From positions 1 through 64,000 of the forward strand of contig NZ_JAPVQY010000006.1 in the NCBI RefSeq assembly GCF_027257875.1: DNA of 64,000 nt. The letters are read 5' to 3'. A model generated the notes under the pieces. That model worked only from the letters and a program-made list of their open reading frames with translations, was not told the origin of the DNA and ran no database searches. The position numbers were made by a program, and so were the translations under genes. The first letter of the stretch is position 1; every line of letters starts with the position of its first letter. Source of the DNA: Burkholderia sp. IMCC1007. GTDB lineage: Bacteria; Pseudomonadota; Gammaproteobacteria; Burkholderiales; Burkholderiaceae. Positions 1 to 64,000 of this stretch are shown here, piece after piece.

Positions 1-659
1 TCCTGAACGCGTCGCGGATCAAGGGCAGCCACGCGGCGATCAAGACCGGCATGCTGGCCGCCGACGCCGCATTCGACGCGGTGCAGGCCGGCCGTCAGTC
101 GGACGAATTGAACGCGTACCCGGATGCGTTCAAGCAATCGTGGCTGTACACGGAGCTGTACCGCGCCCGCAACTTCAAGCAGTGGATGGCCAAGGGCCTG
201 TACCTCGGCACGCTGATGGTGGGGCTCGAGCAGAAGCTGATGGGCGGCAACGTGCCGTGGACGCTGCACCACAAGCACGCGGATCACGAGATGCTGAAGC
301 CCGCGTCGCAATGCACGCCGATCGAGTATCCGAAGCCGGACGGCAAGCTGACGTTCGACCGGTTGTCGTCGGTGTTCATCTCGAACACGAACCACGAGGA
401 GAACCAGCCGGCGCACCTGACGCTCAAGGATCCGTTCGTGCCGGTCGGCATCAACCTGACCACCTACGCAGGACCCGAAGCGCGCTTCTGCCCGGCGGGC
501 GTCTACGAGTTCGTGAAAAACGAGCAGGACGAAGACCGGCTGCAGATCAACGCGCAGAACTGCGTGCACTGCAAGACCTGCGACATCAAGGATCCGACGC
601 AGAACATCGTGTGGGTGACGCCCGAAGGCGGTGGCGGGCCGAACTATCCGAACATGTGA
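1..659 (+). CDS. etfQO: Electron transfer flavoprotein-ubiquinone oxidoreductase, 3' part
   Basis: The window opens inside this gene; the open frame is already running at base 3, and 218 C-terminal residues are visible. ETF-QO is a membrane-associated flavoprotein that passes electrons from ETF, reduced by acyl-CoA and other dehydrogenases, to ubiquinone. The family's C-terminal 4Fe-4S domain is clear: FCPAGVYEF begins at 486 and CVHCKTC lies at 561-581, supplying the four cluster cysteines, and the chain ends in the usual proline/glycine-rich tail. The start and the FAD-binding domain lie upstream of the window. Nothing looks damaged in the visible part. Confidence 0.95.
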   Translation, partial: LNASRIKGSHAAIKTGMLAADAAFDAVQAGRQSDELNAYPDAFKQSWLYTELYRARNFKQWMAKGLYLGTLMVGLEQKLMGGNVPWTLHHKHADHEMLKPASQCTPIEYPKPDGKLTFDRLSSVFISNTNHEENQPAHLTLKDPFVPVGINLTTYAGPEARFCPAGVYEFVKNEQDEDRLQINAQNCVHCKTCDIKDPTQNIVWVTPEGGGGPNYPNM

Positions 660-969
660 GCGCTATCGACATGATGGATCGGGCGGCTGGCCAATTCCGG
701 ACGTCGACTGCTTTTGGCCCGACGCCCGCCTTCATGAGTAAAACGGGCCGCCACATTGCTCGAAGCGCCCCGTTTCAGCGTGCCTGCGGACTCATCGGAA
801 ACGCAGCACGTGCCCCGGCCGGAATTGGCGATTTCAGGCAATACCCTGTCGGCGAATCGTATTGGCTGCACATCCGATTCGGCGGCAATACGCCACCCGC
901 CGGCGTCCTCGCTCAGATATCGCTCAGGTCACACAGCGGCACCGACGACAAGGGCACTGCGCCCCCGGT
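660..969. other. Intergenic, no gene seen
   Basis: Short open frames on both strands have no recognisable domain. No convincing promoter or terminator was identified between the ETF-QO stop and the decayed ABC ATPase that follows. Confidence 0.4.
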
Positions 970-1713
970 CGTAATCAGCACCTGCTCCTCAAGGCCGAAC
1001 TGCTCGACAAGCATGGCCACGTAATCGGGCTTCACGACATCAACGTCGACATGCGTGCCGGTGCGATCACGGTGGTGATGGGCCTGTCGGGCTCGGGCAA
1101 ATCCACGCTGATCCGCCATCTCAACGGCCTGATCGTGCCGACCGCCGGCGAGATCCTCGTGGACGGGCGCGACATCACCCGCCTGTCGGGGCGCGCGTTG
1201 CTCGAGTTCCGCCGCTCGAACGTGTCGATGGTGTTCCAGAACTTCGCGCTGATGCCGCACCTGACCGTGCTCGACAACGTCGGCCTGGCGAAAAAGGTGC
1301 GCGGTCAGGCCAGGCCGGCCGTGCAGCAGGAGGCACGGCGCTGGATCGCTCGTCTCGGCCTGTCGGGCTTCGAGGGCCGCTACCCGCACCAGCTGTCGGG
1401 CGGCATGCAGCAGCGGGTCGGGATCGCGCGGGCGCTGACCTCGGACGCCGACGTGCTGCTGATGCACGAGGCGTTCTCGGCGCTCGATCCGCTGACCCGT
1501 GCCGACATGCAGGACCTGCTGATCGAGTTGCAGCGGGAACTGACCAAGACCATCGTGTTCATCACGCACGATCTCGAGGAGGCGCTCAAGATCGCCGATC
1601 ACATCGTGATCCTCAAGGACGGCAAGGTCGTGCAGCAAGGCAGCCCGGAAAACTATCCGTCAACGACGCCGACACCAGCCGGCCCCCGGAGAAACCCTTG
1701 GAACGTTCGGTAA
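970..1713 (+). pseudogene. ProV-like ABC transporter ATPase, decayed
   Basis: An open frame covers most of a quaternary-amine (glycine betaine/choline, ProV type) nucleotide-binding domain: Walker A GLSGSGKST, Q-loop MVFQNFALMP, signature LSGGMQQR and switch histidine in FITHDLEEA. The Walker B motif reads VLLMHEAFSALD, with CAC (His) at 1465-1467 where the family has Asp, the residue that positions Mg-ATP. The N-terminal segment before about residue HVIGLHDIN does not match the family, and the C-terminus departs from it right after QQGSPE, so the usual tail is absent. No permease or binding-protein gene is adjacent. Decay is inferred from truncation at both ends plus the lost catalytic residue; a non-ATPase role is possible but unsupported. 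Confidence 0.75.
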
Positions 1714-1843
1714 TCGCGCGCACGTGCGCGATGATCGAACGCGCATGTGCGTATCGCCATTGTGTCACGTCGTCGCATCGAACTACTCTCGATGCAACAG
1801 GCGACACCGGTCAGTCGCCCGATCACATAATCCGGAGACATCC

Positions 1844-3235
1844 ATGAAGACAGACACGGACCACAAGCCTCAAGCCAGGCGTCAGTCGAAGAAAGCCGCG
1901 GCGAGCGGCTGGATCGGCTCGGCGCTCGAGTACTACGACTTCTTCATCTACGCGACTGCGTCTGCGTTGATCTTTCCGCAGATCTTCTTTCCAAAGGGCA
2001 ATGCGACGACCGCGATCGTCGCTTCGCTCGCGACCTACGGTGTCGGTTATGTCGCGCGGCCGATCGGCGCGTTCGTACTCGGGCACCTCGGCGATACGCA
2101 CGGGCGCAAGAACGTGCTGCTCTGGTGCATGTTCCTCATGGGGCTTTCGACGATCGGTGTCGGCCTGCTGCCGACTTACGAACAGGTCGGCCTGCTCGCG
2201 CCCGTGCTGCTGGTGATCCTGCGTCTGATTCAGGGCTTCGCCGTGGCGGGCGAGATCTCCGGCGCGAGCTCGATGATCCTGGAGCACGCGCCCTTCGGCC
2301 GGCGTGGCTTCTACTCCAGCTTCACGCTGCAAGGCGTGCAGGCGGGGCAGATCCTCGCGGCAGCCGTATTTCTGCCGCTTGCGCACTACATGCCCGCCGA
2401 GCAGTTCAACGTCTGGGGCTGGCGCATTCCGTTCCTGCTGAGCAGCGCGGTCATCGTTGCGGCCTGGATCATTCGGCGCGAGGTCGAGGAGACGCCCGCC
2501 TTCACCGAAGAAGGGCAACGGCAGGCACTTCCTCGCTCGCCCGTGCTGGACGCCTTCAAGTACAGCTGGGCGAACATGCTGCGCGTGGCATGCATGTCGC
2601 TGATGAACGTGATTCCGGTGGTGGCGACCATCTTCGGCGCGGCATACGCAGTGCAGCCGGCCTACGGCATCGGGTTCGCGAAGGACGTCTATCTGTGGAT
2701 TCCGGTGGTGGGCAACATCGTCGCGGTGCTGGTGATTCCGTATGTCGGCAATCTGTCCGACAAGATCGGCCGCAGGCCGCCGATCATCGTCGGCGCGCTG
2801 CTGTCGGGCCTGCTTGCCTTCGGCTATCTGTACGCAATCAGCATCCATAATGTGCCGGTCGCCTTCGTGATGTCGCTGCTGATGTGGGGCGTGGTCTATC
2901 AGGGCTACAACGCGGTGTTCCCGAGCTTCTACCCCGAACTGTTCCCGACGCGCACGCGTGTCTCCGGAATGGCGATCTCGCAGAACGTCGGCACGGCCAT
3001 CACGGCGATGCTGCCGGCGCTCTTCACGGCCATCGCGCCGCCGGGAGCGGCCAACATCTGGCTCACGGTCGGCGCGCTCGCATTCGGCGTCACGGTGATC
3101 GCCGCGCTGGCCGCGCTCAGCACGCGGGAGACGTATCGGGTTCCCATGAACGAGCTGGGCCAGTCCGATGCACATGCGGTGGACAAGGCCGAGTACGAGC
3201 GCCAGCGGGCACTGGCCTTTACCGCGCGCGCCTGA
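1844..3235 (+). CDS. MHS-family MFS transporter, ShiA-like
   Basis: A 463-residue inner-membrane protein of the metabolite:H+ symporter branch of MFS (ShiA, ProP, KgtP). Visible family marks are the first-helix signature around YYDFFIYATAS (31-40), the loop 2-3 motif GHLGDTHGRK (80-89), and a mirrored loop with DKIGRRPP in the second half. The start at 1844 is preceded by a purine-rich ribosome site (tccggaga); an in-frame start at 1724 would add 40 residues of non-membrane sequence and was not used. It lies 29 bp upstream of a shikimate-dehydrogenase-like gene on the same strand, so import of shikimate, quinate or a related hydroaromatic acid is a reasonable inference from context, not proven by sequence. 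Confidence 0.9.
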   Translation: MKTDTDHKPQARRQSKKAAASGWIGSALEYYDFFIYATASALIFPQIFFPKGNATTAIVASLATYGVGYVARPIGAFVLGHLGDTHGRKNVLLWCMFLMGLSTIGVGLLPTYEQVGLLAPVLLVILRLIQGFAVAGEISGASSMILEHAPFGRRGFYSSFTLQGVQAGQILAAAVFLPLAHYMPAEQFNVWGWRIPFLLSSAVIVAAWIIRREVEETPAFTEEGQRQALPRSPVLDAFKYSWANMLRVACMSLMNVIPVVATIFGAAYAVQPAYGIGFAKDVYLWIPVVGNIVAVLVIPYVGNLSDKIGRRPPIIVGALLSGLLAFGYLYAISIHNVPVAFVMSLLMWGVVYQGYNAVFPSFYPELFPTRTRVSGMAISQNVGTAITAMLPALFTAIAPPGAANIWLTVGALAFGVTVIAALAALSTRETYRVPMNELGQSDAHAVDKAEYERQRALAFTARA

Positions 3236-3264
3236 CTGTCGTCCGAGAGGAGCACATACCCGCC

Positions 3265-4098
3265 ATGATTTCTGGAAAGACCACCCTCATTGCGCACATC
3301 GGCTATCCGACCGAGAGCTTCAAGTCGCCGATGATCTACAACCCCTGGTTCGAGCAGAAGGGCATCGACGCGGTGGTCGTGCCGATGGGCGTCAAAGCGG
3401 AGGACTACGAGCAGAGCTTCAAGTCGATCTTCCGCTTCACGAACCTGCGCGGCGCGCTCATCACGATGCCGCACAAGGTGACGACGGTCGGGCTCGTCGA
3501 TGAAGTCACACCCGCCGTGCGCATCGCCGGCGCGTGCAACGCGGTGCTCAGGCGTCCCGATGGCACGTTGCTGGGCGACCAGTTCGACGGCGCGGGGTTC
3601 GTGCGCGGTGTGTTGCGCAAGGGCCGGCGGCTGGAGGGCGCGCGGGTGCTGATGTCGGGCGCGGGCGGTGTCGGTTCGGCGATTGCCGCGTCGCTCGCGG
3701 CGGCGGGCGTCGGCGAACTGGCGCTGTACGATACGCGGCCCGAATCGGCCGACGGACTCGCGCAGCGGCTGCGCACGCACTATCCGGCTCTGAACGTCAG
3801 CACCGGCTCGAAGGATCCGGATGGCTTCGACGTCGTGGTGAACGCGACGCCGCTAGGCATGAACGCGGACGATCCGTTGCCGTTCGATGTTGAGCGCATC
3901 GCGCCTGGCTGCTTCGTGGGCGAGGTGGTGATGAAATCGGAGTACACGCCGTTCCTGCGTGCAGCACGTGAGAAGGGCTGCGAAGTGCAGGTGGGCACCG
4001 ACATGCTGTTCGAAATGATCCCGGCCTATCTGGAGTTCTTCGGTTTCGGCAGTGCGACTGCCGAAGAACTCCGACGCACGTCGACCATTGCGTACTGA
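3265..4098 (+). CDS. Shikimate/quinate dehydrogenase-like protein (AroE family)
   Basis: A 277-residue NAD(P)-dependent dehydrogenase of the AroE family. The catalytic lysine is in MPHK (K71) and the partner aspartate is D108 in GDQFDGAGF; the more usual sequence there is NTD, so the substrate pocket differs from housekeeping AroE. A Rossmann motif GAGGVGSA follows at about 132, and the chain ends in a normal helical C-terminus. The start follows GAGAGGAG about 10 nt upstream. It is probably co-transcribed with the ShiA-like transporter 29 bp upstream, which suggests catabolic use of an imported hydroaromatic acid rather than biosynthesis. Members of this accessory branch vary in substrate, so the exact one is left open. 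Confidence 0.9.
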   Translation: MISGKTTLIAHIGYPTESFKSPMIYNPWFEQKGIDAVVVPMGVKAEDYEQSFKSIFRFTNLRGALITMPHKVTTVGLVDEVTPAVRIAGACNAVLRRPDGTLLGDQFDGAGFVRGVLRKGRRLEGARVLMSGAGGVGSAIAASLAAAGVGELALYDTRPESADGLAQRLRTHYPALNVSTGSKDPDGFDVVVNATPLGMNADDPLPFDVERIAPGCFVGEVVMKSEYTPFLRAAREKGCEVQVGTDMLFEMIPAYLEFFGFGSATAEELRRTSTIAY

Positions 4099-4205
4099 GT
4101 TGCTTTGACACTCGTTGTTGAGAATGCTTCGCGTGCCGACCGCAGTTTTTAGGACATCGCCACGATGGTCGGCCGCGTGAAGGATCTGCTTCAGGACATA
4201 CCTGC

Positions 4206-5429
4206 ATGAGCCGCCGCGGCCCGCTGAGTTTTGCACTACTCCTTCCGTTTCTGCTCGCCGCGCAGCCCGTCGCGACCGACAGCTATCTGCCGGCGCTGCC
4301 CGCGATCGCGACGGCACTCGGTTCAGCGAGCACCAGCCTCACGGTGTTCGCGCTCGTGTTCGGCATGGGGCAGTTGCCGATGGGTAGCCTGGCCGACCGC
4401 TATGGGCGTCGGCCGGTGCTGCTGGCGGGTCTCGGGGGCTACACCATCGCGGCGCTGGCCGGTGCACTCGCGCCGACTGCGTCGATGCTGACGGTGGCGC
4501 GCGCGTTCCAGGGGCTGGCGATGGCGGCCATTCTCGTGTGTGCGCGCGCGGCCGTGCGCGACCTCTATCCCGCCAGCGAAGGGCCCCATGTGATGGCTCG
4601 CGGCCTCACGGGGCTGGGCGCGACGGCACTGACTGCGCCGATTATCGGCGCCTATATTGCGCAGCATCTCGGCTGGCGCTGGGTGCTCGCGGTCATGAGC
4701 CTGTACGCGCTCGTGCTGTGCGTGGCGTGCTGGCGCAGCTTCGAGGAAACCGTTCAGCGCACGGAGGGGGCGCGGACGCCGGCCGGCGGCATCCGCGAAA
4801 TCTTCGAGAGTGCCGAATTCCGCGCGTGGGCGCTGCTGGCTGCCGTCACCTACTGCGGCATGTTCTGCTTTCTGTTGCTTTCGCCGATGGTCTACATCGG
4901 CTACCTTGGCCTGTCGCCCGAGCGATATGGCTGGATCCCCGCTGGCGGCTCGCTCGTCTACATGCTGAGCACGATGGGTTGCAGGCGCCTGCTGTGTCGC
5001 CAGGGCGTGTTGCGAACCGTGCGCCAAGGCGCCGTGCTGAGCCTTTCGGGGGCGGTCATTCAGGGGCTCGGCTGCTGGCTGTTGCCCGGCAGCGCATGGC
5101 CGCTGCTGCTGGGCCACGGAGTGTATTGCCTGGGACACGGCATCCACCAGCCTTGCGGACAGGCCGGTGCGGTGGGTGGCCTGCCGCACCAGGCGGGACG
5201 TGCGGTGTCGTGGTCCGGCTTCATCATGATGTGCGCCGCGTTCTGCGTGGGGCAGACCGCATCGGCCTTCGTTGATCCGCATCATCGGTTTGGTGCGTGG
5301 CCTATGGTCGTCCCGATGCTCGTCGCCGGATCGGCGCTGATGGCGATCGCGTTCGCCTGGTTGCCCAGGCTCGGGGATTCTGGCCGGTTGAGTCCGCGGC
5401 CCGCTGCTGTTCCAGTCAGGTCCGAGTAG
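4206..5429 (+). CDS. Bcr/CflA-type MFS drug-resistance transporter
   Basis: A 407-residue membrane protein. It has the DHA1 drug:H+ antiporter pattern of the Bcr/CflA subgroup: an N-terminal helix with DSYLPALPAIA, motif A as GSLADRYGRRPVLL, and motif C-like ALTAPIIGAY in helix 5. About 12 hydrophobic segments are visible. The start at 4206 is the first ATG after the upstream stop and begins directly with the first helix. It follows the AroE-like gene on the same strand after a 107-bp gap, so it may belong to that unit. The subgroup exports drugs or metabolites; the substrate is unknown. Confidence 0.88.
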   Translation: MSRRGPLSFALLLPFLLAAQPVATDSYLPALPAIATALGSASTSLTVFALVFGMGQLPMGSLADRYGRRPVLLAGLGGYTIAALAGALAPTASMLTVARAFQGLAMAAILVCARAAVRDLYPASEGPHVMARGLTGLGATALTAPIIGAYIAQHLGWRWVLAVMSLYALVLCVACWRSFEETVQRTEGARTPAGGIREIFESAEFRAWALLAAVTYCGMFCFLLLSPMVYIGYLGLSPERYGWIPAGGSLVYMLSTMGCRRLLCRQGVLRTVRQGAVLSLSGAVIQGLGCWLLPGSAWPLLLGHGVYCLGHGIHQPCGQAGAVGGLPHQAGRAVSWSGFIMMCAAFCVGQTASAFVDPHHRFGAWPMVVPMLVAGSALMAIAFAWLPRLGDSGRLSPRPAAVPVRSE

Positions 5430-6192
5430 GCGCAGGCCGACATGTACCTTTGGCTTCGTGCTGCTCGCTGCGTCCGCACCAAAGATCGGTCGCGAGCAAC
5501 GAAAAGTCAGGATGGCGCCTGCAAACCATCGCTCGTGCGCACATGCTGACGAGTTCGCCGGTGATGCGACGATGAAGTCGAACGTCCCCGATCATCAATT
5601 GCTGAACGCCACATTTGCTGCTGGTTTCCAGCACCACCTCCTTTTCCTGCGTCGGCCGAGTTTCTGTCGCGGACCGCGGGGCAACTGTCGGCCCATCTCT
5701 CTGCCGCCGATGTGGAACGTCCGCTTTCTGCTGATGGAATGCGTGCTTTCGCACCTCAACAGCCGTTTGAGCTAGCGCGACCGCGACGGCAGCTTGCAAC
5801 GTGTAAGCGCTTCGCATGTTCACAGTTATGTGCAGGCGCTACCGTCGAGCAGCGACATCGGATTCGACGACAGCGTCACGAACACGCGCAAGGGAAAGAA
5901 AAGCATACGGAAAGGTCATTGCCGACGAGTTGTAATGATCGAGGAAACCGTAGCCGAGCACGGATGCACACATTTGGGTCGACAGCCGAAAAACGTGCCC
6001 GGCCATGGTGCATCGATTGCATCCGCTGATCAATGAGGAATGCAAAGATATTTCCGGAAAATCATTTCCGGGGTCAAACCAGACGCAAGCGTTTCATTGC
6101 TGCTTCGATGCCGCCGATGCAGCTTCCGACAACACGATGCATGACACACAGGTGGACGTATCCAGCGTTTGCTGCACGCGTAATGCTTTGGC
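5430..6192. other. Long gene-free stretch
   Basis: About 760 bases with only short, compositionally unconvincing open frames. A 135-codon frame on the minus strand (5416-5823) overlaps the end of the transporter gene and shows no domain. GC content falls towards the glnK promoter, which suggests regulatory or decayed DNA. Confidence 0.4.
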
Positions 6193-6208
6193 TGGCATGA
6201 CAGTTGCC
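6193..6208 (+). promoter_or_regulatory. Sigma-54 (RpoN) promoter of glnK-amtB
   Basis: TGGCATGACAGTTGCC matches the -24/-12 sigma-54 consensus, with the invariant GG and GC separated by exactly 10 nt. It lies about 60 bp upstream of the glnK start, where nitrogen-regulated glnK-amtB operons normally carry this promoter. An NtrC enhancer was looked for further upstream, but no clean copy was found. Confidence 0.75.
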
Positions 6209-6269
6209 TATCCAATCGGACCGGCCTATCGGCATCGACGTTTGTTGGCTTAGTGAAAGAGGAACCTAA

Positions 6270-6608
<339 letters not shown>

Positions 6609-6646
6609 CGAGAACAGACAAGACACGCGACTAGAGGAAACCCAAG

Positions 6647-8092
6647 ATGCGCAAACTTCTGATGTCCCTGCTGATGGCCGGCTCGCTGATCGCGACCGGC
6701 GTCGGCTCCGCGCTCGCGGACGACGCGGCGTCCGCCGCGGTTGCATCCGCGCCTGCCGCTTCGGCACCGGCCGACGCTTCGGCTGCTGCCGCGCCAGCCG
6801 CCACCGACGCATCTGCCACCGCCGCCGCCTCCGCCCCGGCTGCGCCGACCGCGCCGTTCTCGGTCGATTCGTCGAAGATCAGCGCGGGCGACACCGCGTG
6901 GATGCTGACGTCCACCGCGCTCGTGCTGTTCATGACGGTCCCCGGCCTCGCGCTGTTCTACGCGGGCATGGTCCGCAAGAAGAACGTGCTGGCGACCGTG
7001 ATGCAGAGCTTCGCGATCACCGCGGTGATCACGGTGCTGTGGACGGTGGTCGGCTACAGCCTCGCGTTCACGCCGGGCAACGGCTTCATCGGCGGCTTCT
7101 CGCGCGTGTTCCTGCACGGCATGAACTACATCAAGGGCGACAAGGCGACGACGCTGACCGTCAGCCACCTCGCGACGACGATTCCGGAATCGGTCTACTT
7201 CGTCTACCAGATGACGTTCGCGATCATCACGCCGGCGCTGATCTGCGGCGCGTTCGCCGACCGGATGAAGTTCTCGGCGATGCTCGTGTTCATGGCGCTC
7301 TGGTCGCTGGTCGTCTATGCGCCGATCGCGCACATGGTGTGGGAGCCGACTGGCTGGCTGTCAGCCGACGGCGTGCTGGACTTCGCGGGCGGCACGGTCG
7401 TGCACATCAACGCCGGTATCGCGGGCCTCGTGTCGTGCCTCGTGCTCGGCAAGCGCGTCGGCTACGGCCGCGACTCGATGGCGCCGCACAACCTGGTGCT
7501 GACGATGATCGGCGGCTCGATGCTGTGGGTCGGCTGGTTCGGCTTCAACGCGGGTTCCGCGGTCGCGGCCGACGGCCGTGCCGGTTTCGCGATGCTGACG
7601 ACGCAAGTGGCCACGGCCTGCGCGGCGCTCGGCTGGATGTTTGCCGAATGGATCGCGAAGGGCAAGCCGTCGGTGCTCGGCATCGTGTCGGGTGCGGTCG
7701 CAGGCCTCGTGGCGATCACGCCGGCCGCCGGTTTCGTCGGTGTGACGGGCGCGCTCGTGATCGGCATCGCCGCCGGCGTCGTGTGTTTCTGGTCGGCGAC
7801 GTGGCTCAAGTCGAAGCTCGGCTACGACGATTCGCTCGACGCGTTCGGCGTGCACGGCATCGGCGGGATTCTCGGCGCGTTGCTGACGGGCGTGTTCGCG
7901 GTCAAGGACATCGGCGGTGCCGACGGCAATGTCATGCTTCAGCTGAAGGGCGTCGCGATCACGCTGGTCTACAGCGGCGTGCTGAGCTTCATCCTGCTGA
8001 AAGTGATCGACATGGTGATCGGCCTGCGCGTGTCGGAGGAGGAAGAGCGCGAAGGCCTCGACGTGATCCTCCACGGCGAGGCAATCGAGTAA
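6647..8092 (+). CDS. amtB: Ammonium transporter AmtB
   Basis: A 481-residue ammonium channel. It begins with a signal peptide (1-24, ending SALA), then an unusual alanine/serine/proline-rich linker (about 25-70) before the first membrane helix (GDTAWMLTSTALVL at 81). The Amt signature FAGGTVVHINAGIAGLV is present, and the pore histidines are represented by that motif and by DAFGVHGIGG near the end. It is co-transcribed with glnK 38 bp upstream and acts in the inner membrane under nitrogen limitation. The low-complexity linker makes it longer than E. coli AmtB. Confidence 0.96.
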   Translation: MRKLLMSLLMAGSLIATGVGSALADDAASAAVASAPAASAPADASAAAAPAATDASATAAASAPAAPTAPFSVDSSKISAGDTAWMLTSTALVLFMTVPGLALFYAGMVRKKNVLATVMQSFAITAVITVLWTVVGYSLAFTPGNGFIGGFSRVFLHGMNYIKGDKATTLTVSHLATTIPESVYFVYQMTFAIITPALICGAFADRMKFSAMLVFMALWSLVVYAPIAHMVWEPTGWLSADGVLDFAGGTVVHINAGIAGLVSCLVLGKRVGYGRDSMAPHNLVLTMIGGSMLWVGWFGFNAGSAVAADGRAGFAMLTTQVATACAALGWMFAEWIAKGKPSVLGIVSGAVAGLVAITPAAGFVGVTGALVIGIAAGVVCFWSATWLKSKLGYDDSLDAFGVHGIGGILGALLTGVFAVKDIGGADGNVMLQLKGVAITLVYSGVLSFILLKVIDMVIGLRVSEEEEREGLDVILHGEAIE

Positions 8093-8684
8093 TCACTCGG
8101 GGCCACTGAGTTATCAGCGAGCGCCGACGCCTGCCCGTGCACCTTTGGAAACGGAACGACTCGTACCGGCCCGCACTCGCGGGCCGATTTGCGGGCCGGC
8201 GTAGGCCGCGTCACGGCACGGGGCTTCGCGATTCCGAATTTCACGAGGGCGGCGCTCGTGATCAAGGCGTCCTGACCTGCTTCGGTTGCGGGCGATAGCT
8301 CGCTGATTGTCCGGAGGTTCGCGTTCCCGAGCCAGCGTGCGCACCACCACTGACGCCCGAGACGGGCGTGCCGTGATTCGCGCAATTGAAGCACCCAGTC
8401 ATGATTGGCCGTGCACCATCGAGCATTCGCGGCAAGTTCGCATTGCGCGTTGCTTCCAGTCGTCTCTTTGCCGCAAGCGTGCCGGCATACGCATTCCGTT
8501 TTGAATGCAGGTCCGACATTGGCTTCAGGTGAAAAGCCGAAATCGGTTGCCGTCTGCCAGGCGAAACATGAAACGCGGGGTACCTTGCATTGCGGCTATG
8601 GAATGCCGTGCGGCACACGCTGGGCGCGACAGGGTATTTTTTCGCAGCGCTATTCGTTGTGCAGAGCATTACGAGAGCGGGTTC
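8093..8684. other. Intergenic region after amtB
   Basis: Almost 600 bases without a credible coding region. The only structured element seen is the hairpin at 8167-8186, listed separately. Confidence 0.4.
8167..8190 (+). terminator. Likely transcription terminator after amtB
   Basis: A perfect 8-bp stem (CGGCCCGC / GCGGGCCG) with an ACTC loop is followed by ATTT, 75 bp downstream of the amtB stop. The U-tract is short, so this is a plausible but not strong intrinsic terminator. Confidence 0.5.
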
Positions 8685-8984
8685 ATGAAAGACAACAATC
8701 AGCGTCACCCCGCCGTATTGGTTGTGCTCGCATCCCAGATAGCGTGTCTAACGATGTTCGCGTTTGCGGAAGAGTTCGTCGAAAGAAGCAAGTGGATGGG
8801 CGCGTGGTTCGGATTCAGTTTCCTGTTCGGCTTGATCCTGACGCGTGGCTATATCGGTATGTGGCGAAACCAAAGTGACAAAGCGGGCGTAATTGGTTTT
8901 TTTCTCGAGAAGCCGACTTATCTTGCGGTCGCAATCGCAACCCTCGGTCAGCTGGTGGCAATACTGGCCTCCCACCATTATTGA
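8685..8984 (+). CDS. Small hypothetical membrane protein
   Basis: A 99-residue protein with no family I recognise. Three hydrophobic segments are visible: about 11-28, 39-56 and 75-94, the first broken by FAEEF. It ends in LASHHY. The ATG at 8685 is preceded by GAGAGCGGG. Codon use looks real, and the next gene, a porin, lies 133 bp downstream on the same strand. No function is proposed. Confidence 0.55.
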   Translation: MKDNNQRHPAVLVVLASQIACLTMFAFAEEFVERSKWMGAWFGFSFLFGLILTRGYIGMWRNQSDKAGVIGFFLEKPTYLAVAIATLGQLVAILASHHY

Positions 8985-9117
8985 CGGCGCCTACTCGGCG
9001 ACAAGTCACGTTGCAGACGGCACATGTTCGAACCCGTCGACGTTGCAATGAGCCGGCCTCGTCTTCGGCTCGAAGAATTCGGATTCGTTGTTTGACTCAA
9101 TCGTGGAGCTCGCAGGC

Positions 9118-10264
9118 ATGAAGAAATCGATGTTGGCACTCGCGGTTACTGGAGCGTTTGCAGTATCGGTACACGCGCAAAGCAGCGTCACCCTGTACGG
9201 TGTGATCGATACGGGCATCGTCTACACGAACAATCAGACGGGTCACAGCAACTGGCAAATGGGCACGAGCTCGACCCAGAACACAGTCTTTGGTCTCAAG
9301 GGCTCGGAAGACCTCGGCGGCGGATTGCACGCCATCTTCAAGCTGGAGCAGGGCTTCAACCTGAACAACGGTACCCAGGCGTTCGCCGGTGACGGCTTCG
9401 GATCTCAGGCGTGGGTCGGGCTGCAAAGCGATCCATACGGTACCGTCACGTTCGGGCGGCAGTTCGACGTGCTCAACGACCTGCAGCAACGCGTGGGGCG
9501 GCAATATGGCCGCCCATCCGTTCGAGAACGACAACCTCGCGGCAGACTCGGTGGTCGTCAACAACACGGTCAAGTACGTGAGCCCAACCTGGAACGGAAT
9601 TACGTTCGAAGGCATGTACTCCTTCAGCAACAAGGCCGGGGGCTTCGCGAACAATCGCGCGTATGGCTTCAGCGTGTCGTATGCGCAGGGTCCGGTCAAC
9701 CTTGCCGGCGGCTACCTCCAGTTCAGCAATCCCGGGGGCGGCGTCATCGGCACCAACCAGAATGGCGCCATTGCGCAAGGCGACGGCAGTGCCAACTTTA
9801 TCGCGCAACGTCAGCGTATCTGGGGCGCAGGCGGTAACTACACGTTCGGCCCGGCGACCGTCGGACTGGTGTGGAGCCATACGCAGATCGACAACATGGC
9901 GAGCGTCATCTCCCTCGGCCTCGGCAGCTATCTGCCGATCGGCGGCAACCTGCGCGTCGACAATTACGAGTTGAATGCGCGCTACGCGATCACGCCGGCG
10001 TGGAGCGTATCCGGGGCATACACGTTCACGGATGGCGCATACAGCAGTGGCGTGACGACCGCGTCTCCCGCATGGCATACGGCCATGCTTCAGACCGACT
10101 ATTCGCTGAGCAAGCGCACCGACCTTTACCTCGAGGGCGTTTATCAACATGTGCATGGCGCACCGGCGGGCTCCACGCTCGGAGAGGCGATGATCAACAC
10201 CCTCTCGCCATCGTCGACGGGAACGCAAGTGGCAGTGACGGTGGGCATGCGTCATCAGTTCTGA
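9118..10264 (+). pseudogene. Gram-negative porin, frameshifted
   Basis: The two halves form one Burkholderia-type trimeric porin of about 380 residues. The first frame gives the signal peptide (MKKSMLALAVTGAFAVSVHA), the first strand SSVTLYGVIDTG, and the region to FGRQFDVLND. The second frame continues with NMAAHPFENDN and ends in the outer-membrane signature VTVGMRHQF. The frames join at GGGG (9495-9498): removing one G gives a continuous DLQQRVGGNMAAH reading. An intact product would be an outer-membrane diffusion channel. The break is a single homopolymer base, so either recent inactivation or a sequencing error fits. A related intact porin lies at 51145-52275. Confidence 0.85.
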
Positions 10265-10450
10265 TTCGGCGACGTTCATGGCCGATCCGCATTGACCGAA
10301 CCCGCGTCGTTGCGGTGTGACGTTGTCACCGTCGGGCGGCTACCGCGTCCAGCACGCCGGCCTGTCGTTACCGCACCTGCTGCGGGATGCACACGCCGTG
10401 GGAAGTCATCACGGCGACGCGCTCGGCGCGAGGAATCAGTGCGTGAGTGT
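10265..10450. other. Spacer after the porin
   Basis: No gene is visible here. The stretch leads into the hairpin at 10458-10474 and the small broken reading frame. Confidence 0.35.
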
Positions 10451-10703
10451 ATGGAACGGGCGGCTGAGCCGCCCGCGATCAATGCTGGTGACCTGCGCGC
10501 GCTCGTGGAACGAGAGCTCGGCGCATGCGACACGCAGACGGTCATCGAACTACTTTCTCGGGCCGACGGCGACTGGAACGAACTCCGTTCAATCTTCAAT
10601 GCGATTTCCGAAGATCGCGTCGCCCCCGGCATTGGACGACTTCCTGTTCGCGAACCGGATCGCTATGGCTGTCGACGCCATGCGCGACTGCTATCGGTGG
10701 TAA
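10451..10703 (+). pseudogene. Small unrecognised ORF, possibly frameshifted
   Basis: Frame 10451 onward reads like a folded protein (AGDLRALVERELGACDT ... LRSIFNAISEDRVA) until a CCCCC run at about 10622-10626. Dropping one C joins it to a second frame that continues PALDDFLFANRIAMAVDAM and stops at 10703, for about 83 residues. No family is recognised. The start is uncertain because the hairpin at 10458-10474 overlaps the first codons, so the true start could lie elsewhere or the gene may be a remnant. Like the porin upstream, it is broken by one extra base in a homopolymer. Confidence 0.3.
10458..10474 (+). terminator. Hairpin downstream of the porin
   Basis: A perfect 7-bp stem GGGCGGC / GCCGCCC with a TGA loop lies about 190 bp after the porin stop. 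There is no U-run, so termination is only possible. Confidence 0.35.
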
Positions 10704-10897
10704 CGACGGTTCATCGCAGATTTATGGAGTACGCGGGGCATGCCGTCCGCGTTCGGCCACAATATGACACTCAAAGACATATTGAACATCGTTGACAACC
10801 GCTCCTCGTTTTGAGACCTTTTTTTTCAAAGTCTCGGGGTACCGCTACCTTTTTCCGCTTGCTCTAACGTTCGGTATAAACGTGGAGCTGGCGAGGT

Positions 10898-11236
10898 ATG
10901 CGTATGCCCCCCATTCAGGCCTCCTGGCTCATTCTTGCTGCAAGTGTCGCCGCTGAGTCACTCGGCACGACAGCCCTCGATCTCTCCGCTGGTTTCACCC
11001 TTCCGTCAGTAGTGACCGTCATGTGCTACGTGGCTGCTGTATTTCTGATGGCGGTCGCGACTAAAACGATCGAAATGAGTATGGCTTACGCCGCGTGGGC
11101 GGGAAGCAGCGCCGCGCTGACGGCGGTGATCGGTATCGTATGGTTTGGCGAATCGTTTAACGCAGTTAAGGCGATCGGATCAGTTACCGCGATATCCGGG
11201 ATTGTCTTGCTGAACTTCAGTAGCAACGGGCCGTAA
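10898..11236 (+). CDS. SMR-family multidrug efflux protein
   Basis: A 112-residue four-helix protein of the small multidrug resistance family (EmrE/Qac type), which works as an antiparallel dimer in the inner membrane. The essential membrane glutamate is in VAAESLGTTAL in helix 1, followed by the family's SAGFTLPSV loop. The helix 3 motif AYAAWAGSSAALTAV and a helix 4 ending in GIVLLNFSS complete the fold. Two starts are possible: 10898, with GGAG 10 nt upstream, or 10904, with GAGG 7 nt upstream; they differ by two residues. No guanidine riboswitch was found upstream, and the sequence looks Qac-like rather than like a guanidinium exporter. Confidence 0.9.
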   Translation: MRMPPIQASWLILAASVAAESLGTTALDLSAGFTLPSVVTVMCYVAAVFLMAVATKTIEMSMAYAAWAGSSAALTAVIGIVWFGESFNAVKAIGSVTAISGIVLLNFSSNGP

Positions 11237-11257
11237 CCGAGTATTGGCTGCTTTTTA

Positions 11258-11580
11258 AAACACCGAATGACCGCTCGTATCCGTGTTGTGGGGTTGAAGG
11301 CCTGTGCGATTTCCGGCCGGCTCGCGTGTCATGTCGCGGGCGCCAATAACGGCCGCAGTCGCCGCTGCAATCGTCGCCAACAGCGCGAGCGCTTGCCAGC
11401 TAGCACTGATTTCGACCATGCCCGCCACGGCCGCACCAATCGCGCCCGCGCCGTACTAGAAAGTGAGGTAAGCCGAGTTCAATGCGTGCGCGCGTTGGTT
11501 GGATAGCAACGACGCTGGCCTGATTGGCGACTTGTGCGGCGAAACAACCGGCATCGAATACGGTCAGCGCGGCCGCAGTC
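11258..11580 (-). pseudogene. MFS transporter C-terminal remnant
   Basis: The minus strand encodes pieces of the last helices of an MFS exporter: VFDAGCFAAQVANQAS in one frame, then HALNSAYLTF, an in-frame TAG (plus-strand 11456-11458), and YGAGAIGAAVAGMVE and SWQALALLATIAAA in the next. One frameshift and one stop codon prove decay. No N-terminal half is present. The remnant separates the SMR gene from the toxin-antitoxin module. Confidence 0.6.
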
Positions 11581-11691
11581 GGGTCCGCTTGACACTTGCA
11601 CCCCGTGCGAACACGGAAATGACCGTTGTGTCGTCGGCAAGATCGCCGCGGTGGCGCGAACCATCTCTCTCCGATAATGGATCAAATGCTC

Positions 11692-11714
11692 TACAATCGA
11701 GTATCATCTGATAC
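11692..11714 (+). promoter_or_regulatory. Promoter and palindromic operator of the Xre/RES module
   Basis: A -10-like TACAAT at 11692-11697 is followed by the perfect inverted repeat GTATCA-TC-TGATAC (11701-11714), 16 bp before the antitoxin start. The palindrome covers the expected transcription start, which suits autorepression by the DNA-binding antitoxin or toxin-antitoxin complex. No good -35 was seen. Confidence 0.55.
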
Positions 11715-11730
11715 CAGGCTGGGAGCCGAC

Positions 11731-12159
11731 ATGTCACTTGTTACCCCCGAAGCGGTAGCCGCGGTCATGGGACTGCAGCCGGTCCCGCACACGCTGGCGG
11801 AGTTGGAAGCGCTCGTGCGCGATGGTCTGCCGAAGTCTGCGCTGCGGGCTGGCGTCGAACATGCGACGCAGGGTGCCGATGCCCGGCGCGCGCTGCTCGC
11901 TCGCATCATCCCTGAGGCGACCTACAAACGACGTCGCGATCGGCTGACGCTGGACGAATCGGAGAAGACCGAGCGCCTCGCCCGCATCGTGGCCACGACC
12001 ACCTACGTCTGGAACGATGAAGAGGATGCGCGGCAATTTCTGTCGACGCCTCACCCTGAACTCGAGGGGCGGGCGCCACTCGATGTCGCACTGACCGAAC
12101 TCGGTGCGCGCCGCGTCGAAGAGCTGCTCTGGAAGTTGTTCTACGGGCTGCCGGCATGA
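11731..12159 (+). CDS. Antitoxin of the Xre/MbcA/ParS family (DUF2384)
   Basis: A 142-residue protein with the layout of type II antitoxins that pair with RES toxins. It has an Xre-like helical N-terminal part (PEATYKRRRDRLTLDESEK around 70-88) and a C-terminal DUF2384 toxin-binding region ending GRAPLDVALTELGARRVEEL and LWKLFYGLPA. The ATG at 11731 was chosen because it follows GGGAG and the palindromic operator. Its stop overlaps the toxin start (ATGA), so translation is coupled. It should neutralise the RES toxin and repress the operon. Confidence 0.88.
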   Translation: MSLVTPEAVAAVMGLQPVPHTLAELEALVRDGLPKSALRAGVEHATQGADARRALLARIIPEATYKRRRDRLTLDESEKTERLARIVATTTYVWNDEEDARQFLSTPHPELEGRAPLDVALTELGARRVEELLWKLFYGLPA

Positions 12160-12629
12160 AGTTGTTTCGCATCGCTGACATGCGACACACGATCTGGAGC
12201 GGCACGGGCGCGATGCTCGTTGGTGGCCGTTTCAATCACCCGGGCCGGCCGGTGATCTATGCGGCGTCCACCTTTGCAGGCGCGATGCTCGAGGTGCTCG
12301 TGCACGCGCGCATCGGCAAGGTGCCGAAAACGCACGGATGGGTCGAAGCAACCGTTCCCGACGGTGTCAGCGTCGAACGCCACACGGCAGAAACGTTGCC
12401 GAGAGAATGGGATGCGGCGGCACTGCAGGTAGCACGGCAGTTCGGCGACGCATGGCTGACCGAATTGAGGACAGCGCTCCTGATCGTCCCTTCCGTCGTC
12501 GTCCGGACAGAGTTCAACGTGCTGGTGAATCCGGCACATCCTGACGCGGCGCGAATCGTCGTGACAGATCCTCAACCCGTGGTGTGGGACGAACGCCTCT
12601 TTGTCATGCCACCGGCCGGGCAGTCATAG
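12156..12629 (+). CDS. RES-domain toxin
   Basis: A 157-residue RES-family toxin. Studied relatives (MbcT, ParT) attack NAD+ or ADP-ribosylate a host enzyme. RES core residues are visible: the N-terminal LFRI arginine, GGRFNHPGRPVIYAA, the glutamate in AMLEVLVHA, and a later EFNVLVNPAHPD segment near the end. Its start overlaps the antitoxin stop by 4 nt. The length is normal and nothing is truncated, so the module looks complete. Which reaction this toxin performs cannot be read from sequence. Confidence 0.88.
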   Translation: MKLFRIADMRHTIWSGTGAMLVGGRFNHPGRPVIYAASTFAGAMLEVLVHARIGKVPKTHGWVEATVPDGVSVERHTAETLPREWDAAALQVARQFGDAWLTELRTALLIVPSVVVRTEFNVLVNPAHPDAARIVVTDPQPVVWDERLFVMPPAGQS

Positions 12630-12975
12630 AGCCTCGATGGTGGCCTGCTTGCCGATCATCTCGACAGCCGACTCACGGACTTCGTGATGTTCCTGATCAC
12701 CCACCGACACTCGATACCGCGTCGTCGTGACCCGATCCAGACAAAAAAGGATCGTCGCGGATTTGCCGGAAACTCCGGGGACGAACGTCCGCGTTCGGCG
12801 GCGGATTCAACCGTTCGCATCTCGCGGCAACGGCTATCGCGCGTCGCAGCCATGCAATGGGACACATGGCGGAAGGTCTCCGCAGCGAGATAACCATCAC
12901 TACAGTACGAAGCAGGCGACCGGCCCGGAGTATCCGCCGGCGCGGCGTGCCGCCGCGCTGGCGGGCGTGCCGCCG
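12630..12975. other. Spacer between toxin and guanidine ABC gene
   Basis: No secure gene. On the minus strand a short frame (about 12624-12740) reads RYRVSVGDQEHHEVRESAVE without an ATG start; it may be the tail of a lost gene. Confidence 0.3.
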
Positions 12976-13998
12976 TCAATGCGCGTCGGCGACCCGCGGA
13001 TCGATATACGCGTCGACGTCCTGCGACTGCTTGTACACCGCGTTACGCACATTGAATGCATTCGCATTGCGCGTCGAGCCGTAGATCGAATCGAGCCCGT
13101 CGCCCTTGCGGAACGCACGCTTCGCGGCCGCCTCGTCGAGCAGGTGCGTGCCCTTCAGCAGCGGCAGGTATTGCGCCGGCGCGAGCCCGACACGCGCCGA
13201 CATGATCTTGACCGCATCGGCCTGCGTGTTCGGATCGTTGATGTACGCGACGCAGCGATACCAGACCTTGACGACCTTCGCCCAGTCGGCGCGGCGTGCG
13301 GCGAGGCTCGCCGGCGCAACCGTGATCGCATCGTAGATCAGGCCCGGCGCATCCGCCGACGTGAAGATCGCCCGTGCGCCCGGCGCACGCTTCAATGCCT
13401 CGCCCGCATTCGGTTGCCATGCGGCCACCGCCGCGATGTCGGCCGACGAACCGAGCACCTGCGGCAACTCGTTGGTTTTCGCATTCACGAGCGTGACGTC
13501 GCTGTCCTTGAGCCCGTGCTTCTGCAGCGCGGTTTCGAGCAGCAGGTGGTCGACCAGCCCGAGCTCGACGCCGACCTTCTTGCCCTTCAGCGCCTCGACG
13601 GTGCGCAGCGACGGCTTCGCGACGATCATGTCGTTGCCGGCCGAGTAGTCGGTCAGCAGGATCATCACGTTCTTCGCGCCGGATGCGCCCGTCACGAGCG
13701 CATCGCCGTTGGTCGCCGCGACTGCGTCCAGCTTGCCCGCGGAAAACGCGTCGAGCGACGCCGAATAATCGAACCATTCGAAATCGACGTCGACGCCGGC
13801 TTCCTTGAACCAGCCCTTGTCGAGCGCGACGTGGAAGGCAACCCAGCCCGGCCAGTCGCTGTAGCCGATCTTGAGCGGCGCGGCCGCCTGCGCGGCAGGC
13901 GCGGCCCATAGCGCAGCAGCCGCGGCGGCGGCGCCCAATGCATGACGGATGAAACGGAAGGACGACAGGCGGCGGAACGCCGGGGCGGGACGGGTCAT
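12976..13998 (-). CDS. ABC transporter substrate-binding protein of the guanidine/urea-carboxylase locus
   Basis: A 340-residue periplasmic binding protein of the NMT1/nitrate-taurine type found beside urea-carboxylase genes. A signal peptide (about 1-38, ending PAAQA) precedes LKIGYSDWPGWVAF. Further family segments are VDVDFEWFDYSASLDAF and VGVELGLVDHLLLE. Start 13998 follows GGAG about 9 nt upstream. The gene is divergent from the enzyme operon and has its own guanidine-I riboswitch in the leader. Its permease and ATPase partners are at the far end of the other transcript (22111-24042). Import of guanidine or a guanidino compound is inferred from the riboswitch and the neighbours. Confidence 0.9.
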   Translation of the reverse strand: MTRPAPAFRRLSSFRFIRHALGAAAAAAALWAAPAAQAAAPLKIGYSDWPGWVAFHVALDKGWFKEAGVDVDFEWFDYSASLDAFSAGKLDAVAATNGDALVTGASGAKNVMILLTDYSAGNDMIVAKPSLRTVEALKGKKVGVELGLVDHLLLETALQKHGLKDSDVTLVNAKTNELPQVLGSSADIAAVAAWQPNAGEALKRAPGARAIFTSADAPGLIYDAITVAPASLAARRADWAKVVKVWYRCVAYINDPNTQADAVKIMSARVGLAPAQYLPLLKGTHLLDEAAAKRAFRKGDGLDSIYGSTRNANAFNVRNAVYKQSQDVDAYIDPRVADAH

Positions 13999-14138
13999 CG
14001 TTGTTCTCCAGGAGACCGGGATCGGGATCGTCGATACGGGCCGTGCGCGAGCACACGGTCCGGCTGCGTGACCGGTTCCTGCGGATGCGGAACGAAAGAG
14101 GCGGCCACGGAGAGGCGCGACGGTCGTTGCCATCGCCA

Positions 14139-14256
14139 ATCTCCCGGGCTTTTGTCCCGCCGTGTAGCACGCGTGCATCCGGTCTCGCGATCGGACGCAC
14201 CCGCGCCGGGCTGCTCTCGGACCAGACGTTCGATGAACCGGAACCCTAGCATCCCT
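14139..14256 (-). ncRNA. Guanidine-I (ykkC) riboswitch, minus strand
   Basis: Read on the minus strand, this leader has the conserved ykkC blocks in order: CTAGGGTTCCGG (14238-14249), GGTCCGAGAGCA (about 14213-14224), and ACGGCGGGACAAAAG then CCCGGGAG near 14141-14163. These blocks form the guanidinium-binding core of the guanidine-I class, which turns genes on when the ligand is present. The element ends about 140 nt before the substrate-binding-protein start, leaving room for an expression platform. Confidence 0.9.
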
Positions 14257-14696
14257 AAGATGCGACACCGCCGCACCCCTCGGCGTCATGCCGAGCGAGA
14301 AGCGTGCCAACGGCGCGCGGCACTGCGATTCAACGGCGGCGCACGGTGCGCTGAAGTTCGATGAAGCGGGCGGCGAACAGCGCGCTCAGTGCGCGCCGGA
14401 GCAGGTCGAGCTTGTTCATGAAGGAGAGGGTATGAGGTGACGGTGCATGGGTTCAGCAATGCGCATGCCATCGCGGATCGCACGGTGGACGAGCGCGCGA
14501 CACGCACTGCACCGGTGCGCGGTTGCGTGCGCATGGTGCGCCGCGCGCCCGCTGCGAGGGCAAGCTCACGCGTCGGCCATTCGCTTGCCTCGCGGCATCG
14601 CGCCGCCGAGCCTCGTCGTACGGTCATCGCGCGGCGGCTGGCACGCAACTCGCTTATTCGACGCCCGAGAGGTGCGAAGCAATTTGCATCATCTTC

Positions 14697-14824
14697 AGGA
14701 TCGCTAGGGTTCCGGTCGTGCGGCGTGCGCCGCGCGATGCCTGGTCCGAGAGCAATCCGGTCTTGCCTTCGCCTCGACGAGAGGAAACGGCGAGGCTCCA
14801 CGGAGGGATAAAAGCCCGGGAGGT
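14697..14824 (+). ncRNA. Guanidine-I (ykkC) riboswitch, plus strand
   Basis: The same blocks occur in order on the plus strand: CTAGGGTTCCGG from 14704, CTGGTCCGAGAGCA near 14740-14754, and CACGGAGGGATAAAAG followed by CCCGGGAGG at about 14799-14823. A long internal hairpin arm (CCTCGACGAGAGG region) sits before the last block. It lies about 60 nt upstream of the first enzyme gene, so it should make the whole degradation operon guanidine-inducible. Confidence 0.93.
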
Positions 14825-14881
14825 CGCGATGTCGTTCGGTCGCCCTCTCACGCCTTTTGTCCAACCGATCCCGGAGCCGCC

Positions 14882-15637
14882 ATGTCGCCGAGCCCCCAAG
14901 CCGTCCTTGCCCCGCCGCCACACGTCGCGTGGGAAACGCTGATTCCCGCCGGAACCCACTGGTCCGGCATCCTGCGCCGCGGTCTCGCGCTGCGCGTCGT
15001 CGATATCGACGGCGGCGCGAACCTGTCCGCCGTCTTCCATCGTCAGGAAGACCTGCTCGAACGCTACAACATGGCCGATACGCTGAAGGCGCAGCACACC
15101 GCGCATCTGACGCGCGGCCATGTGCTGTACACCGACATGGGGCGCGTGATCGCGTCGATCACGGCCGACACGCTCGGCTGGCACGACCCGCTCGGCGGCG
15201 TCGGCGATGCGCGGCTGTTCGCGCACAAGTACGGCACGTCGTCGTACCAGGCCGATCGCAACGCGATGATCCGCAACGGCCGCGACAGCCTCGTGCTCGA
15301 GCTCGCGAAATACGGGCTGTCGGCGCGCGACCTCGCCGCGAACGTCAACTTCTTCAGCAAGCTGGATACGCGCGACGACGGCGCGCTCGATTTCGTCGCC
15401 GGACATTCGCCGGCCGGCAGCGCGTTCGACCTGCGCTTCGAGATGAATACGCTCGCGGCGTTCTCGACCGCGCCGCATCCGCTCGATCCGCGCCCGGACT
15501 ATGCGCCGAAAGCCGTGAAGCTGATCGCGTACCGCGCGTATCCGGCCGATGGCGCCGCACCCGACGACGACCCGTGCCGGCGCGCATGCGCGGAGAACAC
15601 GCGCGGCTTCGCCAACACCGACCGTCTGTTCGCATGA
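14882..15637 (+). CDS. Urea-carboxylase-associated protein, carboxyguanidine deiminase subunit type (DUF1989)
   Basis: A 251-residue DUF1989 protein, one of the pair always found with this carboxylase. The pair was long called urea-carboxylase-associated proteins 1 and 2; work on guanidine-degrading bacteria assigns them to carboxyguanidine deiminase (CgdA/CgdB), which removes ammonia from carboxyguanidine to give allophanate. Family marks are [37 protein letters not shown] and ANVNFFSKL. The start is the first ATG after the riboswitch, with CGGAG upstream. It lies 11 bp before its partner gene. Which of the two is CgdA or CgdB was not decided. Confidence 0.9.
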
Positions 15638-15648
15638 GGAGCCAGACC

Positions 15649-16305
15649 ATGCCGATCATCGAAAGCCGACTCGACCCGCGCGACGCGATCCACGACATCA
15701 CGCTGAAGGCAGGCGACCCGTGGCTGCACGACCTGAAGCGCGGGCAGACCTTCCGCATTCTCGACCTCGAAGGCAACCAAGCCGTCGACACGCTGTTCTA
15801 CCGCACCGACGATCCCGAAGAGCGCTACAGCGCGCAGGATACGATCCGCGCGCAGCGCAACCTGTACCTGAGCGCGGGCAGCGTGCTCGTGTCGAGCCGC
15901 GGCAACCCGATGGCGACGATCGTCGCCGACACGTGCGGCCGCCACGACACGCTCGGCGGCGCGTGCGCGGCCGAGAGCAACACGGTGCGCTATGCGCTCG
16001 ACAAGCGTTACATGCACAACTGCCGCGACAGCTTCCTGAACGCGATCGCGCACTGCACGTGCGGCGCCGGCGCGCGGCTCACCAAGCGCGATCTGGTCGG
16101 CAACGTCAACTTCTTCATGAACGTGCCCGTCACGCCGCTCGGCGGGCTCACGTTCGAGGACGGCATCTCCGCGCCCGGCAAGTACGTCGAGATGCGCGCG
16201 GAGATGGACGTCACGGTGCTGATCTCGAACTGTCCGCAACTCAACAATCCGTGCAACGGCTACAACCCGACGCCCGTGCGCCTCACCGTGTGGGAGGCGG
16301 AATGA
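15649..16305 (+). CDS. Urea-carboxylase-associated protein, second carboxyguanidine deiminase subunit type
   Basis: A 218-residue DUF1989 protein, paralogous to the preceding gene. It shares [42 protein letters not shown] and [11 protein letters not shown]. Several cysteines and histidines lie in conserved-looking places (HNCRDSF, HCTCGAG), which would suit metal binding in a deiminase. The ATG at 15649 follows GAGGAG. Its last codons and stop lie at the start of the first of three 83-bp repeats, so the 3' end coincides with the duplication boundary. It is expected to act with its partner in the cytoplasm. Confidence 0.9.
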
Positions 16306-16549
16306 ACTACCCCCACGCTCACTATCGTTCGCTGCCCCCCGAGGGGGCGGTTGCCTTCCTTGGGGCGGCCCGGCGGGAGGCGGAATGAACTACCCCCACG
16401 CTCACTATCGTTCGCTGCCCCCCGCGGGGGCGGTTGCCTTCCTTGGGGCGGCCCGGCGGGAGGCGGAATGAACTACCCCCACGCTCACTATCGTTCGCTG
16501 CCCCCCGAGGGGGCGGTTGCCTTCCTTGGGGCGGCCCGGCGGGAGGCAA
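16301..16549 (+). repeat. Three tandem copies of an 83-bp hairpin repeat inside the operon
   Basis: Three head-to-tail copies start at 16301, 16384 and 16467 (period 83). They are nearly identical: the loop of copy 2 has GCG instead of GAG, and the last two bases of copy 3 differ. Each has a strong GCCCCC-CGA-GGGGGC type hairpin and ends in GCGGGAGGC. The last copy's GGGAGG is the ribosome site of the carboxylase gene, whose ATG lies 5 nt further on. The stop codon of the upstream gene is made inside copy 1. Confidence 0.95.
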
Positions 16550-16550
16550 C

Positions 16551-19500
16551 ATGAGATTCGCCAAAGTCCTCGTCGCGAACCGCGGCGAAATTGCGTGTCG
16601 CGTGATCCGCACGCTGAAGCGCCTCGGCATCGCATCGGTCGCGATCTATTCGGATGCCGATCGCGACGCGCGCCACGTGGCGCTCGCCGATGAAGCCGTG
16701 CGTGTCGGTCCCGCACCGGCGGCCGACAGCTATCTGAACGTCGCGGCGATCCGCGCCGCCGCGCGCGAGACCGGCGCGCAGGCCGTGCACCCCGGCTACG
16801 GCTTCCTGTCCGAGCACGCGGGCTTCGCCGACGCATGCGAAGCGGCGGGCCTGCGCTTCATCGGGCCGCGCGGCGATCACATGCGCGCGTTCGGCCTCAA
16901 GCACACCGCGCGCGAACTCGCGGCCGCGCACGGCGTCGCGCTGCTGCCCGGCACCGGGCTGCTCGACGATGTCGCGACGGCGCTCGCCGAAGCCGATGCG
17001 ATCGGCTATCCGGTGATGCTGAAGAGCACCGCGGGCGGCGGCGGCATCGGCATGTCGCTGTGCCGCGATGCCGCGCAGCTCGGCGCGGCGTTCGAATCCG
17101 TCGTGCGGCTCGGCGCCGCGAACTTCGCGCATGCGGGCGTGTATGTCGAGAAGTTCGTCGAACACGCGCGGCACATCGAAGTGCAGATCTTCGGCGACGG
17201 CCGCGGCGGCGCGATCGCGCTCGGCGAACGCGATTGCTCGGTGCAGCGGCGCAACCAGAAGGTGATCGAGGAAACGCCCGCGCCCGACCTGACCGACGCC
17301 GAGCGCGACGCGCTGCACACGAGCGCGGTGCGGCTCGCGCGCGCGGTGGGCTACGCGTCGGCCGGCACGGTCGAATTCGTGTTCGACGCGAGCACGCGGC
17401 AGTTCTATTTCCTCGAGGTGAACACGCGGCTGCAGGTCGAACATTGCGTGACCGAGGCAGTGACGGGCGTCGATCTCGTGGAATGGATGATCCTGCAGGC
17501 CGAAGGCGACCTGCCGCCGCTCGACACGCTCGCCGTCGCTTCGCGCGGCGCGAGCATCCAGGTGCGGCTCTATGCGGAGGATCCGAACAAGCAGTTTCAG
17601 CCGAGTGCAGGGCTGCTCACGCACGTCGCGTTTCCCGACAACGTGCGGGTCGACGGCTGGATCGAGGCAGGCACGGAGATCAGCGCGCATTACGATCCGC
17701 TGCTCGCGAAGCTGATCGTGCGCGGCGACACGCGGCGCGACGCGCTGGCCGCGCTGCGTGCCGCGCTCGACCAGACCGAGCTGTACGGGATCGAGACCAA
17801 CCTCGACTACCTGCGTGCGGTCGTCGGCTCCGACACGTTCGCGCGCGGCGCGCCGACGACCGCCTTCCTGTCGCGCTTTGCGTTCGCGCCGCACACGATC
17901 GACGTGCTCGACGGCGGCGTGCAGACCACCGTGCAGCAGGCGCCCGGGCGCATCGGCTACTGGAGCGTCGGCGTGCCGCCGTCGGGGCCGATGGACGATC
18001 GCGCGTTCGACCTCGCGAACGCGCTGCTCGGCAATGCGCGCGACGCGGCTGGGCTGGAATTCACGATGGTCGGCGCGACGCTGCGCTTCAATACCGCGAC
18101 GCTGTTCGTGCTCGGCGGTGCGCCGCTCGCGGCCACGCTCGACGGCGAAGCGGTGCCGTTCTGGCAGGTCGTGCGTGCACCAGCCGGCGCGGTACTGAAA
18201 CTGGGCGGCGTGACGGGCGCGGGCGTGCGCGCGTGTCTGGCCGTCAAGGGCGGGCTGCAGGTGCCCGACTATCTCGGCAGCAAGGCGACCTTTACGCTGG
18301 GCCAGTTCGGTGGCCATGCGGGCCGCGCGCTGCGCAAGGGCGACGTGCTGCATCTGCACGCGGACGCCGGGCGCGGCGACGCGGGCGCGACGCTGGCCGC
18401 GGCCGATATTCCCGCGCTGACGCATGCATGGACGCTCGGCGTGCTCGACGGTCCGCATGGCGCGCCGGATTTCTTCACGCCGGACGACATCGCGATGCTG
18501 TACGGCACGCAGTGGACCGTCCATTACAACTCCAGCCGCACCGGCGTGCGGCTGATCGGCCCGAAACCGCAATGGGCGCGTGCGGACGGCGGCGAGGCGG
18601 GGCTGCATCCGTCGAATATCCATGACAACGCGTATGCGATCGGCGCCGTCGATTTCACCGGCGACATGCCGGTGATTCTCGGCCCGGACGGGCCGAGCCT
18701 CGGCGGCTTCGTGTGTCCGGTGACGGTCGTGCGCGACGAGCTGTGGAAGCTCGGGCAGTTGCGGCCGGGCGATACCGTGCAGTTCGTGCGCGCGGGCGTG
18801 TCGGCCGGAAAACCGGCCGCTGCGGAGGTGGATGCGACGCGTGACGTTGCCACTGCTGCATCCGGCGCAGCGCGGTCATCCGGCTCATCCGACGATTGCG
18901 TGCTGCATCGCGACCCGTCGGCCGGCGGCGGCATCGGCGTCGTCTACCGGCGCTCGGGCGATCGCAACGTGCTGGTCGAATACGGGCCGCTCGTGCTCGA
19001 CCTGAATCTGCGCTTTCGCGTGCACGCACTGATGTGCTGGCTCGACGCGCACCCGCTGCCCGGCATGCTCGACCTGACGCCGGGCATCCGCTCGCTGCAG
19101 GTGCAGTTCGATGCGCGGACGCTGCCGCTGGACGCGCTGCTCGCGCATCTGCAGGCCGCCGAGCGCGAACTCGCCGACGTGGCCGACCTGCGCGTGCCGA
19201 ACCGCATCGTGCATCTGCCGCTGTCGTGGGATGACCCGTCGACGCGTGTCGCGATCGAGCGCTACATGCAGTCGGTGCGGCCCGACGCGCCGTGGTGCCC
19301 GAGCAATATCGAGTTCATCCGGCGCATCAACGGCCTGTCGAGCATCGACGACGTGAAGCGCATCGTGTTCGACGCGCGCTATCTGGTGATGGGCCTCGGC
19401 GACGTCTACCTCGGTGCGCCCGTCGCGACGCCGCTCGATCCTCGGCACCGGCTCGTGACGACGAAGTACAACCCCGCGCGCACCTGGACGCCGGAGAACG

Positions 19501-20177
19501 CGGTCGGCATCGGCGGCGCGTATCTGTGCGTGTACGGGATGGAAGGGCCGGGCGGCTATCAGTTCGTCGGCCGCACCGTACAGATGTGGAATCGCCACCG
19601 CACCACGCGCGAATTCGAAGCCGGCAAGCCGTGGCTGCTGCGCTTCTTCGACGAGATTCGCTTCTACGAAGTCAGCGAGGCCGAGCTGAGCGCGCTGCGC
19701 GCGGATTTCATCGCGGGCCGCGCGACGCTGAAGATCGAGGAATCGGTGTTCGACCTGCGCGCCTACAACCGCTTCCTGCACGACGAGGCGGAGTCGATCG
19801 CCGCGTTCAAGGCGACGCAGCAGGCCGCGTTCGACGCGGAGCGCGAACGCTGGCGCGTGGCCGGCCACGCGGAATACGTCGGCGACGGCGAGCCGGGCGA
19901 CGCGCAAGCGGACCGCGTAGCGGGCGCGCTCGACGATACGCAGCGGGCGATCGCCGCGGACGTGTCGGGCAGCGTTTGGAAGGTGTTGGTGGAAGCCGGC
20001 GAGCGCGTGACCGAAGGGCAGGTCGTCGCGATCGTCGAGTCGATGAAGATGGAGGTGGCGGTGACGGCAACGGAAGACGGCACGATCGAGACGATCGATT
20101 GCGCGCCGGGTGCGGCGGTGGTGGCCGGCCAGCGGCTGATGGTGATGAAGGCGGGCGCCGCCGAGGAGGTCGCATGA
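16551..20177 (+). CDS. Guanidine (urea) carboxylase, biotin-dependent
   Basis: A 1,208-residue single-chain carboxylase. The N-terminal biotin carboxylase domain (1-450) has VLVANRGEIACRVIR, the glycine loop STAGGGGIGM near 160 and FLEVNTRLQVEH near 288. The central carboxyltransferase is built from a KipA-like part (about 460-770) and a KipI-like part (about 785-1060). The C-terminal biotinyl domain has K1166 in ESMKMEV. Urea carboxylases and guanidine carboxylases share this plan; two guanidine riboswitches and the associated deiminase genes favour guanidine. The start at 16551 was chosen because it gives the standard N-terminus and sits 5 nt after the GGGAGG of the last repeat. An in-frame ATG at 16434 would translate repeat DNA. 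Confidence 0.95.
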   Translation: MRFAKVLVANRGEIACRVIRTLKRLGIASVAIYSDADRDARHVALADEAVRVGPAPAADSYLNVAAIRAAARETGAQAVHPGYGFLSEHAGFADACEAAGLRFIGPRGDHMRAFGLKHTARELAAAHGVALLPGTGLLDDVATALAEADAIGYPVMLKSTAGGGGIGMSLCRDAAQLGAAFESVVRLGAANFAHAGVYVEKFVEHARHIEVQIFGDGRGGAIALGERDCSVQRRNQKVIEETPAPDLTDAERDALHTSAVRLARAVGYASAGTVEFVFDASTRQFYFLEVNTRLQVEHCVTEAVTGVDLVEWMILQAEGDLPPLDTLAVASRGASIQVRLYAEDPNKQFQPSAGLLTHVAFPDNVRVDGWIEAGTEISAHYDPLLAKLIVRGDTRRDALAALRAALDQTELYGIETNLDYLRAVVGSDTFARGAPTTAFLSRFAFAPHTIDVLDGGVQTTVQQAPGRIGYWSVGVPPSGPMDDRAFDLANALLGNARDAAGLEFTMVGATLRFNTATLFVLGGAPLAATLDGEAVPFWQVVRAPAGAVLKLGGVTGAGVRACLAVKGGLQVPDYLGSKATFTLGQFGGHAGRALRKGDVLHLHADAGRGDAGATLAAADIPALTHAWTLGVLDGPHGAPDFFTPDDIAMLYGTQWTVHYNSSRTGVRLIGPKPQWARADGGEAGLHPSNIHDNAYAIGAVDFTGDMPVILGPDGPSLGGFVCPVTVVRDELWKLGQLRPGDTVQFVRAGVSAGKPAAAEVDATRDVATAASGAARSSGSSDDCVLHRDPSAGGGIGVVYRRSGDRNVLVEYGPLVLDLNLRFRVHALMCWLDAHPLPGMLDLTPGIRSLQVQFDARTLPLDALLAHLQAAERELADVADLRVPNRIVHLPLSWDDPSTRVAIERYMQSVRPDAPWCPSNIEFIRRINGLSSIDDVKRIVFDARYLVMGLGDVYLGAPVATPLDPRHRLVTTKYNPARTWTPENAVGIGGAYLCVYGMEGPGGYQFVGRTVQMWNRHRTTREFEAGKPWLLRFFDEIRFYEVSEAELSALRADFIAGRATLKIEESVFDLRAYNRFLHDEAESIAAFKATQQAAFDAERERWRVAGHAEYVGDGEPGDAQADRVAGALDDTQRAIAADVSGSVWKVLVEAGERVTEGQVVAIVESMKMEVAVTATEDGTIETIDCAPGAAVVAGQRLMVMKAGAAEEVA

Positions 20178-22045
20178 GCACGACGGAACGCTCGGTTCTG
20201 CCCGGGCTGCACTCGATTGCCGCGCTGCGCGCGCGCTACGCGGCGGGAGGCCTGACGCCGCAGGCGCTCGTCGACGCGATCGCCGCGCACTTCGACGCAG
20301 GCGACCCGCACCATGCGTGGATCCGGCCGCTGACGCGCGACGAGATGATGCCGTACGCCGACGCGCTGGCCGGACGCGACATCGCGTCGTTGCCGCTGTA
20401 CGGCGTGCCGTTCGCGATCAAGGACAACATCGACCTCGCCGGCATACCGACGACGGCCGGCTGCCCCGCGTATGCGTACACGCCGGCACGCAGCGCGCCC
20501 GTGGTCCAGCGATTGATCGCGGCCGGCGCGATTCCCGTCGGCAAGACCAATCTCGACCAGTTCGCGACCGGACTCTCGGGACAGCGCTCGCCTTACGGCG
20601 CGTGCCGCAACGCGCTCGACCCGCGCTATGCGTCGGGCGGCTCGAGTTCCGGGTCGGCCGTAGCGGTCGCGCTCGGCGTCGCGACGTTCTCGCTCGGCAC
20701 CGACACGGCGGGCTCCGGCCGCGTGCCAGCCGCCTTCCACGGGCTCGTCGGGCTCAAGCCGACACGGGGCGTGCTGAGCACGCTCGGCGTGGTGCCGGCT
20801 TGCCGGTCGCTCGATTGCGTGTCGGTGTTCGCGCGTTCGGCGGACGACGCGCGCACCGTGTTCGCCGCCGCGCACGGCGTGACGGAAGGCGATCCGTACG
20901 GGCGCGCCTGGCAGCCGCTGTTGGGTGCGGACGGGTTGCGCGCGCAGCCGGCACGCCCGCTCGGGCAATTGCACTTCGGCACGCCGCGTGCCGATCAGCT
21001 CGAATTCTTCGGCGACGAATCGTATCGCGCGGCGTGGAGTGCGGCGCTCGAACGGCTGCGCGCGACCGGCGCGCAGGTCGTCGAAATCGACTTCGGCCCG
21101 TTCCTCGCCGCCGCGCGGCTGCTGTACGACGGCCCGTGGGTCGCCGAGCGGCTCGCCGCGATCGGCGCATTCGCCGCGCGCGAGCCCGATGCGCTGCATC
21201 CGGTGATCCGCGAAATCATCGGCGGCGCGTCGCGCTTCAGCGCCGCCGATGCGTTCGCCGCATTCGACCGGCTTGCGGCACTGCGCGTCGATGCGGCCCG
21301 CGCGTGGGACGGCCTCGACGCGATCGTGATGCCGACCTCGGCGACGACCGCGACCGTCGATGCGCTCGAGGCCGATCCGATCGCGATCAATTCGCGCTTC
21401 GGCTACTACACGAACTTCGTGAACCTGCTCGACCTGTCGGCGATCGCGGTGCCGGCGGGCACGTGTGAAAGCGGACCGCATGCGGGCTTGCCGTTCGGGA
21501 TCACGTTCGTCGGCCGCGCGCACGACGATGCGCGGCTGCTCGATCTCGCGCACGCGTGGGGCGATGGCGCTGCCGCCGTCGGCGACGTTCGGCCGCCCGC
21601 GGCCGCGACGCCGGCGCGTGCCGCAGCCGCGGGTGTCGTGCGCGTGGCCGTCGTCGGTGCGCATCTGCGCGGCGAACCGTTGAACGGGCAACTCACGCAG
21701 CGTGGCGCGCGCTTCGTCACCGCGACCACGACCGCGCCGGCCTATCGCCTCTATGCGCTGTCCGCCGACGCAAGCGGCGGCGTCGCGAAACCGGGGCTCG
21801 TGCGCGTGCCGGACGGCGGCGCGCCGATCGCGGTCGAGGTCTGGGAGATGCCGGTCGACGCGTACGGCAGTTTCGTCGCCGGGATCGCGGCACCGCTCGG
21901 CATCGGCACGCTGACACTCGCCGACGGTTCGCGGGTGCAAGGCTTCCTGTGCGAGAGCGTGGCACTCGACGACGCACAGGACATCACGCGCTTCGGCGGC
22001 TGGCGCGCTTACCGTGCGCAGGCGGCCAGCGGCCTACTGCAATGA
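20174..22045 (+). CDS. atzF: Allophanate hydrolase
   Basis: A 623-residue amidase-signature enzyme that splits allophanate to ammonia and carbon dioxide. The catalytic triad is visible as K83 (FAIKDNID), a cis-serine at about S157 (GGSSSGSA) and the nucleophile at about S181 (DTAGSGRVPA). The C-terminal domain of about 150 residues (VVGAHLRGEPLNGQLT onward, ending CESVALDDAQDITRFGGW) is typical of full allophanate hydrolases. The start overlaps the carboxylase stop by ATGA, which shows translational coupling. It completes the route guanidine, carboxyguanidine, allophanate, ammonia. Confidence 0.95.
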   Translation: MSTTERSVLPGLHSIAALRARYAAGGLTPQALVDAIAAHFDAGDPHHAWIRPLTRDEMMPYADALAGRDIASLPLYGVPFAIKDNIDLAGIPTTAGCPAYAYTPARSAPVVQRLIAAGAIPVGKTNLDQFATGLSGQRSPYGACRNALDPRYASGGSSSGSAVAVALGVATFSLGTDTAGSGRVPAAFHGLVGLKPTRGVLSTLGVVPACRSLDCVSVFARSADDARTVFAAAHGVTEGDPYGRAWQPLLGADGLRAQPARPLGQLHFGTPRADQLEFFGDESYRAAWSAALERLRATGAQVVEIDFGPFLAAARLLYDGPWVAERLAAIGAFAAREPDALHPVIREIIGGASRFSAADAFAAFDRLAALRVDAARAWDGLDAIVMPTSATTATVDALEADPIAINSRFGYYTNFVNLLDLSAIAVPAGTCESGPHAGLPFGITFVGRAHDDARLLDLAHAWGDGAAAVGDVRPPAAATPARAAAAGVVRVAVVGAHLRGEPLNGQLTQRGARFVTATTTAPAYRLYALSADASGGVAKPGLVRVPDGGAPIAVEVWEMPVDAYGSFVAGIAAPLGIGTLTLADGSRVQGFLCESVALDDAQDITRFGGWRAYRAQAASGLLQ

Positions 22046-22051
22046 ACGCAC

Positions 22052-22083
22052 GGTCGCGTGGATGCCGCGGCATCCGCGCGACC
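22052..22083 (+). other. Strong hairpin between allophanate hydrolase and permease genes
   Basis: An interrupted stem GGTCGCG / CGCGACC encloses the perfect 16-bp palindrome GGATGCCGCGGCATCC (22060-22075). It sits in the 65-bp gap before the permease gene. No U-tract follows, so it may stabilise the upstream mRNA or attenuate the transporter genes rather than terminate fully. Confidence 0.6.
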
Positions 22084-22110
22084 GGCACCCGAAACGACAC
22101 GGAGATTCAC

Positions 22111-23085
22111 ATGACAACGACCCACAACACGACCGGATGGCTCGCCGTGCGCCGGGAACTGACGACACGCGGCAGATGGACGCTCGGGCTGGCGTCCTTC
22201 CTGCTGCCGTTCGCCGTCTGGTGCCTGATCAGCTATGTCCCGTTCGTCTGGCATCCGCAGATGCGCATCACGAATCCGGGCAGCGTCGACTATTTCCAGA
22301 CCGGCATGCAGATCGACCGCGACGTGTTCGACGACGAGCTCGCGCATGCACGGGCCGCGCACACGGCGGTGCCCGAGGGCGTGCGCGCGAATCCGGTCTA
22401 TCTGCCGGCGCCGCACCAGGTATTGCGCGCGTTCTACACGGCGTTCACGACGCCGCCCGCGTCGCGCGACGGCGTATGGCTACACGAAAGCCTGTGGCAC
22501 AGCATCCGCATCATCTTCTGGGGCTTCGTGATTTCGTCCGCGATCGGCGTGCCGCTCGGCATCGTCTGCGGCACCTTCAGTGCGCTCGCGCGGCTGCAGG
22601 AGCCGTTCCTGGAATTCTTCCGCTACCTGCCGGCACCCGCGTTCGGCGCGCTGATGGTCGCGATTCTCGGCATCTACGATGCGCCGAAGATCGCGATCAT
22701 CGTGATCGGCACGCTGTTCCAGCAGGTGCTGATCATTGCGAACACCACGCGCAAGCTCGAATACGGGCTGTTCGAGGCCGCGATGACGCTCGGCACGAAG
22801 AAGCTGAAGCTGCTCACGCACGTCGTGATTCCGGGCGTGCTTCCCGACCTGTATCGCGATCAGCGGATCCTGCTCGGCTGGGCGTGGACGTACCTGATCG
22901 TCGCCGAGCTGGTCGGCACGAGTTCCGGCATCACGTGGTACATCAGCCAGCAGGCGCGCTACCAGCATTTCGACAACGTGTATGCGGCGATCCTGATGAT
23001 CGGGATCATCGGCCTCGGCACCGACATCGTGCTCGCGCTGCTCGGCCGCCGGCTCTTTCCGTGGGACCGCACGCTGAAAGCGTGA
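22111..23085 (+). CDS. ABC transporter permease of the guanidine locus
   Basis: A 324-residue inner-membrane permease of the nitrate/taurine/sulfonate (SsuC/TauC) type. After an N-terminal helix (LASFLLPFAVWCLISYVPF) there is a periplasmic stretch of about 90 residues, longer than usual. The five-helix core follows, with the ATPase-contact EAA-like loop EAAMTLGTKKLKLLTHVVIP. The start at 22111 follows GGAGATTC. It is in the enzyme operon, 65 bp after atzF, and should work with the ATPase downstream and the divergently encoded binding protein. Confidence 0.9.
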   Translation: MTTTHNTTGWLAVRRELTTRGRWTLGLASFLLPFAVWCLISYVPFVWHPQMRITNPGSVDYFQTGMQIDRDVFDDELAHARAAHTAVPEGVRANPVYLPAPHQVLRAFYTAFTTPPASRDGVWLHESLWHSIRIIFWGFVISSAIGVPLGIVCGTFSALARLQEPFLEFFRYLPAPAFGALMVAILGIYDAPKIAIIVIGTLFQQVLIIANTTRKLEYGLFEAAMTLGTKKLKLLTHVVIPGVLPDLYRDQRILLGWAWTYLIVAELVGTSSGITWYISQQARYQHFDNVYAAILMIGIIGLGTDIVLALLGRRLFPWDRTLKA

Positions 23086-23130
23086 GCGCCGCCCGCACGT
23101 TCCCATCGACCGATTTCCGCAGAGGGCATC

Positions 23131-24042
23131 ATGCAGAACCCGCAAGCCGTTCCCGATTACCTGATTCAATCCGACGCGGTGCGCGAGCGCTTCGCGCGAC
23201 TGAAGGCCCGCGACGTGATACTCGACGTGCGACACGTCGGCAAGCGTTTCACGACGCCGCAGGGCGAGTGCATCGCGCTCGACGACATCAGTTTCCGCAC
23301 GCACCGGCGCGAGTTCGTGTGCGTGATCGGCCCGTCCGGCTGCGGCAAGTCGACGTTGATCCGGATCCTGGCCGGGCTCGACGCGCAGACGAGCGGCGAA
23401 GTGCTGCTGGACGGCAAGCCGGTGGACGGGCCGGGCGCTGATCGCGGGATGGTGTTCCAGGGCTATACGCTGTTTCCGTGGCTCACGGTCAAGAAGAACG
23501 TGATGTTCGGTCTGCGAATGAACGGCAGCGGCAGCAGCGAGGCCGAGCGCGAGGCGTTGCAGTGGCTCGATCTCGTCGGGCTGACGCGTTTCGCCGACGT
23601 GTATCCGCATCAGTTGTCGGGCGGCATGAAGCAGCGCGTGGCGATTGCCCGCGCGCTCGCGAACCGTCCGCGCATCCTGCTGATGGACGAACCGTTCGGC
23701 GCGCTGGACGCGCAGACGCGTGCGAGGATGCAGACGCATCTGCTCGACATCTGGCGCAACATCGACGTGACGATCCTGTTCATCACGCACGACCTCGACG
23801 AGGCGATTTTTCTGGCCGACCGGATTCTGGTGCTGAAGGCGAATCCGGGCGGCGTGCAGGAGCTGATCGAGGTGCCGGTGCCGCGGCCGCGCGATTATTC
23901 GCAGGTCAATACGCCCGAGTTCGTCGCGACGAAGGCGCGGCTCGAAGCGCTGATTCATCCGAAGGAGGCCGCGACGGCGGAAGACGACGGCATCAAGCCG
24001 CATATGATCCGGATGACGGATGTTGCGGATAACGTCGAGTAG
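23131..24042 (+). CDS. ABC transporter ATP-binding protein of the guanidine locus
   Basis: A 303-residue nucleotide-binding subunit of the SsuB/TauB type. Walker [10 protein letters not shown] is at 67-75, followed by Q-loop [11 protein letters not shown], signature [10 protein letters not shown], Walker [13 protein letters not shown] and switch FITHDLDEA. The start is preceded by CAGAGGGC. The C-terminal extension of about 60 residues ([19 protein letters not shown] onward) is usual for transporters in urea-carboxylase loci. It is the last gene of the operon; the AraC gene downstream faces it. Confidence 0.93.
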
Positions 24043-24094
24043 GGGGGAAGGGGGCCGCGATCGCAGCCCCGATCCAACCTGCTCAACACTGCTT

Positions 24095-25171
24095 CTATGT
24101 GAAGCGCTCCCGCTTTGTGCTTCCGCGCTGGAGCAACGGTGCGTACTCGTGCAATTCTCGTGGCGCGATGTCGAACGCGCGACGAAATGCGCGCGTAAAG
24201 CTCGACGCATCATTGAAACCCAACCCCGACGCAATGTCCTGGACCTCCATATGCGGAAAGCGCACCAGCTCATCGGCCGCCATTCTCAGCCTGCGGTTGC
24301 GGATATAGGCCGCCAGGCCGCCTTCATGCTCGAATATGCGATACACGCTGGCGCGTGAGAGATGTAGCGATGCCAACACGCTGTCAGGCGACAAATTCGG
24401 ATCATGCAGATTTGTTTCCACATACCGCCGCACTTGTCCGTAAACAGCTGCCCGTACCGCCGCGCGAGCGTTACCGGCAAGACCAGCTTGATGGCTGAAA
24501 GCTGCAACGATCAGCTCTACAGCGGTGAGAAAGGATTGATGCGCTTCCTTCTTGCTCAGGCCGACGATTCCTCTCCTGAGCGCCACCACGTGTTCGATCA
24601 GTACGCGCGTCAGAGGGTTGGTAGGGTGAATCCAGCGGCCATGCAGGGAGGCTGCATCCGGGAAGGACCTTTCCACCAAAGCGCGCGGCACAAAAAGGAG
24701 AAGTATACGACTCTGAAAACTCCGAACCGTGCACGGCTGATCCATGTCCAGCGCGAGGATACTTGGCGCGTGCGGCACCTCGGACCGTGGTTTGCCGCCC
24801 AGGAACCGGGCCGGCGGCCCTTCAACAAATACGCTGAACGTGATGTCGCGAACGCTCTCGGTCGACACCCGACCCAACGATCGCACGGCCAGGTTCGGCC
24901 CCGTATGAAAGTCGAAGAGGCTCAGATTGTCGATCGTGTAACGGGACAGCGATGCATCGAACGTATCCTCAGCTTGCTTTGACGGAGGCCGAATGTCGTA
25001 GACAGGACTCATTCGCTCCTGCCAGGCCAGGAAGCTTCGACGCGCGTCGCCTTGAACGCTGAAATTGCTGTGCACGATGCCCGGCGCGAGCGTGGGCGGC
25101 CCCGGCGGCAACAGCAAGCGGCCTGGCGGTATCGCAGTGTGTAGCGGGGCGTCGTTCAATGCAGCGCTCAT
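24095..25171 (-). CDS. AraC-family transcriptional regulator
   Basis: A 358-residue regulator with an AraC/NphR-type N-terminal sensing domain (SLSRYTIDNLSLFDFHTGP, about 72-90) and a C-terminal double helix-turn-helix (about 240-345). The HTH has LSPDSVLASLHLSRASVYRI, then the second-helix signature VQDIASGLGFNDASSFTRAF followed by AFDIAPREL. The gene converges on the guanidine operon and is read away from it, so a role there is not implied. Its target could instead be the decayed regulator or other genes beyond 25.2 kb. The ligand is unknown. Confidence 0.9.
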   Translation of the reverse strand: MSAALNDAPLHTAIPPGRLLLPPGPPTLAPGIVHSNFSVQGDARRSFLAWQERMSPVYDIRPPSKQAEDTFDASLSRYTIDNLSLFDFHTGPNLAVRSLGRVSTESVRDITFSVFVEGPPARFLGGKPRSEVPHAPSILALDMDQPCTVRSFQSRILLLFVPRALVERSFPDAASLHGRWIHPTNPLTRVLIEHVVALRRGIVGLSKKEAHQSFLTAVELIVAAFSHQAGLAGNARAAVRAAVYGQVRRYVETNLHDPNLSPDSVLASLHLSRASVYRIFEHEGGLAAYIRNRRLRMAADELVRFPHMEVQDIASGLGFNDASSFTRAFRRAFDIAPRELHEYAPLLQRGSTKRERFT

Positions 25172-25325
25172 TGCTGATTTTCATCCGGTTTGATCCGTCC
25201 CGCGCGGCTGAACCTTTTAATTGAGCCAATCGCCCGCTGGGAACGCGCTAGGGTGGCATGTCAAGCATACGGTACCAAGTTTCCGTAGCGCACAGATGAC
25301 GGATTTCGGCAAACTCGATCGTTAA

Positions 25326-25982
25326 AGCATCGATTCGCGGCGGCGCGCGGACGGCAAGCACATCGTCTTTGTCGCCGGCGGAACAGCCGCTCATCAGGCC
25401 GGTCGGGATAAGCGGCTGATCGATTGGCTGCGCCGAAAGCATCCGTCTTGCGAAGGCGTTTATCCGATCAGTGACGGAAAGCATCTTCTGGATGCGGCAG
25501 GTCTGCCGAGCGACGAGCCAGACGCCGTTCGCATGGCATTGCAAATTGTCGGAGACGACTTGGGCGAAGTGCCGGCGGGGGAGGTTTCTGCGACGCTGGC
25601 GGCACCGGCGCCTACACCGTTCGGTCCGCCCGTTGCGGCGAGCATGGCGCCACGCGCGAGCGAGCAGATCACGGCATCCGCGCGTTGGTTGGAGGCGAAC
25701 GTCGACCGGCCTGTGTCGATCGACGACGCGGCACGAGTTGCGGCCATGAGCGAGCGCAATTTCCTGAGAAGGTTCAAGAGCGAGATCGGCATGACACCAT
25801 CCGACTATCTGCTGCGCGCGCGCCTGAACATGAGTTGCAAGATGCTGGTGGAATCGAATTTGCCTGTCGACGAGGTCGCGCGACGCTGTGGCATCAACAG
25901 TGGCGCGCAGCTGGCGAGGCTATTCCGGAAATACCTGGCGACCACGCCGACCGAATACCGCGCGCGTAACGAATCAAAATAA
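25326..25982 (+). pseudogene. GlxA-type AraC regulator, 5'-truncated
   Basis: The frame is open from 25326, just after a stop, but has no ATG until 25533, deep inside the homology. It carries a piece of the DJ-1/PfpI-like sensor domain (HIVFVAGGTAAHQAG, then DKRLIDWLRR), a shortened junction (MALQIVGDDLGEV), and a complete AraC DNA-binding domain (about 25680-25960: SIDDAARVAAMSERNFLRRF and VDEVARRCGINSGAQLARLF). The first half of the sensor is missing, and a stretch inside it appears deleted. A short protein from 25533 would hold only the DNA-binding domain and could still bind DNA. Confidence 0.65.
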
Positions 25983-26074
25983 TTTCGTCAACTCCGTAGT
26001 GGACCAAGCGTACCGGCGGTAACGGTCTCCATGCCCTTGTCGTTGAACCTGTTTTGCTATCGGTCTATTAGCGT

Positions 26075-26124
26075 CGCCCCTGCGCGGGGCGGCGGTCACT
26101 TTTCTTTGTCTTCCAAAGAAAAGT
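26075..26124. repeat. Paired-hairpin intergenic element
   Basis: Two hairpins lie side by side. CGCCCC-TGCGC-GGGGCG spans 26075-26091. A perfect 11-bp inverted repeat ACTTTTCTTTG / CAAAGAAAAGT with a TCTTC loop spans 26098-26124. From memory, this T-rich/A-rich pair recurs between genes in Burkholderia. It could end transcription from either the truncated regulator or the opposite LysR gene. Confidence 0.6.
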
Positions 26125-26251
26125 AACCAAAAGAAAGGCGCGTCCTTGGGCGGACGGCAAAGGGGGTTCTGCTCAGGTTCGTGGGTTCTTTGCCGCCCCA
26201 GTTCGTGGTATGTCGGGACTGGGTAGTCACAGATACTGCGTCGCCGTGTAC

Positions 26252-27148
26252 CTAGTCGGTCGTATGCAACTGCTTCACCAATTCGCCAACGAAGTCGACC
26301 AATACGGTCGACAACACTCGGCCCGACAAGGTCTGGATCTGGATCGCACGCAACGACATGCCCGGATGATCAATCGGTATCGCTACCAGGCCGTCCGCCG
26401 CCAGACGCGCCTGCACCGTCAGGCGGCTGGTCAGGGACACTACCCCCGACATTTGAGTGAATGCGTACAGGGTGCTGGAGTTGTTGCAGGTCAGGACGGG
26501 CTCAAAGAGAAGATTCTCGAGGCTCGCCGTCGTATCGAAAAGCTGACGGATCGTCGTGCCGCGGTCAAGCAGCGCAATCGGGAAATTCCGCAACTCGGCC
26601 ATCGACACCGTCGCATGCCCGGCCAGCGCGTGAGAGCGGGGCATGACGGCGCAAATGGGCGCGCTCTGCGTGTACTCGACGTCGATCTCCGGCTCGCGTA
26701 CGACACCGAAAGTCAGGCCGATATCCGCTTCGCCGCTGCGGACCTGTGCCGTCACCTCTGCCGGCGCAGTCACCGCCACCTCGAAACGGGTACCGGGCGA
26801 CTTTTCCAGAAATTGCGTGATGGCGCGAGGGAGAACATCCCGGGCAAATGCCTCCGACGTCGAGACGCGGATCGTGCTTCGATCGAACGAGTTCAGCGCC
26901 TTGATTTCCTCGATCACCTGCTGACCTTCGAGCAGGGTTCTACGGACATGCGCAGCCAACAGCTCCCCGGCCTTGTTGGGGACCATGCCACGCGCCTGGC
27001 GCTCGAACAGCGGGCAGCCAACCTCCTCCTCGAGCTTCGTAATCTGACGGCTGAGCGCCGAGATCGAAACGTGCAGCTTCTCGGACGCCTCGCTCAGCGA
27101 ACCGGTGTTGGCAACGGCAAGGAAGTATCGGAGTGCAGCGTTGTGCAT
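26252..27148 (-). CDS. LysR-family transcriptional regulator
   Basis: A 298-residue LysR regulator from the chosen start; an in-frame ATG 51 bp upstream (27199) would add 17 residues that do not match the family. The winged HTH is at the N-terminus (MHNAALRYFLAVANTGSLSE, then VSISALSRQITKLEEEVGCP), and the periplasmic-binding-like effector domain follows from about residue 90. It is divergent from the M20 peptidase-MHS transporter genes, with 132 bp between starts. That layout is typical of a LysR protein controlling its neighbour. Confidence 0.92.
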   Translation of the reverse strand: MHNAALRYFLAVANTGSLSEASEKLHVSISALSRQITKLEEEVGCPLFERQARGMVPNKAGELLAAHVRRTLLEGQQVIEEIKALNSFDRSTIRVSTSEAFARDVLPRAITQFLEKSPGTRFEVAVTAPAEVTAQVRSGEADIGLTFGVVREPEIDVEYTQSAPICAVMPRSHALAGHATVSMAELRNFPIALLDRGTTIRQLFDTTASLENLLFEPVLTCNNSSTLYAFTQMSGVVSLTSRLTVQARLAADGLVAIPIDHPGMSLRAIQIQTLSGRVLSTVLVDFVGELVKQLHTTD

Positions 27149-27280
27149 GACGGCCGCCAAGTTTGCGTTATTGGAAAGCAGGGCACGCAAAAAAGTCAAT
27201 TGTAGTGCACGTTTTGGCTCCGTACGCTTGATCCATCAGGGTTGAACAACCCGCTCTCCACGATACACGCGAGGATCACC

Positions 27281-28705
27281 ATGACGCGCCACCAAGCGAT
27301 CGACTCTGCCACAAAATATTTCGATTCGGGCGGCTTCCTGAAAGATCTCGCGCGACGCGTCCACATGATGACGGAAAGTCAGGATTCCGGAAGGGCCGGC
27401 GAGCTTCGAGCATACCTCGTCGACGAGATCGCGCCATCGATCGACCGTATGGGCTTTGAGTCTCGTATCGTCGAGAATGCGGTTGCGGGGAGCGCGCCGT
27501 TTTTGATTGCGACGCGTATCGAGGATCTCTCGCTTCCGACGATCCTGATGTACGGGCACGGTGATGTCGTCCGTGGCTATGACGGACAGTGGAAGGACCA
27601 GATGTCGCCATGGAACATCACGGTTGAAGGAGACCGATGGTTCGGGCGGGGCACGGCGGACAACAAAGGGCAACACACGATCAACCTGGCCGCGCTGGAG
27701 CAAGTCATCGAGGCCAGGAATCGACGCCTGGGTTTCAATGCGACGCTGCTGCTCGAGATGGGGGAAGAGACAGGATCGCCCGGGCTGCGTGCGGTCTGCG
27801 AGCAGAACAAGGAGCTTCTCGCCGCCGACATTCTGATCGCTTCGGATGGCCCCCGGGCCAGATCGAATGTCCCCTGTGTTTTTCTCGGGTCGCGCGGCTT
27901 CGTCAACTTCACGCTTTCCGTCCGGCTCCGGTCGGGCGCACATCATTCCGGAAACTGGGGCGGAGCGCTCAGCAATGCCGGCACCGTACTCGCGAACGCG
28001 ATTTCGTCGCTCGTTGACGGGCGTGGGCGGATCCTCGTCGACGCGCTGTTGCCGACGCATATTCCGGCCGCGGTACGAACTGCGCTGAAGAATATTACCG
28101 TCGGTGGCGGGCCCAACGATCCTCACGTCGATGGCAATTGGGGCGAACCTGGCCTGACAGCCCAGGAGCGTGTCTATGCATGGAACGCGCTGGAAGTACT
28201 GGCCTTTACGAGCGGTAACCCGACCAGCCCGATCGGCGCGATTCCTCCCGTTGCACACGCGCATTGCCAGCTCAGATACGTCGTCGGTACGGATTGCGAG
28301 CGTATCGAAGAAGTTCTACGGCATCACCTCGATCAGTGCGGGTTCGATACGGTCGAGGTTGCAATCGGCGAGCGGATGGGCGCCACGCGCCTGCCGCCGG
28401 AAGATCCGTGGGTCGCATGGGCGCTCGATTCAATCGAGCGCACGACCGGAAAGCATCCGGATTTGCTTCCCAATCTTGGCGGGTCGCTGCCCAACGACGT
28501 CTTTTCCGAGGTGCTGGGCCTTCCGACGGTCTGGATTCCGCACTCATACGGAGCCTGCTCCCAGCATGCGCCGAACGAACACCTGCTTGGAAGCGTCGCG
28601 CGCGAGGCGCTGCAGATCATGGCCGGCATATTTTGGGATCTCGGAGAGTCGGGATCCGCCGTCCGGGATCGGCGCAAGGAAGGAGCGCTTGTCGTCCAGG
28701 CATAA
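27281..28705 (+). CDS. M20-family metallopeptidase/amidohydrolase
   Basis: A 474-residue zinc-dependent M20 enzyme (dipeptidase, carboxypeptidase or deacylase type). Metal and catalytic residues are visible: H93 in YGHGDVV, D127 in GRGTADNKG, catalytic E162 with metal E163 in EMGEETG, D189 in ASDGP, and H434 in SQHAPNEHL. The start at 27281 follows GCGAGGATCACC; an earlier ATG (27242) adds 13 residues without support. The next gene is a transporter 49 bp downstream, and a LysR gene is divergent. The three look like an uptake-and-hydrolysis unit for a small amide or peptide. The substrate is not deducible. Confidence 0.92.
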   Translation: MTRHQAIDSATKYFDSGGFLKDLARRVHMMTESQDSGRAGELRAYLVDEIAPSIDRMGFESRIVENAVAGSAPFLIATRIEDLSLPTILMYGHGDVVRGYDGQWKDQMSPWNITVEGDRWFGRGTADNKGQHTINLAALEQVIEARNRRLGFNATLLLEMGEETGSPGLRAVCEQNKELLAADILIASDGPRARSNVPCVFLGSRGFVNFTLSVRLRSGAHHSGNWGGALSNAGTVLANAISSLVDGRGRILVDALLPTHIPAAVRTALKNITVGGGPNDPHVDGNWGEPGLTAQERVYAWNALEVLAFTSGNPTSPIGAIPPVAHAHCQLRYVVGTDCERIEEVLRHHLDQCGFDTVEVAIGERMGATRLPPEDPWVAWALDSIERTTGKHPDLLPNLGGSLPNDVFSEVLGLPTVWIPHSYGACSQHAPNEHLLGSVAREALQIMAGIFWDLGESGSAVRDRRKEGALVVQA

Positions 28706-28754
28706 GACCGCCAGTTTTTAATGCACTTGTTATCGTAAGTTAACGGAGAATGAG

Positions 28755-30041
28755 ATGCGTACTATGGAAATGGTGGATGCCGCGCCGACAAGAGAACATG
28801 CTCCAAACGTGTTGCGATTGGTGTCCGCCGCAACCGTCGGCAATGCTTTGGAGTGGTTCGACATACTGATTTACGGATTCTTCGCAATCTCGATTTCAAA
28901 GGCTTTCTTTCCGGCGTCGAGCAGCGGGGTATCCCTTCTTCTGACGTTCGGGACGTTCGCGATCTCGTATTTGGCCAGGCCGATCGGAGCGCTGGTGCTG
29001 GGTTCGTATGCGGATCGTCGCGGTCGCAAGGCATCGATGATGGTGTCGATCGTGACGATGATGGTCGGCACGACGACGATCGCACTGACGCCGAGTTACG
29101 CGTCGATCGGCGTGATCGCACCGATTCTGGTCATCTGCGCTCGACTACTTCAGGGCTTTTCCGCCGGCGGTGAGTTCGGTAGTACAACTGCATTTCTGGT
29201 GGAACAGTGTCCAGAACGCAAGGGATTGTTCGCCAGCTTCCAGTTCGCGAGTCAGGGATTGAGCTATATGCTCGCGGCCGGTTTTGGCGTTCTCCTTACC
29301 TTGACCCTCGATGGAGACGCCATCGACACATGGGGTTGGCGCATACCGTTTCTCTTTGGTGTGTTGATCGGCCCCGTTGGCCTGTACTTGCGAAAGCACG
29401 TGCATGAGGCCGACGGCGCAACGCGTGAAAGGCGCGAATCGTTCCCGGTCAGGGAAGTGTTCGTCAATCAGAAAGCCAGAATGTTGTTGGCGATCGGCAC
29501 GCTCGTCCTTTCCACCGGCGCCAGTTACGTCATTCTTTACATTCCGACCTACGCGGTACGTGAGCTTCATCTGCCCGCCAGTTTCGGTTTCATTGCAACG
29601 ATGTTGACCGGCGCCATCCTGACGTTCGTTACGCCGTTCGTTGGCTATCTGTCGGACAGGATCGGCCGCGTCAGGCTGATGATCTGGGCCGGAATGGCAT
29701 TCATTCTGACCATTTATCCGGTTTTCAAATTGCTTGGCGCGCATCCCGATCTGGGACGGCTCATTGCGATGATGGCCTGGATCGGGACGCTGAAGGCGGT
29801 CTATTTTGGCGCGCTGCCAGCGCTGATGTCGGAAGTATTTCCGACAGAAACCCGAGCGACCGGCATGGCGATCAGCTACAACATCGGCGTCACGCTTTTT
29901 GGCGGTTTCGCGCCGCTGATCGTCGCATCGTTGATCCATCAGACAGGCAATTTGGCCTCGCCGGCGTTTTACCTGATGCTGCTCGGTGTGCTCAGTTTGA
30001 TTGCATTGCGGGGATGTCGATCAATGTTGAATCTCCGATAA
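28755..30041 (+). CDS. MHS-family MFS transporter
   Basis: A 428-residue metabolite:H+ symporter. It has the first-helix motif EWFDILIYGFFAI, motif A GSYADRRGRKASMM, the helix 4-5 region LLQGFSAGGEFGSTTAFL and the second-half loop GYLSDRIGRVRLMI. It probably shares an operon with the M20 enzyme, 49 bp upstream, and should import its substrate. The start at 28755 is preceded by GGAGAATGAG. It overlaps the next frame by 28 bp. Confidence 0.92.
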   Translation: MRTMEMVDAAPTREHAPNVLRLVSAATVGNALEWFDILIYGFFAISISKAFFPASSSGVSLLLTFGTFAISYLARPIGALVLGSYADRRGRKASMMVSIVTMMVGTTTIALTPSYASIGVIAPILVICARLLQGFSAGGEFGSTTAFLVEQCPERKGLFASFQFASQGLSYMLAAGFGVLLTLTLDGDAIDTWGWRIPFLFGVLIGPVGLYLRKHVHEADGATRERRESFPVREVFVNQKARMLLAIGTLVLSTGASYVILYIPTYAVRELHLPASFGFIATMLTGAILTFVTPFVGYLSDRIGRVRLMIWAGMAFILTIYPVFKLLGAHPDLGRLIAMMAWIGTLKAVYFGALPALMSEVFPTETRATGMAISYNIGVTLFGGFAPLIVASLIHQTGNLASPAFYLMLLGVLSLIALRGCRSMLNLR

Positions 30042-30604
30042 GGCAGTGCATCGAGAGAATCCCGCACAGCGGCGCGATTGCTTCGCCAGGTGCGGTCCGA
30101 GACTGTTTCGACGACATGCGAGGTGAGATCGGGATGAGTGCAAGGAAACTGGACACGGTATCGTCGGAGGCTTCGACGTGGAATTGGCTGTTACCGCCTT
30201 CGGAAAGGGCCCGCGTGTGTGTCGTCATTGGTCCGAGCCCCGGCGCGGCCGCGGTTTCAGTGACCGTAGCCTGCTTCACGGCGATGCCGGAAGTCGCGCT
30301 TCTCCAGATTGACGATCCCATCGATGCCCATCGTACATGGAGCGAGTCGCTCATGCCAGATTACGTTCCCAAAGCGTCGAAGACGAGCGCGGATTACCGA
30401 TTGAGTCGATTGCCGCGAGGCGTGCCGTTGCTATTGTGGTCGACACGCCTGCAAGACCTCGACTGGCTCGGCAGCATTGAAGGAAACAGGGTGAGTGCCC
30501 TCGTTACGTTTGAGGGCGACGTCGAAATGCAAGTGTCTCGTCTTCTCACGCTCGTTCTGAAGGAGTTGAAGCAGGTGGTCGCCGAGAACATATTGACCTA
30601 TTAA
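30014..30604 (+). CDS. Hypothetical protein
   Basis: An open frame of 196 codons with no recognised family. It overlaps the transporter stop by 28 bp; a more conservative start is 30134, with GAGATCGGG just upstream, giving 156 residues. The sequence has an Ala/Val-rich stretch (PGAAAVSVTVACFTAMPEVA) and a leucine-rich helical tail (VSRLLTLVLKELKQVVAE), with no signal peptide. Codon use is reasonable. It may belong to the M20-transporter operon or be the edge of the mobile-element region that follows. Confidence 0.45.
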   Translation: MSINVESPIRQCIERIPHSGAIASPGAVRDCFDDMRGEIGMSARKLDTVSSEASTWNWLLPPSERARVCVVIGPSPGAAAVSVTVACFTAMPEVALLQIDDPIDAHRTWSESLMPDYVPKASKTSADYRLSRLPRGVPLLLWSTRLQDLDWLGSIEGNRVSALVTFEGDVEMQVSRLLTLVLKELKQVVAENILTY

Positions 30605-31031
30605 GTGGTCTTGCCTACGCGCTGAAGAAAGAAGGAAAAGCGGAACAGGCCGGCCAGTTGCTCGAACCGCAGGTCATACCGACTGCGCGGCTTTGCCGGC
30701 AGTGCGGCAGCGGAAGTGTCAACGCGCCCGGACACGCGTGTCCGGAAATTACCTGAAACGGAGCAGCGGAGATGACGAAAACCGTTCGAATCGACGCCAC
30801 CGGTGCGCCGATCGACTGCCGCAGCGTCTCGATGAGTAAGGAGCTGGCGATACGGGCGAAGTACGCCACTTATGGTTTCACACGATTCGCTCCTTTTTGC
30901 GTTGCTGCGTCTGGTGCTCAGTTGCGGAGATCCAGGAGGTGACGGAGATTCCTTCAAGCATCGCGACGGATCCACGTCGCTAGAGCTACTGAATTTGACA
31001 TAAGGCGGATTAGCGATTTTTTTGTTTGTAG
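30605..31031. other. Decayed stretch left of the ISNCY-type element
   Basis: Contains the 18-bp palindrome listed separately and a 56-codon frame at 30772-30942 (MTKTVRIDATGAPIDCRSVS then MSKELAIRAKYA) with a good GGAGCAGCGGAG leader. It reads like the first part of a real protein that breaks off, so it is probably a gene start cut by rearrangement. Nothing else is recognised. Confidence 0.4.
30728..30745. promoter_or_regulatory. Perfect 18-bp palindrome
   Basis: CCGGACACGCGTGTCCGG lies 26 bp upstream of the ATG of a truncated gene start (30772). Size and position fit a repressor operator whose gene has since been lost. The regulator is unknown. Confidence 0.5.
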
Positions 31032-32165
31032 TGGCTAGATAGAAATGTCCGCTTTTGGCTAGATAGAAATGTCCGCTTTCGGGCCGCGTAAGCTGACCGG
31101 CTGCCGGTTGTCCGGCGCCGGAGGCTGGGATGGCTGCAACGGAGCGGATCACGATGACGATGCGCGAGCTGGACAGGTTCAAGGTCATTCAGGACGTGGC
31201 GGACGGCAGGCTCAAGCCGTGGCGTGCGGCGGAACGGCTGGAGTTGACGACACGGCAGATACGGCGGCTGGTCGCCCGGCTGCGTGAGCACGGCCCGGCG
31301 GGATTGGTGTCGGGACACCGGGCGAAGCCCGGCAACCGCCGCCTAGACCCCGGAGCCGCCGACCGCGCGCTGTCGATCATTCGCGAGCGCTACGCCGATT
31401 TCGGGCCGACGCTGGCCTGCGAGAAGCTGTGGGAATGCCACGGCATTCAGTTGGCCAAGGAGACGGTCAGGACGCTGATGACGGACGCCGGGCTCTGGAT
31501 CCCGCGCCGACAGCGACCACCGAAGATTCATCAGCCACGAGCACGCCGGGCCTGCCTGGGTGAACTGATCCAGATCGACGGCAGCGACCATCGATGGTTC
31601 GAGGAACGGGCGCCGGCCTGCACGCTGCTGGTGTATGTGGACGACGCGACCAGCCGGCTGATGATGCTGCACTTCACGGCCACCGAGTCGACCTTCAGCT
31701 ATTTCGAGGCGCTGTCGAAGTATCTGGATTCGCACGGCAAGCCGGTGGCGTTCTACGGCGACAAGGCCAGCGTTTTTTACGTGAAGAAGCGCTCGGAGAC
31801 CGCGGGCAAAGGCGTCACGCAGTTCGGGCGCGCCCTGTACGAGCTCAACATCGAGACGTTCTATGCGAACTCGAGCCAGGCGAAGGGGCGCGTCGAGCGC
31901 GCCAACGGTACGCTGCAGGACCGGCTCGTGAAGGAGCTTCGGCTGCGTGGCATCAGCACGCGGGAAGCCGCCAACGCGTATGCGCCCTCCTTCATCGCGG
32001 ACTTCAACCGGCGTTTCGCGAAGCCGCCGGCGAGCGATTACAACACGCACCGGCCACTGCGCGATGACGAGGACCTGCGGCAGATCCTGGCCTATCGCGT
32101 GCCGCGCAAGGTGACGAATTCACTCACGGTGCAGTACAACCGTGTGATGTACCTGCTGGAAGACC
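31032..32165 (+). mobile_element. ISNCY-type insertion element, 3' end lost
   Basis: The left end carries two tandem 24-bp copies of TGGCTAGATAGAAATGTCCG + CTTT (31032-31055 and 31056-31079), followed by the transposase gene. The family match of the transposase stops near 32160, and no matching right end was found, so the element is truncated. The exact borders are uncertain. Confidence 0.65.
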
Positions 32166-32440
32166 TGCCGCGCCACTTCCAGCGCGCTCGCGAGCCGCTT
32201 GTTGTCGATTTCCGCGCCCTGGTCGCTCAATGTGAACAGCTCATGTTTTGCGGCCCGCCCATCTCTGCTCCTGCGCATCGTACCCGCGTGCTCGAACCCG
32301 TTGCCGAATCGCTCAGTAACGGCCGCCGCGCTCGCCTGCGCCCGATTGCTGTGACAAATATGCGCGGATGGCAGTGCGCCGCCTGCGAGAATTTCCCGAA
32401 ACTTCCCACGCGCGGCGCACGGTCGCAATACATACGCTGA
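31130..32440 (+). CDS. ISNCY-family transposase, C-terminus replaced
   Basis: A 436-residue frame. It starts with a helix-turn-helix region (ERLELTTRQIRRLVARLREH, about 35-55) and a DDE integrase core: ELIQIDGSDHRWFEE (first Asp), VAFYGDKASVFYVKK (second Asp) and KGRVERANGTLQDRLVKELR (Glu). From about residue 345 (after VMYLLED) the sequence no longer resembles the family, and the last 90 residues appear to be read-through into unrelated DNA. The catalytic core is intact, but the usual C-terminal domain is missing, so activity is doubtful. Confidence 0.8.
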   Translation: MAATERITMTMRELDRFKVIQDVADGRLKPWRAAERLELTTRQIRRLVARLREHGPAGLVSGHRAKPGNRRLDPGAADRALSIIRERYADFGPTLACEKLWECHGIQLAKETVRTLMTDAGLWIPRRQRPPKIHQPRARRACLGELIQIDGSDHRWFEERAPACTLLVYVDDATSRLMMLHFTATESTFSYFEALSKYLDSHGKPVAFYGDKASVFYVKKRSETAGKGVTQFGRALYELNIETFYANSSQAKGRVERANGTLQDRLVKELRLRGISTREAANAYAPSFIADFNRRFAKPPASDYNTHRPLRDDEDLRQILAYRVPRKVTNSLTVQYNRVMYLLEDLPRHFQRAREPLVVDFRALVAQCEQLMFCGPPISAPAHRTRVLEPVAESLSNGRRARLRPIAVTNMRGWQCAACENFPKLPTRGARSQYIR

Positions 32441-32701
32441 CGTACTCGTGCCCCGCCGCACAGGCTCGTGACATGTCCCGCTCCCGCGCATGGCCCTCGA
32501 TATTGCAAGCCAAGACCACATTGACAGTATGCATATGCATAGATATCGTATCCCCTCGGACGTCCACCATACTGACGTCGCAAGTGCTCGTGCCAACCCG
32601 CAGGACGACAGCGCGGTAAAAGACCGGAACGGCGAATCGTTCGGGATGTCCGCTCGCGTCCGACTGTTCGCGCGCCCGCAATCCTGACCCAGGAACGCAT
32701 C

Positions 32702-33886
32702 ATGAGTAAACGCGAAGTCGTTATCTGCCACCCTGTCAGAACACCGATCGGGACATTCAACGGGTCCCTGAAGGACACGCCCGCCACTGAACTGGGTGCG
32801 ATCGCCGTACGCGAGACATTGCGGCGTAGCGGCCTCGAAGGCGCTGCAGTCGATACGATTGTGATGGGCAATGTGATCCAGGCCGGCAACAAGATGAATC
32901 CGGCCCGGCAGGCTGCAATCGGCGCTGGACTGCCGGTCAAGGTGCCAGCACTGACGGTCAATCGCGTCTGCGGCTCGGGTGCCCAGGCAATTGTGAATGC
33001 CGCGCAGGAGATTCTGCTGGGCTATGCGAATGCGGCGGTCGCCGGCGGTATGGAAAGCATGGAACGCGCACCGTACCTGCTTGACGGCGCACGGTGGGGC
33101 TATCGGATGGGCGAGGCACCTATTCGCGACAGCATGCTGGTCGATGGCCTTGTCGACGCGTTTTCTGATCAACATTCCGGCTGGCACACCGAAGACCTGG
33201 CCAGCCAGCTCAGTATTTCCCGCGACCGCCAGGACCGCTGGGCATTGCGTTCTCAGCAGCGCTTTTCCGCCGCCCTCGCGGACGGAAAGTTCGACCCCGA
33301 GCTCGTAGCGGTCGAAGTCCTGCAGCGCAAGACGCATGTCTCGTATGCACGTGACGAGACCCCTCGACCAGACACGACGCTCGAAGCGCTCGCGAAACTG
33401 AAACCTGCGTTTCGCGCGGATGGCACGATTACCGCTGGTAATGCCCCCGGACTGAACAGCGGCGCATCGGCGATGCTGGTCGCTGATCGAGCGTTCGCTG
33501 AAGCGCACGGTATCGCACCGAGCGCGCGGCTCATTGCTTTCGGCGTCGCGGCCGTTGAGCCGGGCATGTTCGGGCTCGGCCCTGTCCCGGCGGTGGCGAT
33601 GGCGCTCGATCGCGCCGGGTGGGCGCTCGCGGATGTCGAGCGATTCGAGATTAACGAAGCCTTCGCGGTCGTACCGATCGCGGTCGCGGGGCAACTCGGC
33701 ATTGCTGAGGAGATCGTGAACGTAGAAGGCGGTGCAATCGCTCACGGTCACGCGATCGGCGCGACGGGTGCGATTCTGACGACCCGACTGATCCACTCTA
33801 TGCGGCGGGACGGCATCAAGCGTGGCATCGTTACGCTGTGCATTGGTGGCGGACAGGGCATCGCGCTGGCGATCGAGACACTCTAA
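32702..33886 (+). CDS. Thiolase (acetyl-CoA C-acyltransferase)
   Basis: A 394-residue thiolase of standard length. The acyl-accepting cysteine is C90 (RVCGSGAQAI); the catalytic histidine is H350 in AHGHAIGATGA, where the family usually has GHP; the second cysteine is C380 (TLCIGGGQG). FEINEAF is also present. It condenses or cleaves acyl-CoA esters. The start at 32702 is preceded by CCAGGAACGCATC. It stands alone behind mobile DNA, with a strong terminator hairpin 32 bp after the stop, so its pathway is unclear. Confidence 0.93.
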   Translation: MSKREVVICHPVRTPIGTFNGSLKDTPATELGAIAVRETLRRSGLEGAAVDTIVMGNVIQAGNKMNPARQAAIGAGLPVKVPALTVNRVCGSGAQAIVNAAQEILLGYANAAVAGGMESMERAPYLLDGARWGYRMGEAPIRDSMLVDGLVDAFSDQHSGWHTEDLASQLSISRDRQDRWALRSQQRFSAALADGKFDPELVAVEVLQRKTHVSYARDETPRPDTTLEALAKLKPAFRADGTITAGNAPGLNSGASAMLVADRAFAEAHGIAPSARLIAFGVAAVEPGMFGLGPVPAVAMALDRAGWALADVERFEINEAFAVVPIAVAGQLGIAEEIVNVEGGAIAHGHAIGATGAILTTRLIHSMRRDGIKRGIVTLCIGGGQGIALAIETL

Positions 33887-33917
33887 ACCGAAGCTAAGAC
33901 CAGATCCTAGTACCGAA

Positions 33918-33956
33918 AAGGCGGCGCCCCCGCGGTACGTAGCTGGGCGCCGCCTT
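33918..33956 (+). terminator. Terminator hairpin after thiolase
   Basis: A perfect 12-bp stem AAGGCGGCGCCC / GGGCGCCGCCTT with a 15-nt loop lies 32 bp after the thiolase stop. The U-run is poor (CCTTGAAGG), but the stem is very strong. Confidence 0.7.
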
Positions 33957-34541
33957 GAAGGTAATGCGCGGCCACCGCCGCTCACCCCTACCTGACGAGC
34001 TCAGAAATTTCCTTCGCTAGACGAAACAGTTCACTACGTAAATTGGTGGCCTGTTCCTCACCGAAGTCTCGTTCGAAGTCCATTTTCGCAGAGCTCCTCG
34101 GCAACGAGCAGGTGATATCAAGCACCCAGGAAGCGAACGCACGCCGCCTCCCAACGAGCGTTGACGCCCAGAGTGGCAGTGCGATCGCCGAGCCTGGAGA
34201 CAACGCAGAACCCATCACATAGGTCGACCTTGGCCAAAGGGTCACGCATTGTTCTCATCGTGAGAACACTGTTGGGCTGACCGCGGAATTTATCGGCCCG
34301 GCCGTAAAGATCACAATCGTCGCATTGTTCCCGAGAACGCTACGCGTTGGAATGGTATGTCTACCGTTTCCCGTTCGGATCTGCCCGTTAAGGACGTTCG
34401 CATCAATGGCCATAGCCGGCCTATTGTCGTGCGTAGCTTTCGACCGTCGGCGCAAAATCGCCACCCTGTCGATCATTCTCTCGAAGGGCACCGGCCTCAG
34501 ACGAACACCGTTCGCGGTCGACGGAATTCGCGCTCGCCGCC
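33957..34541. other. Lower-GC stretch, no secure gene
   Basis: Only weak frames. One on the minus strand (33988-34245) ends in a protein-like tail (QATNLRSELFRLAKEISEL), but its first half is unconvincing. This looks like decayed accessory DNA. Confidence 0.35.
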
Positions 34542-34700
34542 ATGACACCTGGCTGTCTCGTGGTGGCGCGTCGCCCGGATGCCCTCTTCACAATTCCGGC
34601 TGCGCGGCTGCGGGATCAAGCGCGGATTCTCCAGCTACTCGGACGACTGCAAAGCCCGCCACTCACAAGCTTAAGCGAAGAAGCTCAATCACGGAGGTAA
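34542..34700 (+). CDS. Possible small protein or gene remnant
   Basis: A 52-codon frame, MTPGCLVVARRPDALFTIPA onward and ending SLSEEAQSRR, that stops 3 bp before the next gene. The sequence looks like a genuine helical C-terminus (RLRDQARILQLLGRLQS). The stop sits next to the GGAGG ribosome site of the dehydrogenase. It may be the tail of a lost upstream gene. No family is recognised. Confidence 0.3.
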   Translation: MTPGCLVVARRPDALFTIPAARLRDQARILQLLGRLQSPPLTSLSEEAQSRR

Positions 34701-34703
34701 GCC

Positions 34704-35669
34704 ATGTCCAGCCGTCCCCTTGTACGTATCGCCATCCTCGACGACTACCAGAATGTCGCACTCGACGTGGCGGACTGGTCGTCGTTGAAGAACCGTGCGG
34801 AAGTGACAATCTTCAACGACCACGTAACGCAAACGGAAGAGATTATTGAACGCTTGAAGCCGTTCGACGTGGTCTGCGTGATGCGCGAACGCACGCCGCT
34901 CACACGCACGATCATCGAGCGGTTGCCCAATCTCAAGCTAATTGCGTCGACAGGCACAGGCAACGCGTCGATCGACACCGACGCGGCAACCGCGCACAAC
35001 GTGAAAGTCCTTCACACGGGATATTCATCCACTGCGACGATCGAATTCACTTGGGCGATGATACTGGCAATGGCTCGCAATATTCCATTCGAGAGTCAAT
35101 CCGTACGTGAGGGCGGTTGGCAGCGCACACTCGGCACGCAACTCGCCGGCAAGACACTAGGCCTGCTCGGGCTAGGTCACATCGGTTCGGCAGTCGGAGT
35201 GATAGGCCGCGCGTTCAGGATGAACGTGATTGCGTGGAGCCAGAATCTGACGACCGCGCGCGCGGAATCAAAGGGCGTGCAGTTGGTCGACAAGGAGACG
35301 CTCTTCTCTACGTCCGACTTCCTGTCGATCCACGTCCGCCTGAGCGAGCGGACACACGGCCTGGTCGGCGCATCGGAGCTTGCCCGGATGAAGCCCACGA
35401 GCCGGATCGTCAATACGTCGCGCGGTCCGATTGTCGATGCTTCAGCGCTGCTCGCCGCGCTGAAGAGCGGGCAGATCGCGGGGGCTGCGGTCGATGTGTA
35501 TGACACGGAGCCACTGGAACTGACGCATCCGTTACGCTCGCTGGACAACGTGCTCGCCACGCCACATATCGGCTATGTGACACGTGAGATGTACGAGACG
35601 TTCTACGGCGATACCGTGCGCAACATCACCGAATGGCTCGACCAGACGCAACAGGCTGCCCGCGCCTGA
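34704..35669 (+). CDS. D-2-hydroxyacid dehydrogenase family protein
   Basis: A 321-residue NAD-dependent dehydrogenase (phosphoglycerate/glyoxylate-hydroxypyruvate reductase family). The Rossmann motif is GLGHIGS (156-162). The catalytic residues are R240 (NTSRGPIVD), E269 (DTEPL) and H288 (TPHIGYV). The start follows GGAGGTAAGCC. It reduces a 2-keto acid or oxidises a D-2-hydroxy acid; the substrate is open. A LysR gene follows 40 bp downstream on the same strand, then an MFS transporter and maleate isomerase, suggesting a small organic-acid cluster. Confidence 0.93.
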   Translation: MSSRPLVRIAILDDYQNVALDVADWSSLKNRAEVTIFNDHVTQTEEIIERLKPFDVVCVMRERTPLTRTIIERLPNLKLIASTGTGNASIDTDAATAHNVKVLHTGYSSTATIEFTWAMILAMARNIPFESQSVREGGWQRTLGTQLAGKTLGLLGLGHIGSAVGVIGRAFRMNVIAWSQNLTTARAESKGVQLVDKETLFSTSDFLSIHVRLSERTHGLVGASELARMKPTSRIVNTSRGPIVDASALLAALKSGQIAGAAVDVYDTEPLELTHPLRSLDNVLATPHIGYVTREMYETFYGDTVRNITEWLDQTQQAARA

Positions 35670-35709
35670 CGGGCGGCAAGACCATCGTGAAGCGGACCGG
35701 GGGTGCGCA

Positions 35710-36594
35710 TTGAAACTCGATCCTGTTTCGCTCAAGCTGTTCGTGCGCGTGGTTGAAGAAGGCACGATCGCGGGTGCGGCTGAGCTGGAGCATATCGCCG
35801 CGCCCGCTGTCAGCAAGCGCCTCCGCGAGCTCGAGGATCTCTTCGGCACGCCGCTGCTGACACGGACGAACAAGGGCATCGCGCCAACTGCGGCCGGCGT
35901 CAATCTGTCGATACTCGCGCGTGATGTGCTGGATGACATGCGCAATATCGTCCTGCAGATGAAGGCGTATTCGGACGGGCTGCGAGGATCCGTGCGCGTG
36001 CTCGTCAATATTTCGGCGATCTCGACCTTCATGCCGCCGATCGTCAAGTCGTTCGGCGAGCGCTATCCGGACGTCAACATCTCGCTGATTGAGCGCGACA
36101 GCCTTGCGATTACCGAGAGTGTCGCGGAGAACGTCGCCGAGATTGGGATCTTCACACGCCTCCCGCACAGCGCCGACATCGAGGTTCATCCGTTTCGCAC
36201 CGACGAGCTGAAGGTGCTCGTCACGTCCACGCACCCGTTAGCGGATCGCCGGAAAGTCAGGTTCGCGGAAACGCTCGACCATGAACATGTGGTGCTCCGT
36301 GCAGGCACGCATCTGCGTTTCCAGATGCAGACGCAGGCAAGCCAGGCCGGAAAGACGCTGCGTGCGAAGGTCGAAGTATCGTCATATGACGCGTTGTGTA
36401 GCATGGTGCAGGCCGGAATGGGCGTCGGCATCTTGCCCGCAGGCAATGCGCAGTTGTACCGCTTGCCGGGTACGCGCACGCTGACGCTCGACGAAGCGTG
36501 GGCGATGCGTGAACTTGTCGTGTGCGTGCGCCGCGCAGATGCGCTCTCCCCCGTTGCACGCCTGTTTTTCGATCACCTTCGTTCAAGCAACTGA
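35710..36594 (+). CDS. LysR-family transcriptional regulator
   Basis: A 294-residue LysR protein read from a TTG codon at 35710; no in-frame ATG or GTG gives a complete HTH. The winged HTH is LKLFVRVVEEGTIAGAAELE, then APAVSKRLRELEDLFGTPLL, and the effector domain extends from about residue 90 to the end. GGGGGT stands upstream as a weak ribosome site. Unusually it follows its likely target, the hydroxyacid dehydrogenase, on the same strand instead of being divergent. An imperfect hairpin follows the stop. Confidence 0.9.
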   Translation: MKLDPVSLKLFVRVVEEGTIAGAAELEHIAAPAVSKRLRELEDLFGTPLLTRTNKGIAPTAAGVNLSILARDVLDDMRNIVLQMKAYSDGLRGSVRVLVNISAISTFMPPIVKSFGERYPDVNISLIERDSLAITESVAENVAEIGIFTRLPHSADIEVHPFRTDELKVLVTSTHPLADRRKVRFAETLDHEHVVLRAGTHLRFQMQTQASQAGKTLRAKVEVSSYDALCSMVQAGMGVGILPAGNAQLYRLPGTRTLTLDEAWAMRELVVCVRRADALSPVARLFFDHLRSSN

Positions 36595-36612
36595 CGCTTC
36601 CGGCATTTTCAT

Positions 36613-36639
36613 CCTGCCATCACGGTTCGCGATGGCGGG
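36613..36639 (+). terminator. Hairpin after the LysR gene
   Basis: CCTGCCATC pairs with GATGGCGGG (8 of 9 bases) across a 9-nt loop, 19 bp after the stop. The U-run is absent, so terminator function is tentative. Confidence 0.4.
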
Positions 36640-36772
36640 ATAGTCAATCACTGGTGTACAGCTCACGACCGCCTACTTAGGATGAACTCACTCGACGCCG
36701 GCAGTATGCGATACGCGTGCGCGCCCGGGTACCCGAATCTACACGGTCAACGCGGCCGTAAAGGAACGAAAA

Positions 36773-38092
36773 GTGAACAGTACTGGAGCAGTGGAGACAG
36801 CGCGCTCGGCCGAAGCCGCATCGTTCGATCAAATGCCGCGCCTGCAGCGCCACATGACGCTCGGCGGCTCGTGGGGCGCGTGGCTGTTCGACGCACTCGA
36901 CGCAACCGTGTTCGGGTTCGTCATTCTCGCGATCTCGCATACGTTTTCGGCATCGCTTGCCGATGTCGTTTCGACTGTCGCCTGGTTCCTCCTCGCGACC
37001 GGAATCGGCGGCTTCTTCCTTGGCAACATCTCCGACAAGATCGGACGCAAGCGCACGCTGCTGATCTCGGTTCTCACTTACGGAACGGGCACGCTGCTGT
37101 GCGGATTTGCACACAGCATCGCGGAACTCAATGTCTACCGGTTCGCCGTCGGCATTGGCGTGGGTGGACTGTGGTCGGCAGCCGTTGCCCTCGTCAGCGA
37201 AATCTGGCCGCCGTCGGGCCGCGCGAAGGCCATCGCCGTGATGCAGACGGGCTGGTCCGGCGGCGGCTTGCTGGCCGCAATCTTTGCGTGGACGCTGCTC
37301 GATGCGTCGAACCCCGATTCGTGGCGCAGGCTCTTCATCATGTCTGCCGTACCGGCATACTGCATCGCCGTCTTCATTCTCGTGTTCGTGAAGGAATCGC
37401 CCGTTTGGCTCGCGAACCGCGAGTTCCTGAAGAACAACGCGAGCAAAGGCAACCTGCTGCAGATTTTCCGGCCCGAATACCGTCGCACGACGCTGCTCGC
37501 GCTGACGATCTCGGTGCTCGGCATGTATGGGTATTGGATCATCACCACGTTCACGCCGACCTATCTGCAAAGCATTCTGCATGTGCGCATCGATCAGGCG
37601 CCAGTCTTTCTGGTATGGACGGGCATCGGCGCGACATTTGGCTATCTCGCGTACGGTTCGCTGGCAGAGCGCTTCGGCCGGCGTGCGGCGTTCGCTGGGT
37701 TCTTTATCGGCATCGCGTTTGCCGTACCCGCGTTTGCATATGGCGCGACGATGATTCCGCTGACCAACGGCAAGTTCGATTTCAATGCGCAGAACGTCGT
37801 CATGATCGGTGCGCTGTCGGCACTGCTCGGGTTCTTCACCGGTTATTTCAGCGGCTTCGGCGCGTGGTATGCGGAGCTCTTCCCGACCAGCATCCGTTCG
37901 ACGGCAGCGGGCTTCTGCTTCAACTTCGGACGCGTCGGCGCGATTGCCGGCATCAAGCTCGTGCCGGCGCTGATTCCTCTGATCGGATTCACGACGACGT
38001 ACTGCATCGCCTCCATTGCGTATGTCACCGCCGCGATTCTCGTCTTCACGCTTCGAGAAACGCAGGGCGTTCAACTTACAAGCGGAAACTGA
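36773..38092 (+). CDS. MFS transporter, probable organic-acid importer
   Basis: A 439-residue MFS protein starting at GTG (36773) behind AAAGGAACGAAAA. It resembles the aromatic-acid and sialic-acid symporter branches: first helix GGSWGAWLFDALDATVFGFV, motif A GNISDKIGRKRTLL, a long helix 4 region GIGVGGLWSAAVALVSE, and the second-half loop GSLAERFGRRAAF. The maleate isomerase gene starts 24 bp after its stop, so import of maleate or a precursor is a reasonable guess. Confidence 0.9.
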   Translation: MNSTGAVETARSAEAASFDQMPRLQRHMTLGGSWGAWLFDALDATVFGFVILAISHTFSASLADVVSTVAWFLLATGIGGFFLGNISDKIGRKRTLLISVLTYGTGTLLCGFAHSIAELNVYRFAVGIGVGGLWSAAVALVSEIWPPSGRAKAIAVMQTGWSGGGLLAAIFAWTLLDASNPDSWRRLFIMSAVPAYCIAVFILVFVKESPVWLANREFLKNNASKGNLLQIFRPEYRRTTLLALTISVLGMYGYWIITTFTPTYLQSILHVRIDQAPVFLVWTGIGATFGYLAYGSLAERFGRRAAFAGFFIGIAFAVPAFAYGATMIPLTNGKFDFNAQNVVMIGALSALLGFFTGYFSGFGAWYAELFPTSIRSTAAGFCFNFGRVGAIAGIKLVPALIPLIGFTTTYCIASIAYVTAAILVFTLRETQGVQLTSGN

Positions 38093-38116
38093 TTTTCAAC
38101 TCTTGCCTTTCAGATT

Positions 38117-38869
38117 ATGAAAACCTACCGAATCGGCCAAATCGTTCCCAGTTCCAATACGACGATGGAAACGGAAATTCCGGCCATGCTGACGTCGCGC
38201 TACGAGCTACTCCCCGACGAGCGCTTCACGTTCCATTCTGCCCGGATGCGCATGATGCACGTCACGCCGGAAGAACTGAAGAAAATGGACGTGGATAGCG
38301 ACCGCTGCGCGCTCGAGCTCAGCGATGCGCGTTGCGACGTACTCGCCTATGCATGCCTCGTCGCAATCATGTGTCAGGGCCCCGGCTATCACCGCGTGTC
38401 GGAGTCGCGCCTGAAGCAAACCGTAGAGGGCAACGGCGTATCGACGCCAATCGTCAGCTCGGCGGGCGCGCTGGTCGAAGGAGTGAAGACGATGGGGTTC
38501 AAGCGCGTCGCGATCATCACGCCGTACATGAAGCCGCTGACGCAACAGGTCATCGACTACATTCAAAGCGAAGACATCGAGGTGACCGATTCGATCAGTC
38601 TGGAAGTCTCGGACAATCTCGCTGTCGGCCGTCTCGACCCGATGAATCTCATCGGCCACGCAGATCGGCTCGATATTAGCAAGGCTGACGCCATCGTACT
38701 TTCCGCATGCGTCCAGATGCCTTCGTTGCCGGCAATCCAGGCCGTTGAAGACCGCCTTGGCAAACCCGTTCTGTCTGCCGCGACATCGACGGTCTATCGC
38801 ATTCTCAAGACGCTGGGACTGAAGGCACAGGTGCCGAACGCGGGGCATTTGCTGTCCGGCCGTTACTGA
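38117..38869 (+). CDS. maiA: Maleate cis-trans isomerase
   Basis: A 250-residue member of the Asp/Glu racemase superfamily that matches maleate isomerase (MaiA/NicF), converting maleate to fumarate. It starts MKTYRIGQIVPSSNTTMETE, and the catalytic cysteines are C80 (LAYACLVAIM) and C198 (LSACVQMPSL). It sits 24 bp after an MFS gene. No nicotinate-pathway genes (maleamate amidase, dihydroxypyridine dioxygenase) are nearby, so maleate is probably taken up directly or made elsewhere. Confidence 0.9.
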   Translation: MKTYRIGQIVPSSNTTMETEIPAMLTSRYELLPDERFTFHSARMRMMHVTPEELKKMDVDSDRCALELSDARCDVLAYACLVAIMCQGPGYHRVSESRLKQTVEGNGVSTPIVSSAGALVEGVKTMGFKRVAIITPYMKPLTQQVIDYIQSEDIEVTDSISLEVSDNLAVGRLDPMNLIGHADRLDISKADAIVLSACVQMPSLPAIQAVEDRLGKPVLSAATSTVYRILKTLGLKAQVPNAGHLLSGRY

Positions 38870-39139
38870 GTCGAAAATCTTCGCGCCGCGGTGTGATCAA
38901 GTGGCGCGACTTCGTCACTCACTGCGCTCGATACACCCGTCGTTACGAATATGCCATCCAGTCTAAGCCGCACGCGACGGGACAGATGATCATTCTCTTG
39001 AGCACGCCCGACGTCGAGCTTTCCGACGACGCGCACACGAGACACCCGCACGCCGCGTCCAGGCGAACGATACCGCGCACTTGCAAAGTGTGCCGGTTGC
39101 GGTGCAATTTCGAAGTCGGTCTGGCCGCTGCCACTCATA

Positions 39140-39516
39140 GTGGCACCCGATGCGCGCTCGACCCAATTCTTCGGCAGCCTTCTGACCGCGTGGATCGGCA
39201 TGAACCAGGCGGCGGGATGGCCGGGAACGAGCACGAACGGACCCGTCGGCGCACTCTATGAGAGCAACGCGCTGGTCTATCATTCGCCGAGCTTTTATGG
39301 CGCTACGGTGGAGCTGGAGTATGCACCCGGTGGCGTTCCTGGACACTTCCAGGGTGGAACACGCGAGTCCGTCGTGCTGCGTTACTCGAATTACGGGCTG
39401 AACCTGGCAGCCGTCTACTACAACGGCCACGACACGAATCCCTTTCCCGCGACCTTTCCGAATGCGCCGGCCAATCCGGCAACGGGCCTGAACAACAATC
39501 GGTTCTATTGTCCCGT
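39140..39516 (+). pseudogene. Porin fragment
   Basis: The frame contains middle strands of a Burkholderia-type porin (LVYHSPSFYGATVELEYAPG, ESVVLRYSNYGLNLAAVYYN) but no signal peptide and no C-terminal phenylalanine strand. It runs directly into an IS630 fragment on the opposite strand at about 39510, which explains the lost 3' end. The 5' end is also missing. Confidence 0.7.
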
Positions 39517-39728
39517 TCCGCTGATTCGCGAACAAAGTCTGTGCAGCTTTTCGAGGATGGAATCGGCTGAAGCGGTCCAGGCGAACGGCTTGCAGTTTTC
39601 GTTGTAGTGGGAAACGAATTGATCGATACGCTTGATCAGTTGTTTGACCGAGCTGAACGAGCCTCTGCGAATTGCCTTGTCGGTAATCAACGCAAAGAAG
39701 CGTTCGACCTGATTCAGGCGTGGCCAGC
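39505..39728 (-). mobile_element. IS630-family transposase fragment
   Basis: The minus strand reads LNQVERFFALITDKAIRRGS, SSVKQLIKRIDQFVSHYNEN and ADSILEKLHRLCSRISGTGQ then stop, the characteristic C-terminal end of IS630-type transposases including the catalytic-region glutamate. The N-terminal two-thirds are absent. The fragment lies between a broken porin and the last codons of the GlxA-type regulator. Confidence 0.8.
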
Positions 39729-40766
39729 CTCGCGCTCGCGCGTGATGCTCGAACTGGTGTTCCGCCTGCTTGACCAGCGTCTGTAATCCGCGGGGGTCAT
39801 GCCGATAAGCTGTCCGAACGCACGCCGAAACGAAGTCTCGTCTCCATAGCCGCATTGCACCGCTACCTGCTTGATGCTGGCCCCCGGTGTTTCCAGCAGC
39901 ACGCAAGCCATTTCAATTCTGACGCGCGTAATGAACCCCTTTGGCGATTCGCTGGTCAAGCCCTTCAGTCGACGATGCAGGGTTCGTTCACTAAGACCCA
40001 GTGCGCCGGCCAACGCTTCCGCAGTCAATCCGGGGCTTGCATGCCGGACGATCTGCTCGGCCTGAAGAAGAAGTGGATCGGTAGCATTGATGTATCCCCG
40101 AGGGGCGTATACCAGTTGGGGCAGCGGCATCGCGTCGGCCACAGAAATATCGGCGGCGAGGCGAGCGATGTCCGCCCCCGCTTCCCGTCTGATGACGTGC
40201 AACGCCAGATCGACCCAGGACAACGGCCCGCCTGTCGTGACGATGCGATCCTGTTCTTCCACGGCCGTGCCCCACGCCGGGCGCGCTTTTGGGAACCGCT
40301 GTCTGAACGCATGGTGCAACCACCAGGTTGTGGTGCACCGCCTGCCGTTCAACAGGCCAGCCTCGCCCAAGACGAAGGTTCCCGCACAGGCCGCGCCCAC
40401 CAGCGCGCCATCGCGATGACGTGCTCGCAACCACGCGGCCGCCTGCGCGGTCGAGGCGGACACAGGTGGCAGCCCGTCGAGACCGAGAGCCATGCCGGTG
40501 ACGAGCGCGACATCGCATTGCGTGAGTTCATCGAACGTAGTATCGACCGGAATCAGACGGCCTTGTGGGTCCCGCAACGCCCGCCCATCGGCGCTCGCGA
40601 TGATGATCTCGAAGCCTGACACGGCCGGTTGCCGGTGGGCGCGATCGCCGGGCGGTGCCCGTAATGCTTGGGCGGTCATCCAGAAGAGATCAGCAAGGCC
40701 TGTGATCGGGGACAGCAGGCTCCCTTCGACTGCAACGATTCCTATACGCACGGGATACTCCATCAA
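39714..40766 (-). CDS. GlxA-family transcriptional regulator (DJ-1/PfpI + AraC HTH)
   Basis: A 350-residue regulator. The N-terminal half is a DJ-1/PfpI-like sensor domain with the nucleophile-elbow-like VGAACAGTFVLGEAGLL and RRCTTTWWLHHAFRQRFPKA. The C-terminal half is an AraC DNA-binding domain (LTAEALAGALGLSERTLHRR, IKQVAVQCGYGDETSFRRAF). The last codons (REAGHA) overlap the edge of the IS630 fragment, so the natural C-terminus may have been altered slightly. It is divergent from the GMC oxidoreductase gene and a candidate regulator of the tripartite promoter element described below. Relatives sense small metabolites. Confidence 0.9.
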   Translation of the reverse strand: MMEYPVRIGIVAVEGSLLSPITGLADLFWMTAQALRAPPGDRAHRQPAVSGFEIIIASADGRALRDPQGRLIPVDTTFDELTQCDVALVTGMALGLDGLPPVSASTAQAAAWLRARHRDGALVGAACAGTFVLGEAGLLNGRRCTTTWWLHHAFRQRFPKARPAWGTAVEEQDRIVTTGGPLSWVDLALHVIRREAGADIARLAADISVADAMPLPQLVYAPRGYINATDPLLLQAEQIVRHASPGLTAEALAGALGLSERTLHRRLKGLTSESPKGFITRVRIEMACVLLETPGASIKQVAVQCGYGDETSFRRAFGQLIGMTPADYRRWSSRRNTSSSITREREAGHA

Positions 40767-40774
40767 TTCGGCCT

Positions 40775-40797
40775 GGGTGGCGAATTTTGCATGAACA
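40775..40797 (+). repeat. 23-bp direct repeat, copy 1
   Basis: GGGTGGCGAATTTTGCATGA + ACA occurs here and identically at 43840-43862. The two copies bracket the GMC oxidoreductase and TIM-barrel genes. Flanking bases are not conserved. Confidence 0.85.
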
Positions 40798-40881
40798 GCA
40801 CCCTATCTGCCAATCGAGACATGCCGACCGAAGCCTCTTCGTACGCGACGGCCGGCGTCCGGTCCTCGACGAGTCCATTCA

Positions 40882-40922
40882 TTGCGCCACTTTGCGTCAT
40901 CAAACAGGCCGGAGCGAAATTG
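40882..40922 (+). promoter_or_regulatory. Tripartite regulatory element of the GMC-isomerase promoter
   Basis: TTGCGCC-N3-TTGCGTC-N15-GCGAAATTG. The last block overlaps a -35-like TTGTCA (40920-40925); the -10 is weak (GAAGAT at 40943 with 17-bp spacing). It ends 152 bp before the GMC start. Same spacing as the four elements at 49467-49507, 52552-52595, 54121-54161 and 63692-63735. Confidence 0.65.
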
Positions 40923-41074
40923 TCAGAACAGATTCGGCCCCGGAAGATATTTGCTGGCGTCTGAAGGCGGTGGGCGGCTCGATGGATTGAAGCGCAGCCG
41001 ATTCGGCACGGACCGAATGGATGCTCGCTCCGGCACAGCGCGCGCGCCGCATCGCATTACCGAGTACAAGGAAA

Positions 41075-42745
41075 ATGACTGATCGAGACACTAAGTCAGT
41101 GGACTACATCGTTGTCGGCGGGGGATCGACCGGTTGCGTGGTCGCCGCGCGCCTCAGCGAAGACGAAGGCGCAAGCGTCGCGTTGCTCGAGGAAGGGCCA
41201 TGGGACCGCAGCCCATATATCCATATCCCCGGCGCCTACTACAAGACTGCACAAGGTCCGCTCCTCAAGCGCATCCCGTGGCATCCGACCGAGGGCCAAG
41301 CGCGTACCGAAATGCCGACGATGGTGCAGGCCAGCGTCCTTGGCGGCGGAAGCTCCGTGAACGCGATGATCTACATACGTGGCGTTCCATCGGACTACGA
41401 CCAATGGCGAGATTCCGGTGCGACCGGGTGGGGCTTCGATGACGTCCTGCCCTACTTCAAGCGCTCGGAAGACAACGAGCGGTTCTGCAACGACGTCCAC
41501 GGCATCGGCGGCCCGTTGCGCGTGTCCGACATCCCGCATATTCATCCATTGACCAAGGCATGGCTCAAGGCCTGTCAGCAATCCGGCCTGCCGTACAACG
41601 AAGATTTCAATAGCGGGCAGCCGGCCGGCTGCGGTCTTTATCAAATTACCGCCCGCGATGGCCGTCGCAGCAGCGCTGCCGTTGCATACATTCATCCGGC
41701 ATTGAATCGACCCAACCTGACCGTCTGTACCGGCGTGCGTGTCACGAGAATACTCATCAAAAACGGCCGTGCCGTTGGTGTCGAATTCCTGCGGAACGGA
41801 CAAATCGAGCAGATGCGAGCAAATCGCGAAGTCATCGTTTCGGCGGGCGCGCTCAGTACCCCGAAGCTGCTGATGCTGTCCGGAATCGGGCCATCCGCCG
41901 GGTTGCAAAGGCACGGAATTGCCGTCGAGCAGGACCTCCCGGGCGTGGGCAGGAATCTGCAGGACCACATCGAAATTTCGCTCGTCTACCAGTTGAACGG
42001 ACCGTACAGCTATGACAAATACAAGAAGCCGCACTGGAAAGCGCTTGCCGGCCTGAACTATCTGTTGTTCAGAAGCGGGCCGGCCGTGTCCAACTTGATC
42101 GAGGGCGGCGCGTTCTGGTGGGGCGACAAGGAAGCATCAACGCCTGACATTCAATATTTTCTCGTGGTCGGCGCCGGGATCGAGGAAGGCGTCGACAGCG
42201 TGCCGGGCGGCAACGGCTGCACCATCAATCTCGGACAGATTCGTCCTCGCTCACGCGGCTTCGTCGAGCTGTCAAGCCCCGATCCGATGGATGTTCCTCG
42301 AGTCTTCCCCGAGTACTTCAGCGATCCGTACGACCTCGAAGCGGTGGTCGACGGTTGCGAAAAGGCGATCGACATCATGGGACAGTCCGCTATCAGAAAG
42401 TACATCGCACAACGAATCGTACCGGGTAGACAGGCAGCAAGTCGCGACGAATTGAGGAAATTTGTCCAGCAGGACGCGCATGCAGCGCTTCACCCGTGCG
42501 GGACTTGCCGTATGGGCACCGATAGCGATTCAGTCGTTGACCCTTCGCTACGCGTACACGGTATCGATGGACTGAGAGTGGCCGATGCTTCCATCATGCC
42601 GAACATCATTTCGGGCAATCTCAACTCCGTCTGCATCATGATCGGCGAAAAAGCAGCTGACCTCATTTTGGGCAAAGCGCCGCTGACGCGCATCAAGCAT
42701 GCATCCGTACCGATCGATTCCGAGCCGTCTCAAGTAGCGTCGTGA
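41075..42745 (+). CDS. GMC-family FAD oxidoreductase (choline-dehydrogenase-like)
   Basis: A 556-residue flavoenzyme. The dinucleotide motif is YIVVGGGSTGCVVAARL near the N-terminus. The GMC signatures SVLGGGSSVNAMIYIRG and SAGALSTPKLLMLSGIGP are clear, and the catalytic region is HPCGTCRMG plus NIISGNLNSVCIMIGEK near the C-terminus. It oxidises an alcohol or sugar hydroxyl and has no signal peptide. The ATG at 41075 follows AAGGA; an upstream ATG (41021) adds 18 unlike residues. A TIM-barrel isomerase follows after 50 bp in the same unit. Its promoter element places it in the sugar/polyol regulon of 49-63 kb. Confidence 0.92.
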   Translation: MTDRDTKSVDYIVVGGGSTGCVVAARLSEDEGASVALLEEGPWDRSPYIHIPGAYYKTAQGPLLKRIPWHPTEGQARTEMPTMVQASVLGGGSSVNAMIYIRGVPSDYDQWRDSGATGWGFDDVLPYFKRSEDNERFCNDVHGIGGPLRVSDIPHIHPLTKAWLKACQQSGLPYNEDFNSGQPAGCGLYQITARDGRRSSAAVAYIHPALNRPNLTVCTGVRVTRILIKNGRAVGVEFLRNGQIEQMRANREVIVSAGALSTPKLLMLSGIGPSAGLQRHGIAVEQDLPGVGRNLQDHIEISLVYQLNGPYSYDKYKKPHWKALAGLNYLLFRSGPAVSNLIEGGAFWWGDKEASTPDIQYFLVVGAGIEEGVDSVPGGNGCTINLGQIRPRSRGFVELSSPDPMDVPRVFPEYFSDPYDLEAVVDGCEKAIDIMGQSAIRKYIAQRIVPGRQAASRDELRKFVQQDAHAALHPCGTCRMGTDSDSVVDPSLRVHGIDGLRVADASIMPNIISGNLNSVCIMIGEKAADLILGKAPLTRIKHASVPIDSEPSQVAS

Positions 42746-42795
42746 TCCTGCGCTTGAGCAGCACAATCGTTCCGTTCCTGACTGGATAATTGAAA

Positions 42796-43683
42796 ATGGC
42801 CGCACAAAGCAAAGCGAATGCGTTGATCTTTCATACCACTGTCTCGAGGTTTTCCAACCTGATCACCGACCTCGACACAATCGCCGCAATCGGGTTCGAC
42901 GGCATCGAGCTGGGTGCGGACAAGCTGGAAGCGTACCTCGCGTCGGGCTACGGCCCCGAGGACCTGAAAGCGCTGCTTGAAGGCATCTATGTGCCCGGAA
43001 TGGGATTTCTGATCGATATCGAGCGGCAAGGCCAGCAGGCATCGGCGATGTACGCGCGTGCCGATGAGTTGTTCGAATTGGCAACGCTGTCCGGCGCGCA
43101 AGGTGTGCAGGTACTGACCGGGCCGGTCGACGTTCAATCGGTCGTCGAATGGACGCAAAACGGGAGGACAGACCGTTATGCCGGCGTACTCGGCCTGCCG
43201 CATGCGCGGCAAATCGCGGCCACCGCGAAAAATCTCGCTCGTCTGGCCGACATGGCCGCCGAGCGCGGCCTGGTGCTGTACCTGGAAGCGCTGTCGTGGG
43301 CGCCTATCAACGGCATCGACAAATCGATCCAGCTGATTGATGCGGCCGGTCGCGACAACGTGAAAATCGTCATCGACTACTGGCACTGCCACACGTCCGG
43401 CGTGACGCCCGACGGCATCGCGAAGCTGGATTCGCGCATCATTTATGGCGTTCATGTGTGTGATTCGCTCCCTTTCCCCGGCGGAATTCCGGACGAACGG
43501 GTGCTCCGCGATGTACCGACCGGAGAAGGTGTAATCGACCTGCGGCAATGGACCGATGCAGTCAAGGCAACCGGCTATCGGGGATGGTGGAGTTGCGAGT
43601 TGTTCTGCAGAAAGCAGCAGCAACAGAACGCGGCCACCGTTGCCGCGCAGCTCAAGCGCCTGATGGCGCGCCTCGTTGCGTAA
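42796..43683 (+). CDS. Sugar phosphate isomerase/epimerase-type TIM-barrel protein
   Basis: A 295-residue AP-endonuclease-2/xylose-isomerase-like TIM barrel. Acidic and histidine residues expected at the metal site are present: IELGADKLE, LYLEALSW, IDYWHCHTSG, YGVHVCDS and a final WWSCELF. Such proteins isomerise or epimerise sugars, inosose or hydroxypyruvate-like compounds. The ATG at 42796 was preferred to a TTG 6 bp upstream. It lies 50 bp after the GMC oxidoreductase gene and should act on the oxidised product. The substrate is unknown. Confidence 0.88.
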   Translation: MAAQSKANALIFHTTVSRFSNLITDLDTIAAIGFDGIELGADKLEAYLASGYGPEDLKALLEGIYVPGMGFLIDIERQGQQASAMYARADELFELATLSGAQGVQVLTGPVDVQSVVEWTQNGRTDRYAGVLGLPHARQIAATAKNLARLADMAAERGLVLYLEALSWAPINGIDKSIQLIDAAGRDNVKIVIDYWHCHTSGVTPDGIAKLDSRIIYGVHVCDSLPFPGGIPDERVLRDVPTGEGVIDLRQWTDAVKATGYRGWWSCELFCRKQQQQNAATVAAQLKRLMARLVA

Positions 43684-43839
43684 CCGACCCAGCGTGGCGC
43701 CCGTCGCGCCGCTATTCAGCGGGGCGTCGCGGTCCAATCGCGGGCCGCACATCGTCCGGTTTGGTCGGTCACGCCCGTCAGTGCACCGTTCGGCTGTGAC
43801 GTTCACCGCACGCGCCAGCGCGCTCATCGAGGGTGCCCC

Positions 43840-43862
43840 GGGTGGCGAATTTTGCATGAACA
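43840..43862 (+). repeat. 23-bp direct repeat, copy 2
   Basis: Identical to 40775-40797 over 23 bases. It lies in the gap between the TIM-barrel gene and the hydrolase gene, about 80 bp upstream of the hydrolase start. Confidence 0.85.
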
Positions 43863-43943
43863 ATGTCCGGTCTGCCCTCTGCAATTGTCGACAAGAGCCG
43901 TATAAATTCGGCCCATGTCTGCAATCGTCGGAGCGACGCCGTT

Positions 43944-44774
43944 ATGCCATTCCCGTCCCGTCTGGGCCATCCGCATTACTTTCCGACGCGAAAGGGCCGC
44001 TGCCCGGTCAGCTGGTTCGGCCGCGCGCTCGCGGCCGTCGCGTTCACGGTGACGTTCGCAAGCGGTCACACGATCGCGGCCGCAGCGCCGGCGGTACGCA
44101 ACATCGTGCTCGTCCATGGCGCGTTCGCCGACGGGTCGAGCTGGCAGCCGGTTATCACCAGGCTGCAGCACATGGGTTACCACGTGACGGCCGTGCAGAA
44201 TCCGCTCACTTCCCTCGACGATGACGTTGCCGCGACCGAGAACGTGCTGCGCCGACAAACCGGAGACGTGCTGCTGGTAGGCCATTCGTGGGCCGGTGCA
44301 GTAATTACGCAAGCCGGCGATGCCGCCAACGTGAAGGGCCTTGTGTACCTGTCGGCACTGGTTCCGGACGACGGTGAGTCGGTCGACGACCTGCTGCACG
44401 GCCTCGACGCGCCGATGACGGGCCTGTCACCAGACGCCCGAGGACTGGTATGGCTGGACGATGCCCGCCAGTTCCAGCGCGTCATGGCGGGAGATCTTCC
44501 TTTTGAACAGGTCGAGGCGCTGACCTCGACTCAACAGCCGATCGCGACCGCCTGTTTCACCGGCAAGGTGCGGCATGCGGCCTGGCATGACAAGCCCCGT
44601 TGGTATCTGCGAACGACCGGCGACAACGCGCTCAAGGAAACCGTGCAGCAGGCCATCGCCCAGCGAATCGGGGCAACCGTAACGACCATTCGCTCCAGTC
44701 ACATGTCGATGCTGTCTCACCCCGACGACGTCGCGAGACTGATCGATCGGGCCGCACGAACGGTTCTGCAATAA
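43944..44774 (+). CDS. Alpha/beta hydrolase, secreted
   Basis: A 276-residue alpha/beta hydrolase with a predicted export signal (hydrophobic ALAAVAFTVTFASG, cleavage near IAAAAP at about 50). The oxyanion region is VLVHGAFADGSSW, the nucleophile elbow is GHSWAG and the C-terminal histidine is in SSHMSMLSHP. The shape resembles salicylate-esterase/hydroxynitrile-lyase-like secreted hydrolases. The start at 43944 gives a basic N-region before the hydrophobic core. An azoreductase and a YciI gene follow closely on the same strand. Confidence 0.88.
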   Translation: MPFPSRLGHPHYFPTRKGRCPVSWFGRALAAVAFTVTFASGHTIAAAAPAVRNIVLVHGAFADGSSWQPVITRLQHMGYHVTAVQNPLTSLDDDVAATENVLRRQTGDVLLVGHSWAGAVITQAGDAANVKGLVYLSALVPDDGESVDDLLHGLDAPMTGLSPDARGLVWLDDARQFQRVMAGDLPFEQVEALTSTQQPIATACFTGKVRHAAWHDKPRWYLRTTGDNALKETVQQAIAQRIGATVTTIRSSHMSMLSHPDDVARLIDRAARTVLQ

Positions 44775-44824
44775 CGCCCTTCGAATTTCGAAGAAGTTTA
44801 TCTCTTCACCACTGCGAGACTGAA

Positions 44825-45469
44825 ATGAAAATCCTGCATCTCGATTCCAGCATTCTCGACGACAACTCCATCACGCGAGCGCTGTCCGCTGCCGTCGTAG
44901 CCGATTTGCGTGCACGACACCCATCGGCCGAAGTGACCTACCGCGATCTCGTCCGCGACGAAATTGCCCACTTGACCGGACCGATCGCTGCCGGGTTCCG
45001 TGACATCGCGACAGACGAATTCGACGACGATGCAATCCGCGAGCATCGGGTTTCAGAAACGCTGGTGACGGAGTTTCTGGCCAGCGACGTCATTGTCGTC
45101 GGTGCGCCGATGTACAACTTCTCGGTGCCGAGTCAACTGAAAGCATGGCTGGATCGCGTCGCGCAGGCCGGACGAACCTTCAGATACACCGAGCATGGCC
45201 CGGTGGGCCTGGTCACCGACAAATGCGTCGTCGTCGTCTCCGCCCGCGGCGGGTTTTATGCGGAAGGACCGCTGGTTCGCATGGATTTCCAGGAAAACTA
45301 TCTCGAGCGTTTCTTCGGTTTCCTGGGTGTAGCCGATGTCAGGTTCGTCCGTGCCGAGGGGGCATCGAAAGGCCAGCCGGTGCGGGACGAAGGTATCGCG
45401 CGCGCCCGAGCCGCCATCGCCGACGTACTCGCCAGCGTACAGGCGTCCGATGCACAGCCCGTCAAGTAA
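44825..45469 (+). CDS. azoR: FMN-dependent NADH-azoreductase
   Basis: A 214-residue flavodoxin-fold protein of the AzoR/AcpD family, which reduces quinones and azo compounds. Family marks are MKILHLDSSILDDNSITR (FMN phosphate loop), GAPMYNFSVPSQLKAWLD and VVSARGGFY. The start at 44825 follows GAGACTGAA and lies 50 bp after the hydrolase stop. A YciI-like gene begins 12 bp after its stop, so the three probably form one small detoxification operon. Confidence 0.92.
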   Translation: MKILHLDSSILDDNSITRALSAAVVADLRARHPSAEVTYRDLVRDEIAHLTGPIAAGFRDIATDEFDDDAIREHRVSETLVTEFLASDVIVVGAPMYNFSVPSQLKAWLDRVAQAGRTFRYTEHGPVGLVTDKCVVVVSARGGFYAEGPLVRMDFQENYLERFFGFLGVADVRFVRAEGASKGQPVRDEGIARARAAIADVLASVQASDAQPVK

Positions 45470-45481
45470 CAGGAGTCCTTC

Positions 45482-45790
45482 ATGCTGTTTGCCATCAAGG
45501 TGGATTACATCCGTCCGACGGAAGAGGTTCACGCGCACCTGGAGTCCCACAAGGCGTGGCTCGTCAAGCACGTTCAGGCGGGAAGCATCCTGTTCGCGGG
45601 GCCGCTGCAGGAAGAGGCAGCCGGTTTTTTTCTCGCCTACCCGGACCACCGGAGCGATATCGAGAAGATGATCGCCGAAGACCCGTTCGATATTCTCGGC
45701 TTGGCGACCTTCGACATCCAATGCTGCGCCCCCGCGCTGTGTGCAAGCGCCTTTCCCGCGCAATGGGCAGGCGGCGCCCGGCCGGTGTGA
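45482..45790 (+). CDS. YciI-family protein
   Basis: A 102-residue YciI/YCII-domain protein with a dimeric ferredoxin-like fold. The conserved histidine-aspartate region is ESHKAWLVKHVQAGSILFAG, followed by LAYPDHRSDIEKMIAEDPFD. Members are small, poorly understood enzymes, sometimes linked to dehalogenation or muconolactone-type chemistry. An AGGAG ribosome site precedes the start, 12 bp after the azoreductase stop. Confidence 0.88.
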   Translation: MLFAIKVDYIRPTEEVHAHLESHKAWLVKHVQAGSILFAGPLQEEAAGFFLAYPDHRSDIEKMIAEDPFDILGLATFDIQCCAPALCASAFPAQWAGGARPV

Positions 45791-45858
45791 CTTCCGCCGC
45801 GCCCGTCGAGCGGCCCTCGCGCAAGCATCCGGAACCGTCGCGAGACAAGGTCGACCGT

Positions 45859-47016
45859 TCACGCGACTGGCCGAGCACTCGCCGCTCGCGGATGCGTGAC
45901 GAAGCCGGCGCAACACGGAATCAGGCAAATCAGGCCGGCCAACAGCCAGAACGCGGTCGACAATCCCGCTTTATCAGCGATGAAGCCGATGCCGGCCGGC
46001 CCAACGAGATTGCCCGCATAGCCGGTCATCGTGATCGCCACGACGGCGAGCGACGGCGACATCGCGCGTTGGGCCCCGGCCCGGCGAAACATGATCGGCA
46101 CGACGTTCGACGCACCCAGCCCGATCGACAGAAAGCCTGCCAGTGCAATCGGCGCGTTCGGCGCAACGAGCAGAACGACCATGCCCACCGTGGCGATCGA
46201 TCCGCCCCAGAACGTCATTGCCCGGTCGCCGACGCGCATGGTGAGCGTGTCGCCACTCAACCGACCGACCATCATCGCGATCGAGAAAAGCATGTAGCCC
46301 AGCGCGCCTTGCGTGGCGGGAACCAGCCCTTTGCCGGAAATGAACAACGCGCCCCAACTGAGCAGCACGCCGTCGAGAAGGAATGAAATGGCCACCAGAC
46401 TCGCCAGCAACAGCACGATGCCGCGCGGCACCGCAAAGAGAGGGCCGCCCCGTCCCCGCGGCGTTTCGATCAGGTTGACCCGTGCAATCAGGATCCCGGC
46501 GAACATCGGCGTCGAGCACAACAACATGCTCGCGAGCACGCCGGTATGCGCGGTCAGCAGAAAGGTCGCCAACGCCGAGCCGCCGAATCCGCCCATGCTG
46601 TACTGGGCATGAAATCCCGACATCAGCGGCCGCCCTTCCATGCGCTCGACCTCGACCGCGTTGATATTCATCGCGACATCCAGCGAACCGAGCGCCGCAC
46701 CGAATCCGAACAGCGCGATACCCAACGTGACGGCGTCGTTAGCAATCGCCAGGAGCGGCAGGATCACGGCCAGCCCGACGCCACCGGCGACGACGATCGG
46801 CTTGCTGCCGAACCGGGTAGCGAGTGTGCCCGTCAACATCATCGCGATCACGGAACCTGCGCCGATACACAGCAGCAACATGCCGAGTGTCGCGTCGTCG
46901 AGGGCCGCCCGCTGTTTGACGAACGGAACGAGCGATGCCCAGCACGCTGCGCCGAATCCGGCCACGAAGAATGCGACGCGCGTCGCGACCCGCGCCGCCG
47001 GTCGATGTGAAGTCAT
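45859..47016 (-). CDS. MFS transporter
   Basis: A 385-residue, 12-helix MFS protein. Motif A appears as TGTLATRFGSKPIVV; GFGAALGSLDVAMNINAVEVE in helix 4 and HAQYSMGGFGGSALAT in helix 5 resemble the fucose/sugar-permease-like YbjJ subgroup. It converges with the YciI gene and lies downstream of the two GH3-type genes on the same strand, so it could be co-regulated with them. The substrate is unknown. Confidence 0.88.
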   Translation of the reverse strand: MTSHRPAARVATRVAFFVAGFGAACWASLVPFVKQRAALDDATLGMLLLCIGAGSVIAMMLTGTLATRFGSKPIVVAGGVGLAVILPLLAIANDAVTLGIALFGFGAALGSLDVAMNINAVEVERMEGRPLMSGFHAQYSMGGFGGSALATFLLTAHTGVLASMLLCSTPMFAGILIARVNLIETPRGRGGPLFAVPRGIVLLLASLVAISFLLDGVLLSWGALFISGKGLVPATQGALGYMLFSIAMMVGRLSGDTLTMRVGDRAMTFWGGSIATVGMVVLLVAPNAPIALAGFLSIGLGASNVVPIMFRRAGAQRAMSPSLAVVAITMTGYAGNLVGPAGIGFIADKAGLSTAFWLLAGLICLIPCCAGFVTHPRAASARPVA

Positions 47017-47128
47017 GCCGTGACACGCGTGAACAGATGAATCGCGGGCGCCGTCCCGACGTCGACGCCCACGTTCCGGTATCGGCGTGACGACGAGGTG
47101 CGATCCAAGCGCACGACCATCCCCGCGT

Positions 47129-48142
47129 TCATGCAGGCCGTCTCCCGGCGGTGGCGCTTACGCTGTCGAAGGCCGCCTGCAGACGGCTCGCGTCCAGTCG
47201 CCCGTCCGCTACCGCGCGTGCGATTGCTTCGGCAACCTCACCGATGCGCGGCACCGCTTTCGGCGACAGCAGCAGCAAGTCCGCGCCGGCCGCCAGCGCG
47301 GCGACAGCCACGTCGCCGAGTGCGCGATCGCGCTGAGTCGCCCGGTGATCGAGGTCGCAGGTCATCACCAGTCCGGCAAAACCCAGCTCGGTGCGCAGCG
47401 TCGATATCAGTTCGCGCGACAGCGAAGCCGCCACCGCCGGCTGGACTGCCTCGAAGCGGGCCGGCCCCATCATCACCGCGTCGACACCCTCCTCGATCCC
47501 CGCCTCGAACGGCGCCCAGAGCGATCTCAATTCGGCGAGCGAGAGCGGCACGGTGGCATCGCTCGTGGCCGGGTGGCCCACCAGTTGCGGATGCCCTGGA
47601 AAATGCTTGAGGGTGGTCTGCAGGCCGGCGCGACGCACACCGCGTACGTACGCACGGACCATCCCCGCCGCGAGAACCGGATCGTCGGCCAGCGTCCGGC
47701 CGCTCAGCCACAGGTTGTGCCCCGTCACGACATCGGCGGTCGGTGACAGCACCAGATTGATTCCGGTTTGCGCGACACCCGTAGCCATTTCAAAGCAGAT
47801 ATCCTCCAGCTCGCGCGGCGGCATCCGTTGAGCGTCGTTCCGGCTCGGCAACGACGGCGTCAGCCATTGCAGCCGGTGTACGGCGGCGATGTCCGCGTCG
47901 GCCGCGAGCAGCATGTGCCCCGCACGCGCCGTCGCCTGTTCGACCGTGGTGTGCCATGCGTCGAGCGTTTCGCGACGCCGGCGCTCCGCACTCATCTGGC
48001 CGTACGCATATTCGTCGCCCGTCTCGCCGAACAGCAGACTCTTTCCGCCGTTGTCGAGGAATCGGGCGATGTGGTCGTCGAGTTCGAGTGTCACGAGCAC
48101 CGGAAACAACACTGCATGCGCCTGGCGCGAAAGTTCGCTCAT
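47129..48142 (-). CDS. GH3-family hydrolase-like protein, catalytically divergent paralogue
   Basis: A 337-residue single-domain protein of the NagZ-type GH3 fold. KHFPGH is retained (179-184), but other catalytic marks are changed. The substrate-binding DQEGG-type motif reads ADADIAAVHR (81-90), the flexible-loop D-x-H acid/base pair reads TSDAT (193-197) and the nucleophile motif SDDL reads TCDLD (261-265). It may be a weak, altered or non-enzymatic paralogue. It lies 9 bp after the second GH3 gene, so the two are co-translated from one message. No signal peptide is visible. Confidence 0.85.
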   Translation of the reverse strand: MSELSRQAHAVLFPVLVTLELDDHIARFLDNGGKSLLFGETGDEYAYGQMSAERRRRETLDAWHTTVEQATARAGHMLLAADADIAAVHRLQWLTPSLPSRNDAQRMPPRELEDICFEMATGVAQTGINLVLSPTADVVTGHNLWLSGRTLADDPVLAAGMVRAYVRGVRRAGLQTTLKHFPGHPQLVGHPATSDATVPLSLAELRSLWAPFEAGIEEGVDAVMMGPARFEAVQPAVAASLSRELISTLRTELGFAGLVMTCDLDHRATQRDRALGDVAVAALAAGADLLLLSPKAVPRIGEVAEAIARAVADGRLDASRLQAAFDSVSATAGRRPA

Positions 48143-48151
48143 CGTTTCGCC

Positions 48152-49189
48152 TCACTCGCCGTCGTGGCGGCCGGTGGCCGGTGCGCGATCCAGTTCCCGT
48201 GCGAGCGCACGCACGCGGTTGGCCGCCTGCGCCAGCCGCGACGCGTCGAGGGTGCCACCCGTGACGGCTTCGACGATGGTGCCTGCAATGCGGTCGAGCC
48301 CGGCTTCGCTCGACACGAGCAGCAGATCGGCACCGGCATCGAGCGCGGCGACAGCCGTGGCCTCGATGCTTCTGCCGCGCAAGATGCCGGGCGCATCCAG
48401 ATCGTCGGAAATAATGAGGCCGTGGAACGCGAATTCGTGACGCAACATCGAAAGCGTAGCGCGCGACGTGCTCGACGGATGCTCGACGTCGATCGCAGGC
48501 ACCAGCGCGGGCCCGGCCATGACCGCCTTGACGCCGCTCGCGATCAAGGCCCGAAAAACGTCGAGTGTCGGCGCGAGATCGGCGAGCCCGCCGCCCACGA
48601 TTGCCGCTGCGAGCGCCGGATCGAGTTCCGTGACCGGATGTCCGGGAAAATGCTTGGCGGTTGCCGCAACGCCCGCCGATTGCACGCCCTGCACGAACGC
48701 GCGGGCAATGCGCAGCACATCGGCGGCAGCGCCGAGATGTCGCCCGTCGAGCCAGGGATTCGCGCCCGCCACGACATCGGCGATCGGCGACAGAAACAGA
48801 TTGACGCCCAGTTCGCGCGCCGCGGCCGCGGCCGCGGCGGATCGCTCCTCGATCGTGTCGGCGCCGGCGCGCAGTGCTTCTTCGAGCGACGGAAGTGCGG
48901 GCACGAGATCATGCAACCGTTGTATCCCGCCGAGTTCCTGATCGACGGCCACCAGCACCGCTGCGCCTGCCCGCCTCCGGGTCGCTTCGACGATGTCCGT
49001 GAAGTGCGCGGCGGTCTCTTCCGTTCGGCGCTGCACGCTCATCGCGCGGCCGACGTACTCGTCGCGCGTCTCGCCCAGCAGTACCGACACGCCGCCCCGG
49101 TCGAGATATCGGCACACGTCGTCGCTGAGCGTCAGGCCCGCGAATGCCGGCAACAAAACCGCGTAAGCGTCTCGATCGTAATCGTTCAC
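48152..49189 (-). CDS. GH3-family glycoside hydrolase (NagZ-like)
   Basis: A 345-residue cytoplasmic GH3 protein read from a GTG at 49189 with GGGAG 7 nt upstream; a start at 49246 would add 19 residues and lose that ribosome site. It keeps DQELGGIQRL (83-92), KHFPGH (179-184) and the nucleophile motif SDDLDAPG (261-268), but the loop after KHFPGH lacks the D-S-H pair used by NagZ as acid/base. It is probably active on a beta-glycoside, with different acid/base chemistry. It forms an operon with the divergent paralogue downstream. Confidence 0.88.
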   Translation of the reverse strand: MNDYDRDAYAVLLPAFAGLTLSDDVCRYLDRGGVSVLLGETRDEYVGRAMSVQRRTEETAAHFTDIVEATRRRAGAAVLVAVDQELGGIQRLHDLVPALPSLEEALRAGADTIEERSAAAAAAARELGVNLFLSPIADVVAGANPWLDGRHLGAAADVLRIARAFVQGVQSAGVAATAKHFPGHPVTELDPALAAAIVGGGLADLAPTLDVFRALIASGVKAVMAGPALVPAIDVEHPSSTSRATLSMLRHEFAFHGLIISDDLDAPGILRGRSIEATAVAALDAGADLLLVSSEAGLDRIAGTIVEAVTGGTLDASRLAQAANRVRALARELDRAPATGRHDGE

Positions 49190-49606
49190 AGCAGGGCTCC
49201 CTTGTATGAGGTGCAAATTTCGCGACGACGGCCGCCGAGCCCGCACGAATCCGCGCGATACGGTCGTCAGGGTCGATACGGTCGATGCAGCCGGCGGGTT
49301 TCACTTGCAAGACGCTCGGCGGACTGCATGCCGGCATGCTCTCCATAGAAAATTGTCCGGGCAAGTTCGCTGTTCGCCATTTTGCGACGCACAGCGAAGC
49401 AGATCGCGCGGCGGTCTGCGCATCGCGTGCGGCGAGATATCCCGACATACCCGTTGCGCCTCCCGGTAGCGTCATCGTGCGTCTCGAAACGGACAATCGC
49501 GAAATTGCGCACGTCAATTTGCCTTCCGATACTCGCCGGGCGCTCATGCATAGCCACGCACGAGCGGGAACCGGCGAAGGTCGATGTCATCTGAGGAGAA
49601 TGGATT
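49190..49606. other. Divergent control region, GH3 genes / sugar-binding protein
   Basis: No gene. It holds the tripartite element at 49467-49507 for the binding-protein gene. A degenerate mirror copy near 49215-49252 (AAATTTCGC, 16 nt, CCCGCAC) faces the GH3 genes but is very close to their start. Confidence 0.5.
49467..49507 (+). promoter_or_regulatory. Tripartite regulatory element of the sugar-binding-protein promoter
   Basis: TAGCGTC-N3-GTGCGTC-N15-GCGAAATTG. The last block runs into a -35-like TTGCGC (49505-49510); exactly 17 bp later GATACT (49528-49533) serves as -10. The element ends 99 bp before the GTG start at 49607. Confidence 0.7.
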
Positions 49607-50884
49607 GTGAAGGCAAAAACAAGATTGCGGCGTATTTCGGCACGGGCGGTCGCATCGACCGTCGCGAGCTTGTCCATGGTCGGCATGGCCGGCGCACAAA
49701 CGCAAACGGTCGAGGTCGTCCATCAATGGACCTCCAGCAGCGAAGCCTATGCGCTCCAGGCGCTCAAGGACGCGTTGCAGAAGAAGGGGATCGGATGGAA
49801 AGACAGCGCGATCGCCGGCAACGACGGCGCCAATCAACAACAGGCGCTGCAGGCGCGGCTGGCCGCCGGAAGCGCGCCGGCAGCGGCGCAGGCCCAGCCG
49901 CAGCTGCTTTTTTCGTATGCCGAACAAAACGAGCTCACGAATCTCGACAGTCTCGCGAAGGCCGGCAACTGGGACAAGCTGATCGCCCCCGAGCTGATTC
50001 CTTACGTGAGGTACAAGAACGACTGGTATGGCGTTCCGGTCAACGAGCACCGCGAGAACATGTTCTGGATCAACGCCAAGATCCTGCAGAAGTACGGCGG
50101 CAAGGTCCCGACCACCTGGGAAGAATTCAACGCGCTGGCCGAGCGCATGAAGAAGGACGGCATCATCCCGGTCGCGCTCGGCGGCGAGGACTGGCAGGAA
50201 GCGGAGATCTTCAGCGATCTCGCCATCGGCATCGGCGGCCCCGCCTTTTACAAGAAGGCGATCATCGATCACGATCCTGCGACGATCCAGGGCCCCACCA
50301 TGCTCAAGGTATTCGATCAATTGCGCAAGATCATCGGCTTCACGGATCCGAACCGGGCCGGTCGCGACTGGAACGTGGCAACGCAAATGGTCATCGACGG
50401 CAAGGCAGCGATGCAGATCCATGCGGACTGGGCAAAGGGCGAGTTCCTTCGCGCGGGCAAGAAGCCGGGCATCGACTTCGTCTGTGCGGCGACGCCGGGA
50501 AGCGGTCACGCATTCGTGTGGGTCGTCGACACAATGACGTTCTTCAAACAGAAGAATCCCGCCGCAGCGGCCAACCAGGCGACGCTCGCCAATCTGGCCA
50601 TGAGCTCCGACGTGCAGGAGAACTTCAATCTGCGCAAAGGTTCGATCCCCGCGCGGCTCGATGTGCCGCAATCGAAATTCGACGACTGCGCCAAGCTGAA
50701 TTTCGCCGACCGTGCCGCAGCCGCGAAATCCGGCGCAGTCGTCCCGTCGTTCATCGAGAATGCCGCATTGGAACGTGACATTCGCGCGTCATTCGTCGAC
50801 GTGATCACGCAATTCGTGAACACCCCGTCGATGACTTCCGCCACTGCTGTCAAGAAGCTGGCAACCGCAGCAAAGAACAACTGA
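49607..50884 (+). CDS. Carbohydrate ABC transporter substrate-binding protein
   Basis: A 425-residue periplasmic family 1 sugar-binding protein starting at GTG with GAGGAG 9 nt upstream. A signal peptide (ending VGMAGAQ, about 1-31) precedes VEVVHQWTSSSEAYALQALK. Family features include YGVPVNEHRENMFWINAKIL, TTWEEFNALAERMKKDG and AMQIHADWAKGEF. Its partners, two permeases and an ATPase, are 10 kb away at 60600-63548; the shared promoter element supports the pairing. The ligand could be a sugar, polyol or glycoside. Confidence 0.93.
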   Translation: MKAKTRLRRISARAVASTVASLSMVGMAGAQTQTVEVVHQWTSSSEAYALQALKDALQKKGIGWKDSAIAGNDGANQQQALQARLAAGSAPAAAQAQPQLLFSYAEQNELTNLDSLAKAGNWDKLIAPELIPYVRYKNDWYGVPVNEHRENMFWINAKILQKYGGKVPTTWEEFNALAERMKKDGIIPVALGGEDWQEAEIFSDLAIGIGGPAFYKKAIIDHDPATIQGPTMLKVFDQLRKIIGFTDPNRAGRDWNVATQMVIDGKAAMQIHADWAKGEFLRAGKKPGIDFVCAATPGSGHAFVWVVDTMTFFKQKNPAAAANQATLANLAMSSDVQENFNLRKGSIPARLDVPQSKFDDCAKLNFADRAAAAKSGAVVPSFIENAALERDIRASFVDVITQFVNTPSMTSATAVKKLATAAKNN

Positions 50885-50897
50885 CGTCGCCGGTGTT

Positions 50898-50920
50898 GTC
50901 CCGCTCCTCCGGAGCGGGAC
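50898..50920 (+). terminator. Terminator after the sugar-binding-protein gene
   Basis: A perfect 10-bp stem GTCCCGCTCC / GGAGCGGGAC with a TCC loop begins 14 bp after the stop. It is suited to end transcription from the binding-protein gene and, in the other direction, from the porin gene. Confidence 0.75.
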
Positions 50921-51144
50921 TCGTCTATCCGCTGGATTTCCCTTCAATCGAATGGCCGATGCAGGTGCGCAGCAAACCGCAAGCCGCCGTCATCCGCCTG
51001 ATCCCCAACCAGCGAATGCGACGGGCCGTCCGACGCCATGCTGCCCCCTGCGTGCGCAGGCGTCCGACCATATCGATGTCTCGGTCGGAATCAACACGCC
51101 GTGGAACGGCCCGGTTCATGTGTCCAGAGCAGGTGACAGGCAGC

Positions 51145-52275
51145 TCAGAACTTGTGGCGCAGGCCGACGATCGCGACGATCTGGGAATTCGCGCCCGAAT
51201 TGACGTCGTAAGAGCCGATCACCGCTTGAGCGCTGCCCTGGCCGTTGTCGCCGCTCGCGTGCTGATAGCCGGCCGTCGCATAGATGTCGGTCCGTTTGCT
51301 CAGCAGATAATCGACGCCGAGATTGACCTGGTGATAGGTCGCCGACGAGTGGCCGCCCGAACGCGTGTAGTTGTAGCCCCCGATCACCTGGAATGTCGGT
51401 GTCGTCATCCAGCTCGCGAATACGGAACCGTTCTGGAAGTGCTGCGAACCCGCGAACGTCGACGCGCCGTCCGACGTATATCGCGTGTACGAGTACGCCG
51501 CACCGGCCGTGAGCGGCCCGACGACGTACTGTGCACCGATCCGCCCGATATCGATGCCGCGGGCAGTCGCGTACGCGGAATTGACGGCGCTGTTGAAGAA
51601 ACTGTCTGCGCTCGACGTTCCGCGTGCCGACGTCCTGGCATTGCCGTTGTCCACATGGAGGAACCCGCCCGCCACGCTGAGCGCGCCGCCGCTGTAGGCC
51701 GCCGCGGCCGACCAGCTTTGCCCCGAGCCTGTCGATCCCGCCACACCGCCGAACGCATACATGGTCTCGACCGTGACACCGCCCCACGACGGGCTCGTCC
51801 ACTTGACCGCACTATTGAAGCGCGCACTGTCGTCGTAATTGTCGATATCGCCCGGCGTCGCGAACAGGCCGCTGTATGAATCGGCGGTGATCGGCTGAAC
51901 CAGATCCGTCACCGGATCGTATTGCCGACCCAACGTAACCGTGCCCAAACGCGTGCTGCCGAGTCCGACGAAGGCTTGCCGCCCGAACATGCGGCCGTCG
52001 TTCTGCAACTGGCCCGAGCCGAGATCGAAGCCGTTCTCGAGCTGGAAGCTCGCGGACAAGCCTCCGCCGAGATCCTCGGTGCCCTTGAGCCCCCATTCGT
52101 TTCCGGACAGATTTCCGGCCGACATCTTCCATTGCGACGATTGTCCGCCGCTGTTGTGAATGTACGCGATGCCGGTATCGACGATGCCGTAAAGCGTGAC
52201 CGAGCTTTGCGCGTGCGCGCCGGCCGCATAGGCGGTAATCGACAGAGAGATTGCCGAGATGACTTTTCTTTTCAT
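51145..52275 (-). CDS. Gram-negative porin
   Basis: A 376-residue outer-membrane trimeric porin. A signal peptide (MKRKVISAISLSITAYAAGA, cleavage after HAQ-like site at about 22) precedes SSVTLYGIVDTGIAYIHNSG. The constriction region is LGRQYDPVTDLVQPITADSY, and the chain ends in the BAM-recognition strand IVAIVGLRHKF. Start 52275 gives the canonical signal; a frame start at 52335 is not needed. It is convergent with the binding-protein gene and carries the shared tripartite promoter element 277 bp upstream, so it is probably the outer-membrane entry for the same substrate. Confidence 0.94.
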   Translation of the reverse strand: MKRKVISAISLSITAYAAGAHAQSSVTLYGIVDTGIAYIHNSGGQSSQWKMSAGNLSGNEWGLKGTEDLGGGLSASFQLENGFDLGSGQLQNDGRMFGRQAFVGLGSTRLGTVTLGRQYDPVTDLVQPITADSYSGLFATPGDIDNYDDSARFNSAVKWTSPSWGGVTVETMYAFGGVAGSTGSGQSWSAAAAYSGGALSVAGGFLHVDNGNARTSARGTSSADSFFNSAVNSAYATARGIDIGRIGAQYVVGPLTAGAAYSYTRYTSDGASTFAGSQHFQNGSVFASWMTTPTFQVIGGYNYTRSGGHSSATYHQVNLGVDYLLSKRTDIYATAGYQHASGDNGQGSAQAVIGSYDVNSGANSQIVAIVGLRHKF

Positions 52276-52528
52276 TTCACGTGTCCGTCCACGAAGTACA
52301 CATCGATCAAAGCGGTGTTGATGCGTCTTCCGCATACCGCTCCGTTTCTATCCCATCGTCAGGACAACTATCCTGAACGACCGGAGTACGGTGAAGAGGC
52401 CATCGGGCGCCAGCTGATCGTCACCCCCTCCTGCCGTTTTGACGACTGCCGCGCTTTCCGGTCGGGATACCGCTCCAGACGTATTGCGTCGGACGAAAAC
52501 CCGATCACTGCCTCCTCACCCGCGACGC
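52276..52528. other. Porin leader region
   Basis: The tripartite promoter predicts a 5' untranslated leader of about 250 nt. No open frame or known riboswitch was recognised in it. The length is notable because the other regulon members have leaders of roughly 70-120 nt. Confidence 0.4.
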
Positions 52529-52551
52529 AGTATTGAAGTCCAATAAATGCC

Positions 52552-52595
52552 GCTCAATTTCGCAAAGACACAATTTGTGTCGCACTACGACGCAC
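52552..52595 (-). promoter_or_regulatory. Tripartite regulatory element of the porin promoter
   Basis: On the minus strand: GTGCGTC-N3-GTGCGAC-N15-GCGAAATTG, continuing into -35-like TTGAGC, then 17 bp, then -10 AATACT (plus-strand 52529-52534). An extra inverted repeat GACACAA-N-TTGTGTC (52567-52581) fills the spacer of this copy only, so a second regulator may act here. Confidence 0.72.
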
Positions 52596-52662
52596 TCGCA
52601 TTCGCTCCGTAAAAATGGCGTTCGCGCGTCCCGGAACCGGGCGAGCTCGCTCGATTCGATCC

Positions 52663-52690
52663 AAAAAAAACGGCACTCTTTCGAGTGCCG
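52663..52690 (-). terminator. Rho-independent terminator of the HisD-like gene
   Basis: On the minus strand CGGCACTC-GAAA-GAGTGCCG is followed by eight T residues, 28 bp after the HisD-like stop. This is the cleanest intrinsic terminator in the window. Confidence 0.92.
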
Positions 52691-52718
52691 AATCGCTGCC
52701 CGACGTTGCCGCCCGATG

Positions 52719-54005
52719 TCAGTCCGCTCGCTTTCCGAAGCGACGGACGCGGATATCGGCTTGTTCCTTGTGCCCCGCAAAGCCCTCCATTGCACACAGT
52801 CGCGAGCAGTATTCACCGAGCATGGCCGAAGCTTCGTCGGTCAGCACCCGCTGATATGTGCAGGTCTTGATGAATTTGCCGACCCACAGCCCGCCGGTAT
52901 AGCGTGCGGCCTTCGTCGTCGGCAACGTATGGTTCGTGCCGATCACCTTGTCGCCATACGACACATTGGTACGGTCGCCGAGGAACAGCGCACCGTAGTT
53001 CGTCATGTGCTCGAGGAAATAAAGCGGATCGCGCGTCATCACCTGAACGTGCTCGGACGCGATCCGATCGGCTTCTTCGACCATTTCGTCGACGGTGTCG
53101 CACAGGATGATCTCGCCATAGTCGCGCCACGCGACCGACGCGACGGCCGCGGTCGGCAACACTGCGAGCTGGCGCTCGATTTCCGCCGGCAGGCCATCCG
53201 CGAGCTTGCCGGAATTCGTCAGGAACACGACCGGCGAATTCACGCCGTGCTCGGCCTGGCCAAGCAGGTCGGCCGCAACGATCTCGACGTCCGACGAATC
53301 GTCGGCGATGACGAGCGTCTCCGTCGGGCCTGCGATCAGGTCGATCCCGATCTTGCCGAACAGCTGGCGCTTCGCTTCGGCCACGTATGCATTGCCCGGG
53401 CCGACGATCATGTCGACCGGCTCGAACTGATCCGTACCGAGTGCCAATGCGGCAATCGCCTGAACGCCGCCGACGCAATAGATCTCGTCCGCGCCCGCGA
53501 GATGCATCGCCGTGACGATCGCCGGGTGCGGCTTTCCGTCGAACGGCGGTGCCACGGCCACCACACGCTTGACACCGGCAACCTTGGCCGTGAGCACGCT
53601 CATATGAGCGGAAGCCAGCAGCGGATACTTCCCGCCCGGGATATAGCAGCCGACGGAATTCACCGGAATGTTCCGGTGACCGAGCACGACACCCGGCAGC
53701 GTCTCGACTTCGATGTCACGCAGCGCGTCCTTCTGCGCCAGGGCAAACCGGCGAACTTGCTGCTGCGCAAACTTGATGTCGTCCAGTTCGCGTTCCGACA
53801 GGGTCGCGACACACGCGCTGATCTCCGCGTCCGACAGACGAAAGGAGGCCGGATTCCATTTGTCGAACCGCATCGAGTATTCGCGCACGGCAGCGTCTCC
53901 ATTGGCGGCGACGTCCGCGATGATCTGTTCGACCGTATCGCGCACCTGCTTCGCGATCTCGAGTTGCGCCTCCATCGGCTTGCTTTTCTTAAGATGCTGG
54001 ATCAC
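52719..54005 (-). CDS. HisD-family dehydrogenase (HpsN-like), probable polyol dehydrogenase
   Basis: A 428-residue zinc/NAD alcohol dehydrogenase of the histidinol-dehydrogenase family. It starts at GTG (54005, with TTGGAG 6 nt upstream). The substrate/metal motifs are visible: [44 protein letters not shown] (metal ligands) and SEHVQVMT (catalytic Glu-His). The later region [20 protein letters not shown] and [12 protein letters not shown]-like [18 protein letters not shown] is closer to 3-sulfopropanediol dehydrogenase HpsN than to biosynthetic HisD. It is not in a his operon. It probably oxidises a primary alcohol or polyol to an acid by two NAD-dependent steps. Confidence 0.9.
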
Positions 54006-54120
54006 AAAAATCTCCAAGAGTGTTTCCCGACCATGCAGCGCGATGCCCGCGTTGCGACGGTGCACGATCCGAACGAATTCGATCACACGGGCAAATTTTC
54101 GCGGGCCGAATTTGCCGACA

Positions 54121-54161
54121 CAATTTCGCATCCACGTCGAAGCCGACGCGACATGACGCAC
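54121..54161 (-). promoter_or_regulatory. Tripartite regulatory element of the HisD-like gene promoter
   Basis: On the minus strand: GTGCGTC-N3-TCGCGTC-N15-GCGAAATTG, with -35-like TTGTGT and a weak -10 GAAAAT (plus-strand 54095-54100) at 17-bp spacing. It ends 115 bp before the GTG start at 54005. Confidence 0.68.
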
Positions 54162-54278
54162 CGCGCTGACGCAGATGCCGATGCGCGTCGCTCCGTTCGT
54201 TCCGCCGCGCTCCGCTCCGCTACCCGCGCGCCCGGATACCGCCTTCCGCCCCCGCTCTGGCCGAGGGTTTTCTAGTGC

Positions 54279-54331
54279 TTGACATCGCCATTTTGGGCGC
54301 GCAGCATTTCGCCAACTTATACGTATAAGTT
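54279..54331 (+). promoter_or_regulatory. Promoter and LacI-type operator of the ThuA-TPP-GMC operon
   Basis: A consensus -35 TTGACA (54279-54284), 17 bp, then a poor -10 CAGCAT (54302-54307). The perfect 18-bp palindrome AACTTATACGTATAAGTT (54314-54331), with the central CpG typical of LacI-family operators, begins where transcription should start. AAGGAG and the ThuA ATG follow. This is standard repressor geometry; the LacI gene at 58548-59645 is the obvious candidate. Confidence 0.7.
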
Positions 54332-54353
54332 CCATTGAACAAGGAGTAAAGTC

Positions 54354-55019
54354 ATGACTCGAGTTCTCCATCTGTACGGCGGCTGGCCGGGGCACTACCC
54401 GTATGAAGTCGCCGCATGGGCGCGCGGACTGTTCGACGAACTGGGCTGGGAGGTCGAAGGTTCGACCGACATCTTCACGCTCGATCGCGATCTGTCCGCC
54501 TTCGATTTGATCGTGATCGGCTGGAACAACGCCGTCACGACCGAGACGCTGACCGCGTCCCAGGAAAAGCATCTGCTGGACGCGGTCGAGAACGGCACGG
54601 GTCTCGCCGCATGGCATGGCGCCGCCGCGGCGTTTCGCGCAAGCCTTCGCTATCACATGGTGCTCGGCGGGTCGTTCATCGAGCATCCTGCCGGCGAGGG
54701 CTATCCGCATCCGTACATGGTCAACGTGATCGATCACGACCATCCGGTCACGCACGGCGTCGAAGACTTCGAGGTCCGTTCGGAGCAGTACTACATGCAG
54801 GTCGATCCGAACAACCACGTGCTGGCCGAAACGACTTTCGATGGCAAGCCGTTCCCGTGGCTGGCCGGCAATCGCAGCCCGGTCGCATGGGTCAAGCAGT
54901 GGGGGCGCGGTCGCGTGTTCTACCACTCGATCGGCCACGACGTCGGCAACCTGTCCGACATCAACGTTCGCCGCCTCACGATGCAAGGCCTGCAATGGGC
55001 CGCGCGAGCGGCTGCGTAA
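54354..55019 (+). CDS. ThuA-like domain protein
   Basis: A 221-residue ThuA (glutamine-amidotransferase-like fold) protein. Conserved segments are [49 protein letters not shown] and [15 protein letters not shown]. ThuA proteins occur with sugar 3-dehydrogenases and ABC sugar importers and are needed for trehalose or maltitol use in rhizobia, probably acting on 3-keto sugars. The start follows AAGGAG. It is the first gene of an operon with a TPP enzyme (74 bp downstream) and a GMC oxidoreductase. Confidence 0.9.
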
Positions 55020-55093
55020 CGCAGTCAGTGAAGTCCCGCGCGGGCCATCGTTGTCGCGCGCGGATGTCCTCAAATCCTAGTCAGGATAGAAAA

Positions 55094-56881
55094 ATGGCAA
55101 AGCTTACCGGAAGTCAAATCGTCGCCCAGACGTTGAAGAACTACGGTGTCGAATACGTCGCCGGCATTCCCGGTCACGGCATCTGGACGCTGACGGATGC
55201 GTTCCTCGAGAAGGACTCGGAGATTCGCTTCATCCAGGTGTTTCACGAGCAAAGCGCGGTGCATCTGGCCGACGGCTACTACCGCGTGTCGGGCAAGCCG
55301 ATGGCGGCAGTCACGTCGATCGGCGCAGGCGCGAGCAACACGGTCATCGGGATGGCAACGGCCTTCACCGATTCGACGAGCGTCATGCTCATCACCGGCG
55401 GGCCGCCCACGCACATGCGCGGTCACGGGCTGCTTCAGGAACTCGAACGCTACGTCGACAACGATTTTCCGAAGATCGCCGAGGCCGTGTCCAAGCGCCA
55501 TTGGGTGGCACAGCGCGTCGAGGAGCTGCCGTTCATCATGCATCGCGCATTCAGCTCGATGCTGACCGGCCGCCCCGGACCGGTTCACGTCGAGATTCCG
55601 ATGGACACGCAGGCCGAGGCCGCGGAAGTCACGCTGCACCAGCTCGAGGAACGCGTGCCGCTCGGCAAGGTGTATCCGGATCCTGTCGCCGTCGCCAAGG
55701 CGGCCGACGTGCTTCGGCAGGCCAGGCGCCCGGTGATGGTCATCGGCGGCGGCGTCATCACCGGCGAAGCGGCCGCGGAAGTGCTTGCGCTCGCCGAGAA
55801 GTGGCAGATTCCGGTCGTCACCACCTGGAACGGCAAGAGCGGTTTCCCCGAAGATCACACGCTGTTCGCGGGCAGTGTCGGCCAAACCGGCACGATGTGC
55901 GGCAACAAGGTCGCGTCGAGCGCGGACGTGATCCTCGCGGTCGGCTGCCGTTTCACCGACTGGTCGTCGTCGAGCTACGCGAAAGGCGTCACGTTCTCGA
56001 TTCCGCCCGGCAAGCTGATCCATATCGATATCGATCCGCACGAGATCGGCAAGAACTATCCGGTCGCCGTCGGCATCGTCGCCGACGCCAAATACGCGCT
56101 CGCGCACATCGTCGAGGCGCTCGAAGGCGATTCGGCCGACCGTGGCGAATATCTGGCCGAGGTCGCCGCGCACAAGGCGGAATGGGAAGCCAAGCTGGCC
56201 ACGCGCCGCGATTCCGACCGCTTCCCGTTCACGTCGCAACGGCCGCTCGGCGCGCTGCGCAAGATCTTCCCGCGCGACACCATCGTGGTGGTTGGCTCGG
56301 GCAATACCCAGGGCGCGGTCAAACAGACCTTCCCGGTCTACACCCCGCGTACCCACCTGACCTCCGGCGGCTTTTCGTCGATGGGCTGGGCGGTGCCCGC
56401 GGCCATCGGGGCGAAGCTCGCGAAGCCGGACAGCCCGGTGGTCTGCATTCTCGGTGACGGCGACTTCCTGATGACGTCGCAGGAAATCGCGATTTGCGTC
56501 ACCAACAACCTGCCGGTGATCTTCATCGTCCAGAACAACGCCGGGTATATGTCGATTCGCGGCGGCCAGCGCAAGCAGACGAGCCGCCATATCGGTACCG
56601 AGTTCAACTATCCGGACGGACGCCCGTACTCGCCCGACTTCGAGGCAGTCGGCAAGGCGTTCGGTCTCAAGTCGTGGCGCGTGAACAGCAATGACGAACT
56701 CGAGCCGATTCTCCAGCAGGCGCTTGAAAGCAACGAGCCGTGCCTGATCGAGATTCCGACGGATCGCGACGCGGCCGGCCCGTGGGTGCCGGGCTGGTGG
56801 GATTTCCCGATTCCGGCCTATATCGACGACGAGCGACAGGAAGAATACGCACAATTCCGCAACTCAGAGCAACATCTGTAA
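55094..56881 (+). CDS. Thiamine-pyrophosphate-dependent enzyme, acetolactate-synthase-like
   Basis: A 595-residue enzyme with the three-domain POX/ALS plan. The activating glutamate is in VFHEQSAVHLADGY (about residue 52). The central Rossmann-like domain has VMVIGGGVITGEAA, and the TPP-Mg motif is GDGDFLMTSQEIAICVTNNL (near 458-477). It cleaves or joins carbon-carbon bonds next to a carbonyl. It is not an obvious biosynthetic ALS (no IlvN neighbour), and the cyclohexanetrione hydrolase IolD and sulfoacetaldehyde acetyltransferase share only the general plan. It sits between ThuA and GMC genes, so a keto-sugar or keto-polyol ligand is inferred. Confidence 0.9.
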   Translation: MAKLTGSQIVAQTLKNYGVEYVAGIPGHGIWTLTDAFLEKDSEIRFIQVFHEQSAVHLADGYYRVSGKPMAAVTSIGAGASNTVIGMATAFTDSTSVMLITGGPPTHMRGHGLLQELERYVDNDFPKIAEAVSKRHWVAQRVEELPFIMHRAFSSMLTGRPGPVHVEIPMDTQAEAAEVTLHQLEERVPLGKVYPDPVAVAKAADVLRQARRPVMVIGGGVITGEAAAEVLALAEKWQIPVVTTWNGKSGFPEDHTLFAGSVGQTGTMCGNKVASSADVILAVGCRFTDWSSSSYAKGVTFSIPPGKLIHIDIDPHEIGKNYPVAVGIVADAKYALAHIVEALEGDSADRGEYLAEVAAHKAEWEAKLATRRDSDRFPFTSQRPLGALRKIFPRDTIVVVGSGNTQGAVKQTFPVYTPRTHLTSGGFSSMGWAVPAAIGAKLAKPDSPVVCILGDGDFLMTSQEIAICVTNNLPVIFIVQNNAGYMSIRGGQRKQTSRHIGTEFNYPDGRPYSPDFEAVGKAFGLKSWRVNSNDELEPILQQALESNEPCLIEIPTDRDAAGPWVPGWWDFPIPAYIDDERQEEYAQFRNSEQHL

Positions 56882-56893
56882 GGTAGTCAGCGC

Positions 56894-58498
56894 ATGAGCG
56901 ATGCAACGCTTGTTCATCGTCCGGCGTCCGATCTGTCCAGCTTCGCGCCGGTTCTCCGGCGCGAAGTCCCGACGGTCGTGCCCGGCAGCGATGGAATCAT
57001 TACCTGCGACGTGGTCATCGTGGGATCCGGCATGGGCGGCTCGAGTTTCGCGCAGGGCATCTCGGGTCACGGCCTCGACGTGCTCATCGTCGAGCGTGGC
57101 GATTTCCTGCCTCGTGAAATCCAGAATTGGCAGGCCGAGGCCGTATTTCGCGAAGGACGCTACCGCAACGCGGAGTCGTGGATCGACGACGCCGGGAAGC
57201 CGTTTTCACCCGGGGTCTTCTACTACGTCGGCGGCAACACGAAGGTCTTCGGTGCCATGCTTCCACGGTTCAGGGAAGCCGATTTCGGCACGATTCAGCA
57301 CGCCGAAGGAATCTCGCCCGCGTGGCCGATCACTTACGCCGACATGGAGCCGTACTACGCCGCCGCGGAGCGGCTTTACAACGTCCATGGCGCGAGCGGC
57401 AAGGATCCGACCGATCCGTGGCGCTCCGGCGACTATCCGTTTCCCGCGCTGGAACATGACCCTGCGTTGCGGCCGCTCGCTGCGGCGATGCGTGCGCAAG
57501 GGCTTCGTCCGTTCGTGATGCCGGCGGCCGTCAACTACGGCCGCGAACGGCCGTGCGTGCTCTGCTCGACCTGCGACGGCTATCCATGCCTGGTCGACGC
57601 GAAGGGCGATGCGGAAGTGTCCGTACTGCGGCCGCTCGTCGGCGGCGGCGGCGCGCGGCTGATGGTGCGCACCCGTATCGATCGTCTCGTGATGTCGGCC
57701 GACGGCACGCGCATCGAGGAGGCGCTCGGCGTTCGCGACGGGCAGCCGGTTCGCATCCGCGCGAAGCGGTTCGTCCTCGCGTGCGGCGCGGTGAACTCGG
57801 CAGCCCTTCTGCTGCGATCGGCCGATCGTGCGCATCCGGCCGGTGTCGGCAACCGTTCGGGGATGCTCGGCCGGAACTATATGGTTCACAACAGCACGTT
57901 CATGCTCGCCGTCGATCCGCGCCGTGCCAACGACGTGCTCTTCCAGAAAACGCTCGCGATCAACGACTGGTATCTGCGTTCCCCGCAGAACGCATTCCCG
58001 CTCGGTAACGTACAGATGCTCGGCAAGATCCGCGAGCCGATGGTGACGGGCATGTATCCGTGGCTGCCGAAGGCCGTTTCGCGCTACATGACCGACCACA
58101 GCGTCGATCTGTACCTGACCAGCGAGGACCTTCCCGATCCGGAGAACCGCGTCACCGTCGACCCGCAGTCGGGTCGCATCCGCATCAGGTGGCGCGCCAA
58201 CAACCTGCGTGCGCACCGGGCGCTCGTGAAGAAGGCGGTCGCGATGATGCGGCGGGCCGGGTATCCGCTCGTGTTGACGAAGCGCATGGGAATCGCGACC
58301 AACTCGCATCAATGCGGCACGGCCGTGATGGGCAACGACCCGAGCACGAGCGTGCTCGACACGAACTGCAGGCTTCACGACGTGGAGAACGCGTGGATCG
58401 TCGACAGTTCGTGGTTCCCGTCCTCCGCGGCGGTCAACCCGGCGCTCACGATCGCCGCGAATGCGCTTCGTGTGGCCAGCCAGTTCGTCGGTCACTGA
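56894..58498 (+). CDS. GMC-type FAD oxidoreductase with cysteine cluster
   Basis: A 534-residue flavoenzyme, 12 bp after the TPP gene and starting behind AAGGTAGTCAGC. FAD motif VVIVGSGMGGSSFAQG is at about 40-55, then YVGGNTKVFGAMLPRFRE and the C-terminal catalytic NSHQCGTAVMGNDPS and SSAAVNPALTIAANALR. In the middle (about 222-233) lies CVLCSTCDGYPC, a cysteine spacing reported in GMC dehydrogenases that use an Fe-S cluster to pass electrons to a cytochrome or quinone. No signal peptide is present. It differs strongly from the GMC enzyme at 41075. Oxidation of a sugar or cyclitol hydroxyl is inferred from context. Confidence 0.9.
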   Translation: MSDATLVHRPASDLSSFAPVLRREVPTVVPGSDGIITCDVVIVGSGMGGSSFAQGISGHGLDVLIVERGDFLPREIQNWQAEAVFREGRYRNAESWIDDAGKPFSPGVFYYVGGNTKVFGAMLPRFREADFGTIQHAEGISPAWPITYADMEPYYAAAERLYNVHGASGKDPTDPWRSGDYPFPALEHDPALRPLAAAMRAQGLRPFVMPAAVNYGRERPCVLCSTCDGYPCLVDAKGDAEVSVLRPLVGGGGARLMVRTRIDRLVMSADGTRIEEALGVRDGQPVRIRAKRFVLACGAVNSAALLLRSADRAHPAGVGNRSGMLGRNYMVHNSTFMLAVDPRRANDVLFQKTLAINDWYLRSPQNAFPLGNVQMLGKIREPMVTGMYPWLPKAVSRYMTDHSVDLYLTSEDLPDPENRVTVDPQSGRIRIRWRANNLRAHRALVKKAVAMMRRAGYPLVLTKRMGIATNSHQCGTAVMGNDPSTSVLDTNCRLHDVENAWIVDSSWFPSSAAVNPALTIAANALRVASQFVGH

Positions 58499-58547
58499 AG
58501 CGAAGCCTGTCCATACGCCGCGATACACCGCGATACGCCGGCCGCGC

Positions 58548-59645
58548 CTATCTTGCCGCGGCCGGCGCCTGCGTCGTCGACCGCACCACCAGCTCCGTCG
58601 GCAGGAGCACCCTGGGCACGCGCGACTTGCGGGAAGCGGGGCCACTGAGGAGTTCGCTGAGAAGTTGCGCGGCCTGACGGCCTTTCTCGATCAGCGGCTG
58701 ATGGATGGTCGTGAGCCCTGCGCCGGCTGCTTCCGGTATATCGTCGAAGCCGATCACGGAGAGGCACTCGGGCACCGCCACGCCGCGTTCACGCGCGGCC
58801 TGCACGAGCGCGAGCGCCATCACGTCCGACGTCGCCGCCACTGCCGTCAAGCCCGTATGCTGCAGGATCTGTTCGGCCGCCCAGATGCCCGATGCACGAT
58901 CGAAGCCGCCGGCCTCGACCATCAACAGGTCGTCAAAGCCGAGCCCCGCCGCTTCGGCCGCGCGCAGATAGCCGTCGATGCGGGCTCGCACGACGTTTTC
59001 CGTGGCTTCCTGGAAGCGCTGCCTCGTGACGACGCCCTTGAAGCCATCCGGACGCAGCCGGTCGGCCACGATGCCGATCCGCCGGTGGCCGAGCTCGATC
59101 AGGTGCCGCATCTGGACGACGGCGGACTGCAGATCGTCGATCCCGACGAACGGCACCTTGTCGATGATCGGTGCGTCGACGATCACGACCGGGATACCCT
59201 GCCGGCGCGCGACCTCGATGACCGGGTAGCGATCCGGCAGCGAGTACGCGATCAGTCCGTCGACGAACCCGCGTACCGCGAGGCTGCCGTTCTCGGCATC
59301 GCCGGCATGATTCGCCAGATCCTTCTGCAGCGGGAAAAGCGCGAGCGCGACGTTCGCGAGTTCGCTGATTTCAGCGATGCCGCGCAGCAGGCAGGTGGTT
59401 GCCGGATCGGCGAATGCGTAAGGCAACTCGTCCATGATCATCAGGCCGACGGCACCGACCCGCCCGGAGCGCAGACTGCGCCCACGTACGTTGGGCCCGG
59501 GATAGCCGAGTTTTTTCGCGACGGCGAAAATATGCTCGCGCTGCGCCTCGGAGATTTCCGACGGCTTGTTGTACGCATAGGAGACCGCGGGCTGAGAGAC
59601 GCCGGCGGCCAATGCGACGTCCTTCATTGATACGGCACGCTTCAT
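58548..59645 (-). CDS. LacI-family transcriptional regulator
   Basis: A 365-residue LacI/GalR regulator. The HTH and hinge are at the N-terminus (MKDVALAAGVSQPAVSYAYN, then KKLGYPGPNVRGRSLRSG). The sugar-binding domain follows, with VDGLIAYSLPDRYPV, VGIDDLQSAVVQMRHLIELG and SVIGFDDIPEAAGAGLTTI. The start at 59645 gives the standard N-terminus. It converges on the GMC gene and precedes the phosphatase and ABC genes on the minus strand. Its probable operator is the palindrome at 54314-54331. Confidence 0.92.
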   Translation of the reverse strand: MKRAVSMKDVALAAGVSQPAVSYAYNKPSEISEAQREHIFAVAKKLGYPGPNVRGRSLRSGRVGAVGLMIMDELPYAFADPATTCLLRGIAEISELANVALALFPLQKDLANHAGDAENGSLAVRGFVDGLIAYSLPDRYPVIEVARRQGIPVVIVDAPIIDKVPFVGIDDLQSAVVQMRHLIELGHRRIGIVADRLRPDGFKGVVTRQRFQEATENVVRARIDGYLRAAEAAGLGFDDLLMVEAGGFDRASGIWAAEQILQHTGLTAVAATSDVMALALVQAARERGVAVPECLSVIGFDDIPEAAGAGLTTIHQPLIEKGRQAAQLLSELLSGPASRKSRVPRVLLPTELVVRSTTQAPAAAR

Positions 59646-59710
59646 CGATGGGAAGGCATCCGCCTGTGGACTGGCAATGCCGCATTTTACAGGGATACAC
59701 GCCAGATCCT

Positions 59711-60547
59711 TCACGCATTCGATCCGGCCAGCAATGCAATCACGCTCGCATGAAGCGCGCCGCTCGACGCCGCGACGACATCGCCCGCCGAACGCTCGCT
59801 CAAACGTTGTCCGCGCCAGTCCGTCATCCGGCCGCCGGCCGCTTCGACGATCGGGACGATCGGCAGGAAATCGTGGGGGGCGAGCCCCGATTCGACGACG
59901 AGGTCGCACCGCCCGGTGGCCAGTGCCGCGTAATTGAAGCAATCGCCGCCATATCGATGGACGGCGACACGCGCGACGAGCCGCGCGTACGCCGGCTGCT
60001 CGCCGGGCGTTAACTTGTCCGGCGTCGTCGTGCACATGCGCGCCGCCGACAGTGGCACAGCCGTGCCGGCAGCCGGCTCGACATGCGTCGCGGCATCGGT
60101 GCTGCTTGCGATCAGCCGCCGTCCGAGGGCCGGCATGTCGATCGCGCCGAGCCATGGCACACCGTCGCATAGTACGCCGACGAGCGTTCCCCATAATGGA
60201 CTGCCCGTCACGAAGGCGCGCGTCCCGTCAAGCGGATCGATGACCCATCTCCGGTGCGTTGCCCCGCCCGCTCGTCCCTCGATCACGCCGAATTCCTCGC
60301 CGACGATGGAATCCAGCGGGTGCCGCGCCTGAATATGGGCGCGTAGTGCCAGCTCGATACGCCTGTCGAGTTCGGTGACGGGCGACGCATCGCGCTTTCG
60401 CGTAATGGCGAGCGTGTCGTGCGCCACGGCAGCGCACAGCGTGCGAGCCAGGTCGCAGAGATCGATCACCGTGTCCCGATAGTATTGTTCGTCGATACTC
60501 GACATCGGTCCCGCCATCGAATGTTCGTCATTCCGCTCAATGTTCAT
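59711..60547 (-). CDS. Inositol-monophosphatase-family phosphatase
   Basis: A 278-residue Mg-dependent phosphatase of the IMPase/histidinol-phosphatase (HisN) family. The metal sites are GEEFG (about 84-88) and WVIDPLDGTRAF (about 101-112). The third motif reads APHDFLPIVPIVEAAGG, with PHD replacing the common WD. Possible starts are 60547, 60517 and 60505; the last has GGCGGGAC just upstream. It lies 52 bp after the ABC ATPase gene in the same direction and could remove phosphate from an imported or intermediate sugar/polyol phosphate. Confidence 0.88.
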   Translation of the reverse strand: MNIERNDEHSMAGPMSSIDEQYYRDTVIDLCDLARTLCAAVAHDTLAITRKRDASPVTELDRRIELALRAHIQARHPLDSIVGEEFGVIEGRAGGATHRRWVIDPLDGTRAFVTGSPLWGTLVGVLCDGVPWLGAIDMPALGRRLIASSTDAATHVEPAAGTAVPLSAARMCTTTPDKLTPGEQPAYARLVARVAVHRYGGDCFNYAALATGRCDLVVESGLAPHDFLPIVPIVEAAGGRMTDWRGQRLSERSAGDVVAASSGALHASVIALLAGSNA

Positions 60548-60599
60548 CGTCCCGAGACGGGCCGGCCGCGCACACCGCGATACCGACCGGCATGTCCCT

Positions 60600-61691
60600 T
60601 CATACGACGCGTTGTTCGGTCGCCGGGTCGAAAATAAGTGCCTTGTCGGCGTTGACGACGAGCTGCATCACGTCCCCGACGCGCCCGACGCCTGGCGCGA
60701 AGCGGGCCATGATCGATTCTCCCGCAACCGACAACAGCACGAAGTTGTCGGCGCCCGTCGGCTCCACGACGTCGACCGTCGCCTGGAAGCTTGCGGACCC
60801 GACGCCTGGCGCGAGCCATTCCGGGCGAACGCCCAGTACGACTTCCCGATCGAGGTAGCATCGTTGCGCGTCGCTGAGCGAGCCCAGCGCGATCTCGAGC
60901 GTGTGCCCGCTGCCGTCGCCGCCGATGAAAACGGCGTGCGTGTCGCCGCCGCGCAGCACGCCGTCCAGGCAGTTCATCGCAGGCGATCCGATGAAGCGCG
61001 CGACGAACAGGTTCGCCGGGCGATCATAAACGTCTTCCGGCGTGCCGATCTGTTGCACCTCGCCGCCCCGCATGACCACGATCTTCGTCGCCAGCGTCAT
61101 CGCTTCGATCTGGTCGTGCGTCACGTAGACCGTCGTCGTGCCGACACGCTGGTGCAGCTTCTTGATTTCCGCGCGCATTTCCGTGCGCAGTTTCGCGTCG
61201 AGATTCGACAGCGGCTCGTCGAACAGGAATATCTTGGGTTCCCGCACCATCGCGCGCCCCATTGCAACGCGCTGGCGCTGGCCACCCGACAGCTGACTGG
61301 GCTTGCGATCGAGCAACTGATCGAGCTGCAGGATCGCCGCGACCCGCTTGACCGCCTCCTCCTGCTCGGATCGCGATGCCCCACGCACGCGCATCCCGAA
61401 TGTCAGGTTCTTGCGCACCGTCATCGTCGGGTAAAGCGCATACGACTGAAACACCATCGCGATATCGCGCTTCGCGGATTCGACGTCGTTGACGACCGAG
61501 CCGTCGATGACGATCTCGCCGTCGTTGACCGGTTCGAGTCCCGCGATCGCGTTCAGCAATGTCGACTTCCCGCAGCCGGACGGACCGAGCAGCACGAGGA
61601 ACTCGCCGTCGTCGGCATCGATATTGATTTCCTTGAGGCAAGCAACGCTGCCGTAGTTCTTGCGGACATCGCGAATATGGAGAGAAGCCAT
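60600..61691 (-). CDS. Sugar ABC transporter ATPase (MalK/UgpC type)
   Basis: A 363-residue nucleotide-binding subunit. Walker A is [10 protein letters not shown]-loop MVFQSYALYPTMTV, signature SQLSGGQRQRVAMGRA, Walker B IFLFDEPLSNLD and switch VYVTHDQIEAMTL. A C-terminal TOBE/OB regulatory domain follows (LGVRPEWLAPG, then DVVEPTGADNFVLLSV). It ends the permease-permease-ATPase run, 2 bp after the second permease, and should power the importer that uses the binding protein at 49607. Confidence 0.95.
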   Translation of the reverse strand: MASLHIRDVRKNYGSVACLKEINIDADDGEFLVLLGPSGCGKSTLLNAIAGLEPVNDGEIVIDGSVVNDVESAKRDIAMVFQSYALYPTMTVRKNLTFGMRVRGASRSEQEEAVKRVAAILQLDQLLDRKPSQLSGGQRQRVAMGRAMVREPKIFLFDEPLSNLDAKLRTEMRAEIKKLHQRVGTTTVYVTHDQIEAMTLATKIVVMRGGEVQQIGTPEDVYDRPANLFVARFIGSPAMNCLDGVLRGGDTHAVFIGGDGSGHTLEIALGSLSDAQRCYLDREVVLGVRPEWLAPGVGSASFQATVDVVEPTGADNFVLLSVAGESIMARFAPGVGRVGDVMQLVVNADKALIFDPATEQRVV

Positions 61692-61693
61692 GA

Positions 61694-62611
61694 TTACCCC
61701 TTGACCGCGCCGGCCATCAAGCCGCGCACGAAATACTTGCCCGCCAGGAAATAAATGACGAGCGTTGGAAGAGCAGCCAGCAATGCACCGGCCATATGGA
61801 CGTTGTACGGACGTTCGCCCGCGCTCGCGCTCACCATGTTGTTCAGCGCAACCATGATGGGCGTGTTCTGACCGCTCGTGAACGACACGCCGAACAGGAA
61901 GTCATTCCAGATCGACGTGAACTGCCAGATCACGGTGACGACGATCATCGGTACCGACAGCGGCAGGATGATGTATGCAAAAGTCGTCCAGAAACCCGCT
62001 CCGTCGACCCGCGCCGCCTTCACGAGGTCCTGTGGCACCGTCATGAAGTAATTGCGAAAGAACATCGTCGTGAATGGCAGGCCGTAGACCGTATGAACGA
62101 GCACGAGACCTGCAAGACTGCCTGACAAGCCGAGTACGCCCAGCGTCTTCGCAAGCGGTATCAACACGGATTGATATGGCGTGAAGGTGCCGAACAGGAT
62201 CACCGCGTAGACGAACTTCGACCCTCTGAAATTGAACTTCGTCAACGCGTAGCCGTTCAATGCGCCAAGAAGCGTGGACAACAAGACGGCAGGTACGACG
62301 ATCAGCACGGTTCGCACGTAGAACCCGTGCAGCCCCACGCAGTCGATGCCGACGCACGCGTTTTGCCATGCATCGATCCACGGCTGGACCGTGGGCGCGA
62401 GCGGAAAGGACAGAATCGACGTCGACCGGATCTCCGCCATGTCCTTGAACGAAGCGAAGACCATCACGAGCAGCGGCATCACGAAGAAGGCCGCGCTGCC
62501 GGCGAGGACCGCATAGAGCACCGTACGCGCGGCATAGCGCATCGCCGTGCTCGATGGGCGGGACACGCGACGCGCATGCCGGACTGCGTCAGAGACTGTC
62601 GTTGTGTTCAC
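61694..62611 (-). CDS. Sugar ABC transporter permease (MalG type)
   Basis: A 305-residue inner-membrane protein with six hydrophobic segments and the ATPase-contact loop DLVKAARVDGAGFWTTFAYI (the EAA loop, here KAARVDGAG). It ends LAGKYFVRGLMAGAVKG, the usual MalG-type C-terminus. A cysteine-containing periplasmic loop (WQNACVGIDCVGLHGFYV) between helices 1 and 2 is unusual and may form a disulfide. The start overlaps the first permease by 23 bp, and the stop is 2 bp before the ATPase start. Confidence 0.94.
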   Translation of the reverse strand: MNTTTVSDAVRHARRVSRPSSTAMRYAARTVLYAVLAGSAAFFVMPLLVMVFASFKDMAEIRSTSILSFPLAPTVQPWIDAWQNACVGIDCVGLHGFYVRTVLIVVPAVLLSTLLGALNGYALTKFNFRGSKFVYAVILFGTFTPYQSVLIPLAKTLGVLGLSGSLAGLVLVHTVYGLPFTTMFFRNYFMTVPQDLVKAARVDGAGFWTTFAYIILPLSVPMIVVTVIWQFTSIWNDFLFGVSFTSGQNTPIMVALNNMVSASAGERPYNVHMAGALLAALPTLVIYFLAGKYFVRGLMAGAVKG

Positions 62612-63548
62612 GCTTGAACTCCGAGTAGAGATACGGGACGGTAAGGACGATCACGACGAGCAGAATCATGACGGAGCTGGCGGCGCCCTGTGCGAGCTGG
62701 CCGCGACTGAACGTCAGGTTGTACATGAACGTCGTCGGCAGGTCGCTCGAGAAACCCGGCCCGCCGTTCGTCAGCGCAACGACAAGGTCGAAAGACCGCA
62801 CCGCCTGGTAGATCAGAATCACTACGACGCTGAACACGGACGCGCGCAGCATCGGGATGATGATGGTCAGATAGATGCGCAGGGTTCCGGCGCCTTCCAT
62901 GCGTGCCGCCTTGATGATTTCGCCGTCGATCCCGCGCAGGCCCGCCAGGAAGATCGCCATCACGAAGCCCGCGGTTTGCCAGACGGCGGCGACGACAAGC
63001 GTATAGACCGCCATCTGCGGGTCGATTAGCCAGTTCACATGGACGCCGGTAATGCCAAGATCCTGCAGCAGCTTTTCCAGTCCGAGGCCAGGATTCAGGA
63101 TCCACTTCCAAGCCGTGCCGGTGACGATCAACGACACCGCCATCGGATACAGATAGATCATCCGGAACGCCCCCTCGCCCCGTACTTTCTGGTCGAGGAA
63201 AATCGCGAGCAGCAACCCCATCACGAGCGAGATCAGCATGAATGCAATCGAGAACAAACCGAGGTTCGTTACCGCGACATTCCATCGATCCGAATCCCAT
63301 AGCCGCGCATACTGCGCAAGACCGACGAAGTCGTAATTCGGCGCGAACTTCGAATTGGTAAACGAGATGACGATCGACCAGCCGATGAACACATAGACGG
63401 CCATCAAAAGTACGACGATACTCGGCGCCAGCGTAAGTGCCGCGGGGCTCGCGCGCAGCCAGCGTCGTCGCTGCCCGACCGCTCCGGCATGGATGCCGCC
63501 TCCTGGGGAAAAAGACATCTCGAATCTCCGTGTGGTTTCTGCTTTCAT
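62589..63548 (-). CDS. Sugar ABC transporter permease (MalF/UgpA type)
   Basis: A 319-residue permease. The first helix is AALTLAPSIVVLLMAVYVFI. The ATPase-contact loop is IIKAARMEGAGTLRIYLTII, and the end is VPYLYSEFKREHNDSL. Start 63548 was chosen because GGAGAGGGGGAG lies immediately upstream; 63575 and 63518 are alternatives. It is first in the importer operon, with the shared tripartite element 144 bp upstream. Confidence 0.93.
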   Translation of the reverse strand: MKAETTRRFEMSFSPGGGIHAGAVGQRRRWLRASPAALTLAPSIVVLLMAVYVFIGWSIVISFTNSKFAPNYDFVGLAQYARLWDSDRWNVAVTNLGLFSIAFMLISLVMGLLLAIFLDQKVRGEGAFRMIYLYPMAVSLIVTGTAWKWILNPGLGLEKLLQDLGITGVHVNWLIDPQMAVYTLVVAAVWQTAGFVMAIFLAGLRGIDGEIIKAARMEGAGTLRIYLTIIIPMLRASVFSVVVILIYQAVRSFDLVVALTNGGPGFSSDLPTTFMYNLTFSRGQLAQGAASSVMILLVVIVLTVPYLYSEFKREHNDSL

Positions 63549-63940
63549 GCGCTCCCCCTCTCCTGATACGGTCACGCGATGCTTGCGGCATCACCGCGAC
63601 GCGTCATGTCCCGATGGTGCCGCTCGTTCCGTGCATGACCGTGTGAGGATCATGCGATCGGTGGCTGGAGTATTTGCCGCTAAAAACACGTGCTCAATTT
63701 CGCGGAGCACGCAAATGAGACGCACAGTGACGCACAAAACGCAGTACACTCGATCATGCGTGAATGCAGCGCGACGGCCCACGCTTCGGATACCGCACCG
63801 ATGCGCTTGAAGCCGTCATTCCTTCGGTTTCCATACGGAAAATCCCGAACGGGAATCGGCGAATCGACGCACGGCCGGCCGCGTTGCGCGCCGGTTCGCC
63901 GTTCGCCGCCGGTCCCTTCGATCACTTCTTCAGAAACAAC
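63549..63940. other. Divergent control region at the right edge
   Basis: No gene visible. It carries the tripartite element at 63692-63735 facing the permease operon; a new gene seems to start at 63941 in the other direction. Confidence 0.5.
63692..63735 (-). promoter_or_regulatory. Tripartite regulatory element of the sugar ABC permease promoter
   Basis: On the minus strand: GTGCGTC-N3-GTGCGTC-N15-GCGAAATTG, running into -35-like TTGAGC, 17 bp, then -10 AATACT (plus-strand 63669-63674). The two 7-mers are perfect direct repeats one helical turn apart. This is the cleanest copy and the best reference for the motif. Confidence 0.75.
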
Positions 63941-64000
63941 ATGGATCGTCAGCACGACCTTTCAAACCTGGCCAGCAATCTGTCGCTGCTCGTGGCGTCC
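63941..64000 (+). CDS. Start of an unidentified gene, cut by the window end
   Basis: An ATG at 63941 opens a frame that runs to the last base (MDRQHDLSNLASNLSLLVAS). Only 20 residues are visible, too few to name a family; no strong ribosome site is seen (CAGAAACAAC). It is divergent from the ABC operon across the tripartite element, a typical place for a regulator. Confidence 0.4.
   Translation, partial: MDRQHDLSNLASNLSLLVAS

Follow-up and report, generated by a model that had tools for sequence, protein, structure and literature searches.

The window, a 64,000-nucleotide stretch of Burkholderia sp. IMCC1007 (GCF_027257875.1, contig NZ_JAPVQY010000006.1, positions 1-64,000), carries a gene cluster in which five transcription units are preceded by one and the same promoter element, with the core pattern GCGNC-N5-GCGNC-N15-GCGAAATTG (Table 1). 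An earlier note had described these five copies; all are found in the window at the places and with the spacing claimed, and its observation that the GCGAAATTG block is the same in each is borne out (5/5 exact copies). Element 5 also lies ~0.2 kb upstream of an XRE-type regulator gene, which is on the opposite strand. The five target units listed in that note stand, but the list missed two glycoside hydrolase genes faced by a sixth, weaker copy, which ranks sixth-best by matrix within 80 kb and is, by mismatch count, one of the 28 two-mismatch places in the genome. No copy precedes the thuA-TPP-GMC2 unit, which also lies within the cluster but has a proposed operator of another kind. The sole other exact occurrence of the GCGAAATTG block in the window, at 16585, reads as the beginning of a different coding frame and does not belong to the boxed matches.

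Table 1. Copies of the element, their predicted promoter hexamers and the candidate regulators in the window
Feature	Position	Strand	-35	-10	Context
Element 1	40884-40922	+	TTGTCA 40920-40925	GAAGAT 40943-40948	before GMC oxidoreductase (41021-42745) and TIM-barrel isomerase (42790-43683)
Element 2	49469-49507	+	TTGCGC 49505-49510	GATACT 49528-49533	before sugar-type solute-binding protein (49607-50884)
Element 3	52555-52593	-	TTGAGC 52557-52552	AATACT 52534-52529	before porin (52335-51145)
Element 4	54121-54159	-	TTGTGT 54123-54118	GAAAAT 54100-54095	before HisD-like dehydrogenase (53975-52719)
Element 5	63695-63733	-	TTGAGC 63697-63692	AATACT 63674-63669	before ABC permease/permease/ATPase unit (63575-60600)
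Sixth, weaker element	49362-49400	-		GAGCAT 49336-49341	2 mismatches; faces two family 3 glycoside hydrolase genes (49246-48152, 48142-47129)
Perfect palindrome ACTTATACGTATAAGT	54315-54330	.			before thuA-TPP-GMC2 (54354-58498)
AraC/GATR-type regulator gene (DJ-1/PfpI + AraC HTH)	39714-40766	-			rejected as binder
LacI-family regulator gene	58548-59645	-			rejected as binder
XRE-type regulator gene (HTH_26, 275 aa)	63941-64000, on to contig position 64768	+			proposed binder

Frequency of the element and promoter geometry

Exact matches to the core pattern number five in the whole genome (8,566,872 bases), all inside the cluster at the promoters in question, and the pattern read backwards has none over the same 8,566,872 bases; the random scatter of hits that the earlier note had named as counting against a regulon was computed and is absent among exact hits. 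When up to three mismatches are allowed, the window holds 8 core matches, where shuffles average 1.8. The element is real and lies well above chance level. Across the genome, however, the same threshold gives 300 places as against 134 for the backward control, so that mismatch counts alone are uninformative beyond exact matches, and a genome-wide mismatch scan was rejected as a means of finding more targets; one-mismatch places outside the cluster number two. The reading of the element as defining the regulon of a single gene cluster is supported.

In every window copy the last box overlaps the -35, of which only the TTG is kept, and exactly 17 bp beyond this TTG stands NANNNT in all six copies, compared with 72 of the 1432 TTGs of the window as a background. 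The -10 that had been claimed for three copies (GATACT, AATACT and AATACT) is stronger than claimed, A2 and T6 being present in 6/6. As predicted from sequence, these promoters combine the features of sigma70 class II activation, namely a -10 at 17 bp in 6/6 (within the 16-18 bp of that class), a poor -35 and boxes abutting it, from which we infer that they may be activated in the class II manner.

Conservation in other bacteria

In the related genome G358 the cluster is kept (XRE 84%, LacI 74%) with five exact copies of the element, and every exact match found in G358 lies on the one cluster contig. In alphaproteobacteria, ten loci whose XRE relatives show 39-45% identity carry 22 copies at two mismatches or fewer, 6 of them exact, where 12 shuffled patterns gave 2 hits in all. 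The conservation at orthologous promoters by which the earlier note had proposed to judge the element is present in both sets. A degenerate form of the pattern occurs in 4 of 398 Pseudomonadota genomes, one of which is the genome studied here, and in two of the other three it immediately precedes an XRE-family gene. G809, an ortholog genome, lacks the degenerate form and shows copies with two or three mismatches only.

Among 30 XRE loci, a copy lies just upstream of the regulator in 14 at up to two mismatches and in 16 at up to three; the other 14 have none upstream of the regulator at up to three, and the GCGAAATTG block within one mismatch is absent in 11 of the 30. Family f162 has a copy upstream of the regulator at two mismatches or fewer in every case (11/11). 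The hits of locus L085 lie downstream of its XRE gene, and neither L040 nor L042, a 33% paralog, has a copy at up to two mismatches. L042 comes from the plasmid records that contain an XRE relative, 142 in number, of which 30 were listed and 11 examined. Elsewhere, too, the element is found next to the XRE gene, including paralogs whose neighbours are unrelated transport genes, and since the divergent genes differ between paralogs (they include a sodium:alanine symporter and a family 5 binding protein), the element follows the regulator. This comparison of distant bacteria indicates that the element may be bound by a single regulator family, so far little studied, that would control nutrient-uptake genes through repeats one DNA turn apart.

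The paralogs display a fuller arrangement, with four boxes at offsets 0, 10, 20 and 30 in six sites (families f219 and f223), for which the best GCGAAATTG-like match served as the sole anchor. Because the pattern itself was used to find the f162 sites, the offsets 0, 10 and 30 seen in them are conditioned by it; box 2 of the window-type sites served to train the box matrix, so that offset 10 is a trained value in those sites. The six four-box sites, with their 10-bp pitch, lend further weight to the earlier proposal that direct repeats abut the -35 at a spacing of one turn. One two-mismatch site (L041:12781) was left out of the box-offset and matrix sets and of one further set, and a second (L109:11936) as well as all three-mismatch hits out of the box-offset and matrix sets, while L098 was dropped from the paralog box set, its element lying too near the end of the cut stretch. 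The core consists of direct repeats; an inverted half-site at offset -13 is also visible among the f162 sites and, more faintly, among the alphaproteobacterial ones. A matrix built from 11 f162 sites was rejected as a detector, as it does not rank the window copies (best 12.6 bits) above shuffles (maximum 19.6). The window element looks like a four-box array that has kept boxes 1 and 2, lost the third and fused the last, the GCGAAATTG block, to the -35 TTG.

Candidate regulators

The linked regulator matches PF13443 (HTH_26) with 26.8 bits against a Pfam cut-off of 22, indicating the presence of a Cro/C1-type HTH, and this HTH matches solved Cro/C1-type chains; Pfam returns only HTH_26 and a sub-cut-off HTH_3, and for the C-terminal domain neither Pfam nor NCBIfam yields a family. 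The earlier note had put forward three regulators; the gene starting at 63941 fits and the other two do not. The element is probably the operator-promoter of this XRE regulator, whose head-to-tail subunits would activate six promoters.

An AraC/GATR regulator acting as a class II activator would agree with the position of its gene, divergent from element 1, and with the binding of direct repeats beside the -35 by AraC-type activators. Its relatives nevertheless have no copy at two mismatches or fewer nearby (0 of 18 other distinct loci), the 39-kb element-bearing stretch of G358 contains no GATR match, and no gene so named occurs in the annotated element-bearing plasmid clusters, making this binder highly improbable. 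Much the same holds for the LacI regulator: G358 has kept it along with the cluster, yet a LacI-type perfect palindrome with a central CG stands before thuA both there and in the genome studied here, and this palindrome, ACTTATACGTATAAGT, seems to be its own operator, outside the tripartite regulon. The element itself is no palindrome and lacks the central-CG form, and no LacI gene lies near the element in annotated plasmid clusters, except an unlike one ~8 kb from the XRE gene (L043); binding of the element by LacI is correspondingly very hard to credit.

The strict 17-bp spacing and the identical GCGAAATTG block might also reflect an alternative sigma factor that recognises conserved -35 and -10 blocks, with the upstream boxes secondary, but paralog elements retain the GCGAAATTG block without an AATACT-type -10 and the presence of the element tracks the XRE gene, so that this reading is the least probable of all. 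Repression by the XRE protein itself, which would cover the -35 without ligand and leave when substrate is present, is unlikely, if by no means negligible: every copy has its last box across the -35, and XRE proteins are often repressors, but an array extending ~30 bp upstream of the -35 would bring little gain to a simple repressor, and the promoters are poor (TTG only; GAAGAT, GAAAAT, GAGCAT) as compared with the TTGACA promoter and downstream palindrome at thuA.

Discussion

For activation by the XRE regulator the following mechanism can be proposed. The fuller operator would consist of four 10-bp boxes (approximately GCGTCA) in a single orientation on one face of the helix. XRE subunits would bind them head-to-tail, the last being brought against sigma region 4, with the -10 exactly 17 bp beyond the -35 TTG. 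Six otherwise weak promoters would be activated, presumably once the C-terminal domain of ~200 residues senses its ligand, for the uptake and oxidation of one substrate, probably sugar-like. What the sequences show directly is the element, its confinement to the cluster, its conservation alongside this regulator family, the 10-bp array of the paralogs and the geometry of the promoters; binding by XRE, the head-to-tail oligomer, activation in place of repression and ligand sensing are proposed. As to the substrate, the closest solved structure to the HisD-like target is HpsN, a DHPS dehydrogenase. The HpsN-specific residue is His126 (PMC11382572), whose equivalent in the HisD-like gene is Leu (GKYPL), which leaves DHPS unsupported as substrate.

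Among the literature matches listed for the motif, for the cluster and for the type of regulator, no description of this regulon was found. A regulator family likewise without a description among them may be assigned its operator, its regulator and a promoter geometry, an assignment that would carry over to many genomes, and the element marks out a conserved uptake and oxidation pathway. It is tempting, though it falls a little short of probable, to go further and suppose that a widespread XRE branch, undescribed in the literature matches listed (HTH_26 plus the unmatched C-terminal domain), binds head-to-tail on four 10-bp boxes, the last in the -35, as a common operator code of many uptake systems across Proteobacteria.

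The regulator resembles the XRE family in its HTH_26 domain and in a gene divergent from a target. Cro/C1-type proteins, however, usually bind palindromes, and repression is common among them, whereas the core here consists of direct repeats at 10-bp pitch; the C-terminal domain, outside Pfam and NCBIfam families, is a further difference. Here the binding of DNA at direct repeats, possibly in filament-like form, could be put to the test for a fold that is best known from palindromes. PhoB/OmpR-type response regulators are class II activators on direct repeats that lie upstream of the -35 and adjoin it, but the XRE regulator differs from them in its Cro/C1-type HTH and has no receiver domain in Pfam. 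In operator layout there is also a likeness to the MerR-like BldC of Streptomyces, which binds directional direct repeats at a 9-bp spacing in variable number, head-to-tail and with up to four subunits (PMC5859096); directional repeats about one helical turn apart and variable in number are common to both. BldC is described there as a winged HTH of 68 residues with no sensor domain (PMC5859096), in contrast with the other fold of the XRE regulator, for which head-to-tail binding, shown for BldC, is inferred only. The regulator would not belong to the BldC family, as Pfam finds no MerR-like winged HTH in it; if the proposed mechanism is true, this XRE branch would be the Cro/C1-fold counterpart of BldC.

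Exact copies in this genome are confined to one gene cluster

The five tripartite elements claimed by the earlier note are present in the window sequence as described. The whole-genome scan it had called for (8,566,872 bases, 138 contigs) finds the exact core GCGNC-N5-GCGNC-N15-GCGAAATTG at five places, all promoters of this cluster, and no exact match to the core read backwards. At up to three mismatches there are 300 places versus 134 for the control, so that only exact copies are self-evident; one-mismatch places outside the cluster number two. There is also a two-mismatch copy, the sixth, which points at a pair of family 3 glycoside hydrolase genes; by mismatch count it is one of 28 such places in the genome. 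An alphaproteobacterial matrix (25 sites) nevertheless gives the five copies and the sixth the six highest scores of an 80-kb stretch (22.8-37.5 bits), the next-best score being 13.6 bits and the highest in ten shuffles 9.2. The matrix of f162, a family of paralogs of the XRE regulator (11 sites), does not pick out the window copies (best window score 12.6, shuffles reaching 19.6); its top 14 include four of the six.

In all six copies the hexamer exactly 17 bp downstream of TTGNNN has A as its second base and T as its sixth, a rule kept by at most one copy at each other spacer from 10 to 25; the window background for the 17-bp arrangement is 72/1432. Only the TTG of the -35 is kept and the -10s diverge from TATAAT, which would give these the look of promoters needing help.

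Within the genus, exact core matches occur in 3 of 65 genomes, this one included. Two members carry one exact match each, identical in sequence (L007 in G024, L008 in G029) and perhaps a conserved coding stretch; a two-mismatch version lies elsewhere in the present genome (Table).

Conservation in a related genome

The earlier note had proposed related genomes as a check, and in G358, which keeps the cluster (XRE 84% identical, HisD-like dehydrogenase 90%, TPP enzyme 91%, binding protein 81%, LacI 74%), copies do precede the matching genes. In the 39 kb read, five copies match exactly, one differs at one position and one at two. Copies lie upstream of the permease unit (behind an extra TPP-type gene) and of the genes for the HisD-like enzyme, porin and binding protein; another precedes an open frame directly upstream of the GMC gene, and the copy with two mismatches points at an MFS-type gene. 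Genome-wide, exact matches to a slightly wider pattern all fall on the cluster contig. A further one-mismatch copy lies about 7 kb past the stretch read.

Locations of individual features
Feature	Location	Context
ACTTATACGTATAAGT palindrome	54315-54330	before thuA-TPP-GMC2
ACTTATACGTATAAGT palindrome, within two mismatches	contig C95:66774-66789 = L006:6774-6789	beside amino-acid permease gene
Sixth element copy	49362-49400 (-)	
HisD-like dehydrogenase gene	52719-53975	
Two-mismatch version of the L007/L008 sequence	C58:63517	
Extra one-mismatch copy, G358	C46:44062-44100	
Second AraC/GATR-like stretch (L012)	G000:C50:84146-84601	own genome

The XRE protein as the probable regulator

Three regulators, lying in the cluster or at its edges, had been proposed, and only the XRE gene starting at 63941 fits; the AraC/GATR (39714-40766) and LacI genes do not. 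XRE has 275 residues and an HTH_26 domain. Its C-terminal domain, presumably a sensor, has no match in Pfam or NCBIfam, and the matches to solved structures (five chains) are confined to the HTH end.

Among the matches listed, XRE relatives of up to 45% identity lie on alphaproteobacterial plasmids, in clusters with a TPP enzyme, HisD-like dehydrogenase, binding protein, permeases, ATPase and GMC enzymes (arranged differently in L043). Ten such loci of our choice (251,392 bases) hold 22 copies at up to two mismatches, six of them exact; 12 shuffled patterns gave two matches in all, both with two mismatches. One locus, L040, has no copy at this threshold. L039, L040 and L041 also carry an aspartate ammonia-lyase gene and a family 3 glycoside hydrolase gene that shares 40-51% identity with the window's two.

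An XRE-family match is present in 28 of 398 Pseudomonadota genomes, scoring above 430 bits in three (this one included) and 115-197 bits in the remainder. A degenerate form of the element occurs in four of the 398: the present genome (four places), G1126 and G899, just upstream of an XRE ortholog and paralog respectively, and G790, a single GC-rich match; its backward control gives one match (G1009). G809, which has an ortholog, has no degenerate-form match, only copies with two and three mismatches. At 30 XRE loci, a copy lies just upstream of the regulator in 16 at up to three mismatches and in 14 at up to two, including all 11 f162 loci, which are mutually related rather than independent and Pseudomonas-like in our judgement; 20 shuffled patterns together gave two matches with two mismatches and ten with three. 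Allowing one mismatch, GCGAAATTG is found no more than about 330 bp upstream of the regulator, and directed away from it, in 19/30 loci versus 4/30 in reverse. L085 has matches solely downstream of XRE. The genes divergent from the paralogs are a sodium:alanine symporter (L080 and L082, the sole f162 locus checked by Pfam), family 5 binding proteins (three loci of family f219, and L095), a peptidase-like gene (L096) and a lyase (L088); since they differ, the element goes with the regulator rather than with the targets. An f162 paralog 32% identical overall to the window protein shares with it the HTH stretch CRKL.INR.QFNKYL.

AraC/GATR was rejected as the binder: its relatives occupy 19 other loci, or 18 distinct ones given that L010 and L013 coincide, and none of the 18 has the element at up to two mismatches. 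The 39 kb read of G358, which carries element copies, contains no GATR match. A second stretch of the present genome is 84% identical to AraC/GATR residues 186-337.

LacI is present in 2 of 398 sampled family genomes, this one and G358. In both, an identical perfect palindrome, ACTTATACGTATAAGT, lies directly downstream of the TTGACA-N17-CAGCAT promoter of thuA-TPP-GMC2 and is the probable LacI operator. Within two mismatches it occurs at two places in the present genome, 12.5 kb apart (backward control, one). This unit has no element copy among the best matrix matches and appears to be under LacI control.

Operator anatomy and proposed mode of action

In six paralog sites (families f219 and f223), for which the best GCGAAATTG-like match was the sole anchor, direct box scores are highest at offsets 20, 10, 30 and 0. 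Such a site consists of four boxes arranged head-to-tail at a pitch of one helical turn, with the last box at the -35. The window-type element has boxes at 0, 10 and 30, its third box having decayed. The f162 sites show an inverted half-site at offset -13, upstream of the array, and the alphaproteobacterial sites show it weakly; a dimer may nucleate binding there. XRE subunits would occupy the boxes in one orientation, the last contacting sigma70 at the -35. On sequence grounds activation is favoured, because the array lies upstream of the -35 and the -35 and -10 sequences are poor; that XRE instead represses is less likely.

Predicted targets and comparison with known systems

The element's predicted targets are the genes for the porin and binding protein, the two permeases and an ATPase, the GMC oxidoreductase and its TIM-barrel isomerase neighbour, and the HisD-like dehydrogenase; the two glycoside hydrolases are probably also controlled. 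DHPS dehydrogenases are marked by a histidine, according to PMC11382572. In the alignment the HisD-like enzyme has GKYPL at the position of this key histidine of HpsN, and DHPS is not supported as the substrate on that account. The enzyme departs at this motif from both HpsN and the usual HisD and may perhaps represent a third specificity.

A literature search gave no description of this regulon among the matches listed. Head-to-tail binding has a precedent in BldC, which binds 9-bp direct repeats in this manner (PMC5859096), although BldC has a different fold and for XRE such binding is predicted. A regulator with its regulon is a known kind of thing; what appears to be new is an operator of this architecture for this fold, and how widely it occurs.
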